A stretch of DNA of 64,000 bases from the NCBI RefSeq assembly GCF_020510565.1, contig NZ_CP075189.1, positions 124,001 to 188,000 of the forward strand, read 5' to 3'. Within the stretch, counting starts at the first letter, position 1, and every line of letters starts with the position of its first letter. Made by a program: the position numbers and the translations under genes. Under the pieces are notes generated by a model. It had not been told where the DNA came from, did not search any database, and was given only the letters and a program-made list of their open reading frames with translations. The stretch comes from Ferribacterium limneticum. Its GTDB lineage: Bacteria > Pseudomonadota > Gammaproteobacteria > Burkholderiales > Rhodocyclaceae. Below are positions 1 through 64,000 of this stretch, in pieces.

Positions 1-107
1 ACTTCAGCGGCGCGCGGTGCGATTTCGGCATCGGCAAAAGCCTTCACCGCGTCACGCAGCAGGTTGATGTCTTCGCCGAGGCCAAAGTCGAGGCTGGGTA
101 TGTTCAT
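1..107 (-). CDS. ivd: isovaleryl-CoA dehydrogenase, N-terminal fragment
   Basis: Only the first 35 codons are inside the window; the gene runs off the left edge. The visible residues begin MNIPSLDFGLGEDINLLRDA and continue with an acidic/alanine helix ending in APRAAE. This is the N-terminal pattern of isovaleryl-CoA dehydrogenases, FAD enzymes of leucine catabolism that oxidise isovaleryl-CoA to 3-methylcrotonyl-CoA. A GGAGACAA-like ribosome site lies just upstream of the ATG. The adjacent LiuR-like regulator and hotdog thioesterase on the same strand support a liu locus. Another acyl-CoA dehydrogenase cannot be excluded from so short a piece. Confidence 0.7.
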   Translation of the reverse strand, partial: MNIPSLDFGLGEDINLLRDAVKAFADAEIAPRAAE

Positions 108-138
108 GGTTTGTCTCCGTTATCGATTTATTTTTGAA

Positions 139-681
139 TTACTTTTCGGTCTTGCCGTGCATGTTGTCGCCCTGCTCGGGCGACCCGTCAATATGGCTTG
201 CGCGAATACTTGAATCGCTGCGCTCGCCGCCCGCCGAGGCGGACTTCTCGCTACGCACCACGGTCATGATGGTCTGCTGCATCAGCGCACAAAGCGTTTC
301 CCGCCCGTCTTTCACAGCGAAGACTTCGGCCTGGGTGATGATCAACGTCTTGCCCGGGCGTACCACCTTGCCGCGGGCGATGAGCTTCTCGCCGTCGGCC
401 GGGGCGACCAGATTCATCTTGAATTCGACGGTGAGCACCGAGGCGGTTTCCGGCACGACGGTCATTGCCGCATAGCCGGCCGCCGAATCGGCAATCATGC
501 CGACGACGCCGCCATGGACAAAACCGTGCTGCTGCTCGACACCCGTCCAGTGCGGCAGGTGGATCTCCGTCCGGCCGTGTTCGATGACCGGCATCGTCGC
601 CTGGATCAGTTCCATGGCGTTCTGGCGGGCAAAGCTGGCGCTGACGCGCTCGGCAAAGTGGTGATCGACGATTTTGGTCAT
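139..681 (-). CDS. PaaI-type hotdog-fold thioesterase
   Basis: The 180-residue protein has the hotdog thioesterase signature QQHGFVHGGVVGMIADSAAG near residues 50-70, followed by the typical strand pattern TVEFKMNLVAPADGEKLIARGKVVRPGKT. Such enzymes hydrolyse acyl- or aryl-CoA thioesters in the cytoplasm, often to release trapped CoA during degradation of aromatic or branched-chain acids. The final ~38 residues (rich in Ser, Glu and Gly) extend beyond the usual domain and look disordered. It lies between the LiuR-like regulator and isovaleryl-CoA dehydrogenase on one strand, so it is probably part of the liu operon. The substrate is not visible from the sequence. Confidence 0.85.
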   Translation of the reverse strand: MTKIVDHHFAERVSASFARQNAMELIQATMPVIEHGRTEIHLPHWTGVEQQHGFVHGGVVGMIADSAAGYAAMTVVPETASVLTVEFKMNLVAPADGEKLIARGKVVRPGKTLIITQAEVFAVKDGRETLCALMQQTIMTVVRSEKSASAGGERSDSSIRASHIDGSPEQGDNMHGKTEK

Positions 682-700
682 AGGTGGTGATTGTATTTAC

Positions 701-718
701 GTTGACGTTAACGTCAAC
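701..718. promoter_or_regulatory. 18-bp perfect palindrome, likely LiuR operator
   Basis: GTTGACGTTAACGTCAAC is a perfect inverted repeat in the gap between the end of the MerR-type gene and the start of the thioesterase gene. MerR proteins bind such palindromes within promoters. The ACGTTAACGT centre resembles, from memory, the motif described for LiuR in proteobacteria. It therefore probably controls the thioesterase-ivd transcript read leftward. The site lies about 20-37 bp upstream of the thioesterase start codon. Confidence 0.6.
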
Positions 719-735
719 TAAAGATCAAACATTTT

Positions 736-1128
736 TTACGGGGCGTCGCGACGAGCCAGTTCCTGTTCGCACTGGCGCTCGAATTCCGAGATTTCGGCCA
801 GCATCGCCTCAATGTCCTCGCGCTGCTGTTCCAGCGCGGCACGGCGCTTTTCCATGACGCGCAGGCATTCGAGCAATTGCGGCGTTTCGTCCTCGGTCGA
901 CGCGTACATGCCGATCAGGTCTTTTATTTCGGCCAGCGACAGGCCGAGGCGCTTGCCGCGCAGGGCCATCTTGAGGCGCGCCCGGTCACGGCGGGTGAAG
1001 ACGCGCTTGCTGCCTTCGCGCTCGGGCGAGAGGATGCCCTGGTCTTCCCAGAAGCGGATGGTGCGCGGCGTGATGCCGAACTCGCGGGCGAGGTCGGAAA
1101 TGGCAAAGGTGGTGGCCGTCTGGCTCAA
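736..1128 (-). CDS. liuR: MerR-family regulator, LiuR-like
   Basis: A 130-residue MerR protein. The N-terminal winged helix has ISDLAREFGITPRTIRFWED at residues 10-29, and after RRDRARLKMALRGKRLGLSLAEIKDL comes a coiled-coil dimerisation helix rich in Glu and Arg to the C-terminus. There is no C-terminal metal-binding cysteine cluster. The RGKRLG(F/L)SLAEI stretch is typical of LiuR, which controls leucine/isovalerate degradation in beta- and gammaproteobacteria. It is transcribed toward the thioesterase and isovaleryl-CoA dehydrogenase, and the gap downstream holds an 18-bp palindrome that is a plausible operator. The LiuR assignment rests on similarity recalled from the family plus context. 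Confidence 0.8.
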   Translation of the reverse strand: MSQTATTFAISDLAREFGITPRTIRFWEDQGILSPEREGSKRVFTRRDRARLKMALRGKRLGLSLAEIKDLIGMYASTEDETPQLLECLRVMEKRRAALEQQREDIEAMLAEISEFERQCEQELARRDAP

Positions 1129-1228
1129 ATCAGTCTCCTCAAGGTGCGGCCAAGTTAAACAGATGCGAGGGGTTTTTTCAATCCGCTACCGTATGGTAAG
1201 TTGTTCGCCTTGATCTCAAGGTTTGCCC

Positions 1229-2269
1229 ATGCCCCTGCATTTTCCCCACGCCCATCCGCCGGCAGCCGGCGAACTGACCGAAGTCGCGCCCGGCGTTTTC
1301 TGGCTGCGCATGCCGCTGCCCTTCCAACTTGACCACATCAATCTCTGGCTGCTCCGTGACGGCGCCGGTTGGGTCATCGTCGATACCGGCTTTCCGGATG
1401 ATGCGGTGCGTGCGATGTGGACGCAAATTCTGGAAAAACTCGACGGCCCGGTGACGCGCCTGATCGTCACCCATTTTCATCCCGATCATCTCGGGTTGGC
1501 TACCTGGCTTATGGAAAAGACCGGGGCGCCCTTGTCGATGACGACCGGCGAGTTCCTGACGGCCCATGCGGTGTGGCACGAGGTGGCCGGGCATGGCGCG
1601 CGTTTCATGGTCGAACAGTTCCGCCAGCACGGGCTGGATGGGGAGCATCTGGCCAAGTTCGAGAAGCGTGGTTCCGGTTACCGCAAGGCTGTCCCGGCCC
1701 TGCCGGAATATTATGACCGCCTGAAGATCGGTGACATTGCCACGGTCGACGGGAAAAATTGGCAAATTTTGATAGGTCATGGTCACGCTCCGGAACATAT
1801 GGCGCTTTACTGCGTCGAACTCGGCGTGTTAATTTCGGGCGACATGCTTTTGCCGAGAATTTCGACCAATATCAGCGTTTTTGCCGCAACCCCCAAGGCT
1901 GATGCATTACGCTGGTTTCTCGAGTCATTGGACGAAATGGCTGGTGAAATTCCGGACGAAACACTGGTATTGCCTTCGCACGGGTTGCCCTTCACAGGGA
2001 TTCGGGCGCGGGTTCAGGCACTGCATTCGCACCATGAAGAACGACTGCAAGCTTTGGAAGACAGCTGTGAACTAGCGCCGCAGAGCGCAGCCGGGTTACT
2101 CGATGTGTTGTTCAATCGGGCGCTCGATACACACCAAACCATGTTCGCGATGGGTGAAGCAATTGCCCATCTGAACTACCTTGAGCAAGCTGGTCGGTTG
2201 TCATGCAGCATCGGCGCCGACGGGGTGATTCGCTATTCGCGGTTGCAGTCTAAAGCCGTTACGCACTGA
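1229..2269 (+). CDS. metallo-beta-lactamase-fold hydrolase
   Basis: A 346-residue protein of the MBL superfamily. It shows VIVDTGFPDD then the zinc-binding motif THFHPDH at about residue 90, a later GHGHAPEHM histidine, ISGDMLLP with the bridging Asp, and a C-terminal HGLPF histidine. A C-terminal extension (~80 residues, with a LLDVLF winged-helix-like segment) resembles the LACTB2/hydroxyacylglutathione hydrolase-like branch with an added helical domain. The ATG at 1229 is preferred to a TTG two codons upstream. The protein is cytoplasmic with unknown substrate. A copy of the dispersed repeat lies inside it and encodes ATVDGKN, in a surface-type region before the GHGHAPEH motif. Confidence 0.8.
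   Translation: MPLHFPHAHPPAAGELTEVAPGVFWLRMPLPFQLDHINLWLLRDGAGWVIVDTGFPDDAVRAMWTQILEKLDGPVTRLIVTHFHPDHLGLATWLMEKTGAPLSMTTGEFLTAHAVWHEVAGHGARFMVEQFRQHGLDGEHLAKFEKRGSGYRKAVPALPEYYDRLKIGDIATVDGKNWQILIGHGHAPEHMALYCVELGVLISGDMLLPRISTNISVFAATPKADALRWFLESLDEMAGEIPDETLVLPSHGLPFTGIRARVQALHSHHEERLQALEDSCELAPQSAAGLLDVLFNRALDTHQTMFAMGEAIAHLNYLEQAGRLSCSIGADGVIRYSRLQSKAVTH
1739..1773 (-). repeat. dispersed GTTGACCG repeat, copy 1 (in MBL gene)
   Basis: Here the core reads CCACGGTCGACGGGAAAAA on the plus strand, followed by the A/T tract GGCAAATTTTGAT. It is in frame in the MBL hydrolase (ATVDGKN). It deviates from the consensus at two core bases (CGAC for CAAC, GGG for CGG). Confidence 0.6.
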
Positions 2270-2285
2270 CAGAGGGAGTTTCAAG

Positions 2286-4121
2286 ATGTCGCAGCAAACC
2301 GAAAACCAGGGTATGAACCTGCCGAACCCGGCCGAAATGGCCAAGACCTACGCCGAAGTCGCCCAGCGCGCCTCGCGCCTGATTACCCAGTTCATGGAAA
2401 AGAAGGCCAAGGACGGCGTCAATGCCCCGTCCGACGAGCTTGGCGTGGCTAAAGCCTTCATGGATCTGTCTTCCCGTCTGCTGGCCAATCCGTACAAGAT
2501 GGCCCAGACCCAGATGAACATGATGTGGGACTACTTCTCGCTGTGGCAAAACACCAGCATGAAGATGATGGGCATGCCGGGCAGCCACCCGGTGGCCGCA
2601 CCCAAGAAGGGTGACAACCGCTTCAAGGACGAAGAGTGGGAAGAACATTTCATGTTCGACTTCGTCAAGCAGTCCTATCTGATCACGGCCCGTCACCTGC
2701 ACGATACCGTCGCCGGCACCGAAGGTCTGGACGAAGCGACCCAGCAAAAGGTCAACTTCTTCACCCGTCAGTACATCGATGCGCTGTCGCCGTCCAACTT
2801 CGCCATGACCAATCCGGAAGTCTTCCGCGAAACCGTCAAGAGCAATGGCCAGAACCTGATCAAGGGCCTCAACAACCTGCTGCACGACGTCGAATCCGGT
2901 GATGGCCAGCTGCGTATCCGGATGACCGACACCTCGGCCTTCGAAATGGGCAAGAACGTTGCCACGACGCCGGGCAAGGTGGTTTTCCAGAACGAACTGT
3001 TCCAGCTTATTCAGTACAACCCGAGCACCCCGGAACAGAACAAGAAGCCCTTCCTGATCGTTCCGCCGTGGATCAACAAGTACTACATCCTCGACCTGCG
3101 CGAGAAGAACTCGCTGGTCAAGTGGGCAACCGACCAGGGCCACACCACCTTCATCATGTCGTGGATCAACCCGGACGAGAAGCTGGCTGCCAAGTCCTTC
3201 GAAAACTACCTGCTCGAAGGTTCGCTCGAAGCGATCAACCAGGTTTGTGCCCATACCGGCGAAAACAGCGTCAATCTGGCCGGCTACTGCCTGGGCGGCA
3301 CGCTGACCATGACCACGCTGGCCTACATGGCCGCCAAGAAGGACAAGCGCGCCAACTCGGCCACCTTCTTCACGACCATGCTCGATTTCTCCGAGCCGGG
3401 CGAACTGGGCATCTTCCTCGACGAAGGTGCGGTTGAAGGCCTCGAAAAGCGCATGGCCGAAAAGGGCTTCCTCGAAGGTTCCGAAATGGCCGGCACCTTC
3501 AACATGCTGCGTGCCAACGACCTGATCTGGTCCTTCGTGGTCAACAACTACCTGATGGGCAAGGATCCGTTCCCCTTCGACCTGCTCTACTGGAACTCCG
3601 ATTCGACCCGCATGCCGGCCGCCATGCACAGTTTTTACCTGCGCAACATGTACCTGGCCAACCTGCTCAAGGAACCGGGTGGCGTCACGCTGGGCGGCGT
3701 CAAGATCGACATTTCCAAGGTCAAGACCCCGTGCTACTTCATCTCGACCATCGAAGACCACATCGCACCGTGGAAGAGCACCTACATGGGCGCTCGCCTG
3801 CCGTCCGGCAACACCAAGTTCGTGCTCGGTGGCTCGGGCCATATCGCCGGCATCGTCAATCCGCCGGTCGCCAACAAGTACGGTTTCTGGACCAATGACG
3901 CGACCGACGGCGATCTGCCGGAAAGCCCGGAAGACTTCCTGGCCGGTGCAACGCAGAACGCCGGTTCGTGGTGGACGCACTGGAACCAGTGGGTTACCGC
4001 CCTGCCGGGTGGCGATGCCAAGGTCAAGGCACGCAAGCCGGAAGACGGCGCCCTCAAGGTCATTGAGGATGCACCGGGTTCCTACGTCAAGTTCCGTCTT
4101 GATACCCAGAAGAAAAGCTGA
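2286..4121 (+). CDS. phaC: class I poly(3-hydroxyalkanoate) synthase
   Basis: The 611-residue protein polymerises (R)-3-hydroxyacyl-CoA into polyhydroxyalkanoate on the granule surface. It has the lipase-like box AGYCLGGT with nucleophile Cys335. Asp491 in STIEDHIAPW and His519 in GGSGHIAGIVNPP complete the triad. WINKYYILDLREKNSLVKW and WNSDSTRMPAAMHSFYLRNMY are conserved in class I PhaC. The length matches class I enzymes, which act without PhaE or PhaR subunits. A GAGGGAG ribosome site precedes the ATG, and a strong terminator follows 25 bp after the stop, so this is probably a monocistronic gene. phaA and phaB are not in the window. Confidence 0.97.
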   Translation: MSQQTENQGMNLPNPAEMAKTYAEVAQRASRLITQFMEKKAKDGVNAPSDELGVAKAFMDLSSRLLANPYKMAQTQMNMMWDYFSLWQNTSMKMMGMPGSHPVAAPKKGDNRFKDEEWEEHFMFDFVKQSYLITARHLHDTVAGTEGLDEATQQKVNFFTRQYIDALSPSNFAMTNPEVFRETVKSNGQNLIKGLNNLLHDVESGDGQLRIRMTDTSAFEMGKNVATTPGKVVFQNELFQLIQYNPSTPEQNKKPFLIVPPWINKYYILDLREKNSLVKWATDQGHTTFIMSWINPDEKLAAKSFENYLLEGSLEAINQVCAHTGENSVNLAGYCLGGTLTMTTLAYMAAKKDKRANSATFFTTMLDFSEPGELGIFLDEGAVEGLEKRMAEKGFLEGSEMAGTFNMLRANDLIWSFVVNNYLMGKDPFPFDLLYWNSDSTRMPAAMHSFYLRNMYLANLLKEPGGVTLGGVKIDISKVKTPCYFISTIEDHIAPWKSTYMGARLPSGNTKFVLGGSGHIAGIVNPPVANKYGFWTNDATDGDLPESPEDFLAGATQNAGSWWTHWNQWVTALPGGDAKVKARKPEDGALKVIEDAPGSYVKFRLDTQKKS

Positions 4122-4145
4122 GGGCGGTCTCGCCTGAAGAACCGG

Positions 4146-4171
4146 ACGGGAGGCTGCGGCCTCCCGTTTTT
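4146..4171 (+). terminator. intrinsic terminator of phaC
   Basis: A perfect 9-bp stem ACGGGAGGC / GCCTCCCGT with a TGCG loop is followed by a T run, 25 bp past the phaC stop. Confidence 0.9.
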
Positions 4172-4232
4172 ATTGGGCGAACCATGCTTGTTCCGGCCTG
4201 TCTTATAAACACAGACCGCGAGGAGGCCCATC

Positions 4233-4511
4233 ATGTTCGATTCTCCCGTCGTATCCGTTCACATTCCGCAGGCGCTGCGCAGTTTTGCCGGCGGCCAGCA
4301 TGAAATCATGGCCAGCGGCGACACCGTGGGCGAAGTGCTTGAAGCCGTGGGGCATGAGTACCCGGCCATTCGTTCGCATCTGATGTCGGCGGAAGGGGAT
4401 TTGCAGGCCGGCGTCGCCGTCTTTCTCGGGCCGCGCAGCATTCGTGAAATGCAGGGCTTGGCGACCCCCATCGAACTGGCTGAAACGCTCAGTATCGTGC
4501 CGATTGCCTGA
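4233..4511 (+). CDS. MoaD/ThiS-like beta-grasp protein lacking the C-terminal GG
   Basis: A 92-residue ubiquitin-like protein. VSVHIPQALRSFAGG, then a TVGEVLEAVGHEYP helix, and C-terminal ETLSIVPIA match the MoaD/ThiS fold. Functional sulfur carriers end in a Gly-Gly that is adenylated and thiocarboxylated; this one ends in VPIA. None of the three forward frames downstream restores a GG tail, so a simple frameshift does not explain it. It may be a non-catalytic relative, a protein needing no activation, or a truncated copy. It has its own ribosome site (GAGGAGG), is flanked by the phaC terminator and a dispersed-repeat copy 9 bp after its stop, and is convergent with ubiT. Confidence 0.75.
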   Translation: MFDSPVVSVHIPQALRSFAGGQHEIMASGDTVGEVLEAVGHEYPAIRSHLMSAEGDLQAGVAVFLGPRSIREMQGLATPIELAETLSIVPIA

Positions 4512-4520
4512 TTTCAGCAG

Positions 4521-4562
4521 ATTTCAATTTTGGCCGGAATTTTCGGTTGACCGTGGGAATGC
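4521..4562 (+). repeat. dispersed GTTGACCG repeat, copy 2 (intergenic)
   Basis: One of the best copies: a TTTCAATTTTGGCC arm, then GGAATTTTC, then the core CGGTTGACCGTGGGAAT. It lies between two converging gene ends (MoaD-like stop at 4511 and ubiT stop at 4585), and so is free of coding constraint. It is therefore useful for defining the consensus. Confidence 0.85.
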
Positions 4563-4584
4563 GGTCGGACCGGATAACGCTCGC

Positions 4585-5040
4585 CTAGTGACGGAAAACC
4601 GGCAGCCTGGCTGAAAATTTCGGCCATTCCACCGCGTCGAGCATGTTCTTGACGATCAGGCCAAGCTCGGTGTCGCCAGTGATTTCCAGTTCACGGTTGA
4701 AAAACAGCGTGTCCGGATCTTCTTGGCGCGAAAGCAATTGGAGGTAGGCCGACAGATTGGCGGCAAAGGCCAGATCGGGTTCCCGCTGCGGCTTGAAGAC
4801 CGGCCGGAACAGGCCGTTGACGTAGGTATATGAAGCCTCGCCGCCGGTATCGAGGATACGGATGCGGAACAGTTTGTCTTCGAGCAGGGCCAGTTCGCTT
4901 TCCGGCAGCAGTTTCATTTTCAGTGCGGCGTTGAGGCCGGCGACCAGCACCAGCGCGTGCGGCCATTGCGGCAGCTTCTGGCCAAGGTTGGCGACGAAGG
5001 TGGGCAAGCGGAATTTGGGGATGGTGAAGCTGCCGTTCAT
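4585..5040 (-). CDS. ubiT: SCP2-domain lipid-binding factor of O2-independent ubiquinone synthesis
   Basis: A 151-residue single SCP2/sterol-carrier domain protein resembling E. coli YhbT (UbiT), with ALVLVAGLNAALK near the start and TGDTELGLIVKNMLDAV near the C-terminus. UbiT binds isoprenoid quinone intermediates and works with UbiU and UbiV in ubiquinone synthesis without oxygen. It starts 3 bp after the ubiV stop, and is the last gene of a ubiU-ubiV-ubiT transcript. The gene order and tight spacing make the assignment firm. Confidence 0.88.
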   Translation of the reverse strand: MNGSFTIPKFRLPTFVANLGQKLPQWPHALVLVAGLNAALKMKLLPESELALLEDKLFRIRILDTGGEASYTYVNGLFRPVFKPQREPDLAFAANLSAYLQLLSRQEDPDTLFFNRELEITGDTELGLIVKNMLDAVEWPKFSARLPVFRH

Positions 5041-5042
5041 GA

Positions 5043-5945
5043 TCAGACTCCGAGTTGTGCCAAGGCTTGCGTGTGATGCTGGACTATACCCGCATCGCCG
5101 AACCAGTAGCCATCGACCAGTCCGCTGCTGTTCCAGTCCCGACTAGCGACATTCACCGGCTCGCTGCGTCGCGCGGCATCGAAGGCGGCGATGATGGCGT
5201 TGATGTGGTCCTTCTGCGGGCTGATGCGGACGATGTCGATGCCCATTTTCAGCATGTCCGGGATTTCGTGCAGCAGGTTGTAGCTCTGCGCCGACATCGT
5301 CTGGATGCCGTTGATGCAGAGGAAATCCTGGCCTTCGCGCGTCTTCAGGGTCAGGCCCTCGGCGTGGTCGAGGCACTTGAACTGGCAGTCGTCCTTGTTC
5401 AGATCATAGTGGCGGGCCGTGAAGCAGCGGGCCGAAAAGGCCAGCGGGATCTTGCCGAAGGCGAAGACCTCGGTTTCGACGCCGGCCGGCTTGCTGGCGT
5501 GCAGGGTTTCGATCATCGCCCGCGTGCCTTCGAGCGGCGGCACCCAGCGCTTGAGGCCGTGGCGGGCAAAGGTGGCGAGCGTCGTCTCGTTGTAGATGTT
5601 GAGGTGCGGGCCGGCGACGAAATCCTGACCGTGCACGAGGTTGACCGCACCGAGGTCGTTGGCTTCGAGCATGCAGCCCGAGTCGTCCACCAGCCGGCGC
5701 AGCGCCTTGAGATCGCTTTCCGATTCGAGCAGGGCCTGGGCCGAGACGACGACCTGTTTGCCGGCATCGGTCAGGTCGCGGGCCAGGCCGATCCAGTCGG
5801 TGGTGCGCAACTGCTGGCGGCGCGAGCAGACGACTTCGCCGACGTAGATGATGTCGAGGGCCGGGTTCTGTGCCATTTCGGCGTAGAACTCCATGACCTC
5901 GGCCTTGGGCCAGAAATAGAGCAGGGGTCCGAGCGAGAGTTTCAT
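5043..5945 (-). CDS. ubiV: U32-family O2-independent ubiquinone hydroxylase subunit UbiV
   Basis: A 300-residue peptidase-U32-like protein. It has the UbiV start [20 protein letters not shown], an early Cys in GEVVCSRR, and the cysteine cluster [20 protein letters not shown] that with the early Cys ligates a 4Fe-4S cluster in E. coli UbiV. UbiU and UbiV form a heterodimer that hydroxylates ubiquinone precursors using prephenate instead of O2. The ATG at 5945, 13 bp after the ubiU stop, gives the family-normal length; the longer upstream frame only reads through ubiU out of frame. Confidence 0.93.
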
Positions 5946-5958
5946 GCTGCGTTGTCCT

Positions 5959-6975
5959 TCAGCGCCATGGCCGGTTGTAGGCGCCGAGCGTTGCCTGGCT
6001 GCCTTCGGAAACTTTGGAAAGCTCCGCCTGCCAGGCCGGTTTGACGTGGAAGCGCTCGCTGCCGTCGCGCAGCGAATCGAGCGCGGCGCGCAGCGTGCGG
6101 GTGACCTGCGCGACGTAGGTCGGGCTGCGCTGGCGGCCTTCGACCTTGATGGCGCGGACGCCGATCTTGATGATGTCGGGCAGGATTTCCAGTACGTTGA
6201 GGCTGGTCGGCTCTTCGAGCGCGTAATAGGTTTCGCCCTGGACCTCGAAGCGGCCTTTGCACAGCGTCGGGTAGCCGGCCGGCTCGTCATCGCCGAAACG
6301 GTCGATGAGCACGCCGTTGAGGCGGGTTTCCATGGCTCCCGGTTTCTTGTCCCATTTGACGTATTTGGCCGGCGAGCAGGCGCCGACGGTGTTCGGCGAT
6401 TCGCCGCAGGCATACGAGGATAGCCAGCAGCGCCCTTCGTTCATGACGCACAGGCTGCCGAAGCCGAAGACTTCGATTTCGACCGGGGTGTTCTTGATGA
6501 CGTTCTCGACCTGGGCCAGGGTCAGCACGCGCGGCAGCACGGCGCGGCGGATGCCGAATTCGCGCTGGCAGAAATTGATCGCTTCGTAGCTCGTCGCCGA
6601 ACCCTGTACCGACAGATGCAGGCGCTGGCGCGGGTGGCGGTTGCGGGCATAGTCGAGCAGCCCGATGTCGGCCAGGATGATGGCATCGACACCCTGGTCG
6701 ACGGCGGCATCGACGGCTTTTTGCCAGTCGGCGACGCGTCCCGCCTGCGGGAAGGTGTTGATCGCCAGCAGCACTTCGCGACCTTTGGCATGGGCGTAGC
6801 GAATGCCGTCGGCCATGGTCTTGGCGTCAAAATTGAGGCCGGCGAAGTTGCGGGCGTTGGTGTCGTTCTTGAAGCCGAGATAGACGGCATCGGCGCCGTT
6901 GTCGACGGCAGCCTTGAGGGCCGGCAGGCTGCCGGCCGGACAAACGAGATCGGGCAGGGAGGTCATGGCAGACAT
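5959..6975 (-). CDS. ubiU: U32-family O2-independent ubiquinone hydroxylase subunit UbiU
   Basis: About 338 residues. [20 protein letters not shown] and [14 protein letters not shown] are the UbiU N-terminal signature. The cluster cysteines are visible in [16 protein letters not shown] and TLCKGRF. It partners with UbiV (next gene) in oxygen-independent hydroxylation of the ubiquinone ring. The start is MSAMTS (6975) or three codons later (6966). First gene of the operon; a near-consensus FNR/ANR box lies 47-60 bp upstream, fitting induction when oxygen is scarce. Confidence 0.93.
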
Positions 6976-7021
6976 CCGGAATATCAAGCGCGCGAGTATA
7001 GCCAGCGTAGCCGGAACGCCA

Positions 7022-7035
7022 TTGATCCTGGTCAA
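7022..7035. promoter_or_regulatory. FNR/ANR-type box upstream of ubiUVT
   Basis: TTGATCCTGGTCAA matches the TTGAT-N4-ATCAA consensus at 9 of 10 specified bases. It is 46 bp upstream of the ubiU start, with an orientation-neutral symmetry, and about 95 bp upstream of the divergent receiver-ATPase gene. The known Fnr control of ubiUVT in E. coli makes it credible. Confidence 0.65.
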
Positions 7036-7130
7036 AGGGACGCCTCGTGCTAGGATCTTGCTTCGCCGGCGACCGGCTCGCCGGGGAAGCCTGCATCGTT
7101 TATCCGCCGCAAAAAAGGAAGACAGGACTC

Positions 7131-8027
7131 ATGGATAAGGAGCGTGTTCTCGTCGTCGATGATGAAGAGTTGAACCTGTTCATCATCGAAGAGTTTCTCG
7201 AGCAGCAAGAGATTGCGCTCGAGATGCACAGCGATCCGCTGGCGGCGTGGGCCAGCCTGATCGCGCCGGAGAGCAATTTTTCGCTGGTCATTCTCGACCG
7301 CATGATGCCCGAACTGGATGGCATGGAATTCCTGCGGCGGATGAAGCGCGAAGCGCGCTTTGCCGATATTCCGGTCATCATGCAGACGGCGGCGTCATCT
7401 CCCGATCAGGTTCGGGAAGGCCTCGAAGCGGGCGCCTACTACTACCTGACCAAACCTTACGAGCCGGAAGCGCTGATTTCCATTGTCCGGGTGGCCATGG
7501 AGGAGCGTCGGGCGCGCAGTCAGTTGCGCAGTCGGGCGGCCCGCCTGGAAGAGGCGCAAAAGCTCATTCGTACGGTCGAATACCGTTTCGTGACATTGGA
7601 CGACATCACCAGCCTCGTTCCTGTGCTGGCTGCCATGTGCGCGGCACCTGACATGGTGGCGCCCGGGCTTTCGGACCTCATGGTCAATGCCGTCGAACAC
7701 GGCAACCTGGGGGTGAGCTACCAGGAGAAATCGCTGCTCAAGTGGGAAGGCGACTGGGAGGCGGAAATCCATCGTCGACTCGCCTTGCCGCAGTTTCGTG
7801 AGCGCTTTGCGACGATTCGACTGGAGCGCACAGCCGAGTCGGTGGTGTTTACGATTACCGATCAGGGCCACGGTTTCGAGTGGGACAAGTTCCTGACTTT
7901 CGATCCGTCGCGGGCTTTCGACCCGAACGGGCGGGGCATCGCGATGGCCCGGATGATGAGTTTCTCCAGCCTCGAATATCAGGGCTGCGGCAACGTGGTC
8001 GTGGCCACGACGCTAACTGAGCGTTAG
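7131..8027 (+). CDS. response regulator fused to an RsbW-like ATPase domain
   Basis: 298 residues. The N-terminal receiver domain (about 1-120) has acidic DDEE, phospho-acceptor Asp in VILDRMMPELDG and Lys in LTKPYEPE. A short coiled linker follows. From ~160 the C-terminal part is a GHKL ATPase of the anti-sigma/RsbW type, with N-box DLMVNAVEHGN, G1 DQGHGFEW and G2 PNGRGIAMARMM. There is no histidine phospho-acceptor domain. It is likely an output ATPase (kinase or anti-sigma) gated by receiver phosphorylation. The ATG at 7131 has an AGGAAGACAGGA leader; upstream in-frame sequence is not receiver-like. It ends overlapping rlpA by 4 bp tail to tail. Confidence 0.85.
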   Translation: MDKERVLVVDDEELNLFIIEEFLEQQEIALEMHSDPLAAWASLIAPESNFSLVILDRMMPELDGMEFLRRMKREARFADIPVIMQTAASSPDQVREGLEAGAYYYLTKPYEPEALISIVRVAMEERRARSQLRSRAARLEEAQKLIRTVEYRFVTLDDITSLVPVLAAMCAAPDMVAPGLSDLMVNAVEHGNLGVSYQEKSLLKWEGDWEAEIHRRLALPQFRERFATIRLERTAESVVFTITDQGHGFEWDKFLTFDPSRAFDPNGRGIAMARMMSFSSLEYQGCGNVVVATTLTER

Positions 8028-9031
8028 CGGGTGACGACGGTCGGCCGGTAGCCGAGCGCGGCGCGGATTTTTTCAGCCACCCGGTCGGCATCGCTCCGGC
8101 TGGCGTAGGGGCCAAGGTGCAGGCGATGAATGCCGCCACCCGGATTGACCCGCATGCTTTCGGTCAGCCAGTCGAGTTCGCGCAACAGGTGGTTTTTGAG
8201 GTTTTCTGCGTTGTCGGCGCTGGAGAAAGCGCCGAGTTGCAGGTAGATGCCTTTGGCTGCACTGGCGTCGCTGGTTGTGCCCGCCACGGGCAGCGTTTGC
8301 ATGGGTTGCTCCTCGAGCGCCATGCGCTTGGCCAGTTGCTCGATCTCGTCCTTTTCGGCGTTGCTGGCAACCCGCGGCGGCGGGGTCACCTGAGCGTAAG
8401 CGGTGCCGGCCAGCTCGCCGGGAATGATCGCCTCGACCTCGACCTGGCCGCTGCCGCCATTGATCAGGCCGAGCTTGTAGGCGGCGGTGTAGGACAGGTC
8501 GATGACGCGGTCGGCATGGAAGGGGCCGCGGTCGGTAACGCGGACGATCACCGACTTGCCGCTCTGCAGGCCGGTGACGCGGACATACGAGGGCAGGGCC
8601 AGCGTCGGGTGGGCGGCGGTCATGGCGAACATGTCGTAGGGCTCGCCGATCGAGGTCTTCTGGCCGTGGAATTTCTTGCCATACCAGCTGGCGATGCCGC
8701 GGGCCTTGTACGGCTTGAGGGCAGTGTTCGGGACGTATTCCTTGCCGAGCACGACGTAGGGTTTGGTTGCCGGCTTGTGCAGCGGTTCCCATTTTGGCTC
8801 GGCATCCGGGATGTCTTCCAGGCCGTCCGGGATGTCATCGGCCGGGCCGTCATCCTTGTAGAAACCGCCGCCGCGCTTGAGGACGGCGGTCGGCTTTCTG
8901 GTCGGCGTCGGCGATTTCAAATTTGGCTGTTTTTCCCGGTCGACCGTGGAATTCTGCAGCGGGGCGGGCGGCGTGCTGCCACAGGCGGCGAGCAGCAAGG
9001 CGAGCGTCAGCGGGGCCAGTAGCCGGGTCAT
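8024..9031 (-). CDS. rlpA: septal-ring lytic transglycosylase RlpA (lipoprotein, DPBB-SPOR)
   Basis: 335 residues. A lipoprotein signal ends LALLLAACGS. A double-psi beta barrel has GIASWYGKKFHGQKTSIGE and RVTDRGPFHADRVIDLSYTA. A C-terminal SPOR domain has IYLQLGAFSSADNAENLKN and GPYASRSDADRVAEKIR. RlpA cleaves denuded glycan strands at the septum. The start overlaps the mrdB stop by 4 bp, so this is the last gene of the rod-shape operon. A dispersed-repeat copy encodes STVDREKQPNLK in the low-complexity linker just after the lipobox cysteine. Confidence 0.93.
   Translation of the reverse strand: MTRLLAPLTLALLLAACGSTPPAPLQNSTVDREKQPNLKSPTPTRKPTAVLKRGGGFYKDDGPADDIPDGLEDIPDAEPKWEPLHKPATKPYVVLGKEYVPNTALKPYKARGIASWYGKKFHGQKTSIGEPYDMFAMTAAHPTLALPSYVRVTGLQSGKSVIVRVTDRGPFHADRVIDLSYTAAYKLGLINGGSGQVEVEAIIPGELAGTAYAQVTPPPRVASNAEKDEIEQLAKRMALEEQPMQTLPVAGTTSDASAAKGIYLQLGAFSSADNAENLKNHLLRELDWLTESMRVNPGGGIHRLHLGPYASRSDADRVAEKIRAALGYRPTVVTR
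8913..8953 (+). repeat. dispersed GTTGACCG repeat, copy 3 (in rlpA linker)
   Basis: The arm GATTTCAAATTTGGC, a T-rich tract, and the core CCCGGTCGACCGTGGAATTC. The rlpA gene reads the opposite strand as STVDREKQPNLK. Confidence 0.75.
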
Positions 9032-10140
9032 TTTTTGACCAGCATGCGGTGGGTGTGGATCGACATCAGCATGCCGATTCCGAGGAACAGGATGACCATC
9101 GCCGTACCGCCATAGCTCATGAAAGGCAGCGGTACGCCGACGACGGGCAGGATGCCGCTGACCATACCCATGTTGATGAAGGCGTAGGTGAAGAAGCCGA
9201 GCGTGATGGCGCCGGCGAGCAGGCGCGAGAACAGCGTCGGGGCGCCGGAAGCGATCATCAGGCCGCGCCCGATGAGCAGCGTATACAGGAAAAGCAGGAG
9301 GGCATTGCCGAGCAGGCCCCACTCCTCGGAATAGACGGCGAAGATGAAGTCAGTGTGCTTTTCCGGGATGAATTCGAGGTGGGTCTGCGTGCCGTTCAGG
9401 TAGCCCTTGCCAAAGGTGCCGCCGGAGCCGATGGCGATGGTTGACTGGATGATGTGGTAGCCCGAGCCAAGCGGATCGGTGGTCGGGTCGATGAGAGTCA
9501 GGATGCGCTTTTGCTGGTAGTCGTGCATCATGCCCCAGAGAATCGGTGCGGCGGAGCCAGCGGCGACGAGCAAGCCGGCAATGACCTTCCACGGCAGACC
9601 GGCGAAGAAAATGACGTAGAAACCGGCTGAGCCGACGAGCAGCGCGGTGCCGAGGTCAGGTTGCTTGGCGATCAGGGCAAACGGGATGAATAGCAGCAGC
9701 GCGGCAATGAAGTAATGCTTGAGCCGGAGGGTCGCCTCGTATTTCTGGAAATACCAGGCGAGCATGAGCGGCATGGCGATCTTCATGATCTCGGACGGCT
9801 GGATACGCGTGAAACCGAGTGACAGCCAGCGCTTGGCGCCATTGACCTTGATCCCGAACAGGAAGACGGCAATGAGCAGGATGATGCCAAAAATATAGAG
9901 CGGGATGGCGAAATTCATGAGCTTCTGCGGCGGCAGGCGCGAGACAAACCACATGACGAGCATGGCGATGCCCATGTTTCCCGCCTGGGAGAGCATGCGG
10001 TGGTTGCTGTCCCAGGTCGCTGAATTGACCGTAGCCAGGCCAACGCCCATGATCGCCAGCGTGATGAAAAAGAGCGGGAAATCTATGTGGGCGATCAATT
10101 GCTGCCAGGCGCGACGAAGGGTGCCAACGATGTCAATCAT
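9028..10140 (-). CDS. mrdB: rod-shape SEDS glycosyltransferase RodA
   Basis: A 370-residue polytopic inner-membrane protein of the SEDS family that polymerises lipid II with PBP2 for sidewall growth. Visible motifs are GAKRWLSLGFTRIQPSEIMKIAMPLMLAWYF, KQPDLGTALLV, GYHIIQSTIAIGSGG.FGKG and the C-terminal PLPFMSYGGTAM. About ten membrane segments are evident. It overlaps mrdA upstream and rlpA downstream by 4 nt each, indicating translational coupling. Confidence 0.96.
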   Translation of the reverse strand: MIDIVGTLRRAWQQLIAHIDFPLFFITLAIMGVGLATVNSATWDSNHRMLSQAGNMGIAMLVMWFVSRLPPQKLMNFAIPLYIFGIILLIAVFLFGIKVNGAKRWLSLGFTRIQPSEIMKIAMPLMLAWYFQKYEATLRLKHYFIAALLLFIPFALIAKQPDLGTALLVGSAGFYVIFFAGLPWKVIAGLLVAAGSAAPILWGMMHDYQQKRILTLIDPTTDPLGSGYHIIQSTIAIGSGGTFGKGYLNGTQTHLEFIPEKHTDFIFAVYSEEWGLLGNALLLFLYTLLIGRGLMIASGAPTLFSRLLAGAITLGFFTYAFINMGMVSGILPVVGVPLPFMSYGGTAMVILFLGIGMLMSIHTHRMLVKK

Positions 10141-12047
10141 TCTTCGTGATCCTCCTCGATGGCCGCCGGGTCTTCCGGTGCAGCACCACCCGGCAGCTTG
10201 CCGAGCAGGTAGTAATCGATGACCATGCGGGCGATCGGGGCTGCCGATTGGGCACCGAAGCCACCATTCTCAACAAGCACGGCGAGGGCGATCTTGGGGT
10301 TGTCTGCCGGGGCGTAGGCGATGAACAGGGCGTGGTCGCGCAACTCCTTCTTGGTGCTGTGCTCCTTGTACTGCGCGCCCTTGAGCGAGAAAACCTGCGC
10401 CGTCCCGGTCTTGCCGGCGGCCTCGTAGGGGGCGCCGGCAAAAGCACGGGCACCGGTACCTTCCTTGTTGACGCCAACCATGGCCCGACGGATCACATCG
10501 ACATTGCTTTGCTTCAACTGCAGGTCACGGATGGGCTTTGGCTCAACCGGACGTTTTTCGCCGGTCTTGGTGTCGACCAGGTGGCGCACGAGGTGCGGCC
10601 GGAACATCACGCCATTGTTGGCAACTGTCGCCGTGGCCTGGGCCAGCTGAATCGGTGTGTAGGCGTTGTAACCCTGGCCGATGCCAATCGAGATCGTCTC
10701 GCCGGCATACCATTTTTGCTGCTCGGGCTTCTTGAAACGCTGTTTCTTCCACTCCTGCGACGGCAGAACCCCCTTCGATTCGCCAGAATCATCCTTGCCG
10801 AGATCGACCCCCGTACGCTGGCCGAGGCCCAGCGAGCCCATGAACTTGGAGATATTGTCGATCCCCATATCGTTGGCCAGCATGTAGTAATAGGTATCGC
10901 AGGAATGGACGATGGACTTGTACATGTCCACGCTGCCGTGGCCGCCCTTCTTGTCGTCGCGAAAAGTGTGGTTGCCGAAGGTGAAGTAGCCGGGATCGCT
11001 GATCGCCTGGTTGGGTGTACGTTTGCCCATTTCCAGGGCGGCCAGCGCCATGAAGGGCTTGAAGGTCGAACCTGGCGGATAGGCGCCATTGATCGCCCGG
11101 TTGACCATCGGCTTGTCCGGATGCTCGTTGAGTTCCTTCCAGTTGTCGGGTGTGATGCCGTCGACGAACAGGTTGGGATCGTAGGTTGGCGTCGAGACGA
11201 GGGCCAGGATGCCGCCGGTCTGCGGATCGATGGCGACGAGCGAACCCTTGCGGTCGCCGAAAGCTTGCTCGGTAATCTGCTGTAGCTTGGAGTCCAGGGT
11301 CAGCGCCAGATTGTTGCCGGACACCGGCGGAATTCGCTTGAGGCTGCGCAGGGCGCGGCCACCGGCATCGATCTCGACTTCCTCGTAGCCTGTCTCACCG
11401 TGCAGTTCGAATTCGTAATGCTGTTCGAGGCCGGTCTTGCCAACGTGATCGGTCCCCTTGTAGTTGGCCTGGCGCTCCGATTCCTCGATCCATTTCAGGT
11501 CGCGTTCGGTGATGCGGCCAATATAGCCAATGGCGTGCGAGGCGATAGCCCCCAGCGGATACTGGCGGAACAGCCGCGCCTTGACCTCGACACCGGGGAA
11601 ACGATAACGGTGTGCAGCAAACTTGGCGACCTCGGCATCGCTCAGGCGGGTGCGAATCGGGATCGATTCGAAATTCTTTGCCTCGTCGAGGAGGCGTTTG
11701 AAGCGCTTGCGATCCTTGGGCTGAATGTCGATAACTTCGGCCAGCGCATCGATGGTGGCTTCCAGTTGCCCGGTCTGGGAGGGCGTTATTTCAAGCGTGA
11801 AGGCCGAATAATTGTGGGCCAGCACGACCCCGTTGCGATCGGTGATGACGCCCCGGTTGGGGACGATGGGGATCAGCGCGATGCGATTGTCTTCGGCCCG
11901 GGTCTGGTAAAAATCATGCTGGATGACCTGCAGCCAGACAAAGCGGCCAAGCAGCACGCCAAAGGCGAGCAGCACGAATATCGCGGCAAAGCCGAGGCGG
12001 AAGCGAAAACGATCAACATCGGCTTCCGGATTGGTGAAATGGGACAC
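10137..12047 (-). CDS. mrdA: penicillin-binding protein 2
   Basis: 636 residues. One N-terminal membrane anchor (FAAIFVLLAFGVLLGRFVWL) is followed by the PBP dimerisation domain and a transpeptidase domain with active-site PPGSTFKP (SxxK), HSCDTYYY (SxN-equivalent region) and AAGKTGTAQ (KTG). It cross-links peptidoglycan during elongation with RodA, MreC and MreD. It sits between mreD and mrdB in the operon, and its length is normal for PBP2. Confidence 0.96.
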   Translation of the reverse strand: MSHFTNPEADVDRFRFRLGFAAIFVLLAFGVLLGRFVWLQVIQHDFYQTRAEDNRIALIPIVPNRGVITDRNGVVLAHNYSAFTLEITPSQTGQLEATIDALAEVIDIQPKDRKRFKRLLDEAKNFESIPIRTRLSDAEVAKFAAHRYRFPGVEVKARLFRQYPLGAIASHAIGYIGRITERDLKWIEESERQANYKGTDHVGKTGLEQHYEFELHGETGYEEVEIDAGGRALRSLKRIPPVSGNNLALTLDSKLQQITEQAFGDRKGSLVAIDPQTGGILALVSTPTYDPNLFVDGITPDNWKELNEHPDKPMVNRAINGAYPPGSTFKPFMALAALEMGKRTPNQAISDPGYFTFGNHTFRDDKKGGHGSVDMYKSIVHSCDTYYYMLANDMGIDNISKFMGSLGLGQRTGVDLGKDDSGESKGVLPSQEWKKQRFKKPEQQKWYAGETISIGIGQGYNAYTPIQLAQATATVANNGVMFRPHLVRHLVDTKTGEKRPVEPKPIRDLQLKQSNVDVIRRAMVGVNKEGTGARAFAGAPYEAAGKTGTAQVFSLKGAQYKEHSTKKELRDHALFIAYAPADNPKIALAVLVENGGFGAQSAAPIARMVIDYYLLGKLPGGAAPEDPAAIEEDHEE

Positions 12048-12065
12048 GTACTGCTTGCCTCGGTC

Positions 12066-12587
12066 TTAAATCGGGCGATTGGGGTCCTGCTCGACCGGCC
12101 GGTATTGGGGCAGGAGCAGGATGAAAGTCGCCGGAATCCAGAGCACGGTAGCCACAACGGGGCCGATGAAGTAGCCCCAGCCGGGAAAATCGGCGCCGAC
12201 AGCGAGGCGCATCAGGGCCTGGAAAATTTGTGTCGCCAAAAGCAGCGGAAGCACCTGCAAGGCCTGCTGAATCAGCGGGAACCACAGGATGCGCCGGGAC
12301 AGCGCTGCTGCGGTGTAGGCGAGCAGCACGTAGGCGAAACAGTGCTGGCCGAGGACGGCACCATCGGCGACATCCATGAGCAGGCCGAGGACAAAGGCCC
12401 AGCCCATGCCGACGCGGCGGAACTCACGAATGCACCAGAAGCACAGGACCAGCGCTACCCAGTCGGGAACGCCCGGCCAGTGAGCCGTCGGCAGAAAATT
12501 GAGGATGACGGCGCCGATCAGGCTGAAAAAAATGAACCAGGGCTGAACCGGTTGCAGGATGCGCGAAGAGGAAAAAGTCGGTTGCAT
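12066..12587 (-). CDS. mreD: rod shape-determining protein MreD
   Basis: A 173-residue integral membrane protein with about five hydrophobic helices and the MreD motif GMGWAFVLGLLMDVADGAVLGQH. It is part of the elongasome with MreC. It overlaps the mreC stop by 1 nt, and is followed by mrdA after 18 bp. Confidence 0.93.
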   Translation of the reverse strand: MQPTFSSSRILQPVQPWFIFFSLIGAVILNFLPTAHWPGVPDWVALVLCFWCIREFRRVGMGWAFVLGLLMDVADGAVLGQHCFAYVLLAYTAAALSRRILWFPLIQQALQVLPLLLATQIFQALMRLAVGADFPGWGYFIGPVVATVLWIPATFILLLPQYRPVEQDPNRPI

Positions 12588-13525
12588 CAGTTTCCTTTGC
12601 CCATGGTTTTCTTCTTCTTGCCACCCAGGCTGGGTTTGTCGCTGCTACCGGGGCGGCCGGTCGATTCGGGCGGGGCTGGCGGCAAGGGCTGGCGGGGGTC
12701 GAGGACCATGACCTCGCCGAAATTTTCGACACCGGCGATCGGCACGCAGAAAATGCGGGCAAATGAATAGGCGCTGTCGCGTTCAATATTGACGATCTTG
12801 GCGACCGGGAAGCCCGGCAGGTAAACACCGTCGAGGCCCGAGGTGACGAGTATGTCGCCGATCTGGATGTCGGCGTTGGCCGGCATGTAGCGCAGTTCGA
12901 GCTGGCCGTTGCCGAGCCCGAAAACGACCGAGCGCTGGCCGCTGCGCACGACCTGGACCGGGACGACCTGATCCTTGTCGGTGATCAGCGTGATTTCGGC
13001 CGAGAACGGGAATACGCGGGTGACCTGGCCGACGACACCGGTTTCGTCGATGGCCGGCTGTCCGGCGACGATGCCGGCCTGCTGGCCCTTGTCTACGATG
13101 ATCTTGCGCGAGAACGGGTCGCGCGCCGTGTATAGGATCTGCGTTACCTGACCGTTGGCTTTCTCGCGTTCCTTGACCGACAGCAGTTTGCGCAGCCGTT
13201 CATTTTCGGCTTCGAGCTGGGCCAGGCGCTGCAGGTTGGGGGCGGTGCTGAGCTGGGCATGCTTGAGCTCATTGTTTTCGTGTTGCAGCCCGCGCATGCC
13301 TTGCAGATAGCTGGCGGCATAGTCGACCAGGCTGCCCGGCGTCTGGGCAACGCGCTGGACCGGGTCTACAACCAGCGCGATGCTCTGGCGCAGCAGCTCA
13401 AGGCTCTGGAAGCGCAGGTCGACGACAAAGATCGCCAGCGAAACGGCGATGTAGAAAGTCAGAAGGGCCAGCGGCGCTGGCCCTTGCTTGAAGAACGGTG
13501 GCGGTGCGTGGTCGATGCCGGCCAT
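12587..13525 (-). CDS. mreC: rod shape-determining protein MreC
   Basis: 312 residues. An N-terminal cytoplasmic stub is followed by a membrane helix (LALLTFYIAVSLAIFVV), a coiled coil rich in Leu/Glu (ENNELKHAQ...QLEAENERLRKLL), and two beta-barrel subdomains with GVVGQVTRVFPFSAEITLITD and GDILVTSGLDGVYLPGFPVAKI. The C-terminal tail is Pro- and Lys-rich. It is a periplasmic scaffold linking MreB to PBP2. Confidence 0.95.
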   Translation of the reverse strand: MAGIDHAPPPFFKQGPAPLALLTFYIAVSLAIFVVDLRFQSLELLRQSIALVVDPVQRVAQTPGSLVDYAASYLQGMRGLQHENNELKHAQLSTAPNLQRLAQLEAENERLRKLLSVKEREKANGQVTQILYTARDPFSRKIIVDKGQQAGIVAGQPAIDETGVVGQVTRVFPFSAEITLITDKDQVVPVQVVRSGQRSVVFGLGNGQLELRYMPANADIQIGDILVTSGLDGVYLPGFPVAKIVNIERDSAYSFARIFCVPIAGVENFGEVMVLDPRQPLPPAPPESTGRPGSSDKPSLGGKKKKTMGKGN

Positions 13526-13555
13526 CGCTTAAGCCTGTCGTGCTGCGGTCAACGG

Positions 13556-14635
<1,080 letters not shown>

Positions 14636-14700
14636 TTATGATACCTTATAACGCTTTCCATTTTAAGACTTTGTGCGCTGCAATAAAGTCTTCGGACCCC

Positions 14701-14988
14701 ATGTCGCTCACATTAGAACAGGTTAAACGCATCGCCCATCTCGCCCGAATCGAGATCAGCGATGCCGAAGCGCTGACCACCCAGGGTCACCTCAATGGCA
14801 TCTTCCAGTTGATCGAGGAGATGCAGGCTGTCGATACCCGTGGCGTCGAACCGATGGCCCATGCTCAGGATGTCAGCCAGCGCTTGCGCGAGGATGCGGT
14901 CACGGAAGGCGATCGTCGTGCCGCCTATCAGGCCGTTGCCCCGGACGTCGAAGCCGGACTCTATCTCGTGCCGAAGGTGATCGAATGA
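14701..14988 (+). CDS. gatC: Asp/Glu-tRNA amidotransferase subunit C
   Basis: 95 residues with the GatC pattern [19 protein letters not shown] and ending [10 protein letters not shown]...[10 protein letters not shown]. It stabilises the GatAB complex that converts Asp-tRNA(Asn) and Glu-tRNA(Gln) to the amides. The ATG at 14701 is chosen over an upstream in-frame ATG because the family begins here. It overlaps gatA by 4 nt. Confidence 0.95.
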
Positions 14989-16439
14989 TCAATAAAAGCC
15001 TGAAGCAGCTATCGCAGGCGCTGGCCGCGAAGCAGATTTCCAGTGTCGAACTGTCGTCGCTCTTTCTTGACCGCATCGAGCGCCTGAATCCGACGCTCAA
15101 CGCCTTTGTCACGGTCGACCGGGAAAAAAGCCTGAAAATGGCATTGGCTGCCGATGCCCGTATCGCTGCCGGTACTGCCGGCCCGCTGACCGGCATTCCG
15201 ATCGCCCAAAAGGACATCTTTTGCGCCGAGGGCTGGACGACGACCTGCGGCTCGAAAATGCTGGCCAATTTCGTCTCGCCCTACGACGCGACGGTCATTC
15301 ACAAAATGCACGCCGAAGCCGGACTGGTCTCGCTCGGCAAGACGAACATGGATGAATTCGCCATGGGCTCGTCGAATGAAACTTCGTTCTTCGGACCGGT
15401 GCGTAATCCGTGGGATACCAGCCGCGTTCCCGGCGGCTCTTCCGGCGGTTCGGCGGCAGCGGTTGCCGCCCGTTTGGCGCCCGCAGCAACCGGCACAGAC
15501 ACCGGTGGCTCGATCCGCCAGCCGGCCGCGCTGTGCAATCTGACCGGTCTGAAGCCGACTTACGGTGTGGTGTCCCGTTACGGCATGATTGCCTTTGCCT
15601 CGTCGCTCGACCAGGGCGGCCCGATGGCAGCCGGTGCTGAAGATTGCGCCCTGCTGCTCAACACCATGGTCGGTTTCGACGAGCGCGATTCAACCTCGCT
15701 GGATCGCCCGGTTGAGGATTACACCCGCGATCTGGAAAAGCCACTGAACGGTCTGCGTATTGGCCTGCCCAAAGAATTCTTCGGCGAAGGCTGCGATGCC
15801 GAAGTGATGGCTGCCGTGCGCGCCGCGATTGCCGAATACGAGAAGCTCGGTGCGACGACGGTTGAAGTCTCGCTGCCCAACTCGCATTTGTCGGTGCCGG
15901 CCTATTACGTTATCGCGCCGGCCGAAGCCAGTTCCAACCTGTCGCGCTTCGATGGCGCCCGTTACGGTTATCGCGCCCCCGAGTACGACAACCTCGAGCA
16001 GATGTACGAAAAGACCCGCGCCCAGGGCTTCGGTGCCGAAGTCAAACGGCGCATCATGATTGGCGCTTATGTGCTGTCGCACGGCTATTACGATGCTTAT
16101 TACCTGCAGGCGCAGCGCATCCGTCGCCTGATCGCCAACGATTTCGTCGAAGCCTTCAAGTCCTGTGACGTGATCATGGGCCCGACCTCGCCGTCGACCG
16201 CTTTCAAGCTCGGTGAGAAGGCGGCCGATCCGGTCCAGATGTACCTCTCGGACATCTACACGATTGCCGTCAATCTGGCCGGTCTGCCCGGCATGTCGAT
16301 TCCCTGTGGCTTTGTCGGCGGCTTGCCGGTTGGCCTGCAGTTGATCGGCAACTATTTTGCCGAAGGGCAATTGCTCAACGTGGCCCACCGTTATCAGCAG
16401 GCAACCGACTGGCATCAGCGCCGGGCGGCCATCGAATAG
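14985..16439 (+). CDS. gatA: Asp/Glu-tRNA amidotransferase subunit A
   Basis: A 484-residue amidase-signature enzyme. Catalytic Lys is in PIAQKDIF, cis-Ser and nucleophile Ser in the glycine/serine-rich [14 protein letters not shown] and [12 protein letters not shown]. It releases ammonia from glutamine for GatB. A repeat-like segment encodes [12 protein letters not shown] at residues ~43-53, a region that is variable in length and sequence among GatA proteins. Confidence 0.97.
15108..15143 (-). repeat. dispersed GTTGACCG repeat, copy 4 (in gatA)
   Basis: GTCACGGTCGACCGGGAAAA on the plus strand, followed by an A/T tract ending CTGAAAATGGC. This is a degenerate copy in frame as TVDREK; chance similarity is possible. 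Confidence 0.5.
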
Positions 16440-16441
16440 GC

Positions 16442-16975
16442 ATGTGGCGGCGTTTGCTGCTTGTTGTCGTTCTGGCAGCGGCCGGTTGTGCCGAGGTCGA
16501 GAAGCAGCCGGAAATCGTTGCCGCCGAAGAGCCTGTGGTCGACAAGTCGGCGACTGAAAGCAAAGAACCGAAGTTCAAGAACTCGACGCTCAAGTATCTG
16601 GCCAATCGCAACCTCAAGCCGCAGCCGACGCGGCCGCTCAATGTCCGCTCGCGCTGTACGCACCGAGATGCCATCGGGACCCAGACGCGGCTCGACCTGC
16701 TGGTCAAGGAAGCCCAGGTCAAGACCTTCGTCGCCCAGGTCAGCATGAAGGGTCACGGCACCTGCCGCTTTGACCTTGCCGACTTCGAGCAGGTCGAAAA
16801 AATGCCGCAAGCCCTGCTGCGCCACAAGAAACAGTCGGATTGCCTGGTTCGCATGTGGGAGCAGGGGCCGAAAGTAACGATTGCATTCAACAGTTGTCCC
16901 AAGTCCTGCGATGGGCAGGCCTTCGACTATCTCTGGCCGATCATGGTCGAGGCGAAGAGCGGGCAGTGTTTCTGA
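16442..16975 (+). CDS. predicted lipoprotein between gatA and gatB
   Basis: A 177-residue protein of unknown function starting 2 bp after gatA. The signal peptide [12 protein letters not shown] has a lipobox and +2 Ala, so it probably goes to the outer membrane. A charged linker follows, then a Cys-rich domain ([32 protein letters not shown]) with seven cysteines beyond the lipidated one. Co-transcription with gatCAB is implied by spacing, but no role in tRNA amidation is suggested by a periplasmic lipoprotein. I recognise no family. Confidence 0.8.
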
Positions 16976-16988
16976 AACGGATGAAGCT

Positions 16989-18443
16989 ATGAAACAGTGG
17001 GAAGTGGTAATCGGCATCGAGACGCACGCGCAACTGGCGACGGTTTCGAAGATTTTCTCAGGCGCCTCGACGGCTTTCGGCGCTGAGCCGAATACCCAGG
17101 CTTGCGCGGTCGACTTGGCCTTGCCGGGCGTTTTGCCGGTGCTCAACAAGAAGGCGGTCGAGTGCGCCATTCGCTTCGGCCTGGCCATTGGCGCCGAAGT
17201 CGCCCAGAAATCGGTTTTCGCCCGCAAAAACTATTTTTATCCGGACCTGCCCAAGGGCTACCAGATCAGCCAGATGGACCTGCCGGTTGTCGTCGGCGGC
17301 AACATCACGGTGCAGGTCGGCCAGGGCGACAAGGCTTACGAGAAGGTTGTTCGCCTGACGCGCGCCCACCTCGAAGAAGATGCCGGCAAATCGTTGCATG
17401 AAGACTTCCAGGGCAAGTCGGGCATCGACCTCAACCGGGCCGGCACGCCGCTGCTCGAAATCGTTTCCGAGCCCGACATGCGCTCGTCCGACGAGGCCGT
17501 CGCCTACGCCAAGTCGTTGCACGCGCTGGTCCAGTGGATTGGCATCTGCGACGGCAACATGCAGGAAGGTTCTTTCCGCTGCGACGCCAACGTTTCGGTG
17601 CGGCCGAAAGGTCAGGCCGAGTTCGGCACCCGGCGCGAAATCAAGAACCTCAACTCTTTCCGTTTCCTCAAGGAAGCCATCGACTTCGAAGTCCAGTGGC
17701 AGATCAACGAAATCGAAGAAGGCCGCAGGATTCAGCAGGCCACGGTGCTGTTCGACCCGGATAGCGGTGAAACCCGCATGATGCGCAGCAAGGAAGACGC
17801 GCACGATTACCGTTATTTCCCTGACCCTGACTTGTTGCCACTGGTTATTTCGAGCGAATGGATTGCTCGCGTTCAGAGCGAACTGCCGGAATTGCCGGTC
17901 CAGATGCGTGAGCGCTTCATCAGCGAATTCGGACTGTCGAATTACGATGCGACGGCGCTGACAGCAAATTCCGAAATTGCCGCTTTTTTCCAGTTGACCG
18001 TGGGAATCGCCGGGAAGCAGAACGCCAAGCCCTGCGCCAACTGGGTCATGGTCGATCTGGCTGCCCGCCTCAACAAGGATGGCAAGGAAATCGCCGAATC
18101 GCCGGTGTCGGCCGCCCAACTGGCCGGCTTGATCCTGCGCATCGCCGACAACACCATCTCCAACAACATCGCCAAGAAAGTTTTTGAGGCCCTGTGGAAT
18201 GGCGAGGGGACGACGGCTGACGAAGTCATCGACAAACAGGGGCTCAAGCAGATCACCGACAGCGGCGCCATCGAGTCACTGGTTGATGAAGTGCTGGCGG
18301 CCAATCCGGCCAATGTTGCCGAGTTCAAGGCCGGCAAGGAGAAGGCCTTCAACGCCCTGGTCGGTCAGGTCATGAAAGCGGCCAAGGGCAAGGCTAATCC
18401 GCAGCAGGTCAATGACCTGCTCAAGCAGAAACTGGCGGGCTGA
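16989..18443 (+). CDS. gatB: Asp/Glu-tRNA amidotransferase subunit B
   Basis: 484 residues. The kinase-like catalytic core begins [13 protein letters not shown] and includes [34 protein letters not shown] and [15 protein letters not shown]-terminal GatB/YqeY helical domain ([18 protein letters not shown]) binds tRNA. The ATG at 16989 is preferred over an upstream frame overlapping the lipoprotein gene. A dispersed-repeat copy encodes [12 protein letters not shown] in the linker before the NWVMVDL segment, where homologues vary. Confidence 0.97.
17973..18008 (+). repeat. dispersed GTTGACCG repeat, copy 5 (in gatB)
   Basis: GAAATTGCCGC, a T6 tract, then the core CCAGTTGACCGTGGGAATC. It is read in frame as FFQLTVGI. 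Confidence 0.75.
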
Positions 18444-19079
18444 TCAGCGAGTTGGTGCGGGCGCGGCCGGCAATGGCCGGCGCGTCAGTTCAAAGTAGCG
18501 CTTGCGATCGGCATCGTACTTGGATTTGATGGCCTCGAAATCACGCTTCTTGATGTCGAGCAACTCCTGCTGGAGCTTTATCTCGTGGTCGAGGGCGCGT
18601 AAATCCCGTTCAAGATCAGGCGGCAAGGCCTTCTTTTTGTAGAACTCGGCCTCATTCTCGAATTTTTTGCGCTTGGTGCGCGCCTGGTCGATGCGTGTAA
18701 TCGTTGCCAGAATGGCCAGATTTACATCGGCCTCGGCCTTGCGCTGGGCCAGGTCGATATCTTCGGGCATCGCATAGGTGTCGAGCAGGGCCTGGTCGCG
18801 CCGGCGCTGTTCGCGACTGGCGTCTTCAAGCTGCTTGCGCCGCCGGTTTTCGAGAACCAGCTCGGCTTTTTGTTCTGGCGTCAGCGCCGCGCCAACTTCC
18901 TTGACAATGTTGCCGCCGCTGTCCAGAACGCGATAGGCGCGTCCGCGGCACTGCTCCGGCAACATGTCGCCGCAGACCCGGCGACCCGTGCTTGGATCAT
19001 GGCAGCAGTAAAACTCCCCCGCCGCCTGGGCTGTGCCAAGCGAAATCAACAACAGAGGGGGGAGGAGCAGTTTACGCAT
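18444..19079 (-). CDS. secreted coiled-coil protein of unknown function
   Basis: 211 residues with a clear Sec signal peptide ([20 protein letters not shown]). A short Cys-rich head ([21 protein letters not shown]) resembles DUF4124-like modules. A long highly charged helical region ([34 protein letters not shown]) is likely a coiled coil, with a Pro/Ala tail. Its stop abuts the gatB stop, and its start overlaps the pyrE stop by 8 nt, so it is co-transcribed with pyrE. It is probably periplasmic. Function unknown. Confidence 0.8.
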
Positions 19080-19713
19080 TTATGCCGTACTGCTCCCGAT
19101 AGCGACTGACGGCATCGCGGTGGGCAGCAAATTCCGGATGGTGGGCGAGGAAGGACATCAGGTCGCTGAGCCCGGCAACAGCGATGACCGGAATGCCATA
19201 GTCGCGCTGGACTTCCTGAACCGCCGACAATTCGCCCTGGCCGCGTTCCTGGCGGTCCAGCGCAATCAGCACACCGGCCGGTGTGGCGCCGGCCGCGCGG
19301 ATCAGTTCGACCGATTCGCGGACCGAGGTGCCGGCCGAAATCACGTCATCGACAATCAGCACGCGGCCACTGAGCGGCGCCCCGACAATGCTGCCGCCTT
19401 CGCCATGATCCTTGGCTTCCTTGCGGTTGTAGGCAAAGGGGAAATTGCGGCCGCGCTGGGCTAGTGCCATGGTAATCGTGGCGACCAGCGGAATACCCTT
19501 GTAGGCCGGGCCAAACAGCATATCGAACTGGACGCCGCCGGCTTCGGCCGCTTTCGCGTAGAATTCGGCGAGACGGCCGAGTGAGTTGCCGTCGTTGAAC
19601 AAACCGGCATTGAAGAAGTAGGGCGAGAGCCTTCCCGCCTTGGTTTTGAATTCGCCAAAGCGCAGTACTTGGCAGCTCAGCGCAAATTCAATGAAATCCT
19701 GACGAAAATCCAT
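19072..19713 (-). CDS. pyrE: orotate phosphoribosyltransferase
   Basis: 213 residues. It has the PRPP-binding motif [17 protein letters not shown] and the type I PRTase hood [16 protein letters not shown] (starting [15 protein letters not shown]). It converts orotate plus PRPP to OMP in pyrimidine synthesis. The ATG at 19713 gives the family N-terminus [12 protein letters not shown]; an upstream in-frame start adds unrelated residues. It is divergent from xth with a 47-bp gap. Confidence 0.97.
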
Positions 19714-19760
19714 ATTTTTCCATTCTATTCGACCGGGAAAACCGGGCCGATCATTGCACA

Positions 19761-20537
19761 ATGTTACGCATCATCTCCCTGAATCTCAATGGTATCCGCT
19801 CTGCCTGGAACAAAAATGTCCTGCCGTGGGCGGCATCGCAGAACGCCGACATTTTTTGTCTGCAGGAACTGAAAGCTCAATTGCCGGATTTGACGCCGGA
19901 AATGATGGCGCCGAATGGCATGCATGCGTTCTATCACTGTGCCGAAAAGAAAGGCTACAGCGGCGTCGGCATCTGGAGCAAGGAAAAGCCGGACCGTGTG
20001 GTCGAGGGCTTCGATGGTGGCGAGTTCGATGCCGAAGGGCGATACATTCGAGCTGATTTCGGCAACCTGTCGGTGATTTCACTCTACCTGCCATCAGGTT
20101 CATCGTCGCCGGAGCGGCAGGAAGCCAAGTTTCGCTTTCTCGACGCCTTTTTCCCGCAAATGCTCGCCCTGCGCGCCGAAGGTCGGGAAATCGTCCTGTG
20201 TGGTGACTGGAACATCGCACACCAGGCCATCGACCTCAAAAACTGGAAATCGAACCAGAAGAACTCGGGCTTTCTGCCTGAAGAACGTGCCTGGCTGAGT
20301 CGTGTCTTCGATGAGCAGGGTTGGGTCGATGTCTATCGCCACCTTTATCCGGAGGCAGGCGATTGCTACACGTGGTGGAGCAATCGCGGCCAGGCCTGGG
20401 CCAAGAATGTCGGTTGGCGGATTGACTATCAAATCGCCACACCCGGTATTGCCGCTTCTGCCCAAAAGGCTGAAGTTTACAAGGTCGAGCGATTTTCCGA
20501 TCATGCCCCGCTGATCATCGATTACGACTTCAAATAA
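19761..20537 (+). CDS. xth: exodeoxyribonuclease III
   Basis: 258 residues of the EEP (AP endonuclease/exonuclease III) family. It starts [18 protein letters not shown], has metal-binding Glu in [16 protein letters not shown] for the catalytic Asp/Asn, and terminal [11 protein letters not shown] with the catalytic His. It repairs abasic sites in DNA. It is divergently transcribed from pyrE. Confidence 0.95.
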
Positions 20538-20613
20538 GCATCCAATGTGCATTGATTTCGCTGCACAGTAGGGATAATCTGTACTTCTGCTTAACTCACC
20601 AACGAGGTTGAAA

Positions 20614-20928
20614 ATGTCCGAAGAAATGACTGCTGCCAACAAGGAAAAGTTGGTTACTGATCTGAAGGTAGTGATCTCCGACACCGAAGAATTGCTGCGC
20701 GCCACCGCTGGTGCCGCGGGCGAAAAAGTCAGTGAACTTCGCGAGCGCCTGAGCGTTCGTCTGCGTGACACCAAGGAGCGCGTTCTCGATCTGGAAGCCG
20801 CGTTGGTCGACAAGACCAAGGCTGCAGCTCGTGCCACGGATGATTTTGTGCACGAAGAGCCGTGGAAAGCTGTTGGCGTTGCCGCCGCACTGGGCCTCGC
20901 TCTTGGCGTACTGATCGGCCGTCGCTAA
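20614..20928 (+). CDS. DUF883 (ElaB/YqjD-like) membrane-anchored protein
   Basis: 104 residues. The Lys/Glu-rich amphipathic N-terminal part (KEKLVTDLKVVISDTEELLRA) is followed by coiled-coil heptads and a C-terminal membrane helix VGVAAALGLALGVLIGRR. This is the layout of ElaB/YqjD proteins, which tether to the inner membrane and associate with ribosomes in stationary phase. An AACGAGG ribosome site supports the ATG at 20614 over a TTG two codons earlier. First gene of a four-gene yqjDEK-like cluster. Confidence 0.88.
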   Translation: MSEEMTAANKEKLVTDLKVVISDTEELLRATAGAAGEKVSELRERLSVRLRDTKERVLDLEAALVDKTKAAARATDDFVHEEPWKAVGVAAALGLALGVLIGRR

Positions 20929-20932
20929 GCGA

Positions 20933-21340
20933 ATGGCTGAACAGGCAGGCGGTGAAGCGGGTCGCGAAGGCCTCTTCGCCGCGCTGAAAAACAGCGTCGC
21001 GGCACTTATTGCGATCGGTAAGACGCGCGCCGAACTCCTGGTTACCGAGCTTGAGGAAGAGAAACTTCGCCTCATGTCGCTCTGGTCGAAGGCAATCGGC
21101 GCGGCGTTCATGCTTGCCGTGGGCGTTGTCCTGGCCATATTTTGCCTGGCGCTGGCTCTCTGGGAGCATCGGGTTATTGTTTTCGGCATCTTTGCCGCGC
21201 TGTTCATCGGTGGTGCCCTGTTCCTGATTGCTTCACTGAAACGGCAGACGGCGCAACCGAGCAAGATGTTCCGGGCGAGTTTGTCGGAACTTGAAGCTGA
21301 CATGGCGCTTTTGCGTCGCCATCGCAACAAGTCGGAATGA
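20933..21340 (+). CDS. YqjE-type membrane protein (phage-holin-family fold)
   Basis: 135 residues. A soluble helix with Lys/Glu is followed by two adjacent membrane helices (AIGAAFMLAVGVVLAIFCLAL and VIVFGIFAALFIGGALFLIA) and a basic C-terminus. It matches the YqjE family that sits beside YqjD. Despite the usual 'phage holin' label, nothing phage-like surrounds it. It follows the DUF883 gene by 4 bp and overlaps the next gene by 4 nt. Confidence 0.82.
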   Translation: MAEQAGGEAGREGLFAALKNSVAALIAIGKTRAELLVTELEEEKLRLMSLWSKAIGAAFMLAVGVVLAIFCLALALWEHRVIVFGIFAALFIGGALFLIASLKRQTAQPSKMFRASLSELEADMALLRRHRNKSE

Positions 21341-21630
21341 ACCCAAAATTACTGGAACTGGCCACCCGGCATGGCGCCCTTAAGGCGCGTATTGACGAAC
21401 AGCGCCGCACTTTGGCGCGCCATTCGGTTCCGCTTGAAGCAGCGCTGGCGCGGGGCGATACCGTCCTCAAGGGTGTTGACTGGCTCAAGCATCATCCGGC
21501 AGCAGTCGGCGTCGCCGTGTTTGTCGCCGTTGTGGCTCGCCCGCGGCGGGCTTGGCGTTGGGCTCGGCGCGGGCTTTTCCTTTGGCGAGGCTGGCAGGCC
21601 ATCCGTAGTTCGCTGGTTGGTGCACGTTGA
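21337..21630 (+). CDS. YqjK-like protein
   Basis: A 97-residue basic protein with helical N-terminus (LLELATRHGALKARIDEQRRTLARH), a central LKHHPAAVGVAVFVAVVARPRRAWRWARRG hydrophobic/basic stretch and a C-terminal helix. Position after YqjD and YqjE suggests a YqjK equivalent. It overlaps both neighbours by 4 nt. Confidence 0.7.
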   Translation: MNPKLLELATRHGALKARIDEQRRTLARHSVPLEAALARGDTVLKGVDWLKHHPAAVGVAVFVAVVARPRRAWRWARRGLFLWRGWQAIRSSLVGAR

Positions 21631-21941
21631 CCGTGGGTGAGTCAGGGGCTGAACAGGCCGTACTGCCGAGCTGGTGGCGGCAGATGGTTTCCTCGCAACG
21701 GCGGCAGGCGCGCCGGGTTCTGGCCGAGTTGATGGCGACCCGTGGAATCATGCCGCTGTTGATGAAGGTCCGTAACGGTGGCCACTGGACGCCAGATGAA
21801 AAATTGGAACTGGTCCGGCATTTGCGCCGCATGGTTCGTTTGTCGCCCTATCTGATAGCCTTGGTCCTGCCGGGCTCCATACTGTTTCTGCCCATTTATG
21901 CCTGGTGGCTGGATAGGCGCCGAGTCAGGCGGGGCGACTAG
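21627..21941 (+). CDS. small membrane protein at end of yqj cluster
   Basis: 104 residues starting at TTG (21627) overlapping the previous stop; a GTG at 21633 is an alternative. A basic helical region precedes WTPDEKLELVRHLRRMVRLSPYLIALVLPGSILFLPIYAWWLDRRR. That stretch has one hydrophobic hairpin and resembles the LLPG segment of LETM1-like proteins, but the match is weak. The first codons coincide with a partial core of the dispersed repeat (TTGACCGTGGG). Its 3' end overlaps ampG tail to tail by 17 bp. Confidence 0.6.
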   Translation: MTVGESGAEQAVLPSWWRQMVSSQRRQARRVLAELMATRGIMPLLMKVRNGGHWTPDEKLELVRHLRRMVRLSPYLIALVLPGSILFLPIYAWWLDRRRVRRGD

Positions 21942-23193
21942 TATTCGCTGTGCTTTCGTGCCATGGTGCAACTTTCAGCAATAGCACCATTCCCGGCACA
22001 GCCAGCGCCACACACAGCCAGTAAAAGCTGCTCCAGCCCAGAGTTTCGACCAGCCATCCAGCCGAAGCATTGATAAAGGTACGCGGCACGGCGGCCAGGC
22101 TCGTGAAGAGAGCCATCTGGGTGGCCGTATAGGCTGGGTGGGTCGAGCGTGCGATGTAGGCGACGAAGGCTGCGGTCCCCAAGCCGACCCCCAGCGCTTC
22201 GAGGCTGATGACGAAGGCCAGCGCGATGCGCTCTTCTGCTCCGATGTTGGCATAGTGCCCTTGCGATGCCAGCCAGGCAAAGCCGAAAATGGACACTAGC
22301 TGCACAACTCCGAACAGCCATAACGCCCGGTTGATGCCCAGTCGTATCATCCACAAGCCGCCGAGAAGGGCACCGATCACCGCTGGCCAGAGGCCGGCAT
22401 GTTTGGCGATGAGTCCGATATCGGTCTTGGTAAATCCCATGTCGAGATAAAACGGGGTGGCTAGTGCCGTGCACAGACTATCCCCCAGTTTGTAGAGGAA
22501 GATGAAGCCGAGGACCATTACGGCACCCCGCCAGCCTTGCCGGCCGATGAATTCGTGAAACGGTTCAGTGACTGCCTGACGCAGGGTTTTTGGGGCTCCC
22601 TTGACGAGCGGTTCGCTAACCAGCCAAGCCATCACCATGCCGGGGATCATGAAGGCGCCGGTGATCCAGAAAACTTCATTCCACGGGAGGCGATCCGCCA
22701 GGATCAGCGATAACGAACCTGGAATCAGACCGGCAATGCGGTAGGCGTTGACGTGGACGGCATTACCCAAGCCCAGTTCGTTGTCGTCCAGAATTTCGCG
22801 TCTGAATGCGTCAACCGCAATATCCTGCGTGCCCGACAGAAAAGCCAGCAGCGCAGCGAGCCACAGGATGGGCCAGATGCTCTCTTTCGGATCCAGCCCA
22901 CCGAGCGAACCAATGACAAATAGCAGGCCGATCTGGGTCAGTAGCATCCAGCCCCGGCGGCGGCCGAATCCGGGGACGCTGAAGCGGTCGAGGAGCGGCG
23001 ACCAGAGGAACTTCCAGGTGTAGGGAAACTGGATCAGGGCAAAAAAGCCGATGGTCTTGAGGTCGACACCTTCGCTGCGCAGCCAGGCGGGTAGCAGGTT
23101 GAGCAGTAGATAGAGCGGCAGGCCCGAACTGAAGCCGGTAAAGATGCAGATCAGCATCTTCCGGCTGAGCAAGGCAGCAAGCCAGGCTGGCAT
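21925..23193 (-). CDS. ampG: AmpG-family muropeptide MFS transporter
   Basis: A 422-residue MFS protein with about 12 membrane segments. AmpG motifs: FSSGLPLYLLLNLLPAWLRSEGVDLKTIG near the start, FPYTWKFLWSPLLDR, and GTQDIAVDAFRREIL. AmpG imports GlcNAc-anhydroMurNAc peptides for cell-wall recycling. It starts where metW stops (1-nt overlap), so it may be co-transcribed with metXW although functionally unrelated. Confidence 0.9.
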   Translation of the reverse strand: MPAWLAALLSRKMLICIFTGFSSGLPLYLLLNLLPAWLRSEGVDLKTIGFFALIQFPYTWKFLWSPLLDRFSVPGFGRRRGWMLLTQIGLLFVIGSLGGLDPKESIWPILWLAALLAFLSGTQDIAVDAFRREILDDNELGLGNAVHVNAYRIAGLIPGSLSLILADRLPWNEVFWITGAFMIPGMVMAWLVSEPLVKGAPKTLRQAVTEPFHEFIGRQGWRGAVMVLGFIFLYKLGDSLCTALATPFYLDMGFTKTDIGLIAKHAGLWPAVIGALLGGLWMIRLGINRALWLFGVVQLVSIFGFAWLASQGHYANIGAEERIALAFVISLEALGVGLGTAAFVAYIARSTHPAYTATQMALFTSLAAVPRTFINASAGWLVETLGWSSFYWLCVALAVPGMVLLLKVAPWHESTANTSRPA

Positions 23194-23792
23194 CAGCGGT
23201 TTTGCGTCAGTCGATAGACCGCCAGGCTGCCAAGGAAATTAACCTCGCTGGTGACGGGATTGCCTTCTTCGTCGAGAACGCTGCGTTCGCGGATGATCAG
23301 CCCCATTTTGTTACACAAGTCCTCGAAATCAAGCAGTGTGAAGAAGCGCACATTGGGCGAGTCATACCACTGGTAAGGAAGGTCCTCGGAAACCGGCATG
23401 CGGCCATCAAGTACTGAACGCAGATTTTTCCAGTAGGCAAAGTTGGGGAAGGAGACCACGGCCTCACGCCCGACGCGCAGCATTTCGCGCAGGATTCCCT
23501 CGGTATGACGCACGGTTTGTAGCGTTCGTGAAAGCACGACATGGTCGAAAGCCTGATCGGCGAACTCGTCAAGGCCGCGCTCCAGGTTGCCCTGGATAAC
23601 GTTGATACCATTCCTGATAGCGGCGAGCACATTGGCGTCGTCGATCTCAACACCGACACCTTGCACTCCGCGCTGGTCGATCAGATGTTTAAGCAATGTG
23701 CCGTCGCCGCAGCCAAGATCGAGCACACGGTGGCCGGGTTCGATCCAGCCGGCGATCAGTTCGAAATCGGGGCGGCCCAGAGTGTGCGTCAT
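23193..23792 (-). CDS. metW: methionine biosynthesis protein MetW
   Basis: A 199-residue SAM-methyltransferase-fold protein. It has motif [21 protein letters not shown], and [11 protein letters not shown]...[27 protein letters not shown], characteristic of MetW. MetW is encoded with MetX in many proteobacteria and is thought to support or regulate the homoserine acyltransferase. It overlaps metX by 4 nt. Confidence 0.93.
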
Positions 23793-24913
23793 AGCTTGAT
23801 ATTCCGCAGATAGGCATCGACCACGCCGTGATAATGAGCATCTTCCATCAGGAAGGAGTCGTGGCCGAAATTGAGACCGATTTCGGCGTAGGAAACATTG
23901 CGTCCGTTGGCCAGCAAGGCTGCAACGATTTCCTTCGAACGTGCCGGCGTGAAGCGCCAGTCCGTAGTGAACGACGCAATCAGGAAGTTGGCCTTGCTGC
24001 GCGCCATGGTGGCATTCAGGTTGCCGTCGTTCTCGCGTGATGGATCGAAATAGTCGAGCGCCTTGGTCATCAGCAGGTAGGTATTGGCGTCGAAGTAGCC
24101 GGCGAACTTGTCGCCCTGGTAGCGCAGGTAGGATTCAACTTCAAATTCGACATCGAATCCGAACGAAAACGCACTGTTGCGCAGTTCACGACCGAATTTT
24201 TCACCCATCTGATCATCCGACAGATAAGTGATGTGGCCGAGCATTCGGGCCAGGCGCAGGCCGCGCACCGGACGGGTGTTGTACTCGTAGTAGTTGCCGC
24301 CATGGAAATCCGGGTCCGTGAGGATGGCTTGGCGGGCGACATCGTTGAAGGCGATGTTTTGCGCCGACAGTTTTGGCGCAGCGGCGATGACGATGGCGTT
24401 GCGCACCCTGTCCGGGTAGGTGATGCTCCAGCGTAACGCCTGCATGCCACCCAGGCTGCCACCCATGACTGCTGCCCAGCTATCAACGCCGAGCATGTCG
24501 GCAAGTCTGGCTTGAGCATGCACCCAATCGTTGACCGCAACGATTGGAAAATGGGCGCCCCACGGTTTGTCGGTGGCCGGATTGATTGACGACGGTCCGG
24601 TTGAGCCATGACAGCCGCCCAGGTTGTTCAAGCCGACGATGAAGAACCTGTCAGTATCGAGCGGCCGCCCCGGGCCAACGATGTTGTCCCACCAGCCGAC
24701 ATTTTCCGGCTGGTCAGCGTAATGACCAGCAACATGATGATGGCCGGAAAGCGCATGGCAGACCAGGATGGCGTTTGATTTTGCTGCGTTGAGCGTCCCG
24801 TACGTCTCGTAAACCAGATCGTAGGCGGGCAGAATTCCGCCGCTGCGCAAATGCAATGGCTGGTCGAAGTGAGCGCGCTGTGATTCGACGGCGCCGACGG
24901 ATTGTCCTGGCAT
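23789..24913 (-). CDS. metX: homoserine O-acyltransferase MetX
   Basis: A 374-residue alpha/beta hydrolase-fold enzyme. Nucleophile Ser is in [14 protein letters not shown], and late Asp and His in the C-terminal region (NFGHDSFLM). It acylates homoserine with acetyl- or succinyl-CoA in the first committed step of methionine synthesis. Proteobacterial MetX encoded with MetW often uses succinyl-CoA, and the donor is not resolved here. It is preceded by a SAM-II-like riboswitch and a terminator hairpin, so it is probably shut off by high S-adenosylmethionine. Confidence 0.95.
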
Positions 24914-24923
24914 GCTGTTCCTG

Positions 24924-24974
24924 AAAACAAAAACCCAGTTGGCCTTAAACGTGAACTCGTCGGGCGAACTGGGT
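24924..24974 (-). terminator. intrinsic terminator in the metX leader
   Basis: On the minus strand ACCCAGTT and AACTGGGT form a perfect 8-bp stem around a ~27-nt loop, followed by TTTTTGTTTTC. It ends about 10 nt before the metX ATG and just after the SAM-II-like element. It is a plausible expression platform. Confidence 0.7.
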
Positions 24975-24976
24975 GG

Positions 24977-25032
24977 TTCCCGTTTTAGCTGAATTTATTT
25001 AGCGCCCGCAATCAGAGCTCAAATCGGCGCCA
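24977..25032 (-). promoter_or_regulatory. SAM-II (SAM-alpha) riboswitch upstream of metX
   Basis: Reading the minus strand, GGCGCCGATTTGAGCT is followed by CTGATTGCGGGCGC, then TAAATAAATTC and AGCTAAAACGGG. This matches the order and sequence of the SAM-II aptamer as I recall it: a P1 stem closed by GCGC pairs, the GATTT.A and TGATTGC segments, an A/U-rich joining region, and the conserved 3' GCTAAAA pseudoknot strand. GCGCC can pair with GGCGC as P1. It lies 64 nt upstream of metX, the classic target, with a terminator in between. Confidence 0.85.
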
Positions 25033-25174
25033 CTGGGATGTTTCCAGTATCTGCAGACGATACCGAGCGGGGCGCCAAAAGTCAATGTAACGATCCGGTT
25101 ATGCAATAGGTGGTAGCGTGGTAAAGATTTGCTAAAATCCCCAGAAAACAAATTTCTAGAAAGCTTTGGCCACA

Positions 25175-25783
25175 ATGCTGGATCAACGGCGGCATCAACG
25201 AATTCGTTTCGGCAACTTGCCTAAAGTCAGGATTGGCTTTGGAGGGGCGATCGGCGAAGGGTTGATCGAAAACCTCTCCTTGTCCGGCCTGATGGTGCGG
25301 ACAGACATGCCGCTCGAAATTTCGCATAACATCGGTTGCGAGTTTCGGATTTTTGGCTCGCCAATGATTGACGTTCCAGCTGCGGTTGTCAGTCGCGTCG
25401 GTGACTTGTTTGGGGTCCGCTTTCAGACTGGACCAATCAACCAGATACTTATCGACGATGCCATTAATTCGGCGCTGGCGTCCGGGAACGCCTCCATTCT
25501 GGCTGTACGCGAGTTGGGGGGCAAGAAAATCATGCGGATCACCGGTGGTCTCGGAAACCCATTGCGCAATGACTTCATGCATGCGCTGACGAGGGTCGGG
25601 GTGGATGAAATAGATCTCGAAGGCGTTACCGTGGTTGATCAGGCTGGATTGGCTTTGTGCCTGGTGGCATGCAATCGGCACGGCGTGAAGCTGGGTGCAC
25701 AGTCGCCATGTTTTGCCGAGGCTTGGAAGCAGGCTCTGGCGGTGCCGGGGGGGCTCGAAAAAATGGAGACGCCGGGGTTGTGA
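25175..25783 (+). CDS. PilZ-STAS two-domain protein
   Basis: 202 residues. The N-terminal PilZ domain has the c-di-GMP motifs RRHQR and NLSLSG, the latter at about residue 36. Residues ~110-200 look like a STAS domain, with beta-strand DEIDLEGVTVVDQAGLALCLVACN equivalent to the anti-sigma-antagonist core around the regulatory Ser/Asp. It is probably a c-di-GMP-responsive protein-protein switch in the cytoplasm. The ATG at 25175 is chosen; the frame extends three codons to a TTG. It overlaps the TonB receptor gene by 4 nt (GTGA), tying it to that gene. Confidence 0.82.
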   Translation: MLDQRRHQRIRFGNLPKVRIGFGGAIGEGLIENLSLSGLMVRTDMPLEISHNIGCEFRIFGSPMIDVPAAVVSRVGDLFGVRFQTGPINQILIDDAINSALASGNASILAVRELGGKKIMRITGGLGNPLRNDFMHALTRVGVDEIDLEGVTVVDQAGLALCLVACNRHGVKLGAQSPCFAEAWKQALAVPGGLEKMETPGL

Positions 25784-27822
25784 TCACTAAAGCAGGCAAT
25801 TTGCCGTATGTCTCGTTGGCCATCGTGCTGACGGGCGTCTCGATGGGCGGCAATGCCTGGGCGGCGGATGAGGATGCATATTTCAGCGAATTGCCGATTG
25901 TCGCTTCGGTCAGTCGCCTGCCGCAGAGACTGGCTGATGCACCCGCCGCGGTAACAGTTGTCGACCGCGACATGATCAAGGCCTCCGGGGCACGAGACCT
26001 CAACGATATTTTCCGCCTGGTGCCAGGGTTCCAAACCTATCCGAATAATACCGAGTCGGCGCGGGCAACCTACCACGGCATGGGGGACGGGGATTATTCA
26101 TCGCGGGTCCAGGTTCTTATCGATGGGCGATCGATGTATTCGCCATTGTTTGGCGGCGGTGTTAACTGGGCGACATTGCCGGTCGCGCTTGAAGATATCG
26201 AGCGCATCGAGGTCGTGCGCGGTACAAATGCCGTTTCCTACGGCAGTAACGCCTTTCTCGGGGTGATCAACATTGTTACTGTCGATCCAGCCTTGACGCG
26301 CGGCTTCTCGGTTTCGTCCAGCTACGGCAATCAGAATGTTCGCGACTACGGATTTCGGGTGGGCGGAAAAATTGGTGAGGTCGGTGATTTTCGCTTTACC
26401 TACAAGCAGCTAAATGATGATGGTCTGACGGATCGCTATGACTGGATCGATTCGTACTTTTCCAGGCTCTTTGATTTTCGGGCTGACGTGGTGTTGAGCG
26501 AGAGGGATAGTCTCCAGTTGTCCATGGGTCGGGCTGACGGGATAATCCAGAATGGCCGGAATAAACTTGTGGGTGGTTTATGGCAGCAGAATCCGGAAAA
26601 CCCCATGCGGCAGATGCGTCAGTCGGATAGCTATGCCCAAGTCATTTGGCGACGTGTTTTTTCCGCTGATTCGGATTTCCAGTTTCGTTATTCCTATGTG
26701 GTCGACCGTTCCGATGATGCATTTACATTTTCGAATTTGCATATCAATCAGTCTGGTGATGAAGGCGTGCGGCATGAAATCGAGGTGCAGCATAGTTTGA
26801 AAATAGACAAGGCCGTCCGCATGGTTTGGGGCGGTGGATGGCGCGAAGACGCAATGCGCTCGGAGTGGTCATTGCCCGGGATGGGGGAAGTTAACCGCAG
26901 TATTGGTCGCGTCTTCGGTAATCTGGAGTGGCGGCCGGCTCATTGGTTCACCGGCAATGCCGGTCTGGCGCTAGAGGATGATTCGCTTGCCGGGATGCAT
27001 GTTTCGCCGCGCGTCAGCAGCAATTTTCATTTGACTCCGGAGAATACGCTACGCCTTGGCTATTCAAGGGCTTATCACACCGGAAGCACCGTTGATTACC
27101 GAGGCCAGCAAAGGGCCTTTGGTGTTTCCTTTTTCAGTGCACGCCCGGACTTGATGGCGACTGAAGGCCTGGATACGCTGGAGGCGGGGTATCTTGGCGA
27201 CTGGCGAGACTGGCGGGCCAGTCTTGATGTTCGGGTATTCAGCGAGCGCATCCGGAACCGCTTGTACAAGATTGATATGGATACAACGAACCCTCTGGTC
27301 GGGTTGTCGACAGTGCCGATTCAGAGTGTCGAAATCCAGGGTGTTGAATACCAGTTTAAATGGCAGCCATTTGACACCACTCGTCTTGTCTTCACGCAGA
27401 CTTTGGCGAATCTATCCAGTGACTACCTGTCTTCTGCGCTTGCCCTGAACAATTCAACTTTGACGACGACCAAAGCAGTCCAGATTCGGGAGTTGACCGA
27501 GCGCTCGATGCCCGCGCGATCAACGTCGGCGCTGTTGATCCAGAAATTGCCACTCGGCCTGGAGTTTTCAACTGCCGGTTATTGGCAGGAGTCGATGAAG
27601 TGGAGCACAAACACGACTGCGCAACGCTATCGTCGGTTTGACGTGCGCCTTGGTTATCCCTTCCGGTCGGGCAGCTTGGCGGGAGAGATTGCCCTGACCG
27701 TACAAAGCCTTAATGGCGCACACAACGAGTACAAAGCGCCAAATCCCGACGATACAAATCCGAATCCGGATGGACGCATCGTCGAACGCCGCCAGTGGGT
27801 CAGCCTGCGGCTTGATTTTTGA
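25780..27822 (+). CDS. TonB-dependent outer-membrane receptor
   Basis: 680 residues from a GTG start overlapping the previous stop. A signal peptide ends near NAWAAD. The plug domain includes APAAVTVVDRDMIKASGARDLNDIFRLVPGFQ, QVLIDGRSMYSP and RIEVVRGTNAVSYGSNAFLGVINIVT. A long beta-barrel ends in WVSLRLDF with a terminal Phe, as expected for BAM recognition. A longer upstream frame would bury the signal peptide, so GTG 25780 is favoured. The ligand is unknown. Together with the downstream GGDEF protein and periplasmic binding protein it looks like a sensing rather than a plain uptake locus. Confidence 0.9.
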   Translation: MITKAGNLPYVSLAIVLTGVSMGGNAWAADEDAYFSELPIVASVSRLPQRLADAPAAVTVVDRDMIKASGARDLNDIFRLVPGFQTYPNNTESARATYHGMGDGDYSSRVQVLIDGRSMYSPLFGGGVNWATLPVALEDIERIEVVRGTNAVSYGSNAFLGVINIVTVDPALTRGFSVSSSYGNQNVRDYGFRVGGKIGEVGDFRFTYKQLNDDGLTDRYDWIDSYFSRLFDFRADVVLSERDSLQLSMGRADGIIQNGRNKLVGGLWQQNPENPMRQMRQSDSYAQVIWRRVFSADSDFQFRYSYVVDRSDDAFTFSNLHINQSGDEGVRHEIEVQHSLKIDKAVRMVWGGGWREDAMRSEWSLPGMGEVNRSIGRVFGNLEWRPAHWFTGNAGLALEDDSLAGMHVSPRVSSNFHLTPENTLRLGYSRAYHTGSTVDYRGQQRAFGVSFFSARPDLMATEGLDTLEAGYLGDWRDWRASLDVRVFSERIRNRLYKIDMDTTNPLVGLSTVPIQSVEIQGVEYQFKWQPFDTTRLVFTQTLANLSSDYLSSALALNNSTLTTTKAVQIRELTERSMPARSTSALLIQKLPLGLEFSTAGYWQESMKWSTNTTAQRYRRFDVRLGYPFRSGSLAGEIALTVQSLNGAHNEYKAPNPDDTNPNPDGRIVERRQWVSLRLDF

Positions 27823-27837
27823 TTCGCTGACGCCGTT

Positions 27838-29925
27838 CTAGGCAGAGCGCATGACTGCGCCCTCCAGCCAAACCTCGAAGGGTTCGCTCGGGGCGACAGC
27901 CTTGCCTTCGGCAAAGTCGATTCCCAGGCTGCGCAGTTGTTCGAGGGTGTCCAGATCGTCAACGCCATCGGCGATCGTATGGATATCCTGATCCGCGGTA
28001 ATTTCCTGAACTGCTCTCAACAACGCGGTTGATGCGCGATTTCCGCCCAATTCGCGCGTCAGGCTGCGGCTCAGTTTGACGTAACTTGGCGTGATGCTGC
28101 GCAAGTGGGTGAATGACGACAACCCGCCGCCGAAATCGTCCAGCCCGATCTGGCAGCCGAGCGCGCGCATCTGGCGGGAAAACTCCATGGCCTGGCTGGT
28201 CAGGAGCGTTAGCGTGTCTTCGGAAAAAACGAAGCACAGTCGATTGCCGGGTAGATTGCGGCTGCTCAGGTTGCGCGTGATGAAGTCGACTGTGTCGCGG
28301 TTGCCGACTGAGGCGCGGGAAAGCGGGACAAGGCAATGCAGCAGCTTCTGCTGATTCTTGGCACGTGCCAGGGCGGCGATGGCGGTTTCGATCAGGCGCT
28401 GGTCGATGGCGGGCGCGAGGTCATAGCGTTCGGCCGCGTCGCTCAGGGCGGACAGGGTGACTGGCGGCTGGCCCGGCTCGTTGAGTCGGGCCGTAAGCTC
28501 AACGAGATGGCTGCCCGACGGATGCTGGAGGGCGCGTAGCGGCATGGCTTCGACCAGGAGCCTGTCATCGGCCAGGGCGTTGGCAATTCGACTCGCCCAG
28601 TTGCTGGTTTCCTGACGACGGTCCGGGCTCAGTTGCGCTTCCTGCTCGCAAACGCGGTTGCGGCCGCTTTCCTTGGCGCGATGGCAGGCGGCATCGCCGG
28701 CGGCGAGCACTTCGTTGATGTTGCGAACCTTGCGGTTGACCGTAGTCAGCCCGATGCTGGTGCCGATGGCAAAAACCTTGTCCTGCCAGATAAAACGATA
28801 GGCGGCGGCCAGTCCGCAGATATCTTCTGCCACCTGGTTGGCGCGCGGCCCGCTGCAATTGGCCAGCATGATGCTGAATTCATCGCCACCGAGACGGGCC
28901 AGCGTATCTTCTTCGCGCAGCCGCCCCTGAAAGAGCAGGGACATCTGGCGGAGCAGTTCGTCACCGGCCAGGTAGCCACAGTTATCGTTGACCTGCTTGA
29001 AACGGTCGAGGTCGAGAAAGAGTACCGCGAATTCCTCGCCGCCGGCCTGGACGCTGGCCAGCGCTTTCTCCAGCCGGTGTTCGAATTCACGCCGGTTGAG
29101 CAGGCCGGTCAGCGCATCGTGTCTGGCTTGGAAGGCGAGTTGGGCGGTGGCTTCCTCGATGCGGGATTGCATCGAAAAATGCACCTCTTCGATGTGCGCG
29201 GCCATTTCGTTGAAACCGTTTTCGAGGATGCCTATTTCACCGCTTGTGTTGGCGGGAACTCGCGTGTCGAGGCGGCCGGACGACATGCCGTGTATGGCCT
29301 GGACCAGGCGCATGACCGGCCGGGCAAGATTGTCGGCCATGGCGATGGCGAGCGCCGCCAGAATGAGCAGGCCGGACAGTACGATCATCAGCCCGCGCTG
29401 GAGCAATTGACGCTGTCGGTTGGCCAGTTCGGTCTTGTCGAATTCGACAAAAACGTGGCCGATGATTTCCGGGGGAAGTGCCTTGCTGCCGACGCTCGGC
29501 TCGAACAGTACGTCGGATTCACTGATCGAGCGTTTGACTGGAGCGCCAAAAGCAATCCAGTGCTCGGTTTCGCCGATCTGCGTGGGTTCGCTCATGGTGC
29601 GCCGCAGTTCATCGGCAGCCAGCGAGACGCGACCGCTGACGGCGATGGTTCGGCCCTTCTGGTTGACGATGACGGCCGCCTTGACCCCCGATTCCTGGAC
29701 CGTTGCCTGGGCGAGACCATGCAAGCTTTCGAGCTGCCCGGCAATGATGCCGTACTCGCTGACAGGCGCCAGATAGCGGACGGTGGCCATTCCCTTGGCC
29801 TGCAGTTCGCCCTCGAGTGTGCGGATGCCGCTGTAGGTGAAATAGCCGACGAGCACGATGGCGATCAGCGCGCTGGGCAGCAGCGTCAGCAACAGCAGGC
29901 GGTGGCGTAGGGTAAGGTGGCTCAT
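27838..29925 (-). CDS. membrane diguanylate cyclase with degenerate EAL domain
   Basis: 695 residues. An N-terminal membrane helix (LLLLTLLPSALIAIVLVGYF) is followed by a ~150-residue periplasmic sensor and a second helix (LMIVLSGLLILAALAIAMA). Then come HAMP, GGDEF with an intact active site RLGGDEFSIML, and an EAL-type domain. In the EAL domain the signature is EAM, the catalytic DDFGGG is present, but the later Glu of the (V/I)AEGVE motif is replaced (IADGVDD). So it probably makes c-di-GMP, and the EAL part binds rather than cleaves it. It is translationally coupled with the upstream binding-protein gene (4-nt overlap). Confidence 0.9.
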   Translation of the reverse strand: MSHLTLRHRLLLLTLLPSALIAIVLVGYFTYSGIRTLEGELQAKGMATVRYLAPVSEYGIIAGQLESLHGLAQATVQESGVKAAVIVNQKGRTIAVSGRVSLAADELRRTMSEPTQIGETEHWIAFGAPVKRSISESDVLFEPSVGSKALPPEIIGHVFVEFDKTELANRQRQLLQRGLMIVLSGLLILAALAIAMADNLARPVMRLVQAIHGMSSGRLDTRVPANTSGEIGILENGFNEMAAHIEEVHFSMQSRIEEATAQLAFQARHDALTGLLNRREFEHRLEKALASVQAGGEEFAVLFLDLDRFKQVNDNCGYLAGDELLRQMSLLFQGRLREEDTLARLGGDEFSIMLANCSGPRANQVAEDICGLAAAYRFIWQDKVFAIGTSIGLTTVNRKVRNINEVLAAGDAACHRAKESGRNRVCEQEAQLSPDRRQETSNWASRIANALADDRLLVEAMPLRALQHPSGSHLVELTARLNEPGQPPVTLSALSDAAERYDLAPAIDQRLIETAIAALARAKNQQKLLHCLVPLSRASVGNRDTVDFITRNLSSRNLPGNRLCFVFSEDTLTLLTSQAMEFSRQMRALGCQIGLDDFGGGLSSFTHLRSITPSYVKLSRSLTRELGGNRASTALLRAVQEITADQDIHTIADGVDDLDTLEQLRSLGIDFAEGKAVAPSEPFEVWLEGAVMRSA
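28731..28747 (+). repeat. possible partial GTTGACCG repeat in the GGDEF gene
   Basis: Only the core TGCGGTTGACCGTAGTC is recognisable; the A/T arms are weak. The gene reads it as TTVNRKV, the same frame as other copies, in a loop of the GGDEF domain that varies among homologues. Confidence 0.35.
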
Positions 29926-30833
29926 CGGGCCTCCCTGTCGGTGACCATGGCACGCCGGATAGCGGCCTCATCGGAAATGTTGAGGCCCAATGACTGAGCG
30001 ACATTGCCGTTGATGGCGATGGCGAACTGACTGGGGGCGGCCGGCAGTGGCAAGTTGGTGCCATGGGCGACAATCGTGTCGGCCGTCTGGCGGGCGATCT
30101 GGGCGGGCGTGCTGTGCAGCGCGGCGAGGGCGCCGGCGTTGACGAAGGCGGGGGAATAGCCAATGACCGGCCGCTGGTAGCGGAAGGCCGTGATCAGGAT
30201 GGGCTTGATGTTGTTGCGATGGTAAATCTTGCTGTCGGGAACGGCGATCAGGACATTGACCCGGCCAAGCAGTGAATTGAGCGCTGGCAGCAGCGTATGT
30301 TCGGTGTCGGCATCTTCGCTGTCCAGCGTCAGGCCGGCGCTGCTGAAAGCCTGGCGGTACTGCCCGGCGACATTTCTCGTTTCATTGCTGACGAGCATCC
30401 CGGTCCGTTTCAGGCCGGGGAGCAGATGATTGATAAATGCGGCCTGACGCGCTGCTGGCTGGTCGAGGTAGATGGCGGTGATACGACCGGGACGACGGAA
30501 TTCGGCGAGTATTTTTTCGTAACTTTGCCGGGGCAGCAGGGTGGCGATGATCGGCGGGTTGTCGCTCCGGCCCAGCGTTTTGCGCAAGGCATCGCTGCCG
30601 ACAGTAACGACCAGTTCGGCCTGTCCGGCCAAGGGCGGGATCGCTTCGGCTTGATGTCTGGCCGAAATGCTCCAGGTCGTGCCAGCCAACGCCTCTTCCA
30701 GCGTCGAGGAGAAGTCGGCGTAGGCGCCTCCGCGATCGCTCAGAACGAGCGCAATACTGCCTCCCCAGGCCGGCAGGACTAGCGAAAACAGGGAGATGAG
30801 CGCAAAAAGGACAGACCGCAGCATTGTCCGCAT
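29922..30833 (-). CDS. periplasmic ABC-type substrate-binding protein (COG2984-like)
   Basis: 303 residues with a Sec signal peptide (SVLFALISLFSLVLPAWGG) and a type-1 periplasmic-binding fold: ELVVTVGSDALRKTLG, ITAIYLDQPAARQAAFINHLLPGLKRTGMLVS, and RPVIGYSPAFVNAGALAALHSTPAQIARQ. No permease or ATPase is adjacent. Because it directly precedes and overlaps a membrane GGDEF/EAL gene, it likely serves as the ligand-binding component of that sensor rather than of a transporter. Confidence 0.85.
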   Translation of the reverse strand: MRTMLRSVLFALISLFSLVLPAWGGSIALVLSDRGGAYADFSSTLEEALAGTTWSISARHQAEAIPPLAGQAELVVTVGSDALRKTLGRSDNPPIIATLLPRQSYEKILAEFRRPGRITAIYLDQPAARQAAFINHLLPGLKRTGMLVSNETRNVAGQYRQAFSSAGLTLDSEDADTEHTLLPALNSLLGRVNVLIAVPDSKIYHRNNIKPILITAFRYQRPVIGYSPAFVNAGALAALHSTPAQIARQTADTIVAHGTNLPLPAAPSQFAIAINGNVAQSLGLNISDEAAIRRAMVTDREAR

Positions 30834-30877
30834 ATTGCCTTAGCGACTATGCCAAAGCAATTGTGGTTTTGCACAAT

Positions 30878-31468
30878 TCAGGGACTTTTGATGAAATTTC
30901 TGATCTGTTCCGTGATATTCGTCACGGGCATGGCAAAGGCGAATTTCTTGATGAACGCGCCATCCGGGCCGAGCAGGATCATGCCGGCGGAATGGTCGAC
31001 CGCATAGCGGTCCGGCGCGGTGCCCGGTTCACGTACTTTGGCGTAGCGGATTTTGAAGTTGTCGGCGGCGCGGCGGACGAGGGCCGGCGAGGCGGTCAGG
31101 CCGAGAATACGGGGGTCGAAAAATTCGGTGTAGGTTTTGAGGATCTTGCCGGTGTCACGTTCCGGGTCGACCGAAATGAAGATCGGCTGGACACGGCCGG
31201 CATCCTCACCCAGTTGCTTGAGGATTTCGGCCATCTCGACGAGCGTGGTCGGGCAGATGTCGGGGCAGTAGGTGTAGCCGAAGGCGATGAGCTGGAAGCG
31301 GCCGCGGAAATCCTCGCTGGTGATGGAGCGGCCGTTCGGGTCTTGCAGCAGGTAGCGCGGGATGATTTCGGCGCTCGCCTCGTTGAGTAGCTCAAGGCTG
31401 TGGGTGGCCTGGGCGAAAGCCGGGCCGGCACAGAGCAGGGCGAGGAGTAGCGCGCCGCGGCGGATCAT
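30878..31468 (-). CDS. SCO1/SenC copper chaperone
   Basis: 196 residues with a signal peptide (LLLALLCAGPAFAQ) and a thioredoxin fold. It has the copper-binding YTYCPDICPTT motif and the distal His in DRYAVDHSAGM; FISVDPERDT is also characteristic. SCO proteins deliver copper to the CuA site of cytochrome oxidase or act as periplasmic thiol reductants. It overlaps the upstream small secreted protein by 4 nt. No cytochrome oxidase genes are in view. Confidence 0.93.
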   Translation of the reverse strand: MIRRGALLLALLCAGPAFAQATHSLELLNEASAEIIPRYLLQDPNGRSITSEDFRGRFQLIAFGYTYCPDICPTTLVEMAEILKQLGEDAGRVQPIFISVDPERDTGKILKTYTEFFDPRILGLTASPALVRRAADNFKIRYAKVREPGTAPDRYAVDHSAGMILLGPDGAFIKKFAFAMPVTNITEQIRNFIKSP

Positions 31469-31800
31469 TTGGGCGCCGGGAAGCTGGCCTGCAGTTGCTT
31501 TTCGGCGGCGGCCATATTGCTGGCCAGTGTTGCCGCATCGGGGCAGGTGGCGCCCTTGCCTTGCTCCAGATAGGCTGCGTTGGTGGCGTTTTCAAAAACT
31601 TCGCCGTAGCCGCGGGTCTTCGGGGCGATGGTGATCACGGCGTTGCGGGCGCGGGCGACCAGGGCCGGCTGCTGGCAGGCAAGGGCGATGCCGTTGAGGC
31701 GGCCGATGGCTTCGACGGCGGCGCTGCCCTCATCGGCGGCCAGGCTGTGGTTGACGATGGCGCACAGGGTCAGGGCGAGCAGTGGGGCAAAAATTTTCAT
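31465..31800 (-). CDS. small secreted protein upstream of SCO1
   Basis: 111 residues with a Sec signal peptide (MKIFAPLLALTLCAIVNHSLAADE) and a compact helical domain with two cysteines (ALACQQP and GATCPDA). No family recognised. It is translationally coupled to the SCO1-like gene, suggesting a periplasmic role linked to copper or respiration; that is only an inference from context. Confidence 0.75.
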   Translation of the reverse strand: MKIFAPLLALTLCAIVNHSLAADEGSAAVEAIGRLNGIALACQQPALVARARNAVITIAPKTRGYGEVFENATNAAYLEQGKGATCPDAATLASNMAAAEKQLQASFPAPK

Positions 31801-31857
31801 GGCGCGAGTCCTCTGGATTGAAGGACGATTATAGGGAAGGCGCCGGGGCAGACCTTT

Positions 31858-32649
31858 TCACAGATCAAAAATGGCGAGCAATTGTGGCAGGCCTTCGCTG
31901 ATCGCCACCGGACCGGGAGTCAGGATGATGGCTGATTTGATTTCATGCATGTTTTTCCGGTTGACCGCAGGAATGGCCTCCCAGCCGGGCCGGGCGGCGA
32001 CGCGTTCGGGGCGGAAGTGCTTGCCGCACCAGGAGCCGATGATGATGTCTGGGGCGCGGGCGATGACGTCTTCCGGTGTCGGCCGGCGATCCTTGGCTAA
32101 TGGCGAGCGGGCTTGTTGGGCGAAGATGTCTTCGCCGCCGGCGATTTCGATGAGTTCGGAGGCCCAGCGGATGCCGCTGATCAGCGGTTCGTCCCATTCC
32201 TCGAAATAGACGCGCGGCTTTTTGCCGGTTTTGGCGAAACGTTCGGCGGCGATGGCGCGGGCTTGTTCGATTTGCGCTTCCAGCCCGGCGACGATCTCCA
32301 GTGCCTTGGCCTCGGCGCCGACCAGTCGGCCAACCGTTTCAATCATGCCGAGAATGTCCTCGACACTGCGCGTGTTGAAGGCGTAAACCGGCACGCCGGC
32401 CTTGATCAAATCGCGTGAAATCTCGCTTTGCAGGTCGGAGAAGGTCAGCACGAGATCGGGCTGCGTCGCCAGAATCTTGTCGATGTCGCCGCTCGTGAAG
32501 GCGAAGACCTTGGGCTTTTCCTTGCGCGCCTCGGGTGGGCGTACGGTGTAGCCAGAAATGCCGACGATGCGGTCCTGCTCGCCGAGGGCGTAGAGCACTT
32601 CAACCGTTTCGGTGGTCAGGCAGACGATGCGTTGCGGCGTGCGGCTCAT
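31858..32649 (-). CDS. leaderless BtuF-like cobalamin-binding protein
   Basis: 263 residues of the type III periplasmic-binding fold (RIVCLTTETVEVLYALGEQDRIVGISGY; IDKILATQPDLVLTFSDLQ; EWDEPLISGIRW). It has no signal peptide: the ATG at 32649 overlaps the upstream stop by 4 nt, and upstream in-frame residues are not leader-like. It is the last gene of the riboswitch-controlled bluB operon, after a leader-containing paralogue. It could bind cobalamin or cobinamide in the cytoplasm, or be exported by another route. A dispersed-repeat copy encodes PAVNRKN. Confidence 0.82.
   Translation of the reverse strand: MSRTPQRIVCLTTETVEVLYALGEQDRIVGISGYTVRPPEARKEKPKVFAFTSGDIDKILATQPDLVLTFSDLQSEISRDLIKAGVPVYAFNTRSVEDILGMIETVGRLVGAEAKALEIVAGLEAQIEQARAIAAERFAKTGKKPRVYFEEWDEPLISGIRWASELIEIAGGEDIFAQQARSPLAKDRRPTPEDVIARAPDIIIGSWCGKHFRPERVAARPGWEAIPAVNRKNMHEIKSAIILTPGPVAISEGLPQLLAIFDL
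31940..31975 (+). repeat. dispersed GTTGACCG repeat, copy 6 (in btuF-like gene)
   Basis: The arm ATTTCATGCATG, a T tract and the core CCGGTTGACCGCAGGAATGG. It is read on the opposite strand as PAVNRKN. Confidence 0.7.
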
Positions 32650-33536
32650 TTGGCCGGCCTCCGGCTGCGCGCGACGTCGAGATGGGCGCAGAGCTTTTCG
32701 GTACCGTCGAGGATGCGCGGCGTGTGGCGTTGCATGATGTCCGGGTTGATGTGGAACAGGTTGTCGCGTTTGACGGCGGTCATCCGCGTCCATTTGTCCC
32801 AGTCGTGCAGCCATTCCGGCTTGGCGTCGCCCATGCCGGTGGCGATGATGGCCTCGGGGTCGGCTTCGAGCACGGCTTCGACGGTGACGTTGGGCGCCAT
32901 TTGCTTGAGATGGCCGAAAACGTTTTCGCCGCCGCAGATCTTGATGGCGTCGCTGATGATCTGCGGGCCGCCGACGGTCATCAGTGGCGTTTTCCAGATT
33001 TGGTAGAAGACGCGCACTTTCGGCTTGCTGGCATTGGCGACGCGCAAGCCTTCAAGGCGTTTGCGGAAACGCTCCGCCGTGGCGTTGGCGGCGGCTTCGG
33101 TGCCGGCCAGTTGACCGAGTCGTTCGAGCTGGTTGGCGATGTTGTCGATGGTGTTCGGTTGCGAAACATAGACGCTCAGGCCGAGCGCCCTGAGCTTGTT
33201 CACCTGCGTCATGTTATTGCCGCTTTCCCAGGCCAGCACGATGTCTGGTTTCAGCGCAGCGACGGCTTCGAGGTCGATGCGCGAATAGCCGCCGACGCGC
33301 GGCACTTTCTTCGCCTCCGGCGGGTAGTCGCTGTAATCGACGGTGCCGACCAGTTTGTCGCCGGCGCCGGCCGCGTAGAGGCTCTCGGCGGCATGCGGGG
33401 CGAGGGTGACGATGCGTTTGGCCGGCGTCCTGAGGCGGACTTCCTGGCCGGTATCGTCCTTGACGACGAGATCGGCGTGGGCGGCGGTGGAAATGAGTGT
33501 TGCCACGGTCAACCGGAAAAAAAGGCCGAATTTCAA
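32646..33536 (-). CDS. btuF: periplasmic cobalamin-binding protein BtuF
   Basis: 296 residues from a TTG start (33536) overlapping the cobC stop by 4 nt. The N-terminus KFGLFFRLTVATLISTAAHA is a plausible Sec signal peptide and is almost entirely encoded by a dispersed-repeat copy. Mature motifs: RIVTLAPHAAESLYAAGAGDKLVG, DYPPEAKKVPRVGGYSRIDLEAVAALKPDIVLAW, and HINPDIMQRHTPRILDGTEKLC, all typical of BtuF. It delivers vitamin B12 to BtuCD, which is not in the window. The start is inferred because no ATG lies near and further upstream the frame is inside cobC. Confidence 0.88.
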   Translation of the reverse strand: MKFGLFFRLTVATLISTAAHADLVVKDDTGQEVRLRTPAKRIVTLAPHAAESLYAAGAGDKLVGTVDYSDYPPEAKKVPRVGGYSRIDLEAVAALKPDIVLAWESGNNMTQVNKLRALGLSVYVSQPNTIDNIANQLERLGQLAGTEAAANATAERFRKRLEGLRVANASKPKVRVFYQIWKTPLMTVGGPQIISDAIKICGGENVFGHLKQMAPNVTVEAVLEADPEAIIATGMGDAKPEWLHDWDKWTRMTAVKRDNLFHINPDIMQRHTPRILDGTEKLCAHLDVARSRRPAK

Positions 33537-33539
33537 ATG
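33501..33539 (-). repeat. dispersed GTTGACCG repeat, copy 7 (btuF start)
   Basis: Plus strand: GCCACGGTCAACCGGAAA followed by AAAGGCCGAATTTCAAATG. It contains the cobC stop codon and the btuF TTG start and codes for the btuF signal peptide. Confidence 0.85.
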
Positions 33540-34525
33540 TTTCTCCAGGCGGAAAGAGCATCGCTCAGGCGCAGCCAGCCGGCTTCGTCGCCGGGCAGGC
33601 CAAAACGCAGCAAGGGTTGCTGGTCGTAATGGCGGGTCAGGATGCCCTGGCGGGCGAGGGCGTCGTGCAACTCGGCCGAATGGGCGCTGGTCAGCGTGGC
33701 GAACAGGGCGGTCGATTTGACCTCGCCGAGCGGTGCCAGCATTTGGTGCAGACGTTCCCCGGCAGCGATCAGGCGGGGCCGGGCAGCGCCTTGCCAGGTG
33801 GTGTCCTGCAGCGCCAGCCGGGTCACTTCGCGGGCCGGGCCGCTCACCGTCCATGGTCCCATCGCCTCGTTCATGCGGTTCAGGATGTCCGGCGCGGCGA
33901 AGACGAACCCGACGCGCGCCCCGGCCAGCCCGAAGAACTTGCCGATCGAGCGCAGCACGATGAGATTGGGCGCATCGTCAGTGCCGGCCAGCGGGGTCAG
34001 GCTGTCTTCGGGCGTCGGGTCCATGAAGGCTTCGTCGATGATCAGCCAGCCGCCACGTTTCTTGAGTTGATGGGCGGCGTCGATGGCGATGTCGCGGGGA
34101 TGACGGTCGGCCGTCGGATTGTTCGGGTTACAGAGCAGGACGTAGGGCGTCGCGACGGCCAGCGCGCGCGGCAGCATGGCATTCTGCAGGAAACGCACCT
34201 TGTGCCCGGCGCGCTGCCAGGCCTGCGGATGCTCGCTGTAAATTGGCGAAATGCAGGCCACCATGGCGCGCGGCAGCAGGGCCGGCAGCCAGTGGATGGC
34301 GGCTTGGGAACCGGCGACGGCCAACAGGTTGGCGTTGCCGTAATAGGCCGCAGCTGCGGCTTCCAGACCATCGTTTTCCTCGGGCAGGCGCTGCCAGGCT
34401 TCGGCGGATAAGGCCGGCACCGGCCAGCCTGCCGGGTTGATGCCAGTCGACAGATCCAGCCAGTTGGCCAGCGGGATGTTGTAGTGCGCCGCGGCTTTGC
34501 GCAGGCCACCGCCGTGTTCAAGCAT
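33533..34525 (-). CDS. cobC: threonine-phosphate decarboxylase-type PLP enzyme (CobC/CobD)
   Basis: A 330-residue fold-type I aminotransferase-like enzyme. It starts EHGGGLRKAAAHYNIPLANWLDLSTGINP, has PNNPTADRHP, IDEAFMD, and Schiff-base Lys in LRSIGKFFGLAGARVGF. In cobalamin synthesis it makes (R)-1-amino-2-propanol phosphate for the CbiB step. The ATG at 34525 overlaps the cbiB stop by 8 nt; a TTG four codons earlier is possible. The symbol follows Pseudomonas usage (CobD in Salmonella). Confidence 0.92.
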   Translation of the reverse strand: MLEHGGGLRKAAAHYNIPLANWLDLSTGINPAGWPVPALSAEAWQRLPEENDGLEAAAAAYYGNANLLAVAGSQAAIHWLPALLPRAMVACISPIYSEHPQAWQRAGHKVRFLQNAMLPRALAVATPYVLLCNPNNPTADRHPRDIAIDAAHQLKKRGGWLIIDEAFMDPTPEDSLTPLAGTDDAPNLIVLRSIGKFFGLAGARVGFVFAAPDILNRMNEAMGPWTVSGPAREVTRLALQDTTWQGAARPRLIAAGERLHQMLAPLGEVKSTALFATLTSAHSAELHDALARQGILTRHYDQQPLLRFGLPGDEAGWLRLSDALSAWRNI

Positions 34526-35432
34526 GAGCGAATCCAATCACAAAAAGTACAGCCAGCCACAGCCACAGGCTGCGCTGGATCAAGCTGATCGCCCGGCTTA
34601 GGTCGGCCGCCACGGGGGCCGGGCCGGCGCCGAGCGGCGGGCGGATTTCCTCCTGACCATGATAAATCGCCGCGCCGCCGAGCAGTACGCCGAGGCTGCC
34701 GGCGCCGGCCGACATCACCGGCCCGGCGTTCGGGCTGTCCCAACCCGGCGCCTGAGTTCGCCAGCAGGCCAGCGCGTTGCGCGTGTGGCCGAGCAGGGCG
34801 TAGGTCAGGGCCGTCAGGCGGGCGGGAATGAAATTCAAGGCATCGTCAAAGCGCGCGGCAAAGCGGCCGAACAGGTTGAAACGTTCGGTGCGGTAGCCCC
34901 ACATCGCGTCCAGCGTATTGGCCAGCCGGAACAGCACGGCACCCGGCCCGCCGAGCAGGGCGAACCAGAACAGCGTGGCGAAGATGGCGTCGTTGCCGTT
35001 CTCCAGCACCGACTCGACGCCGGCCTTGGCGACGCCGGATTCGTCGAGCCCCGATGTCTCGCGCGAAACGATCCAGCCGACGCGTTGCCGGGCCTCGTCG
35101 AGCCGCCCTTCCTGTAGCGGTTTGGCGATGGCCTCGGCGTGCTCGCACAGGCTTTGCGCGCCGATGGCGAAATAGAGCAGCACGACGTCGACGGCAAACG
35201 GCGCCAGCGGCCGCAACCAGAAAGCCAGCGCCACCCACGGCCCGACGGCCAGCAACCAGGCCAGCACACCGCCGGCAATTGAACGACGGTTGAGCCGCTT
35301 TTCAACGGCCGCCGCCAGATTGCCGAAGCCGACCAGTGGGTGAAAGTGCGATACCTCGCCGAGCACGCGGTCGAGCAAAACGGCGCTCAGCGCGGCCAGC
35401 GGCATGGCGTAGGCGTCGAAACCGAGGCTCAT
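34518..35432 (-). CDS. cbiB: adenosylcobinamide-phosphate synthase CbiB/CobD
   Basis: A 304-residue integral membrane protein with four or five membrane segments. Motifs: LLDRVLGEVSHFHPLVGFGNLA, VGWIVSRETSGLDESGVAKAGVESVLENGNDAIFATLFW and DDALNFIPARLTAL. It attaches aminopropanol (phosphate) to adenosylcobyric acid. It overlaps bluB upstream by 4 nt and cobC downstream by 8 nt. It is read from the riboswitch-controlled operon. Confidence 0.95.
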   Translation of the reverse strand: MSLGFDAYAMPLAALSAVLLDRVLGEVSHFHPLVGFGNLAAAVEKRLNRRSIAGGVLAWLLAVGPWVALAFWLRPLAPFAVDVVLLYFAIGAQSLCEHAEAIAKPLQEGRLDEARQRVGWIVSRETSGLDESGVAKAGVESVLENGNDAIFATLFWFALLGGPGAVLFRLANTLDAMWGYRTERFNLFGRFAARFDDALNFIPARLTALTYALLGHTRNALACWRTQAPGWDSPNAGPVMSAGAGSLGVLLGGAAIYHGQEEIRPPLGAGPAPVAADLSRAISLIQRSLWLWLAVLFVIGFAHA

Positions 35433-36184
35433 TTCGGAAAAACGCCCTTTTCCTGAATATCGGCCTGCAATTCAGCCAATGCCACGGTCAACGGGAAATT
35501 TTGCCCAAAATCAGAATCGCCCCACTGCTCGAAATAGACCAGATCGTTGATCGGCAGACGCGGCAGCCAACCGGCCTTTTCGAGTTCCGGCTTGTCGTTG
35601 AAATGACTGACGTAACCGATGCACAAATAAGCAATCGGTACGATGTGGTGCGGAATGCCGAGCGCGTCCTGTAGCGCCTTCTCGTGGAAAATGCTCACCC
35701 AGCCGACGCCCAGCCCCTCGGCCCGCGCCGCCAGCCACAGGTTTTGCACGGCGCACACGCTGCTGTAAAGGTCCATGGTCGGCATGTGGGTGCGGCCAAG
35801 CACCACCGGCCCGCTACGCGAACGGTCGCAGGTGATGCACAGGTTGATCGGCGCTTCGAGAATGCCCTGCAACTTGAGCTTCGAGTAAATCTCGCGCTTC
35901 TCGTCAGGGAACATCCGCGCCGCTTCGTTGTTGGCCTCGGCAAAAACGTTATGGACGCGCTGCTTCACCGCCTCCGACTTCACCAGCAAAAAATTCCACG
36001 GCTGCATAAAGCCGACCGACGGCGCATGGTGCGCCGCCATCAGCACGCGAGCGAGCAAATCGTCGGGCACCGGCGTCGGCAAAAACTGGCCGCGCACATC
36101 GCGCCGGCTGAAAATGGCCTGATACACCGCCGCCCGGTCGGCGTCGGAAAAAGCCTGCGCCTGCGGCGCGGAAAGGTTTTCCAT
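35429..36184 (-). CDS. bluB: 5,6-dimethylbenzimidazole synthase BluB
   Basis: A 251-residue nitroreductase-fold flavoenzyme. Motifs: RRDVRGQFLPTPVPDDLLARVLMAAHHAPSVGFMQPWNF and YSSVCAVQNLWLAARAEGLGVGWVSIF. It cleaves FMNH2 with O2 to form the lower ligand of B12. The ATG at 36184 is family-normal; a longer frame extends toward the riboswitch. First gene of the operon. A dispersed-repeat copy near the 3' end encodes FGQNFPLTVAL, giving a C-terminal tail beyond the usual domain. Confidence 0.95.
   Translation of the reverse strand: MENLSAPQAQAFSDADRAAVYQAIFSRRDVRGQFLPTPVPDDLLARVLMAAHHAPSVGFMQPWNFLLVKSEAVKQRVHNVFAEANNEAARMFPDEKREIYSKLKLQGILEAPINLCITCDRSRSGPVVLGRTHMPTMDLYSSVCAVQNLWLAARAEGLGVGWVSIFHEKALQDALGIPHHIVPIAYLCIGYVSHFNDKPELEKAGWLPRLPINDLVYFEQWGDSDFGQNFPLTVALAELQADIQEKGVFPK
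35481..35517 (-). repeat. dispersed GTTGACCG repeat, copy 8 (bluB 3' end)
   Basis: GCCACGGTCAACGGGAAATT then TTGCCCAAAATCAGAAT: a near-complete copy with both A/T arms. It is read by bluB as NFPLTVAL. Confidence 0.85.
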
Positions 36185-36239
36185 GGAGTCCCCTTCTGGA
36201 AAAACAAAGGCCGCCGTCCACGCAGCCCGCAATCATCTC

Positions 36240-36390
36240 CCGGCCGGTCTTCTGACTTGGAGTCACCCGAACGATGCGCCTTCCCGGCTTTCACCAGTGG
36301 CAAATGCATCGCCCGTCATCCTCACAGCGTTGGGCACGTGGCGGAGTCACACCGCCTTCCCGATTCTCCATCTCGGCGCCTTCACAAAAT
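36240..36390 (-). promoter_or_regulatory. cobalamin riboswitch of the bluB operon
   Basis: On the minus strand, AATCGGGAAGGCGGTGTGA with ACTCCGCC is followed by a paired arm, then GCCACTGGTGAAAGCCGGGA and AGGCGC. The GCCACTGG...GGGAAGGC block is the B12 box, and CCAAGTCAGAAGACC closes the aptamer. It sits 56 bp upstream of bluB. B12 binding should repress the operon. Confidence 0.92.
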
Positions 36391-36547
36391 GCCCCCGACT
36401 TTGTCGACTACGCCTCGCCGTGCAGATGCACTGTCTTCGGCTCGTCTTCGCGTCAGGGACAATTTGTGAAAGCGCCGCAAACGGCACCGAGAGATATAAA
36501 GGGCGAAGGATAGCAGGTGGGGGTGGGGTAAGGCGATGGAGGGCGGT
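36391..36547. other. leader region upstream of the bluB riboswitch
   Basis: Part of the 363-bp gene-free stretch 36185-36547. Beyond the riboswitch I see only an A/T-rich TATAT patch near 36497 that could be part of the minus-strand promoter, and a G-rich run near 36520. No ORF or repeat copy is evident. Confidence 0.4.
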
Positions 36548-36907
36548 TCAGCCACGCCGCCGTCGGACAAGAAATATGGCAAGTGCTGTAATTCCCGCGC
36601 TCAGGAACGTCAAGCCAAAATACGGCAGTCGACGGACGACTCTGGAAAATGACCTATCCTGGTCCAAGGCTTCAAATGAAATGCCGTAATGAAGGCAAAC
36701 CAAATACGCGATGAGTGTTATCGCCAGCCCAACCACTACAAATGCGTAGCCTGGCATTGCGGAGGCGTAAGTTTCCTTCCCGCGCACCAGCAATGTGATC
36801 GGCAGTACTAGGCCAATCAACATGGCGAATCCAACGTAGGTCAGATTGAGTCGGATGGAAATGAGCGCGGTGATGATCGCAATCGGGAAGAAGGTAAGCC
36901 GTTCCAT
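36548..36907 (-). CDS. small polytopic membrane protein, unknown
   Basis: 119 residues from ATG 36907 (an in-frame start 18 codons earlier is less likely). Four hydrophobic segments are visible: LTFFPIAIITALISIRL, VGFAMLIGLVLPITLLV, GYAFVVVGLAITLIAYLVCL and FGLTFLSAGITALAIFLV, ending RRRRG. Composition is less GC-rich than the neighbours. No family recognised. It sits between the bluB riboswitch and cobQ, with no obvious link to cobalamin. Confidence 0.65.
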   Translation of the reverse strand: MERLTFFPIAIITALISIRLNLTYVGFAMLIGLVLPITLLVRGKETYASAMPGYAFVVVGLAITLIAYLVCLHYGISFEALDQDRSFSRVVRRLPYFGLTFLSAGITALAIFLVRRRRG

Positions 36908-37044
36908 TGATGTGGGGCCGATTGATTTTGTCTGGTGCTGGCGCCTTAAGTCTAATGGCATTTAATGCCTCGCGTACGGATTACGCAAGGTCCGGATAGT
37001 GCACTAATCCGGGATAATCCCAGCTTTCATTTTTGACACGATCC

Positions 37045-38520
37045 ATGCCCTGTTCTTCCCTGATGGTCCAAGGGACCACCTCCGATGCCGGCAAGACGAC
37101 GCTGGTTGCTGCGTTGTGCCGCATCCTGCAGCGTCGTGGCGTGCGCGTGGCGCCGTTCAAGCCGCAGAACATGGCGCTCAATTCGGCAGTTACGGTCGAT
37201 GGTGGCGAGATCGGGCGGGCGCAGGCGTTGCAGGCGCTGGCTTGCGGGCTGGCGCCGCATACCGATTTCAATCCGGTGCTGCTCAAGCCGACGACCGACA
37301 AGAAGGCGCAGGTCATCATTCACGGCAAGGTGGCCTTCGACCTCGATGCCAAGGCCTATCACGACTACAAGCCGCGGGCGATGGGGGCGGTGCTCGAATC
37401 GTGGGCGCGGCTGACGGCGGCTTACGATTGCGTCGTGGTCGAGGGGGCGGGGTCGCCGGCCGAGATCAATTTGCGCGACCGCGACATTGCCAACATGGGT
37501 TTTGCCGAGGCCGTCGATTGCCCGGTGATCATCGTCGCCGACATCGACCGGGGCGGGGTTTTTGCCCACCTCGTCGGTACGCTGGAACTGCTGTCGCCGA
37601 CCGAGCAGGCGCGGGTCAAGGGTTTCGTCATCAACCGTTTTCGTGGCGACATCGCGCTGCTTGAATCCGGCCTGACCTGGCTGGAAGAGCGCACCGGCAA
37701 GCCCGTTCTCGGCGTTCTGCCGTATTTGCACGGCCTCATGCTCGATGCCGAGGATGCCATTGCGACTGCTACGGTCAACGGGAAAAAAGCGGCAAAATTG
37801 AAAGTCATCGCGCCGGCTTACCCGCGCGTTTCGAACCACAACGACCTCGACCCGCTACGCCTACATCCGGAAGTCGATTTCCGCTGGATAGCCCCAGGCG
37901 AAACGCCGCCGGCGGCCGACCTGATCGTCCTGCCCGGCTCGAAGGCGGTGCGTGCCGACATCGACTGGCTGCGTGAAAAAGGCTGGGCGACGGCCATTCA
38001 CAAGCATTTGCGTTACGGCGGCAAGGTGGTCGGCCTGTGCGGTGGCTACCAGATGCTGGGCCAGATGATCCACGATCCGCAGGGGCTGGAAGGTCAGGCG
38101 GGCAGTACGCCGGGGCTGGGCGTGTTGGGCGTGGAAACGACGCTCGAAGCTGAGAAGCAGCTGCGGAATGTGAGTGGTCACTTGTCTCTGCCGGGATGGC
38201 CGGCCATGACCGGTTATGAAATTCACCTCGGCGTGACGCGTGGTGCTGGCCTAGCGCAAAGCGCCGTCGAACTGGCCGACGGTGTCAGCGACGGCGCCAT
38301 TTCTGCCGACAACCAGGTCTTCGCAACCTATTGTCACGGCGTCTTCGATCACCCGGAAGCGCTGACCGCCTTGCTCGCTTGGGCTGGTATGACGGAAACC
38401 GAGCAGGTCGATTTCGCCGCCCGCCGCGAGGCCGACCTCGACCGTCTGGCCGATTCGGTCGAGGCGGCGCTCGACTGGGCAAAGATGGATGCCCTGTTGC
38501 CGCGCCACGCAGCGAGCTGA
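37045..38520 (+). CDS. cobQ: cobyric acid synthase
   Basis: 491 residues. The N-terminal ATP-binding domain has [22 protein letters not shown] and [13 protein letters not shown]. The C-terminal triad glutamine amidotransferase domain has nucleophile Cys in [12 protein letters not shown] and His in [12 protein letters not shown]. It amidates adenosylcobyrinic acid a,c-diamide at four side chains. The ATG at 37045 is preferred to a TTG upstream. It stands alone on the plus strand, without its own riboswitch in the short upstream gap. A repeat copy encodes [12 protein letters not shown] in the interdomain region before [10 protein letters not shown]. Confidence 0.96.
37768..37803 (-). repeat. 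dispersed GTTGACCG repeat, copy 9 (in cobQ)
   Basis: GCTACGGTCAACGGGAAAAA then GCGGCAAAATTGAAA: a full-length copy read in frame as [12 protein letters not shown]. Confidence 0.85.
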
Positions 38521-38562
38521 TCGCCACTTGCCTCGCCGGGCAGGCGGCCCCGGATTTGCTCT

Positions 38563-39927
38563 TTAGGTCGCGACCGGACTGTCCGGCGGTACGTCTTCAT
38601 GTTTGATGCGCGAGAGGGCGACCTGGCGCTGTATTTCGCGGAAATCCTTTTCCCGACCATGCAGCGCATAGAGCGTTCGCGCCGCGCTGAAAGCCTTTTT
38701 GGCATCGGGGCTGGCCATCAGTTTCCCGGATTGCAGGTCGGCCAGTTCATGGTCGTCGAGCGAGAGTGCTGCGCGCATGATGTCGAGGCGTGTCGTGGTG
38801 TTGAATTCGGTTGCGAGCATGGCCGGGCGCAGGCCGGCGAAGCGGATTTTGCCTTTTTCGACTGAGCTGATGGCCAGCAAGGCGGCAAAACTGGCCTGTT
38901 CCATGAGCCCCATTTTTTGCAATTCGGAATCGCGGATGCCGAGCAACACTTTTTCGGCGGTGATCTTGTCGCCGGCGTTGATGTGGCTGCGCGCCGTGGC
39001 CAGGCGGTCTTCGGCTGAAATGGCACCGGGCATGGTGTCGTTGGCGATGACATCGGCCATAGCGGCCAGCGCTGTTTCGGTATCGCCGTTGAGCGTCGCG
39101 GCCTCGGCCAGCAGACGTTTGCGTAGATAGTTGCGGGGTGTTTTCTTGGCTATTTCGTCGAGGATTTGTTGCGCCTCGGCATGCTCGCCCTGGGCCATGC
39201 AGATGCTCGCCTTGAGGTCGCCGGCATCGAAGAAGTGCGGGGTGCTGGCGACTACCCGATCGATTTCCTCACGCGCTTCCTGCAGGCGGTTTTGTTTTTG
39301 TAGCGAACGGGCAACGCCGGCTCGGGCCCACGGGAATTCGTAGTTTTCGAGAATGTTGCGGTAGGCGGCTTCGGCTGATTTGACGTCGCCGCTGGCGATA
39401 AATATCTCGGCCCGCTGGCGCAGGATTTCAAAGCGGTAGGGCCGCCCGGCTTCGCTGTCGCGCGAGGCTTCCAGAATGGCCAGGGCGTTGGCGTATTCCT
39501 GCTGGCGCTTTTCCTTGTAGTAGCCGGCAAAGAACAATTTCTTGGCGACGATGCGTTCGAGACGGAACAGCAGCTTGTCCGGCGAAAATGGCTTGATGAT
39601 GTAATCGTCAGGAATGAGCTCGACGGCGGAAACGACCTGTTCGTAGGACTGTTCGCCGGTGACCATCATGAAAATGGTTTCGTCGGGCAGCAGGTTGAAG
39701 CGCCGCAACTCTTCCAGCAACTGCTGGCCGGAACGCCCCTCGCCCAACATGTAGTCGCAGAGGATGATGTCCGGCATGTTATTGCGGATGCGGAAGATGG
39801 CATCCTGATAATTGCTGGCGAACTCGACGGCAAAGGCACCCAGTTGCTGGGCGACGGTACGCAGGGCATCGCGCGCCTGTGACTGGTCGTCGATGACGAG
39901 AAATCGCTTTTTGCTGTAGTCGGTCAT
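38563..39927 (-). CDS. response regulator with receiver and TPR domains
   Basis: 454 residues. The receiver domain (1-125) has DDQSQARD, phospho-acceptor Asp in IILCDYMLGEGRSGQQLLEEL and Lys in IIKPFSPDKL. From ~170 onward there are repeated helical pairs of tetratricopeptide type (AEAAYRNILENYEFPWARAGVARSLQKQ; AEAQQILDEIAKKTPRNYLRKRLLAEAA). There is no DNA-binding domain, so the output is probably protein-protein. The start ATG overlaps the stop of the kinase gene upstream (TAATG), so the two form a pair. Confidence 0.85.
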   Translation of the reverse strand: MTDYSKKRFLVIDDQSQARDALRTVAQQLGAFAVEFASNYQDAIFRIRNNMPDIILCDYMLGEGRSGQQLLEELRRFNLLPDETIFMMVTGEQSYEQVVSAVELIPDDYIIKPFSPDKLLFRLERIVAKKLFFAGYYKEKRQQEYANALAILEASRDSEAGRPYRFEILRQRAEIFIASGDVKSAEAAYRNILENYEFPWARAGVARSLQKQNRLQEAREEIDRVVASTPHFFDAGDLKASICMAQGEHAEAQQILDEIAKKTPRNYLRKRLLAEAATLNGDTETALAAMADVIANDTMPGAISAEDRLATARSHINAGDKITAEKVLLGIRDSELQKMGLMEQASFAALLAISSVEKGKIRFAGLRPAMLATEFNTTTRLDIMRAALSLDDHELADLQSGKLMASPDAKKAFSAARTLYALHGREKDFREIQRQVALSRIKHEDVPPDSPVAT

Positions 39928-40535
39928 TATGGCAAGCGAAGTTCGAAGCGGGCGCCGCCCAAGGCGCCATGGTTGCTCAACAACAGGCTGCCCTGGCGTT
40001 CGTGACGGTGGTGAAGCCGGGCCAGACGCTCGGCCACCATGAGGCCGGTGCCAGTCGTCGGGGGTAGCGCGGCGAAACCCGGGCCGTCGTCGTCGACCCG
40101 CAGGCAAAGCCAGCCATCGTCGGTCGTGGCGCTGACATGCACGGCCTTGCCGGCGAAACGGCCGGCGTTTTGCACGGCGTTGTTGAGCATGTCGGTAACC
40201 AGATCGCGGTCGAGCGGCCATTCGTCGAAAACCTGGCAATCGACGCTCAGCGCGATGCCGCGTTCGGCCAGATGTTTCCGCTGGGCGAGCATGACTTCGT
40301 CGCAAACGTCGCCGACGATGGTCGGGGTGACCGATGCCGCGGCGTCGTGGCGCATCAGGTGGTAGGCGGTCAGCGTCCGCGACAGCCGGTTGGCGGCCGA
40401 TTCGATGGCGTAGCGCGCTTCGCCCATTGCGATGCCGTGCGCCGCTTCGCTGGCGGCGATCATCGATTCGGCGATGAATAGCTGGTTCTTGGCGTCATGG
40501 ATGCCGGAGGCCAGGATATCCAATAGTTTGTGCAT
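39927..40535 (-). CDS. soluble mini histidine kinase
   Basis: 202 residues without membrane segments. A short DHp-like helix has GIHDAKNQLFIAES, with His at residue 13 as likely phospho-acceptor. A GHKL ATPase follows, with N-box DMLNNAVQNAGRF, G1 VDDDGPGFAAL and G2 GTGLMVAERLARLH. There is no sensor domain, so input must come from a partner. It is translationally coupled to the receiver-TPR protein, its probable phosphorylation partner. Confidence 0.83.
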   Translation of the reverse strand: MHKLLDILASGIHDAKNQLFIAESMIAASEAAHGIAMGEARYAIESAANRLSRTLTAYHLMRHDAAASVTPTIVGDVCDEVMLAQRKHLAERGIALSVDCQVFDEWPLDRDLVTDMLNNAVQNAGRFAGKAVHVSATTDDGWLCLRVDDDGPGFAALPPTTGTGLMVAERLARLHHRHERQGSLLLSNHGALGGARFELRLP

Positions 40536-40571
40536 GCTTTGTCTCCACTTTTTTAGTGAAGCATAGCGTGT

Positions 40572-40997
40572 TCAGCCCGTTGAGCGCAGCGTGTAGGCGA
40601 AACAAAGGCGCAGCGGGATCGCGGCGGCGGTGAACAGGTTGGTCAGTTCGCTGGTACTCAGGGTGGCCGGCATGACGCTGACCCGGCCGTTGCCGACCTC
40701 GAAAACCGGGGTTTCGAGCAGCGAACGGCGGGCGGATTCGAGGGCGCCGATCGTCTCGCCATCGAGGTCGGTGCTGGCCAGCACGAGGAAATGAATGGCC
40801 GGGGCCGGAGCGTTGAGCAGCGGATCGTTGTCGGCCGAGCGCGGCAGCGGTGTGCTGCGTACGCGGGTGTCTTCCTCGATGCGCCAGGGCCAGATGTAAA
40901 GGCCCGCGGTGTCGTCCGGTCGGCTGATGCGGACGGGCAGGGTGGCGTGCTTGCTGATGACTTCGCACAAGGCGGTGAGGCGGGTGAAGAGGGGCAT
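40572..40997 (-). CDS. DUF4255/Pvc16-N-like protein, orphan
   Basis: 141 residues. The middle and C-terminal segments AIHFLVLASTDLDGETIGALESARRSLLETPVFEV and TSELTNLFTAAAIPLRLCFAYTLRST resemble the DUF4255 domain of Pvc16-type proteins, cap or tail-completion components in contractile injection systems. No other injection-system gene is visible on either side. The match is by eye and the function unknown. It lies upstream of and on the same strand as the kinase/receiver pair. Confidence 0.55.
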   Translation of the reverse strand: MPLFTRLTALCEVISKHATLPVRISRPDDTAGLYIWPWRIEEDTRVRSTPLPRSADNDPLLNAPAPAIHFLVLASTDLDGETIGALESARRSLLETPVFEVGNGRVSVMPATLSTSELTNLFTAAAIPLRLCFAYTLRSTG

Positions 40998-41051
40998 GGC
41001 GTTCTCCTGAACGTGCCGGGTGGCCAGTCAGGCTAGCACAGCGCGGTCTGC

Positions 41052-41618
41052 TTAGCCGGGCTGTTTGAGGCTCAATGGCAAGCCGGCGGCGACCAGCGTG
41101 ACCTGCTCGCAAACGGCCGCGACGCGCTGGTTGAGCCGGCCCTGTTCGTCGGCGAACAGGCGCGAGACGGGATGCATCGGGACGATGCCCCAGCCGACTT
41201 CGTTGGAGACGAGAATGATGTGGCCGGGCAGCTGGGGCAGCAGGTCGATCAGAGCCGCGGTTTCGTCGCGGAGCAGCGGGCAGTCGATCGCCTCGCCGGC
41301 TTCGGCCTGAGTTGCGGCGACGCCGGCAAAGAGCAGGTTGGACAGCCACAGGGTCAGGCAATCGACCAGCACGCAGGTGTCCGGCGCGGCGAGTTCGCGC
41401 AGGCGGGTGGCGAGGTGCAGTGTTTCTTCGGTGCACCCCCACTCGGCCGGCCGGCGTTCGCGATGGTGGGCGACGCGGCGGGACATTTCGCCGTCGAGCG
41501 CCTGGGCGGTGGCGAGGTAGACGACCTTGAGGCCGCGTTTTTCGGCCGATTCACGGGCGCGTTGTTCGGCCAGCAGGCTCTTGCCCGAGCGCGCGCCGCC
41601 GAGGATCAGTTCTTTCAT
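41052..41618 (-). CDS. cobU: adenosylcobinamide kinase/guanylyltransferase
   Basis: 188 residues. It starts MKELILGGARSGKSLLAEQ (P-loop), with VAHHRERRPAEWGCTEETL carrying the GMP-accepting His region, CVLVDCLTLWLSNLL, and VSNEVGWGIVPMHPVSRLFADEQGRLNQ. It phosphorylates and then guanylates adenosylcobinamide. The start at 41618 is chosen; 41624 adds two residues. It is divergent from cobT, so its promoter shares the 275-bp gap that holds the second cobalamin riboswitch, but it is not itself downstream of that riboswitch. Confidence 0.95.
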   Translation of the reverse strand: MKELILGGARSGKSLLAEQRARESAEKRGLKVVYLATAQALDGEMSRRVAHHRERRPAEWGCTEETLHLATRLRELAAPDTCVLVDCLTLWLSNLLFAGVAATQAEAGEAIDCPLLRDETAALIDLLPQLPGHIILVSNEVGWGIVPMHPVSRLFADEQGRLNQRVAAVCEQVTLVAAGLPLSLKQPG

Positions 41619-41646
41619 GGGCATGCATTGTCGGCGAACGGGCCGG

Positions 41647-41652
41647 TATAAT
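41647..41652 (+). promoter_or_regulatory. -10 element for the cobT riboswitch transcript
   Basis: A perfect TATAAT just upstream of the cobalamin aptamer. No good -35 is seen at 17 bp (TGCATT), so strength is uncertain. Confidence 0.45.
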
Positions 41653-41660
41653 CCACCCCG

Positions 41661-41800
41661 ATTCGACGTAACGGAACCCGGTTTGAATCCGGGGCGGGCC
41701 CGCCGCTGTAATCGGGGACGGATGCTGCAACAGGCCACTGGTGAAAACCGGGAAGGCGCAGCGCTCCGGCTGATCCGAAAGCCAGAAGACGTGTCGAATC
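41661..41800 (+). promoter_or_regulatory. cobalamin riboswitch of cobTS
   Basis: ACGGAACCCGGTTTGAATCC, GGGGCGGGCCCGCCGCTGTA, GCCACTGGTGAAAACCGGGA, then AGGCGC and AAGCCAGAAGACGTG give a complete cobalamin aptamer with B12 box. It ends about 95 nt before the cobT start. Confidence 0.95.
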
Positions 41801-41893
41801 CTCTTGGGAAGCCTGTGGACAGGGTTTCGCGGCAGCGTTTTGGCGAATTCGCCAGACGTCGTCGCGAGGCCCTTTTTTCTTTTGGAGAATCGG

Positions 41894-42946
41894 ATGCATT
41901 CGTTGGACTTCAAGATCACCGCCCCGGACCGGGCAATTGAAAATTCGCTCAAAAATCGGGTTGACCGCAAGACCAAGCCGCTCGGCGCGCTCGGCCTGCT
42001 CGAACGCACTGCCATCAAGATCGGCCTGATCCAGCAGCGCCTCGACCCGGAATTCGGCCAGCCGCACCTGCTGGTTTTTGCCGGCGACCACGGCGCGGCC
42101 AAGGCCGGCGTCTCGGCCTACCCGCAGGATGTCACCTGGCAGATGGTCGAGAATTTTCTGGCTGGCGGCGCCGCGATCAACGTTTTTGCCCGGCAGAACG
42201 ACCTGCATCTGGCCATCATCGACGCCGGTGTGGCGCACGATTTCGGCAAGCGTGCCGGGCTGATTGATGCCAAGATCGCCGCCGGAACGGCCAATTACAT
42301 CGAAGAGCCGGCGATGACCGTCGAGCAATGCGCCCAGGCCATCGCCCGCGGCGCCGAAATCAGCCGCAATCTGGCTGCCAACGGCTGCAACGTTGTCGGC
42401 TTCGGCGAAATGGGTATCGGCAACACGGCCGCCGCCTCGCTCATCACCCATTGCCTGACCGGCCTGCCGCTCGCCGAGTGCATTGGTCGCGGCACCGGGC
42501 TTGATGATGCCGGGCTGACGCGCAAGCAGGCACTGCTCGAAAAGGCGCTCAACCGCTATCGCGCCGCCGGTGGCAACAACGACCCGCTGGCCGTGCTGGC
42601 AGAATTCGGCGGCTTCGAAATCGCCATGATGGTCGGCGCCATGCTCGGCGCTGCCGAAGCGAAGATGACCTTGCTCATCGACGGCTTCATCGTCGGCTCG
42701 GCGGCGCTGACTGCCACCCGGCTGGCCCCGGCGCTGGCCGACTACAGCGTCTTCTGCCATCGCTCGGCCGAAGCCGGTCACGCCGCCCAACTGGCGGCAC
42801 TCGGCGCCGAACCCTTGCTCGACCTCGGCCTGCGCCTCGGCGAAGGCACCGGTGCCGCGCTGGCCTTCCCGCTCGTTCAGGCTGCAGTCAATTTCCTCAA
42901 CGAAATGGCCAGTTTCGAATCGGCAGGCGTTTCCGACAAGGCATGA
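41894..42946 (+). CDS. cobT: nicotinate-nucleotide:dimethylbenzimidazole phosphoribosyltransferase
   Basis: 350 residues. CobT motifs: [73 protein letters not shown] and the C-terminal [17 protein letters not shown] with the catalytic Glu. It makes alpha-ribazole phosphate from the base produced by BluB. The ATG at 41894 follows a TTTGGAGAAT ribosome site; the upstream frame is riboswitch leader. It overlaps cobS by 4 nt. Confidence 0.96.
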
Positions 42947-43698
42947 TCCGCCGCGAGCTGGCCACCTTCTTCGCCGCCCTCGGCTACTTCACCCGCCTGC
43001 CCGTACCGGGCTGGGTAGGGTATTCGGCTGACGGGCTGGCCCGGGCGGCGCGCTACCTGCCGCTGATCGGCCTGCTCGTCGGCGGCGTCGGCGCGCTGGT
43101 TTTCTGGCTGGCCAGCCAAGTCTGGGCGCAGCCGGTGGCCGTCGTGCTCAGCATGGTCGCCACCATCGCCCTGACCGGTGCCTTCCATGAGGACGGACTC
43201 GCCGACACCGCCGACGGTCTCGGCGGCGGTTGGGACAAGGCAAAAATCCTGGCGATCATGAAGGATTCGCGCGTTGGCAGCTACGGCGTGATCACTGTCG
43301 TCCTCGCCCTGCTCGGCAAGTTCGCATTGCTTTCGACGCTGCCGGCTGGGCAGGTGGTGGCGGCGCTGATCGCCGGCCACGCTGTTTCGCGCTTTTGTGC
43401 GGTAAGCCTCATGGCGACGATGGACTACGCCCGCGACGACGAGACCAGCAAGGCCCGCCCCGTCGCCGCCCGGCTTGGCCTTGGTCCGCTCCTTTTTGCG
43501 CTGGTTTTCGCCGGCCTGCCGTTTCTGCTGTTGGCGCCCGAGCCGGCGCTGACCGCCGTCGCCCTGGCGGCGCTGGCAACGATTTGGCTCGCCGCCAAGT
43601 GCCGCCGCTGGCTCGGTGGCTATACCGGCGACTGTCTCGGGGCGGTGCAGCAGGTTGCCGAAATCGCCTTCTACCTCGGCTTGGCTGCGCATTTTTAG
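42943..43698 (+). CDS. cobS: adenosylcobinamide-GDP ribazoletransferase
   Basis: A 251-residue polytopic membrane protein with the CobS motifs [49 protein letters not shown] and [23 protein letters not shown]. It joins alpha-ribazole (phosphate) and adenosyl-GDP-cobinamide, the last step of B12 assembly. It is translationally coupled to cobT. A dispersed-repeat copy follows 22 bp after the stop. Confidence 0.95.
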
Positions 43699-43720
43699 CG
43701 CCGCCAGGGGCAAAAACGCC

Positions 43721-43760
43721 ATTCCCACGGTCAACCGGAAATCTTGCCCAAAATTGAAAA
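43721..43760 (-). repeat. dispersed GTTGACCG repeat, copy 10 (intergenic, after cobS)
   Basis: ATTCCCACGGTCAACCGGAA then ATCTTGCCCAAAATTGAAAA: one of two intergenic, near-perfect copies and so close to the true consensus. Confidence 0.9.
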
Positions 43761-43827
43761 CCAGCCGGTGGCTGTCCATCAGCCGATTTGCCGTTAAGCT
43801 TCCGGCATCGCACTAGCGTCCGAAACC

Positions 43828-44430
43828 ATGGAAAAACCCCACGCACCCTCCACCGAAAAGAACCGCGACCCGATTCTCGCCGTGCTCCGCGAAGTCTTCG
43901 CTGACCGCCGGCAGGTTCTGGAAATCGGCAGCGGCACCGGCCAGCACGCCATCCATTTCTGCGCCCAGCTGCCGCACCTCAGCTGGCAAACTTCGGACCG
44001 CCCGGAATTCCTGCCCGGCATCCGCGCCTGGCTAGCCGAAGCCACTCTGCCCAATATCCTGCCGCCCTGCGAATTCGACGTCCTCGGCCCATGGCCGAAC
44101 GGCCGCTACGACGCGGTGTACAGCGCCAACACGCTGCACATCATGTCCTGGGAGGCTGTCGAGGCCTTTTTCGCCGGGCTGCCCACCGTCCTGAAACCGG
44201 GCGGCCTGCTCTTCATCTACGGCCCCTTCATGTTCAATGGCCGCCACACCAGCGAAAGCAATGCCGCTTTCGACCAGTCGCTGAAAGAAAAGGCGCCGCA
44301 TCAGGGCGTGCGCGACGTTGCTGCGGTCGATGCGCTGGCCAGGCAAAGCGGGCTGGAACTGGTCGAGCAACGGGCAATGCCGTCGAATAATTTTGTATTG
44401 TTGTGGCGGAAGGGTGGCGCAAATGAGTAA
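43828..44430 (+). CDS. DUF938-type SAM-dependent methyltransferase-like protein
   Basis: 200 residues. SAM-binding motif I VLEIGSGTGQHAIHFC, ending VEQRAMPSNNFVLLWRK, with SANTLHIMSWEAVEAFF and LLFIYGPFMFNGRHTSESNAAFD, all characteristic of the DUF938 family. The substrate is unknown. It lies between cobS and an HEPN gene; the HEPN start overlaps its stop by 8 nt. Confidence 0.9.
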   Translation: MEKPHAPSTEKNRDPILAVLREVFADRRQVLEIGSGTGQHAIHFCAQLPHLSWQTSDRPEFLPGIRAWLAEATLPNILPPCEFDVLGPWPNGRYDAVYSANTLHIMSWEAVEAFFAGLPTVLKPGGLLFIYGPFMFNGRHTSESNAAFDQSLKEKAPHQGVRDVAAVDALARQSGLELVEQRAMPSNNFVLLWRKGGANE

Positions 44431-45076
44431 CTCGAATGCTCATCGTAAAGAAGTAGTCGAAAAATTTTGCGAAGCGTGCATTTGGGCTCGTACAGTCAGA
44501 AATCACTTTTCTGCATTATTTGAATTTAATCAACGCCGACTGGACCTTTTAGAAGAGGTTTCGGCTTTCTTTTTCCACGATTTGAACATCATTTTGATCG
44601 AATACATCTTGCTCCAGTTGTGCAAGTTGACCGATCCAGAGTCAACAAAGGTTGGAAAAAATTGGCTAGATAATCTGACCACCAATTACATTCTGACGCT
44701 TCAATGGAGTCCGGAAACCCTGAATGCGCTCAAGATTAAAAACGATGAGCTCATGGTATTTCGGTCAAAAATTGTCGATGCACGGCGAAAATTAATTGCG
44801 CATAGCGATCTTCGGATGCACTTGGAAAGTATCAGCTTGGGTGATTTCTCGGAAAGTGATGAGTTTGCATTTTGGGCGGCGCTACAGGCGTTTGTCGATC
44901 TCGCGCATTCGGAGGCGATTGATGGCCCATACCCAATTGACGCGACGATGCAAGGCGGAGACGCCTTGAGCTTGATTCATGTGCTGAAAGACGGTGTCGA
45001 CTACGAAGCTGTTGTGGCAGATGAGGAAGGGTTTTTGTTGAATCGCGTAGGGAAGAGACGTTATGAAGATGCCTAG
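44423..45076 (+). CDS. HEPN (AbiU2-like) domain protein
   Basis: 217 residues, all-helical. It resembles the HEPN_AbiU2 family in RTVRNHFSALFEFNQRRLDLLEEV, FFHDLNIILIEYILLQLCKLTDPE and RRKLIAHSDLR. RKLIAH is the R-x4-H motif of HEPN RNases. The base composition is much more A/T-rich than neighbours, suggesting recent acquisition. No antitoxin (MNT) partner gene is adjacent. It may be an abortive-infection or RNA-targeting defence protein; I infer this from the motif only. Confidence 0.7.
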   Translation: MSNSNAHRKEVVEKFCEACIWARTVRNHFSALFEFNQRRLDLLEEVSAFFFHDLNIILIEYILLQLCKLTDPESTKVGKNWLDNLTTNYILTLQWSPETLNALKIKNDELMVFRSKIVDARRKLIAHSDLRMHLESISLGDFSESDEFAFWAALQAFVDLAHSEAIDGPYPIDATMQGGDALSLIHVLKDGVDYEAVVADEEGFLLNRVGKRRYEDA

Positions 45077-45138
45077 CCCTATGGGTATCGCGCGGTAAAT
45101 ATGCGATCTCCGACGTTGTCGACATAGCGATTTGTCCA

Positions 45139-45681
45139 ATGCGCCTCCACCTGATCCGCCACCCAAAGCCGAGCATCGAACCGGGCATTTGCTACGGTCA
45201 ACTGGAAATTTCGGCCAAAATTGAAATGGCCGAAGTCGCCCGCCTGCGCGCCGAATTGCCACACGGCCTGCCGCTGTGGAGCAGTCCGTTGATGCGTTGC
45301 CGGCAACTGGCCGAGCGGCTTCACCCGCAGCCGATCATCGACGCGCGGCTGGCCGAAATGAATTTTGGCGACTGGGAAGGCAGGCCCTGGGATGACATTC
45401 CGCGCCACGAGCTTGATGCCTGGGCCGCCGACGTCGCCGGCTACGCGCCGCCCGGCGGCGAGTCGCCGGGCGCCTTGCAACAGCGGGCGCTGGCTTTCGT
45501 GGCCGGGCTGGATGTGCCGGAAGCCGTGGTCGTCACCCACGCCGGTATCATCCGCACCTTGCTCGCCCACTGGCAGAACCTGCCGCCAGCGCGCTGGAGC
45601 GAGCTGAAAATCGGCTTTTCGACAGTAACGAGCGTGTCCCTCTCGCGCGACAGCGCCGACCTGATTCGCCTGAATCGGTAG
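45139..45681 (+). CDS. cobC: alpha-ribazole phosphatase (histidine phosphatase family)
   Basis: 180 residues. LHLIRHPKP holds the catalytic His (the usual RHG is RHP, as in many CobC), with SSPLMRCRQLAERL, EMNFGDWEGRPWDDI and VVVTHAGIIRTLLA with the second His. It dephosphorylates alpha-ribazole phosphate for cobalamin assembly. It is on the cobTS strand but separated from them by the methyltransferase-like and HEPN genes. A dispersed-repeat copy encodes CYGQLEISAKIEM at residues ~19-31. Note the symbol clash with the PLP enzyme at 33.5 kb. Confidence 0.9.
   Translation: MRLHLIRHPKPSIEPGICYGQLEISAKIEMAEVARLRAELPHGLPLWSSPLMRCRQLAERLHPQPIIDARLAEMNFGDWEGRPWDDIPRHELDAWAADVAGYAPPGGESPGALQQRALAFVAGLDVPEAVVVTHAGIIRTLLAHWQNLPPARWSELKIGFSTVTSVSLSRDSADLIRLNR
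45191..45227 (-). repeat. dispersed GTTGACCG repeat, copy 11 (in cobC phosphatase)
   Basis: GCTACGGTCAACTGGAAATT then TCGGCCAAAATTGAAATG: full-length with both A/T arms. It is read in a different frame from most copies, as YGQLEISAKIEM. Confidence 0.88.
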
Positions 45682-45714
45682 AATGTCGACTTTCGTATTC
45701 GACGACCGCCCTCT

Positions 45715-47508
45715 GTGACGCAAAACTCAAGCTCCGCCTATTCCAACAGCCAGATTTATCGCCGCCTGCTGACCTGGGTTCGGCCGCACTGGCGCGTTTT
45801 TGCCCTGGGCGTACTCGGCATGGTGATGACTGCGGCGACCGAGCCGCTGTTCCCGGCGCTCATGAAGCATCTGCTCGACAGCGGCTTCGTTGCCAAGGAC
45901 GAGACCGACATCATCCTGATTCCCGCTGCAATGATCGGCATTTTCATCATCCGCGGCGTGTCCACTTACGCCAGCGGCTACTCGATGGCCTGGGTCGCCG
46001 CCAAGGTCGTGCTCGATCTGCGGCAAGCCATGTTCCGGCGCCTGCTCTCGCTGCCGACCAAGTTCTACGACGACCAGTCCACCGGCACCCTGATTTCCAA
46101 GGTGGCCTACGACGTGACCAACGTCACCCAAGCCGCCACCGGTGTGCTCACCACGGTCATCCGCGACACCTTGACCATCCTCGGCCTGCTCGGCTTCCTG
46201 CTTTATCTCGACTGGAAACTGACGATGATTGCCCTGACCGTCGGCCCGATCATCCTTGGCGTCATCAAGATTTTCAGCAAACGCCTGCGGGCGGCCAGCC
46301 GCTCGGGCTATTCGGCCATGGGCCTGATTACCCATATCCTCGAAGAAGCCGTCGGCGCGCACAAGGTCGTCAAGATTTTCGGTGGCCAGAAATACGAGGC
46401 GGCCCGTTTCGACGGGGCGACCAACGTCTACCGCCGCGCCACCATGCGCGAAGCCGCCGCCGCCGCGGCCACCGTGCCGCTGACCCAGGTCGCTGCCGCG
46501 ACCTCGGTGGCCATCATCACCTACATCGCCTTGCGCCAGTCGGCAGGGCCGAACGGCACCACGGTCGGCGAGTTCCTCTCCTTCGTTACGGCCCTGCTCA
46601 TGCTGCTCGCCCCGGTCAAACGCCTGACCGACGTCAGCAACCCGCTGCAACGCGGTCTGGCCGCCGCCGAAAGCGTCTTCCAGGTGCTCGACGAATTGCC
46701 TGAGGATGACACCGGCGGCGTTGAACTGCAGCGGGCCAGCGGCCACCTCAAATTCGATCAGGTCAATTTCAGCTATCCCGGCACCAGCCGGCCGGCGCTC
46801 CAGGACATCAATCTGGACATCATGCCGGGCCAGACGGTGGCGCTGGTCGGCGCTTCGGGCAGCGGCAAGACAACGATGGCGGCGCTGATTCCGCGCTTCT
46901 ATCACCTGACCACCGGCCGCCTGCTGCTCGATGGCCACCACGTCGACGAACTCAAGCTCGAGAGCCTGCGCAACAACATCGCGCTGGTCAGTCAGGATGT
47001 CGTGCTGTTCAACGACACCGTCCGCGCCAACATCGCCTACGGTTTCGCCGGCCAATCCACCGAAGAAGAAATCATTGCCGCCGCCAAGGCCGCCAACGCC
47101 TGGGAATTCATCGGCCAGATGGACAAGGGCCTGGATACCGAAGTCGGCGAAAACGGCGTCAAGCTCTCCGGCGGCCAGCGCCAACGCCTCGCCATCGCCC
47201 GCGCCTTCCTCAAGAATGCCCCGATCCTGATCCTCGACGAAGCCACCTCGGCCCTCGACACCGAATCCGAACGCCTCATCCAGGCCGCCCTCGACACCCT
47301 GATCGTCGGCCGCACCACCATCGTCATCGCCCACCGCCTATCGACCATCGAACGTGCTGACTTGATCGTCGTGCTTGAACAGGGGCGGATCGTCGAACGT
47401 GGCCGCCATGGCGAATTGCTGGCGCAGGATGGTGTTTATGCCAAGTTGCAGCGCTTGCAACGCGAATCGCTTACCGGCGAATCGCTGATCGATAACGCAG
47501 GCGCTTGA
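45715..47508 (+). CDS. msbA: lipid A export ABC transporter MsbA
   Basis: 597 residues from a GTG start. An N-terminal six-helix exporter domain is followed by an ATPase with Walker A VGASGSGKTTM, signature KLSGGQRQRLAIARAFLKNAP, Walker B ILILDEATSALD and switch His IVIAHRLST. It flips lipid A-core across the inner membrane. It opens an LPS-related cluster. Its 3' end overlaps the convergent glycosyltransferase by 38 bp. TFIIRGVSTYASGYSM-type membrane segments fit MsbA rather than other exporters. Confidence 0.92.
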   Translation: MTQNSSSAYSNSQIYRRLLTWVRPHWRVFALGVLGMVMTAATEPLFPALMKHLLDSGFVAKDETDIILIPAAMIGIFIIRGVSTYASGYSMAWVAAKVVLDLRQAMFRRLLSLPTKFYDDQSTGTLISKVAYDVTNVTQAATGVLTTVIRDTLTILGLLGFLLYLDWKLTMIALTVGPIILGVIKIFSKRLRAASRSGYSAMGLITHILEEAVGAHKVVKIFGGQKYEAARFDGATNVYRRATMREAAAAAATVPLTQVAAATSVAIITYIALRQSAGPNGTTVGEFLSFVTALLMLLAPVKRLTDVSNPLQRGLAAAESVFQVLDELPEDDTGGVELQRASGHLKFDQVNFSYPGTSRPALQDINLDIMPGQTVALVGASGSGKTTMAALIPRFYHLTTGRLLLDGHHVDELKLESLRNNIALVSQDVVLFNDTVRANIAYGFAGQSTEEEIIAAAKAANAWEFIGQMDKGLDTEVGENGVKLSGGQRQRLAIARAFLKNAPILILDEATSALDTESERLIQAALDTLIVGRTTIVIAHRLSTIERADLIVVLEQGRIVERGRHGELLAQDGVYAKLQRLQRESLTGESLIDNAGA

Positions 47509-48466
47509 GGAAAAAGAAAGGCGCCAGCAACCAGGGGGCTGCCGCGTAGGTCAGGATACGCAGGCGAAAATCGGCGGGAAGCATGCTGTACTCAAGGCAG
47601 AGACCGATTTTCCGGCCCAGGCCTTTGCTTGCAAACATGCTTTCGATGAACAGTTCTTTTTTGAGTTTCTCGTCCAGCACCGCCAGCGTAGCCGGGCTGG
47701 CGCCGAGTTCGCGGGCATTGTCCAGCATGCAGCGCAACTCGGTCTTGGTACTGTTGATCTTTCGGGTCAGTCCCTTGATCACCGTGGCAGCGTCCAGGAC
47801 TTTTTGCTTGCTGGTCAGGCCGCCACGCCGGTAATTGACCAGCGGAACTGGCAGCGTGATGGCCGTTGCCAAACCAATCGCCCGGAAGGCCATCACCATG
47901 TCCTCGCCGACCGCCCCTTTGGGCATGCCGCCAAAACGGTCGAACAGGCGACGCGTCCATGCCTGCGCCGCGCCGATCACGTGGGGAGGCGAACGGCTCC
48001 AGTCATCCAGCGATCGATATTTCTCCAGTTGGCCGATCCGGATCGTGCCCTGAATCCTGCCTGACTGATCCATATCGAACAGATAGGCGCCGATCAAATC
48101 GGGCTTGCGCTCGTGAGCAAGCCAGAACTCGACAACGGTGCTGACCCGCGCCGGTAGTGAAACGTCGTCGCCGCCGGCGATGAAGATCAATTCACCTGAG
48201 GACTGTCTGACCGCCTGATCGATGTTGCCGCCGATGCCGAGATTTTCCTGGTTGCACAACAGTTTGATGCGATGTGGCCCGGTATAGCCATCAAGACATG
48301 CCTTGATCTGCTCGACGGTGCCATCTTTTGAGGCGTCATCGGAGATGACGATTTCCAGATTCGTGTAGTCCTGGGCCAGAGCGCCGGCGATTGCTTCGCT
48401 TATGGTGTCCTGCTGGTTGTAGCAAAGCAGTAGCACGGTGACCGGGGGCAGAGGGGTGTTGCTCAT
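47471..48466 (-). CDS. family 2 glycosyltransferase
   Basis: 331 residues of the GT-A fold. VTVLLLCYNQQDTISEAIAGALAQDY and EIVISDDASKDGT are the nucleotide-sugar-binding start, and IAGGDDVSLP is the metal-binding DXD-like region. A C-terminal hydrophobic/basic segment (APWLLAPFFFLKRLRYR) probably contacts the membrane. It likely adds a sugar in LPS or O-antigen. It overlaps the next gene upstream (GT4) by 4 nt and the msbA 3' end. Confidence 0.85.
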   Translation of the reverse strand: MSNTPLPPVTVLLLCYNQQDTISEAIAGALAQDYTNLEIVISDDASKDGTVEQIKACLDGYTGPHRIKLLCNQENLGIGGNIDQAVRQSSGELIFIAGGDDVSLPARVSTVVEFWLAHERKPDLIGAYLFDMDQSGRIQGTIRIGQLEKYRSLDDWSRSPPHVIGAAQAWTRRLFDRFGGMPKGAVGEDMVMAFRAIGLATAITLPVPLVNYRRGGLTSKQKVLDAATVIKGLTRKINSTKTELRCMLDNARELGASPATLAVLDEKLKKELFIESMFASKGLGRKIGLCLEYSMLPADFRLRILTYAAAPWLLAPFFFLKRLRYRSAIRR

Positions 48467-49533
48467 TTTGACGAGGCGGCTGCCAGCAGTTCGAACAGGA
48501 CATCGAAGTGCTGCGGCAGTGAATAGGGATAGTTGATGTACTGGCCGGGGTTGTCGAGAAGACTCAGTGTGCCGGAGTCCAGTCGTTCCAGTGCTTTTTG
48601 CAGGGCGGCACGCAGCGCCGGCTTATTGCGCTCGAAACGCAGGCAGGCGTGGTCAGAGAGGACTTCGGCGGCGCCGACCGTCGTGGAAAAAATAGCCGGC
48701 GTTCCGCACAGGATGGCCTCCGGACCGACTAGACCGAAGGCTTCGTAATGCGACGCGAGAATGACGGCATCGGCGGCGGCGTAAAGCGCAGGCATGTCGT
48801 CGCGAAAGCCGAGGTTGATGACATTGGGCGCATTCAGCGGTGTTTTTCCGGCCACCACGAGGCGAACCAGCGGGTCGAAACCCTCCAGTGCCTCGAGAAT
48901 CAGGTCTGCTCCCTTGAGGGCGTGGTTATTGGACGGGAAGAGCAGCATCAAATCGCCGGAAGACAGGCCGAGCGACTGTCTCGTTTGTTCCCGGGTATTC
49001 CTTGTGGCGAGCGAGAACTTGTCGGTATCCACTGGCGGGTAAAGCGTGACAACCTTGTCTGGATCTATTCCGTAGTGTTTGACGATTTCCCTGGCAACCT
49101 TGGCCGAGTGGGAAACGATGCGTTTTGCCTGCAGGTAGAGCGCGGTTTCCCGGGTAACGGTGGCGCGATCGAAAAATCCGATCCTTTTTTTGCCACGATC
49201 AAGTAAATGACCAAGATGCGTGCCGCCGACAATGCACAAGTCAGGACCGGGCGCCCGTGAAATGCCGATGGATGGCCACTCGTTGCAGCACTTGCCATAG
49301 GCGCGCGACTCGAACAGATAGTTGTTCAGGCGGGAAAAAGGTGTCCTGTCGGGCATGACAACGAATTCGACCCCTTGCGGGGCGGTGCCTGGCCATTCGA
49401 GCTGGCGGGTAACGATGCGGCAGGGGATTTTTTGTTTTGCGGCATAAGAGATCAGGTCGAGTACGTGCCGCTCCATGCCGCCGCCGGATCGAATGGAGTG
49501 GAAAATCAGATTGAAGCCTGGCAACGGGGTCAT
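48463..49533 (-). CDS. family 4 glycosyltransferase
   Basis: 356 residues from ATG 49533 (an in-frame ATG at 49566 is an alternative). GT-B fold: HSIRSGGGMERHVLDLI near the start. The C-terminal donor site has LLFPSNNHALKGADLILEALEGF and ILASHYEAFGLVGPEAILCGTPAIFSTTVGAAEVL, where the E...E pair (EAFGLVGPE) fits retaining GT4 enzymes. It probably acts in LPS outer-core or O-antigen synthesis with the coupled GT2. Confidence 0.87.
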   Translation of the reverse strand: MTPLPGFNLIFHSIRSGGGMERHVLDLISYAAKQKIPCRIVTRQLEWPGTAPQGVEFVVMPDRTPFSRLNNYLFESRAYGKCCNEWPSIGISRAPGPDLCIVGGTHLGHLLDRGKKRIGFFDRATVTRETALYLQAKRIVSHSAKVAREIVKHYGIDPDKVVTLYPPVDTDKFSLATRNTREQTRQSLGLSSGDLMLLFPSNNHALKGADLILEALEGFDPLVRLVVAGKTPLNAPNVINLGFRDDMPALYAAADAVILASHYEAFGLVGPEAILCGTPAIFSTTVGAAEVLSDHACLRFERNKPALRAALQKALERLDSGTLSLLDNPGQYINYPYSLPQHFDVLFELLAAASSK

Positions 49534-49662
49534 GTCGATATGAGCTGTCGGTAAGCCTGCAGCCATGGTGGCGGCCAGCGATGGGCTGGCGTCGGCGAAA
49601 ATAGGCCGGAAAGTGTATCATCCGCCCACCCCAGAGAGCCGTCCGGTAGCCCCTACGAGTTT

Positions 49663-50766
49663 ATGATCGCGTCCGTTTTTCCTCCGCCCAAGCGTGTTTT
49701 GGTGATTCGCTTGCAGAATCATGGCGATGTGCTGCTGACGACACCGATTTTCTCAGCCCTCAAGCAACAATTTCCAGAGGTGGAGGTTGATGCGCTGGTC
49801 TTTGCCGAAACGGTTCCAATGCTTGTCGCGAATCCGGATCTGACGAAGGTGTGGGCGTTGCCGCGTGGCAAGCAGGTTGGCCGGGGACTGCGTCGGGTCA
49901 ATGCATTCATTCAATTGATGCTGGGTATTCGTCGTCGTCGCTACGATTGGGTCTTGCATCTCAATGACCAGTGGCCGGGAGCCCTTGCCGCCGCCGTCAG
50001 TGGCGCTTCGCTACGGTTCGGCTACGAGATGGAGAAGCGGGATTTCTGGCTGTGGCGAAAGATATTTCCGGTGCGTATCGTGCCGACTTTTGCCGGTCAC
50101 ATGGTCGAAAAAAACCTGGCTGTACTGGAGGCGCTTGGCGTGCCTGTCGATCCTTTGTGCGCGCCGTGCACCATGGGCTTCTCCGGGCAGGATGCCGAAC
50201 TGGTAAACAGGAAACTCGCCGAAGCGGGGGTGACAGGAAAATATGTTCTGGTTCACCCGACCTCGCGTTGGTTCTTCAAATGCTGGGAAGACGACCGTTT
50301 TGCCGAGGTGATTTCGGCGCTTGCCGGTTCCGGTTGGCAGGTGGTGTTGACCTCGGCGCCAGATCAGCGTGAAGTTGACCTCGTCGATGGCCTGCTGCGT
50401 CGGGGGAGCCACCCCGGAGTGGTGTCGTTGGCCGGCCAGCTTACGCTGCCGCAACTGGCTGCAGCAATTTCCGGGGCGACATTGTTCATCGGCGTCGATT
50501 CCGTGCCCATGCATATGGCGGCGGCGCTTGGCGTGCCGCTCGTTGCCCTGTTCGGGCCGACGCATGTCCACATCTGGCGACCCTGGAGTGATCGTGCCGA
50601 GGTGATTCATGCGGCCGACTACGGCTCCTTGATTGCTCCGAATGACGTAGATACATCGACATCCGAGCGTTACCTTTCGAATATTCCCGTGCAGCCCGTG
50701 CTCGACGCCGTGTGGCGGCAATTGGCGCGTTTCGCCGAGGAGAAGCAGGTGGCCGATGTTGCCTGA
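49663..50766 (+). CDS. family 9 glycosyltransferase (LPS heptosyltransferase-like, WaaQ type)
   Basis: 367 residues. It starts RVLVIRLQNHGDVLLTTPIFSALKQQFP. C-terminal motifs are VLVHPTSRWFFKCWEDDRFAEVI and LFIGVDSVPMHMAAALGVPLVALFGPTHVHIWRPW, typical of ADP-heptose:LPS heptosyltransferases, nearest in style to RfaQ/WaaQ. It is divergent from the GT4 gene and overlaps the ligase gene by 11 nt. Confidence 0.9.
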   Translation: MIASVFPPPKRVLVIRLQNHGDVLLTTPIFSALKQQFPEVEVDALVFAETVPMLVANPDLTKVWALPRGKQVGRGLRRVNAFIQLMLGIRRRRYDWVLHLNDQWPGALAAAVSGASLRFGYEMEKRDFWLWRKIFPVRIVPTFAGHMVEKNLAVLEALGVPVDPLCAPCTMGFSGQDAELVNRKLAEAGVTGKYVLVHPTSRWFFKCWEDDRFAEVISALAGSGWQVVLTSAPDQREVDLVDGLLRRGSHPGVVSLAGQLTLPQLAAAISGATLFIGVDSVPMHMAAALGVPLVALFGPTHVHIWRPWSDRAEVIHAADYGSLIAPNDVDTSTSERYLSNIPVQPVLDAVWRQLARFAEEKQVADVA

Positions 50767-51967
50767 TCGTTCCTGGCAGGGCCTTTGGCGCCTTGTGGCG
50801 CTGGGAATATTGCTTTGTTATCCGATCATGGTCGTCAAGTGGATCCCGTTTGGCGGCGGGGCGCGTTACTTGAATGTGCTGGCGGCGCCGGTCTGCCTGA
50901 TATTGTTGTGGCAGGCACCGCGCGACGAGGTCCGGGGGCTGTTGATATCAGCAGTACGCTGGGGGATACCTTTCCTGCCCTTTGTCCTGATTTGGACTTT
51001 TGCTCAGCTATGGCATGACTACGATCCACTGGACCTTAATCCTCCGATGCGCCTGCTCTGGTGTGCACTGCTGTTTCTCGGAGCTCGTCTGGCCGGGGTC
51101 AGTTATCGTCACCTTGCCATCGTTGCTGGGCTTGGCGCGGTCGTTTATTGCAGTGTTGCACTGGTGGAGGTCTACGGCCTTGGCCGGAAACGGGCATGGG
51201 GAGGGACCTATGAAAATCGATTCGGGCAATTCTCGATCTGGGTCGCTTCGCTCTGTTTTCTTCACGTATTTCTGGAAAAAGCAAAAGGTGAATCACGTTC
51301 GTTGAGTGCCCTGCTACTGCTGGCTGGCATGCTCGGGTGTATTTCCACATGGCTTAGCGGATCGCGAGGAGCCTTGTTGGCCTTGTTGGTGTTGATTGCC
51401 ATTGCATTGTTCAGCTCCACTAACCGTAGGCGAGGCTTGCTGTTTGCAATAGCGCTGACGTCAGTCGTGCTTGCTTTCTGTCTGCTTGATGCTCCGACGT
51501 ACCAGCGGCTTGAATTGACATTAGGACAGACGAAGGACTATTTCAGCGAAGCAGAGTTCTCGCCGACATCCGTCGGTATTCGGCTTGAGTTGTACCGTAT
51601 TGCTTTTTTAACCTTCCTTGACCATCCGGTGATCGGTCCCGGTTATACCTCGCTCGAGCAGTTGTATGAGACGCATCCAGCTTTAGGTGTTGCACGCCCG
51701 GAGATGTTGGAGATTCCTGGTTTTCACAACGACTGGTCGGAGACGATTGGCATCGGTGGTGGTCTGCTGTTGGTTTCACTCTTTGGCACATGTCTCTGGA
51801 TGGCTCGGTCTGCACGCAGGAATGTCTACCAACTGGCGTTTCTTGGATTCGCGGTGATATTTAGCTTCAGCGAAATATTCTTTACCAACAAAATGGGTTT
51901 GAGTTTGTTGATGGCAAGTTGGGCACTCTATGCGGCTGCCGAGCAGAATCAAGAGCAAAGTGCATGA
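50756..51967 (+). CDS. O-antigen ligase family membrane protein
   Basis: A 403-residue polytopic membrane protein with ten or more hydrophobic segments and the Wzy/WaaL-type core: GSRGALLALLVLIAIAL and a large periplasmic loop with PTSVGIRLELYRIAFLTFLDHPVIGPGYTSLEQLYETHP, then FHNDWSETIG. It is the likely ligase joining O-antigen or another glycan to lipid A-core. The long loop carries the Arg and His expected in WaaL. Composition drops in GC from here on. Confidence 0.82.
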   Translation: MLPDRSWQGLWRLVALGILLCYPIMVVKWIPFGGGARYLNVLAAPVCLILLWQAPRDEVRGLLISAVRWGIPFLPFVLIWTFAQLWHDYDPLDLNPPMRLLWCALLFLGARLAGVSYRHLAIVAGLGAVVYCSVALVEVYGLGRKRAWGGTYENRFGQFSIWVASLCFLHVFLEKAKGESRSLSALLLLAGMLGCISTWLSGSRGALLALLVLIAIALFSSTNRRRGLLFAIALTSVVLAFCLLDAPTYQRLELTLGQTKDYFSEAEFSPTSVGIRLELYRIAFLTFLDHPVIGPGYTSLEQLYETHPALGVARPEMLEIPGFHNDWSETIGIGGGLLLVSLFGTCLWMARSARRNVYQLAFLGFAVIFSFSEIFFTNKMGLSLLMASWALYAAAEQNQEQSA

Positions 51968-52581
51968 AAATAATCAAGAAATTTCTTTTCCGGCAAGCAG
52001 AGCGGCGCCTAAAAAGAATACCGCCACTGTTTCGCGGACAGGCTAGGTTTGATCTGCATTACCCTAGAAAATATTCGTTCGGGGTCGGCAGCTACGGTTT
52101 GCCCAAAGTTCATGACTGGGATGAGGGCGCGACCTTGAGTATTGGCGCGTACTGTTCCATCGCAATGAATGTCCAGATTTTCCTCGGCGGTCATCATCAT
52201 GGTGAATGGGCGACCACCTATCCGTTTTCAACGATGTTGCCTGATGTCGAGGGTATTCCCCCGGCCAGTTTCAGTCGTGGTGATGTCGTGATCGGCAACG
52301 ATGTCTGGCTTTGTTCCGGTTGCATGGTGCTTTCCGGCGTGACGATTGGCGATGGCGCGATTGTGTCTGCCGGTGCGATTGTGACCCGGAATGTCGAGCC
52401 TTACTCGATTGTCGCAGGTAACCCGGCACGCCATGTTCGCTGGCGATTCGATGAGTCGACACGCGCTGCGCTGTGCAATATGGCCTGGTGGTCATGGAAG
52501 CCGGAAGAGATTGCCAGAATAGCTCATATTTTATGTTGCGATAATATCGACGCGCTAATCGATTATGCCCGTCAGCGATAA
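51964..52581 (+). CDS. CatB-type hexapeptide acetyltransferase
   Basis: 205 residues of the left-handed beta-helix acetyltransferase family. Repeats include LSIGAYCSIAMNVQIFLGGHHHGEW, GDVVIGNDVWLCSGCMVLSGVTIGDGAIVSAGAIVTRNVEPYSIVAGNPARHVRWRFDE. The His in GGHHHGEWATTYPF is the catalytic-site pattern of xenobiotic/sugar acetyltransferases. It overlaps the ligase stop by 4 nt. Probable role: acetylation of a surface sugar. Confidence 0.87.
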   Translation: MKIIKKFLFRQAERRLKRIPPLFRGQARFDLHYPRKYSFGVGSYGLPKVHDWDEGATLSIGAYCSIAMNVQIFLGGHHHGEWATTYPFSTMLPDVEGIPPASFSRGDVVIGNDVWLCSGCMVLSGVTIGDGAIVSAGAIVTRNVEPYSIVAGNPARHVRWRFDESTRAALCNMAWWSWKPEEIARIAHILCCDNIDALIDYARQR

Positions 52582-52652
52582 CTGTTCATGCCGAAATTGT
52601 TGTGTAGATATTGCACTTGCGACCCCGTCTATTTAAATGTGGAGTTTGATTG

Positions 52653-53243
52653 ATGAACGTTTCAACGAAACATCTCGATTTGGGTTGCGGGTTGAATCCA
52701 TTTAACCCTTATTCGCAGGATTTACTCTATGGTTGTGATATCAGGGATATCGGTGATGAATTGATTAATTTCAATTATGAAAAAGTAAATCTTGTTGTTG
52801 CCAAGATTCCGTTTCCTGATCATTTTTTTGATTCTATTTCAGCCATGGACTTTCTGGAACACATTCCTCGGCAAATAGTTTTACCCAACGGTGAGATGTG
52901 TAACCCTTTCGTCAATCTAATGTCGGAAATTCATCGGGTTCTGAAACCAGGCGGTTTGTTTTTTGCGCTGACGCCTTGTTATCCACACCCCTCGGCATTT
53001 GTTGATCCAACGCATGTAAATGTAATAACTGAAGATACTTATTCTTATTTTATTGGCGATAATCCCATCGCATCCATGTACGGGTTTACGGGGCGATTCG
53101 GTGTAAAGAGAGTTTTCTGGGAAATGCCCAAGAATGTGAAACAAGCCAGTGTTTCTAAATTCAGGAAGTGGTATAGGCGTTTTCAACAAGTATGGTTCAG
53201 AGATGGATTGTCCCACCAGTGTTGGGAGTTTGTTGCGCGATAA
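52653..53243 (+). CDS. class I SAM-dependent methyltransferase
   Basis: 196 residues. SAM motif I is STKHLDLGCGLNPFNPYSQ, followed by DFLEHIPRQIV and LMSEIHRVLKPGGLFFALTPCYPHPSAFVDPTHVNVIT. The gene is strikingly A/T-rich compared with the rest of the window, which suggests acquisition with the O-antigen cluster. An ATG directly after TTG is chosen as start. It probably methylates a sugar or lipid-linked intermediate, but the substrate cannot be read. Confidence 0.82.
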   Translation: MNVSTKHLDLGCGLNPFNPYSQDLLYGCDIRDIGDELINFNYEKVNLVVAKIPFPDHFFDSISAMDFLEHIPRQIVLPNGEMCNPFVNLMSEIHRVLKPGGLFFALTPCYPHPSAFVDPTHVNVITEDTYSYFIGDNPIASMYGFTGRFGVKRVFWEMPKNVKQASVSKFRKWYRRFQQVWFRDGLSHQCWEFVAR

Positions 53244-53325
53244 GGTTTGCCTTTATCGGGATTTCCTCCGTGTTTTTTGAATATATTTAAATTGAACTGT
53301 CGTATCTTTGCCTAAAGAAAGCACC

Positions 53326-54132
53326 ATGAGCACGTCTGCCATCCCCAGGATCACCGCCTACATCATTGCCTTTAACGAAGCGCAGAAAATCGCGGCAGCG
53401 GTGAATAGTGTCCTGTGGGCTGACGAAATTATCGTCGCCGATTCGGGTAGCACGGACGGCATGGTCGAAATTGCCGAGAGCCTTGGGGCGCGTGTCGTGC
53501 AGGTGCCGTTCAAGGGCTTTGGCGATCTGCGTAATCAGGCGATTGCTGCCTGTACCCATGACTGGATTTTCAGCCTTGATGCCGATGAGCGGTGCACGCC
53601 GGAGGCGCGCGACGAGATTCTGCGCGTCATCGCCGACTCGGCCAGCCTCGACATGTATTGGATGCCGCGCCGTAATTTCTTCATGGGGCGCTGGATCAAG
53701 CATTCGGGCTGGTATCCGAATTACCGCCAGCCGCAACTATTCCGTCGGGGCAAGATGAGCTACACGATGGAGCCGGTGCACGAGGGTTACGTGCCGCATA
53801 GCGACCGGCCGGTCGGGCATCTGCAGAACCCGATCTGGCAGGTGCCGTTCAAGAACCTGCATGAAGTCGTGCACAAGGCCAACCGCTATTCGACGCTCGG
53901 CGCCGAAAAGCTCACCCTGCGCGGGCGCAAGGGCAGCATGGGCAAGGCGCTGACGCACGGTCTGTGGTCCTTCATCAAGCACTATATTTTCAAGCGCGGT
54001 TTTCTCGATGGCTGGCCGGGTTTCATCATCGCTTTCGGCAATTTCGAGGGCACGTTCTATCGCTACGCCAAGGGCTATGAGATGGATCAGGCCTGGAAGG
54101 TGCCGGAAACGCCGCCGCTGCGCCGGCCCTGA
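53326..54132 (+). CDS. family 2 glycosyltransferase, WaaE/KdtX-like
   Basis: 268 residues. RITAYIIAFNEAQKIAAAVNSVLWADEIIVADSGSTDGMVEIAE and FSLDADERCTPEARDEIL (metal-binding DAD) are followed by PRRNFFMGRWIKHSGWYPNYRQPQLFRRGK and a C-terminal WSFIKHYIFKRGFLDGWPGFIIAF amphipathic segment. This matches LPS core beta-1,4-glucosyltransferases of the WaaE family. The start is taken at ATG 53326; the in-frame extension upstream is short. The GC content returns to normal. Confidence 0.88.
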   Translation: MSTSAIPRITAYIIAFNEAQKIAAAVNSVLWADEIIVADSGSTDGMVEIAESLGARVVQVPFKGFGDLRNQAIAACTHDWIFSLDADERCTPEARDEILRVIADSASLDMYWMPRRNFFMGRWIKHSGWYPNYRQPQLFRRGKMSYTMEPVHEGYVPHSDRPVGHLQNPIWQVPFKNLHEVVHKANRYSTLGAEKLTLRGRKGSMGKALTHGLWSFIKHYIFKRGFLDGWPGFIIAFGNFEGTFYRYAKGYEMDQAWKVPETPPLRRP

Positions 54133-54138
54133 GGCCCT

Positions 54139-55011
54139 ATGCCGCCGCGCCTGATCTCGGTCATCGTCACCACCTATAACCGGCCGGACGCCTTGCGCGC
54201 CGTGCTGGCTTCGCTTGCCGCGCAGACTGATACAGCATTCGAAGTGCTGGTAGCTGACGATGGCTCACGGCAGGAGACGGCGGCGGCAGTCGCCGAGGCG
54301 GCGGTCAATTTTCCGGTCCCGCTGGTCCATCTGTGGCAGTCCGATGACGGGTTTCGTGCGGCGGCAGCGCGCAATCTGGCGGTGGCGGCAAGTCGAGGCG
54401 ATTACCTCGTCTTCGTCGACGGCGATTGCGTGCTGCGCCCGGATTTTGTCGCGCGACACCGGGCGCTGGCCGAGCCGGCCTGGTTCGTGGCCGGAAACCG
54501 GGTGTTGCTGTCCGAGAGTTTCACGAAAAAGGTGCTGCAATCGCCGATGATCGAGCTGCACGGTGACAGTCGTCTGAACTGGCTGGGCCGCCGGTTTTAC
54601 GGGGTGATCAATCGCTGGTTGCCGCTCTGCTTCGTGCCGGGGAACGGTTGGCGCAAGCGCCAGCCGCAACGCTGGCAAGGCGCGCGGACCTGCAATCTGG
54701 CAATGTGGCGGTCCGATTTCGATGCCATCAACGGCTTTGACGAAGCTTTTCAGGGCTGGGGGCACGAAGATGCCGACCTCGCCATCCGCCTGTTGCATGC
54801 CGGCGTAAGGCGGAAGGACGGGCGTTTTGCCACGGCCGTGCTGCATCTCTGGCACCGCGAGAACGACCGCAGCAATCTGGTCGAGAACGAACGCCGGCTG
54901 GCGGAGATTCTGGCTGCCGACCGGCGACGTGCAGCGGTCGGGATCGATACCTATAACCCCGATCGAGTCAGCGCAGCCGTGCTTCAGAAATTGGGCAAAA
55001 TTTCCGGTTGA
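54139..55011 (+). CDS. family 2 glycosyltransferase with C-terminal galactosyltransferase-like region
   Basis: 290 residues. LISVIVTTYNRPDALRAVLASLAAQTD, VLVADDGSRQETA, YLVFVDGDCVLRPDFV (DGD metal site) and AMWRSDFDAINGFDEAFQGWGHEDADLAIRLLHAG, the last typical of the glycosyltransferase-7C/N-acetylgalactosaminyl region. Probably adds a sugar to LPS core. Its last residues LGKISG and stop codon are supplied by a dispersed-repeat copy, so the C-terminus may have been replaced. Confidence 0.86.
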   Translation: MPPRLISVIVTTYNRPDALRAVLASLAAQTDTAFEVLVADDGSRQETAAAVAEAAVNFPVPLVHLWQSDDGFRAAAARNLAVAASRGDYLVFVDGDCVLRPDFVARHRALAEPAWFVAGNRVLLSESFTKKVLQSPMIELHGDSRLNWLGRRFYGVINRWLPLCFVPGNGWRKRQPQRWQGARTCNLAMWRSDFDAINGFDEAFQGWGHEDADLAIRLLHAGVRRKDGRFATAVLHLWHRENDRSNLVENERRLAEILAADRRRAAVGIDTYNPDRVSAAVLQKLGKISG

Positions 55012-55021
55012 CCGTAGGAAT
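54985..55021 (+). repeat. dispersed GTTGACCG repeat, copy 12 (end of GT2 gene)
   Basis: CAGAAATTGGGCAAAATTT then CCGGTTGACCGTAGGAAT. The TGA within GTTGACC is the stop codon of the glycosyltransferase. The copy fills the whole gap to the convergent polA stop. Confidence 0.9.
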
Positions 55022-57741
55022 CAGTGCGCGGCTTCCCAGTTCGGCCCGACGCCGACTTCGACGACCAGCGGCACCTTGAGTTCGGCGACCTGACTCATCA
55101 GGCGGGGCAGGTGGGTACGGATGTCCATCAGTTCGTCGTCCGGCACTTCGAGCAGCAGTTCGTCGTGTACCTGCAGCACCAATTTTGATTTCAGCCCCGA
55201 TTTTTCCAGCCACTCCTGCACGGCGATCATCGCCAGCTTGATCAGGTCGGCGGCTGTGCCCTGCATCGGCGCGTTGATCGCGGCGCGCTCTGCCCCCTGG
55301 CGGCGGTTGCCGTTGCTCGAACGGATTTCCGGGAACCACAGGCGGCGGCCGAAGGCGGTTTCGACGTAGCCTTTTTGCCGCGCCATTTCCCGGGCCTCTT
55401 CCATGTAACGGGCGACGCCGGGGTAGCGGGCGAAATAGCGGTCGATGTAGGTCTGTGCGGCGCTGCGTTCCAGCCCGAGCTGGCGAGCGAGGCCGAAGGC
55501 GCTCATGCCGTAGATCAGGCCGAAATTGATGCTCTTGGCGACGCGGCGCTGGTCGGGGCCGACTTCGAGCGGTGTGACGCCGAAGATCTCGCCGGCCGTC
55601 GCGCGGTGCACATCCTCGCCGTGTGAGAAGGCGTGGAGCAAGCCTTCGTCGCCCGAGAGGTGGGCCATGATGCGCAGCTCGATTTGCGAGTAGTCGGCCG
55701 AGACGATGCTCGAACCTTCGGGTGCTATGAAGGCAGTACGGATCTTCCGGCCTTCCTCGCTGCGTACCGGGATGTTCTGCAGGTTGGGGTCGGTCGAGGC
55801 AAGGCGCCCGGTGACAACGGATGCCTGCGAGAAGTGAGTATGCACTCGCCCGGTTTGCGTGTTGACCATGCGTGGTAGCTTGTCGGTGTAGGTGCCCTTG
55901 AGTTTGGACAGGCTGCGGTGTTCGAGCAGCAGCTTGGGTAGCGGGTAGTCGAGTGCGAGTTCGGAGAGCACTTCCTCGTCGGTGGACGGGCCGCCGGAGG
56001 GTGTTTTCTTCTTGACCGGTAGGCCCAGTTTTTCAAACAGGATGTCGCCGAGTTGCTTGGGTGAGGCGAGGTTGAAGGGCTGGCCGGCCAGTTCGTAAGC
56101 CTGCGCTTCGAGGGCCATGATCTTCTGGCCCATTTCGTGGCTTTGCCGGCTCAGAACATCGCTGTCGATCAAGATACCGTTGCGCTCGATCTGCCAGATG
56201 ACCTGGCGGGCCGGCATCTCGATGTCGTGGTAGATGCGGCTCAAACCGGGTTCGTCGGCGAATTGCGGGTGCAGGACGTTATGGACGCGTAGGGTGACGT
56301 CGGCGTCTTCGGCCGAGTAGATGGCGGCGCGCTCGATGTCGACCTGGTCGAAGCTGATCTGCTTGGCGCCCTTGCCGCACAGGTCTTCGTAGGCGATGGT
56401 GTCGAGGCCGAGGTGGCGGGTGCATAGCTGGCCGAGGTCGTGGCCCTTGTCGGACTCGATGACGTAGCTTTGCAGCATGGTGTCGTGTTCTATGCCGGCC
56501 AGCGTGATGCCGTGGTTGGCGAAGACGTGCTGGTCGTACTTTGCGTTTTGCAGCACTTTTTTCCGGTTGACCGTGGAAAGCCAGGGTTTGAGCTTTTCCA
56601 GCACTTCGTCACGCGGCAACTGGTCGGCAACGCCGGGGGCAGTGTGGGCGAGCGGGATGTAGCAAGCTTCGCCCGGTTTGACCGAGAGCGAAATGCCGAC
56701 GATGCGGGCGGCGAAGGAGTCGAGGCTGGTCGTTTCGGTGTCGAGCGCCGTCAGTTCTGCCGCTTCGATTTTGGCCAGCCAGGCATCGAATTGCGGCCAG
56801 CTCAGGACAGTTTCGTAGGTAACGTCGATTTTGCCTTGGAGCGCCGGAGCTGCGGCGTCGGAAACCGTGCGGGCCGGGATGTCGGCGGCCGCTTCCGGAC
56901 CGTCGATATCGGCCAGCCACGAGCGGAACTGGTAACGGGTGTAGAGTTCGCGCAGCGTGGCGAGATCGGGCGCTGTTGCGTTCAGCGTGGCCGGTGCTGG
57001 CAGGTTGGTGAGGTCGCAGGCGACGGTAACCAGCTTTTTTCCCAGCGGCAAAAAGCCGAGGTGGTCGCGCAGATTCTGGCCGACGACGCCGCCGATTTCG
57101 TCGGCATGGGCGACGATTTCGTCGAGCGATCCGTATTGCGCCAGCCATTTGAGCGCGGTTTTCGGCCCGCATTTGGCGACGCCCGGTACGCCGTCGACGG
57201 TGTCACCAACCAGCGCCAGATAATCAACAATCTTGTCCGGGGGCACGCCGAACTTGGCCTCGACGCCGGCCTCGTCGAGCAGTTCGTTGCTCATCGTGTT
57301 GTACCAGCGGACGAGCGGATTGACCAGTTGGGTCAGATCCTTGTCACCGGTCGAAATCAGCGTGTTAATGCCGTCCACCGCAGCATTCGTCGCCAGCGTG
57401 CCGATCACGTCGTCGGCCTCGACGCCATCGACCATGAGCAGCGGCCAGCCGGCGGCCTTGATGGCAGCGTGCAACGGCTCGATCTGGCCGACCATTTCGG
57501 GCGGCATCGGCGGGCGGTGCGCCTTGTATTCCGGATACCAGTCGTCACGGAAGGTCTTGCCCTTGGCATCGAAGACGACGGCCTTGTAGTCTGCCTTGTA
57601 GTCGCTCTCGAGACGACGTAGCATGTTCAGAACGCCGTAGATGGCGCCTGTCGGCTCGCCAGCCTTGTTACGCAAGTCGGGCAGGGCGTGGAAAGCGCGA
57701 TAAAGATAGGACGAACCGTCCACCAACAATAAGAGAGGCAT
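55021..57741 (-). CDS. polA: DNA polymerase I
   Basis: 906 residues with all three domains. The 5' nuclease has LLLVDGSSYLYRAFHAL, VDGVEADDVIGTLA and GVPGVAKCGPKTALKWL. The 3'-5' exonuclease has ALDTETTSLDSFAARIVG. The polymerase A core has SADYSQIELRIMAHLSGD, KSINFGLIYGMSAFGLA and LQVHDELLLEVP. It fills gaps and removes RNA primers. A repeat copy encodes STVNRKKVLQNAKYD in the exonuclease domain, substituting the usual variable residues before the N(A/L)KYD motif. Its start lies only 5 bp from the divergent LOG gene. Confidence 0.98.
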   Translation of the reverse strand: MPLLLLVDGSSYLYRAFHALPDLRNKAGEPTGAIYGVLNMLRRLESDYKADYKAVVFDAKGKTFRDDWYPEYKAHRPPMPPEMVGQIEPLHAAIKAAGWPLLMVDGVEADDVIGTLATNAAVDGINTLISTGDKDLTQLVNPLVRWYNTMSNELLDEAGVEAKFGVPPDKIVDYLALVGDTVDGVPGVAKCGPKTALKWLAQYGSLDEIVAHADEIGGVVGQNLRDHLGFLPLGKKLVTVACDLTNLPAPATLNATAPDLATLRELYTRYQFRSWLADIDGPEAAADIPARTVSDAAAPALQGKIDVTYETVLSWPQFDAWLAKIEAAELTALDTETTSLDSFAARIVGISLSVKPGEACYIPLAHTAPGVADQLPRDEVLEKLKPWLSTVNRKKVLQNAKYDQHVFANHGITLAGIEHDTMLQSYVIESDKGHDLGQLCTRHLGLDTIAYEDLCGKGAKQISFDQVDIERAAIYSAEDADVTLRVHNVLHPQFADEPGLSRIYHDIEMPARQVIWQIERNGILIDSDVLSRQSHEMGQKIMALEAQAYELAGQPFNLASPKQLGDILFEKLGLPVKKKTPSGGPSTDEEVLSELALDYPLPKLLLEHRSLSKLKGTYTDKLPRMVNTQTGRVHTHFSQASVVTGRLASTDPNLQNIPVRSEEGRKIRTAFIAPEGSSIVSADYSQIELRIMAHLSGDEGLLHAFSHGEDVHRATAGEIFGVTPLEVGPDQRRVAKSINFGLIYGMSAFGLARQLGLERSAAQTYIDRYFARYPGVARYMEEAREMARQKGYVETAFGRRLWFPEIRSSNGNRRQGAERAAINAPMQGTAADLIKLAMIAVQEWLEKSGLKSKLVLQVHDELLLEVPDDELMDIRTHLPRLMSQVAELKVPLVVEVGVGPNWEAAH
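56543..56580 (+). repeat. dispersed GTTGACCG repeat, copy 13 (in polA)
   Basis: GCGTTTTGCAGCACTTTT then TTCCGGTTGACCGTGGAAAG: perfect core, weaker arms. It is read by polA as STVNRKKVLQ. Confidence 0.8.
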
Positions 57742-57746
57742 AAAAA

Positions 57747-58475
57747 GTGACCGAGAGCGACAAGCTGGTAATGGGCGTCGAGACCGAGGCCCTGCTGAAA
57801 AACGCGACGGCCCGCGAGTCCTGGCGGATTTTCGGCATTATGTCAGAGTTCGTCGAGGCAACTGAGCGTCTGGCCGCCATCAAGCCGGCCGTGACCATGT
57901 TCGGCAGCGCCCGCGTGCGGCCGGAATCTCCTTATTACGAGTTGACCGAGCGGACGGCGCGCCTGCTGTCCGATTCCGGTTTCTCGGTCATCTCCGGTGG
58001 CGGCCCGGGGATCATGGAGGCGGCCAACAAAGGTGCCTTCTTCGGCAAATCGCCGTCGGTCGGCCTCAATATCCAGTTGCCGCACGAGCAATCCAATAAT
58101 CCCTATCAGGATATCTCGCAGACCTTCCGCCACTTCTTCGCCCGCAAATACATGTTCGTCCGCTTCGCTAGCGCCTATGTCGTGATGCCCGGCGGCTTCG
58201 GCACGCTCGACGAACTGATGGAAGCACTGACCCTGATCCAGACCGGCAAGGCCCGCAAGATTCCTCTGATCCTCGTCTGCTCGGACTTCTGGGGCGGTAT
58301 GATCGACTGGTTCAAGGACCGGCTGGTCGCCGAAGGCATGGTCGATGAGGAAGATATCAATCTGATCCAGTTGATCGATGAGCCGGAAAAAGTGGTCGAA
58401 GCCATCTTCAAGCACTACGAGGCTCGTCCTTTCGGCCCCTTGCCGAACGAACACGAGATGCTGCTCAACCTGTAA
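57747..58475 (+). CDS. LOG-family Rossmann-fold protein
   Basis: 242 residues (GTG start; an ATG at 57771 is an alternative). TMFGSARVRPESPYYE, VISGGGPGIMEAANKGAF and VVMPGGFGTLDELMEALTLIQTGK are the LOG/TIGR00730 signature, including the PGGxGTxxE nucleotide-binding motif. Relatives hydrolyse nucleoside monophosphates to free bases (cytokinin-activating type). An AAGAGAGG ribosome site for the GTG lies within the first polA codons on the other strand. Confidence 0.88.
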   Translation: MTESDKLVMGVETEALLKNATARESWRIFGIMSEFVEATERLAAIKPAVTMFGSARVRPESPYYELTERTARLLSDSGFSVISGGGPGIMEAANKGAFFGKSPSVGLNIQLPHEQSNNPYQDISQTFRHFFARKYMFVRFASAYVVMPGGFGTLDELMEALTLIQTGKARKIPLILVCSDFWGGMIDWFKDRLVAEGMVDEEDINLIQLIDEPEKVVEAIFKHYEARPFGPLPNEHEMLLNL

Positions 58476-58505
58476 AATCAAAGCATCGTCATCGAGGATT
58501 CAACC

Positions 58506-58835
58506 ATGCGCCGCCTTCTTCCACTCCTGCTTCTAGCCGCCTTGCCTGCCTGGGCGCAGAAAGGCGATCTCCAGCCCCTGCCGGCCGTGCCGCCGCCACC
58601 ACCCGGCATGGAGGCCTTCGACGAAGCACTTGAGCCGCAGGTCACCATCGTCAAGCGCGAGACTGAAACGCGCGAGGAATACCGCATGAAGGGCAAGCTC
58701 TACATGGTCAAGGTCACGCCAGCTGTCGGCCCCGCCTACTACCTCGTCGATAACCAGGGCGACGGCCAGTTCGTCCAGGCCGACATTACCCATCCGGTGA
58801 CCAAGCCGCCGATGTGGATCATTCATAGCTGGTAA
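58506..58835 (+). CDS. DUF2782 secreted protein
   Basis: 109 residues with a signal peptide (LLPLLLLAALPAWAQ), a Pro-rich linker (LPAVPPPPPGMEAFD), and a small beta domain: PQVTIVKRETETREEYRMKGKLYMVKVTPAVGPAYYLVDNQGDGQF. This matches DUF2782, commonly found just upstream of homoserine kinase in beta- and gammaproteobacteria. It is probably periplasmic. Function unknown. The thrB start follows 3 bp after its stop. Confidence 0.88.
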   Translation: MRRLLPLLLLAALPAWAQKGDLQPLPAVPPPPPGMEAFDEALEPQVTIVKRETETREEYRMKGKLYMVKVTPAVGPAYYLVDNQGDGQFVQADITHPVTKPPMWIIHSW

Positions 58836-58838
58836 ATC

Positions 58839-59765
58839 TTGTCCGTCTATACCAAAGTCGGGCGCGATGAACTCACCGCCTGGCTTCAGCAGCTCGGGCT
58901 GGGTGAGCTGATCGACTACGCCGGTATTGCGGCCGGCATGCAGAACTCCAACTATTTTGTGACGACGGCCAGCGGTCGTTATGTGCTGACGCTGTTCGAG
59001 CGCATCGAGACGTCATCCCTCGATTTTTACTTGGCCCTGCAGGATCACTTGGCACACAGCGGGATTCCCAGCCCGCGGCCGGTGGCTGACGGCGATGGCC
59101 GCTATTGGCGCAACCTCGCCGGCAAGCCCGCTGCACTGCTGAGCTGTTTGCCGGGAGCTGCACTGGAGTCGCCGGATGCCGAGCACTGCCGCGCCGTCGG
59201 CCAAATGCTGGCTCGCCTGCACCGCGCCGCGGCTGATCTGCCGAATCCCTTGCCGAATCCCTGCGGCGCCGCCTGGCGGCAAGCGGTCGGCGAAACCTTG
59301 TTGCCTTTGGTCGCGCCGGATGAGCGTGATCTGCTGGCCGATGAACTGGCCTTTCAGGCGGCGCAGGACTATTCGGCCCTGCCGAGCGGCGTCATCCACG
59401 CCGACCTGTTCCGCGACAACGTGCTGTGGGATGCCGCGGGTCGACTGTCTGGCGTGCTCGATTTCTATTTTGCCGGCGAAGATGCCTTGCTCTTCGATCT
59501 GGCCGTCGTCGCCAACGACTGGTGTTCGGATGACGAGGCTCTCGCCGCGCTGATCGCCGGTTACGCCAGCCAACGTCCGCTCACCGAGGCGGAGCGCGCT
59601 GCCTGGCCGGCGATGCGGCGCGCCGCAGCCTTGCGCTTCTGGCTGCTCCGGCTGGAAGTCAGGCACCAGCCGCGTCAGGGCGAAGTGGTAACGATCAAGA
59701 ATCCCGATGACTTTCGGCACCTGCTGGCACGTTTTCGCCTTGCCCCGGAAGCCTTGCCCCGTTAG
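58839..59765 (+). CDS. thrB: homoserine kinase (ThrB2, APH-fold type)
   Basis: 308 residues from a TTG start 3 bp after the DUF2782 stop. It is the aminoglycoside-phosphotransferase-fold homoserine kinase, not the GHMP type. SVYTKVGRDELTAWLQQLGLGELIDYAGIAAGMQNSNYFV is the family start, catalytic loop VIHADLFRDNVLW carries Asp and Asn, and LDFYFAGEDALLFDLAVVANDW holds the metal-binding Asp. It phosphorylates homoserine for threonine synthesis. Confidence 0.94.
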   Translation: MSVYTKVGRDELTAWLQQLGLGELIDYAGIAAGMQNSNYFVTTASGRYVLTLFERIETSSLDFYLALQDHLAHSGIPSPRPVADGDGRYWRNLAGKPAALLSCLPGAALESPDAEHCRAVGQMLARLHRAAADLPNPLPNPCGAAWRQAVGETLLPLVAPDERDLLADELAFQAAQDYSALPSGVIHADLFRDNVLWDAAGRLSGVLDFYFAGEDALLFDLAVVANDWCSDDEALAALIAGYASQRPLTEAERAAWPAMRRAAALRFWLLRLEVRHQPRQGEVVTIKNPDDFRHLLARFRLAPEALPR

Positions 59766-59774
59766 CATCCGCGC

Positions 59775-60521
59775 ATGAGTGAAATCCCTGTTTTTCCGAT
59801 GGCCCCGACCCGGTTTACCGGCGCGAGCCGCGAAGTCGACCCCGGTGCCTGCTTTGACTGGCTGCGCCAGGGCTGGGCCATGTTTCTCGTCAATCCCGGC
59901 GTGTGGATTGGCAGTACCGTTCTGCTCCTCGTCATGCTGATGGCCATCTCCATCGTGCCGCTCTTCGGGCAGATCGCCGCGCATCTGCTGGTGCCGCTGT
60001 TCGGCGCCGGCATGATCAAGTTGTGCAAGCGACTGAACGATGGCGAAGAGCCGGAAATTGCCGACCTGTTCGCCGGTTTTCGCCACAACGCCGGGCAATT
60101 AGTCATGATCGGCGTATTTTTCGCGATGGGCATTTTTGGCATCGCCTTTCTGGCTTTCCTGCTCGTCAGCGGCGGCGTGCTCGGTGGCGTTGTCACCGGC
60201 AAGGTCGCGGGTTTCGGCATTGCGTTTGGTGGCGTCATGCTGGCCGGCCTGCTCGTCATGGTGCTCTCGGTGCCGATCATCATGGCCACCTGGTTCGCGC
60301 CGGCACTGGTGTTTTTCCACGACATGCAGCCGCTCGACGCGATGAAGGCGAGTTTCGCCGCCGGTGCCAAGAATTTCCTGCCGATGGCGATTTTCGGCAC
60401 TTTCCTGGTTGTCGCCCTGTTCTTCGCCATGCTGCCTGTCGGCATGGGCCTGCTTCTGCTCCTGCCTGTCGCTTCCGGTGCAGTTTTCGCGTCCTACCGC
60501 GACATTTTTGTGGGAAGCTGA
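59775..60521 (+). CDS. BPSS1780-family membrane protein (paralogue 1)
   Basis: 248 residues with five or six membrane helices. It has the family opening PTRFTGASREVDPGACFDWLRQGWAMFLVNPGVWIG, a central MIKLCKRLNDGEEPEIADLFAGFR, WFAPALVFFHDMQPLDAMKASFAAGAKNFLPM, and ends VFASYRDIFVGS. Function unknown. It is followed 1 bp later by a paralogue of the same fold. Confidence 0.85.
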   Translation: MSEIPVFPMAPTRFTGASREVDPGACFDWLRQGWAMFLVNPGVWIGSTVLLLVMLMAISIVPLFGQIAAHLLVPLFGAGMIKLCKRLNDGEEPEIADLFAGFRHNAGQLVMIGVFFAMGIFGIAFLAFLLVSGGVLGGVVTGKVAGFGIAFGGVMLAGLLVMVLSVPIIMATWFAPALVFFHDMQPLDAMKASFAAGAKNFLPMAIFGTFLVVALFFAMLPVGMGLLLLLPVASGAVFASYRDIFVGS

Positions 60522-60522
60522 G

Positions 60523-61296
60523 ATGCGCGCCCAGACACTACCGCCCGCCGCCGGCTGGCGCTGGATTTTTACCGGCTTTGCCATTTTTCGGCGCAATCCG
60601 ATTGTTCTCGGCATGTTGGTCCTCACCTACTGGTTCACGGTGGTCTTCCTCAATGTGCTGCCGTTCATCGGTGCGCTCGCCGCTTCGCTGGTCATCCCCG
60701 GCCTCTCGGTCGGCCTCATGCAGGCCGCCCGTCAGGTTGAACGTGGTCAGGCGATCGGCGTACAGACCCTGTTTGGCAGCATGAAGGAAAATGCCCGCAC
60801 CCTGCTCGCCCTCGGTGCCCTCTACCTGTGCTGCACGCTCGGCGTTCTCGGCATGTCCACCCTGCTCGACGGCGGCGACATGTTCAAATTCATGATGGCC
60901 GATACCCGGGCCGAACGGGCTGCCGTCGAAGACGCCGATTTCATCGCCCCGGCGCTGTTCGTCATGGCCATGATGACGCCGGTCATGATGGCCTACTGGT
61001 TTGCCCCGGTGCTTGCCGCCTGGCACCGGCTGACCCTCGGCCGGGCCTTGTTCTTCAGCTTTGTTGCCTGCTGGATGAACTGGCGGGCTTTCCTGGTCTA
61101 TGGCTTGGGCATGATGCTGGTGGCCGGTGTCGTGCCCGGCGTCCTCCTTGGCATCCTGCTGCTGATCTTCCCCGACGCCGCCAGTTTCATTACTGCCGTC
61201 GTCACCATGCCGCTCGTACTGGTCATCGCGCCGACCATCTTCGCCAGCTTCTACGCCTGCTACCGCGACATCTTCGGCATTTCCGAAATTGTCTGA
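60523..61296 (+). CDS. BPSS1780-family membrane protein (paralogue 2)
   Basis: 257 residues. GWRWIFTGFAIFRRNPIVLGMLVLTYWFTVVFLNVLP and IPGLSVGLMQAARQVERGQAIGVQTLFGSMKENARTL are followed by WFAPVLAAWHRLTLGRALFFSFVACWMNWRAF and a terminal FASFYACYRDIFGISE. These parallel the paralogue upstream at each position, implying tandem duplication. It overlaps nadD by 8 nt. Confidence 0.85.
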   Translation: MRAQTLPPAAGWRWIFTGFAIFRRNPIVLGMLVLTYWFTVVFLNVLPFIGALAASLVIPGLSVGLMQAARQVERGQAIGVQTLFGSMKENARTLLALGALYLCCTLGVLGMSTLLDGGDMFKFMMADTRAERAAVEDADFIAPALFVMAMMTPVMMAYWFAPVLAAWHRLTLGRALFFSFVACWMNWRAFLVYGLGMMLVAGVVPGVLLGILLLIFPDAASFITAVVTMPLVLVIAPTIFASFYACYRDIFGISEIV

Positions 61297-61942
61297 GCCG
61301 CTTGGCCTCTTCGGGGGCACTTTCGATCCCGTGCATTTTGGTCACCTCCGGCTGGCCGAGGAAGCCATCGCCCACCTCGGCCTCGGTGGTGTGCGCTGGA
61401 TCCCCGCCGGCCAGCCGCCGCATCGCGGCACGCCGCAAGTGACCGCGCAGCAGCGTCTGGAGATGGTGCTACGGTCAACCGGAAATAATGCCCGATTTTC
61501 AATTGATGCCAGCGAGGTCGAAGCCGCCGCACCGAGCTACACGGTGCATACGCTCGAACGGCTGCGCCGCGAGCTCGGCGCCGAGCAGTCGCTGGTCCTG
61601 CTCGTTGGCGCCGATGCCTTTGCCGGACTCGCCACCTGGCATCGTTGGCGTGACATTTTTGCCCTGGCCCATGTCGCCGTCTCGCATCGCCCCGGTTTCC
61701 CGGTCGAAGCGAGCAGCCTGTCGCACGAGTTGGCGACCGAATTCAACGACCGTCGGCTGACCGATGTCGGCGGGCTGAAACTCGCTCCGGCCGGGGGGAT
61801 TGTCACTTTTGCCATGACCCAGCTCGCCATTTCGGCGACGCAGATTCGCAAGCTGCTGGCCAACGGCCTGTCGGCGCGTTATTTGCTGCCGGATAGCGTT
61901 CTCGACTATATTCACCTTCACCAACTCTATAAAAGTACCTGA
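61289..61942 (+). CDS. nadD: nicotinate-nucleotide adenylyltransferase
   Basis: 217 residues from TTG 61289. LGLFGGTFDPVHFGHLRLAEEA contains the HxGH nucleotidyltransferase motif, VRWIPAGQPPHRGTPQVTAQQR is the NadD loop, and C-terminal ISATQIRKLLANG the ISSTxxR motif. It makes deamido-NAD. A repeat copy encodes RSTGNNARFSIDASE, replacing the usual variable residues before the conserved Phe-rich strand. It overlaps rsfS by 1 nt. Confidence 0.95.
   Translation: MSEPLGLFGGTFDPVHFGHLRLAEEAIAHLGLGGVRWIPAGQPPHRGTPQVTAQQRLEMVLRSTGNNARFSIDASEVEAAAPSYTVHTLERLRRELGAEQSLVLLVGADAFAGLATWHRWRDIFALAHVAVSHRPGFPVEASSLSHELATEFNDRRLTDVGGLKLAPAGGIVTFAMTQLAISATQIRKLLANGLSARYLLPDSVLDYIHLHQLYKST
61468..61505 (-). 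repeat. dispersed GTTGACCG repeat, copy 14 (in nadD)
   Basis: GCTACGGTCAACCGGAAATA then ATGCCCGATTTTCAATTG: good core and recognisable arms. Read by nadD as RSTGNNARFSID. Confidence 0.85.
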
Positions 61943-62307
61943 TGGACATCCGCAAGCTGCAAAAAATCATCGTTTCCGCCCTTGAAGACATCAAAGGCAA
62001 GGATATCGAAGTCATCAACACCTCCAAGCTGACATCGATGTTCGATCGCATCGTCATTGCCACCGGCGACTCCAATCGTCAGGTCAAGTCGCTGGCCCAG
62101 AATGTGGTCGAAAAGGTCAAGGAAGCCGGCGGCGAGATTGTCTCGACCGAAGGCGAAGACGGCGGCGAATGGGTGCTGGTCGATCTCGGCGACGTTGTCG
62201 TGCACGTCATGCAAGCCAACGTCCGCGCCTACTACAACCTTGAAGAACTGTGGTCGGCGACGCCGGCCCAACGGCGCAAGGCCGTGGAGCAGGCTCGGCC
62301 GGAATGA
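61942..62307 (+). CDS. rsfS: ribosome silencing factor RsfS
   Basis: 121 residues. [51 protein letters not shown] and [30 protein letters not shown] are the RsfS/YbeB/DUF143 signature. It binds ribosomal protein uL14 and blocks subunit joining under starvation. It starts at the last base of nadD and overlaps rlmH by 4 nt, the common nadD-rsfS-rlmH order. Confidence 0.95.
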
Positions 62308-62770
62308 AACTGGCCGTACTCGCCGTCGGTCATCGTCAGCCCGCCTGGGTGAACGAGGGCTGCGCCGAGTACCTCAAACGCATGCCGCGCGAACTGCCGG
62401 CCAGCGTTAGCGAAATCAAGCCCGAACCGCGCGGTTCGAAAACCCGCGAACAACTGCTGGCCGCTGAAAAAGGCCGCATCCGCGACGCCTTGCCGGGCAG
62501 TTGCCGCCTTGTCGTGCTCGACGAAAAGGGCGACGACCTGACCACCCTCAAGCTGGCCAAACGGCTTGAGGTGTGGATGCAGGACGGCCGCGACGTGGCG
62601 CTGCTGATTGGCGGCGCCGACGGGCTGGACGAGGAATTCAAGCAACAGGCAGACGACAAGTTGCGCCTGTCCAGCCTGACGCTACCCCATGGCATGGCTC
62701 GCCTGCTGTTGTGCGAGCAACTCTACCGCGCCGTCAGTGTCTTAAAGAACCACCCTTATCATCGGGAGGG

Positions 62771-62774
<4 letters not shown>
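62304..62774 (+). CDS. rlmH: 23S rRNA pseudouridine-1915 N3-methyltransferase RlmH
   Basis: 156 residues of the SPOUT family. It begins [29 protein letters not shown]-terminal SAM-binding knot: [59 protein letters not shown], with the conserved YHR tail. The ATG at 62304 overlaps the rsfS stop; the longer upstream frame is not RlmH-like. Overlaps maf by 4 nt. Confidence 0.95.
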
Positions 62775-63375
<601 letters not shown>

Positions 63376-63379
<4 letters not shown>

Positions 63380-64000
63380 GCGGCGCTGGCGCAGTCCATG
63401 ATGGCGCGCGCTGCCTGCGTGATGCCATCGGTTTCCGGTAGCGGCGACGGTGATTGCGCGAGAATGTTTTCAAGGGCTGCCGCGAGTTGTCCGTATTCCA
63501 GTTGTGCGGCGCTGATCTCGAAACAGCGGCCGTTCGCCTTCAGCCATTCGATCAGACAATCCTGCTCCGGCCAGTTTTCGCGCCGCTGGTAGATGACCGG
63601 CGTGCCGTTGCAGGCGGCTTCGGTGAAGGTGCCATAGCCGGGCTTGGTGATGACGGCATCGACCGAGCAGAGCAGGTCGGTGAAGTTCAGGCCGAAAGAT
63701 TCGCTGGCGATCGCATCGGGGTGCCGGCACTGCCATGCGGCCGGCACCAGCCAGCGGATGCCGTTCAGGCGCGGCCAGCTTTCCACCGGCAGGCGATGGG
63801 CGATGCCGCCCATGGCAATCAGGATGGCTTTGTCCCTATTCAGGCCGAGGTCGCGGCGCGTGCCGAGGGCGGCGATCGGGCCGACGGTCTGCACATTGGT
63901 CAGTGCATCCATCGCCATGCCTGGCGTGACGCGCAGGAAGGCTTGCGCCGAGCGGTAGGCGGTGAGCATCTCGGCGTGAATATTCTTGGCCCAGGGCTGA
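63376..64000 (-). CDS. unidentified GT-B/MurG-like protein, C-terminal part
   Basis: The reading frame stays open to the right edge of the window (QPWAKNIHAEMLTAYRSAQAF continues into it), so the gene starts beyond it. The visible 208 residues resemble the C-terminal half of GT-B sugar transferases: ILIAMGGIAHRLP, then VDAVITKPGYGTFTEAACNGTPVIYQRRENWPEQDCLIEWLKANGRCFE. The second block matches the donor-binding region of MurG-like enzymes. It is convergent with maf, overlapping by 4 bp. Family and substrate are uncertain. Confidence 0.65.

Follow-up and report, generated by a model that had tools for sequence, protein, structure and literature searches.

Introduction

According to passages of an October 2025 paper (PMC12616744), transformation guided by uptake sequences has been described only in Pasteurellaceae and Neisseriaceae. 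The USS of the Pasteurellaceae is given in parts of PMC1626085 and PMC12616744 as the Hin type AAGTGCGGT and the Apl type ACAAGCGGT, and the DUS of the Neisseriaceae in parts of PMC3630211 as GCCGTCTGAA, with the inner core CTG. Sections of PMC1626085 put the density of both USS and DUS near 1 per kb.

Here we characterize a dispersed repeat in a stretch of 64,000 nucleotides (hereafter the window). On the sequence patterns described below, the repeat is a putative genomic DNA uptake signal sequence, a reading that we regard as very probable.

Results

Copy number, consensus and strand of the repeat

The window belongs to genome G000 (other genomes are labelled Gnnn), whose chromosome is 4.15 Mb long. 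A weight matrix was built from 464 kb of this chromosome, comprising the window and 20 evenly spaced 20-kb stretches. The motif covers about 38 letters with the consensus TgCC-ACGGTCAAC-CGGAAAAA-nGGCC-AAAATTGAAA, where the G000 orientation is that read as ACGGTCAAC. In this orientation, A/T tracts occupy +12..17 and +23..28 with nGGCC between them, and a further A-rich stretch lies at +30..33; the predicted layout of a core plus two A/T tracts with a GGCC-like spacer thus holds. As shown in Table 1, 15 copies in the window exceeded 22 bits with this matrix, where at least 14 had been claimed. Their scores ranged from 29.9 to 56.2, the lowest being those at 56574 and 41968, and the next-best sites scored 14. 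Note that five weak sites (19-26 bits) obtained with a small-sample matrix were seed artefacts, none of which exceeded 22 bits with the larger one. When the core CCGGTTGACCGTGGGAAT was allowed up to 3 mismatches, 10 occurrences were found in the window against 0.08 expected, and 0 of 100 shuffles reached 10.

Table 1. Copies of the repeat in the window, each given from -4 to +33 around its core, with scores from the 464-kb matrix
Positions	Strand	Score (bits)	Core	Location	Orthologous site in G177
1738..1775	+	47.0	ACGGTCGAC		
4521..4558	-	51.6	ACGGTCAAC		
8914..8951	-	54.0	ACGGTCGAC	ORF 8024-9322 (-) with tentative start codon, lytic transglycolase/SPOR protein	
15107..15144	+	39.8	ACGGTCGAC	gatA (amidase)	
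17968..18005	-	48.7	ACGGTCAAC	gatB	
31935..31972	-	34.7	GCGGTCAAC	ORF 31858-32814 (-), periplasmic binding protein	
33501..33538	+	56.2	ACGGTCAAC		
35480..35517	+	50.6	ACGGTCAAC		
37767..37804	+	53.8		cobQ	GCGGTCGAC
41935..41972	-	30.4	GCGGTCAAC (weaker copy)		GCGGTCGAC
43723..43760	+	53.7	ACGGTCAAC		
45190..45227	+	55.8	ACGGTCAAC		ACGGTCGAC
54982..55019	-	44.2		converging gene ends: ORF 54139-55011 (+), polA 55021-57741 (-)	
56541..56578	-	29.9		polA, peptide TVNR, weak distal tract	GCGGTCGAC (AVDR)
61467..61504	+	48.6		nadD-type gene	GCGGTCGAC

The repeat is confirmed and extends over the whole genome. On the 4.15-Mb chromosome, the exact 14-letter core ACGGTCAACNGGAAA occurs 421 times (207 forward and 214 reverse), against 0 + 0 for the reversed-pattern control, and a looser pan-dialect pattern matches 947 times against 27 in its control, so that the count is far above chance. 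Copies are not confined to one short region, as each of the 20 sampled stretches carries 1 to 6. The variance/mean ratio of copies per 10 kb is 0.91 in G000, from which we claim no even spacing. The perfect core ACGGTCAAC was counted 74 times in G000, its commonest one-letter variant 24 times and all 27 one-letter variants together 182 times, about 100 of which are expected from shuffled words; the perfect core against all one-letter variants gave 34 vs 32 in G246 and 28 vs 37 in G147.

The near-equal mix of orientations noted in the original prediction holds in the window (8 copies on + and 7 on -) and extends to the whole chromosome, as given above, and in the 40 copy-rich genomes described below forward and reverse counts differ by at most about 11%. 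With the sign of GC skew as a replichore marker, 79 copies in the 20 G000 stretches divided into 19 +/26 - and 15 +/19 -. Polar motifs such as KOPS and Chi, already argued against, were rejected on this absence of a relation between strand and skew sign.

Comparison with the USS and DUS

As far as parts of PMC1626085 and PMC12616744 describe it, the USS resembles the present motif in having no strand bias, in forming subclade dialects, in arising by mutation instead of insertion and in the scattered damage to competence genes. It also has two A/T tracts 3' of the core about one helical turn apart (passages of PMC1626085). By positions derived from the same passages, the USS segments are 12 positions apart, whereas those found here are about 11 apart and both lie about 6 bp farther from CGG. 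The inner core GCGG, found in 14 of 18 typed genomes, is that of the USS as quoted above, and [GA]CGGT is common to both. However, the quoted cores AAGTGCGGT and ACAAGCGGT are not matched: the present core extends to CGGTCRAC and its outer letters differ, the G000 dialect has ACGG, and G147 and G201 are strong in the distal tract only. Density is also lower here, at about 0.13-0.48 per kb with the pan-dialect pattern, and in contrast to the USS hosts, the hosts are Betaproteobacteria with 58-67% GC in the stretches examined.

Likenesses to the DUS, as described in parts of PMC3630211, are several dialects along tree branches, hundreds of copies, betaproteobacterial hosts and the presence of a ComP-family minor pilin gene. 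On the other hand, the two share no common core, the motif consensus not being a CTG-core repeat of the quoted GCCGTCTGAA type, and the DUS is described in passages of PMC1626085 as lacking flanking A/T tracts, whereas the motif here has two.

Distribution, dialects and competence genes

Within the genus, whose named neighbours are Azonexus and Dechloromonas, 40 of 76 genomes carry 391-1785 copies each by the pan-dialect pattern, and the remaining 36 have at most 159 matches. None of 285 genomes of the family outside the genus exceeded 27 matches. Dialects were typed in 18 genomes, using part of each sequence, and differ between species around a common CGGTCRAC. On a one-gene ComEC tree, they are alike in sister pairs and within the G000 group. 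The letters TGCT-GCGGTCGAC turn up again in distant branches, so that dialect and tree lack a one-to-one match. Other dialects surfaced de novo in G147 and G201, where the distal A/T tract alone is strong, and in more species through seeded patterns. In G177 the motif escaped de novo counting of ten-mers and was detected from the known core.

ComEC and type IV pilin genes, which the original prediction had proposed to look for, are present. Within the genus, 71 of the 76 genomes have ComEC matches, some of them partial, as do 51 of 51 high-quality genomes, and G000 encodes a full-length ComEC together with PilY1, PilX, GspH/FimT, PilW and a ComP_DUS-family pilin. Among the 76 genomes, the presence of ComEC fails to separate motif-rich from motif-poor ones, and many motif-poor genomes retain a full-length match. 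ComEC is truncated, split or frameshifted in the motif-poor genomes G217, G206, G250 and G199 (in the last at the C-terminus); it is also apparently truncated or split in the copy-rich G209, G207 and G229, and we claim no correlation. ComEC stops before about residue 58 of the reference were disregarded because they lie upstream of the start codon. A stop near residue 82 was seen in ComEC of G264.

For receptor candidates, a selection of pilins, located via PF07963 in nine other genomes (six copy-rich and three motif-poor), was compared, and among these no G000 pilin follows dialect. The FimT/GspH encoded in the G000 minor-pilin cluster has 81% identity to that of G214, and its best matches are weak in G229, G243 and G244 (E 1e-7 to 5e-7), which have the same dialect. 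G000 and G243 share two pilins (at 2.99 Mb) with 98-99% identity, neither of which has a match in the examined sequence of G147, G201, G202 and G204. One ComP/PilE-like pilin was present in each of 10 minor-pilin clusters from motif-rich and motif-poor genomes, as judged by BLAST similarity, with a Pfam scan on the G000 one alone. Across these ten clusters its similarity does not follow dialect, a difference from the DUS.

These observations bear on the idea that the copies are a relic, namely true uptake sequences in a strain, or in most of a genus, that has stopped taking up DNA. The apparent ComEC damage in copy-rich genomes and the scatter of motif-poor lineages across the ComEC tree speak for it, and the full-length ComEC and sharp consensus of G000 against it; we give this reading, which overlaps the preferred one, a small chance. 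Also unlikely is a site bound by a nucleoid or chromosome-organising protein that drifted in specificity from species to species. Such a site would suit A/T tracts spaced by roughly one helical turn, which resemble bent-DNA binding sites, and copies all around the chromosome on both strands. However, nearly half of the genus is motif-poor, and at the sites compared the dialect shifted jointly between relatives despite residue changes, such as TVNR to AVDR in PolA.

Origin of the copies

We compared G000 with G177, a relative with a different dialect. All five sites alignable across the motif show A to G at +6, ungapped. In an unfiltered alignment of orthologues, 827 of 1970 rows were gapped, mostly rows of low identity and many from one comEC region. 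The alignment was redone with rows sorted into classes of identity and with control windows on either side of the motif. At 85% identity or more, gaps in the motif (2/102) were not in excess of those in the adjoining windows (2/102 and 2/102). In the 80-85% class, the motif was gapped a little more often (16/150) than the flanks (8 and 13), and the class below 80% was uninformative (692/1475 gapped vs 700 and 199 in the flanks). Orthologous sites differ by substitution, and it was by substitution that the dialect changed at the five alignable sites.

Coding repeats, Rickettsial palindromic elements among them, place one short sequence within many proteins. A mobile or copied repeat of the RPE, REP or MITE kind, inserted genome-wide, could account for the strong consensus; the RPE-like form had been named as an alternative to an uptake sequence. 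A 27-nt insertion that divides the motif at the identical point in two species, perhaps a third, also points this way, but it sits within pre-existing copies, and 3.87 Mb of examined sequence contained it at 3 sites. Moreover, the polA site is ungapped in 79 of 80 orthologues and, unlike Rickettsial palindromic elements, the copies substitute for existing codons instead of adding codons, and we consider insertion highly improbable.

Position relative to genes

Copies had been noted both inside core genes and between converging gene ends. The identities of polA, gatA (amidase), gatB, cobQ and the nadD-type cytidylyltransferase gene were upheld by Pfam. By the matrix, 45 of 94 G000 copies (48%) lie wholly within called genes, against a coding share of 83% of bases. 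The remaining 49 comprise 29 tandem, 15 convergent (one convergent site is in Table 1) and 4 divergent copies and 1 at an edge. The looser pattern placed 55 of 93 G000 copies in genes, and pooling of 18 genomes gave 371 of 525 (71%) against 84% coding. The intergenic excess is weak or missing in several of the 18, with 20 of 22 copies in genes in G209 against 74% coding.

A transcription terminator or other gene-end regulatory element is hardly credible, since the intergenic excess in G000 and G147 and the palindrome CGGTCGACCG on 14 of 35 G147 copies are set against the share of copies inside genes, the absence of inverted copy pairs within 90 bp in a search of G000, and only 10 of 93 G000 copies being self-palindromic.

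Discussion

We find support for the reading as an uptake sequence made in the original prediction: those checks that were feasible favoured it, and sister-species dialects and motif-poor lineages within the genus add weight. The pattern is consistent with biased uptake combined with recombination, like that of the Pasteurellaceae USS and Neisseriaceae DUS, and the repeat probably represents a third uptake-sequence system, old in the genus and repeatedly lost. What we infer from these patterns is the receptor, the bias in uptake, the drive and the losses.

Under the uptake-sequence reading, a surface DNA receptor linked to the type IV pilus would bind the core on free double-stranded DNA, and the phased A/T tracts may bend the helix or loosen it, allowing a loop to be drawn through the outer-membrane pore. 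ComEC would then pass one strand into the cell, and recombination would swap it for the matching chromosomal stretch. Because well-matching fragments are proposed to enter more often, matches made by point mutation would build up genome-wide and on either strand. Drift in receptor specificity would pull existing sites toward a new dialect, and sites would decay once the system is lost.

We lean, with some reserve, toward a third lineage of DNA uptake with self-recognition, evolved independently within one environmental genus, in which the dialect series would form sexual barriers between sister groups, losses would have recurred, and a core with paired A/T tracts would have converged on the Pasteurellaceae design, with which most dialects even have GCGGT in common. 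If true, this convergence would imply that a core with bendable tracts is imposed by the pilus uptake machine itself. As a third case, in environmental betaproteobacteria, one genus ranging from background to 1785 pattern matches with several dialects would offer a natural comparative series, bearing on the identity of the receptor, co-change of dialect and receptor, isolation of species by dialect, and why A/T tracts join some cores. Tagging donor DNA with the recipient's own dialect may also ease genetic access to Azonexus/Dechloromonas relatives.

Abundance and Layout of the Motif

The genome carrying the window (G000, a single contig of 4,150,051 bases) contains exact ACGGTCAACNGGAAA 207 times in the forward and 214 times in the reverse direction, and the reversed pattern 0 and 0 times, bearing out the genome-wide excess over chance that the original prediction of a DNA uptake sequence requires. 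Within the window, the core proposed there, allowing at most 3 mismatches, occurred 10 times against 0.08 expected. A matrix built from 464 kb of G000, made up of the window and 20 stretches of 20 kb at even spacing, gave 15 window copies at 29.9 to 56.2 bits, the next two sites reaching only 14 bits; a first, small-sample matrix had a maximum of 10.1 bits in ten simulated sequences. Read as ACGGTCAAC, 8 copies lie on the + and 7 on the - strand, the mix of orientations that had been claimed. Across the 464 kb, 99 matches exceeded 13 bits (46 on +) and 94 exceeded 22 bits, with 1 to 6 in each of the 20 sampled stretches; copy strand was unrelated to GC-skew sign in G000 (19/26 vs 15/19). The consensus of the 99 matches is gcgatTgCC ACGGTCAAC CGGAAAAAanGgCC AAAATTGAAAt; its A/T tracts occupy +12..17 and +23..28, and an A-rich part follows at +30..33.

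Placement Relative to Genes

With genes called by a home-made codon-usage caller (83% of G000 bases coding), 45 of the 94 G000 copies lay wholly within genes over a 33-bp span; the remaining 49 comprised 29 in tandem, 15 in convergent and 4 in divergent gaps, and 1 at an edge. A looser pattern with a 28-bp span placed 55/93 within genes, and when 18 genomes were pooled under it, 371/525 copies were in genes vs 84% coding. G000 and G147 showed a clear intergenic excess; several other genomes had a weak one or none, and in G209 it was reversed. In-gene copies of G000 preferred one reading frame per orientation (same strand, 21/26 in frame 0; opposite, 14/19), and peptides of the same-strand copies mostly start TV[ND].

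Origin of Copies

Orthologous sites were found to differ by substitution, in favour of the reading as an uptake sequence: of the 15 window sites, 5 could be aligned across to G177 (Dechloromonas sp. Dech2017, equated by identical hit positions), all ungapped. At +6, the A of the G000 copy was replaced by G in G177 at 5/5, and position 0 changed from A to G at three of the five. Against G270, which has the same dialect, 14/15 sites aligned across, 12 of them ungapped with the core kept; the other two had an indel beside the core and, in polA, a 27-nt insertion inside it. The polA site, which reads GCGGTCGAC in G177, aligned without gaps in 79/80 orthologues, and the 12 orthologues listed from outside the genus had different residues there. 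The copy inside comEC is ACGGTCAAC in G000, G255, G243, G220, G239 and G244 and GCGGTCGAC in G177. For pan-pattern sites at >=85% identity, gaps were present in 2/102 motifs and in 2/102 and 2/102 flanking windows, with core identity of 0.97 vs 0.89 and 0.92 in the flanks; at 80-85% identity, gaps numbered 16/150 in the motif and 8 and 13 in the flanks.

The insertion, ACCACAGAAWCAAMGGCTGGCCCTAGG, divides the polA motif of G270 exactly between ACG and GTC, adding nine residues, and occurs at the same motif point at one further place in G266. The comEC region of G257 has a third match (20/27), placed between ACG and GTCAACCG, which may be due to chance; the Table gives the places of the insertion together with this match. 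No match to the insertion was found in the viral contigs searched.

Competence Machinery

The com and pil genes looked for in following up the prediction are present: ComEC of G000 scores above the curated ComEC_Rec2 cut-off, and 16 of 17 N-methyl pilin-type matches exceed theirs. ComEC matches, some partial, were found in 71/76 genomes of the genus and in all 51 high-quality ones. The minor-pilin cluster of G000 encodes GspH/FimT, PilW, PilX and PilY1, together with a pilin that scores 88 bits against PF16732 ComP_DUS (cut-off, 27). Since PF16732 is a broad Pfam family and motif-poor as well as motif-rich genomes have pilins of this kind, this match is no evidence for a receptor. The cluster has two gene orders (Table; stretches L194, L185-L193), and its proteins diverge fast even among species of the same dialect. 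In several species comEC is shortened, frameshifted or split, the aligned part starting at residue 289-314 in G206, G250, G229 and G207 and breaking near residue 390 in G217 and G209; the gene is possibly an insertion hot spot.

Features of the motif and competence loci (dialects as consensus letters before the core, then core)
Feature	Genome or stretch	Strand	Position or remark
27-nt insertion	L009	+	7207-7233; equivalent place in L232, -
27-nt insertion	L268	-	offset 3056, reversed strand
27-nt insertion	L207	-	offset 2394, reversed strand
Damaged comEC	G217, G206, G250, G229, G209, G207		L287, L288, L289, L290, L291/L292, L302, respectively
Minor-pilin order	G000, G201, G202, G204, G250		FimT first, PilE last
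Minor-pilin order	G243, G266, G147, G199, G217		PilE first
Dialect TgCC, ACGGTCAAC	G000, G270
Dialect TGCT, GCGGTCAAC	G266
Dialect TGCT, GCGGTCGAC	G177, G246, G062, G207, G236		in G177 then GGGAAAAA
Dialect TGCC/T, GCGGTCGAC	G204
Dialect TTTC, ACGGTCGAC	G147
Dialect TTG, ACGGTCGAC	G205
Dialect GCA, GCGGTCGAC	G201, G202
Dialect TNTT, GCGGTCGAC	G209
Dialect GTT, GCGGTCGAC	G230
Dialect GGTT, GCGGTCGAC	G223, G227, G231

Comparison with Known Uptake Sequences

The literature consulted comprised PMC1626085, PMC7811141, PMC3630211, PMC1939737 and PMC2907700. In the Pasteurellaceae uptake signal sequence (USS), as described in PMC1626085, the first A/T segment directly follows the core on its 3' side, with the centre of the second 12 positions beyond. 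Counted from the C of CGG, the USS tracts worked out from that description lie at about +5..10 and +17..22, and those of our motif at +11..16 and +22..27; the plan therefore looks alike, with the tracts shifted by about 6 bp. GCGGT is common to the USS and 14 of the 18 typed genomes but is missing from the G000 dialect. The similar plan, shifted offset and partial sharing of GCGGT lead us to say that the motif probably works like a USS, which stops short of calling it one. Given the taxonomic gap, it is simpler to take the two as of independent origin; common descent of a receptor is a further candidate. For Rhodocyclales, Azonexus or Dechloromonas, no title or abstract among the matches listed reported an uptake sequence, few subscription papers and no preprints being covered.

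Distribution, Dialects and Phylogeny

The G000 core ACGGTCAACNGG occurs in 128-524 copies in 11 of the 76 genomes of the genus, and exact ACGGTCAACNGGAAA at most once per genome in 194 family genomes outside it. A pattern covering all dialects (CGGTCRAC, then 15 positions of any base, then four A/T; the pan-dialect pattern) matched 391-1785 times in 40/76 genomes, 88-159 times in 8/76 and at most 60 times in 28/76; outside the genus, the maximum per genome was 27 among 285 from the family and 37 among 393 from the order. The intermediate eight (G200, G203, G208, G112, G240, G241, G242, G265), above background and far under the copy-rich genomes, perhaps carry sites decaying after loss of uptake.

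Dialects were typed in 18 genomes from 9 to 93 sites each, so that minor letters are approximate (Table). CGGTCRAC and the +24..27 tract are built into the typing pattern itself; the distal tract common to G000, G147, G201 and G177 is better shown by matrices seeded with the core alone. Among ten-mers, CACGGTCGAC was enriched in G147 (28 in 120 kb vs 0.5 expected); for G201 the enriched word was AGCGGTCGAC (22 vs 0.8), and no motif word was among the 18 listed for G177. GCGGTCGACNGGAAA has 91 copies in G177 and at most 31 in every other genome of the genus. In G147, 14/35 copies contain the palindrome CGGTCGACCG, some extending to longer ones such as GTTTTCACGGTCGACCGTGAAAAC; a single such site is thus readable from either strand and may double as a terminator.

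On a midpoint-rooted ComEC tree of 48 of the 76 genomes, a single gene that may itself recombine, motif-rich species fall on both sides of the root. The rich/poor label changes 9 times, at least 6 changes being forced by well-supported branches, and none of 500 shuffles was as low. A dialect is common to both members of the sister pairs G201/G202, G204/G236 and G062/G207, to the group G223-G230-G231-G227 and to the group of G000 with G255, G243, G220, G229, G239 and G244, in which every genome is rich in ACGGTCAACNGG. TGCT followed by GCGGTCGAC is found again in distant branches and therefore may be the ancestral dialect. From this tree we infer that the motif system would be old in the genus and would have been lost repeatedly.
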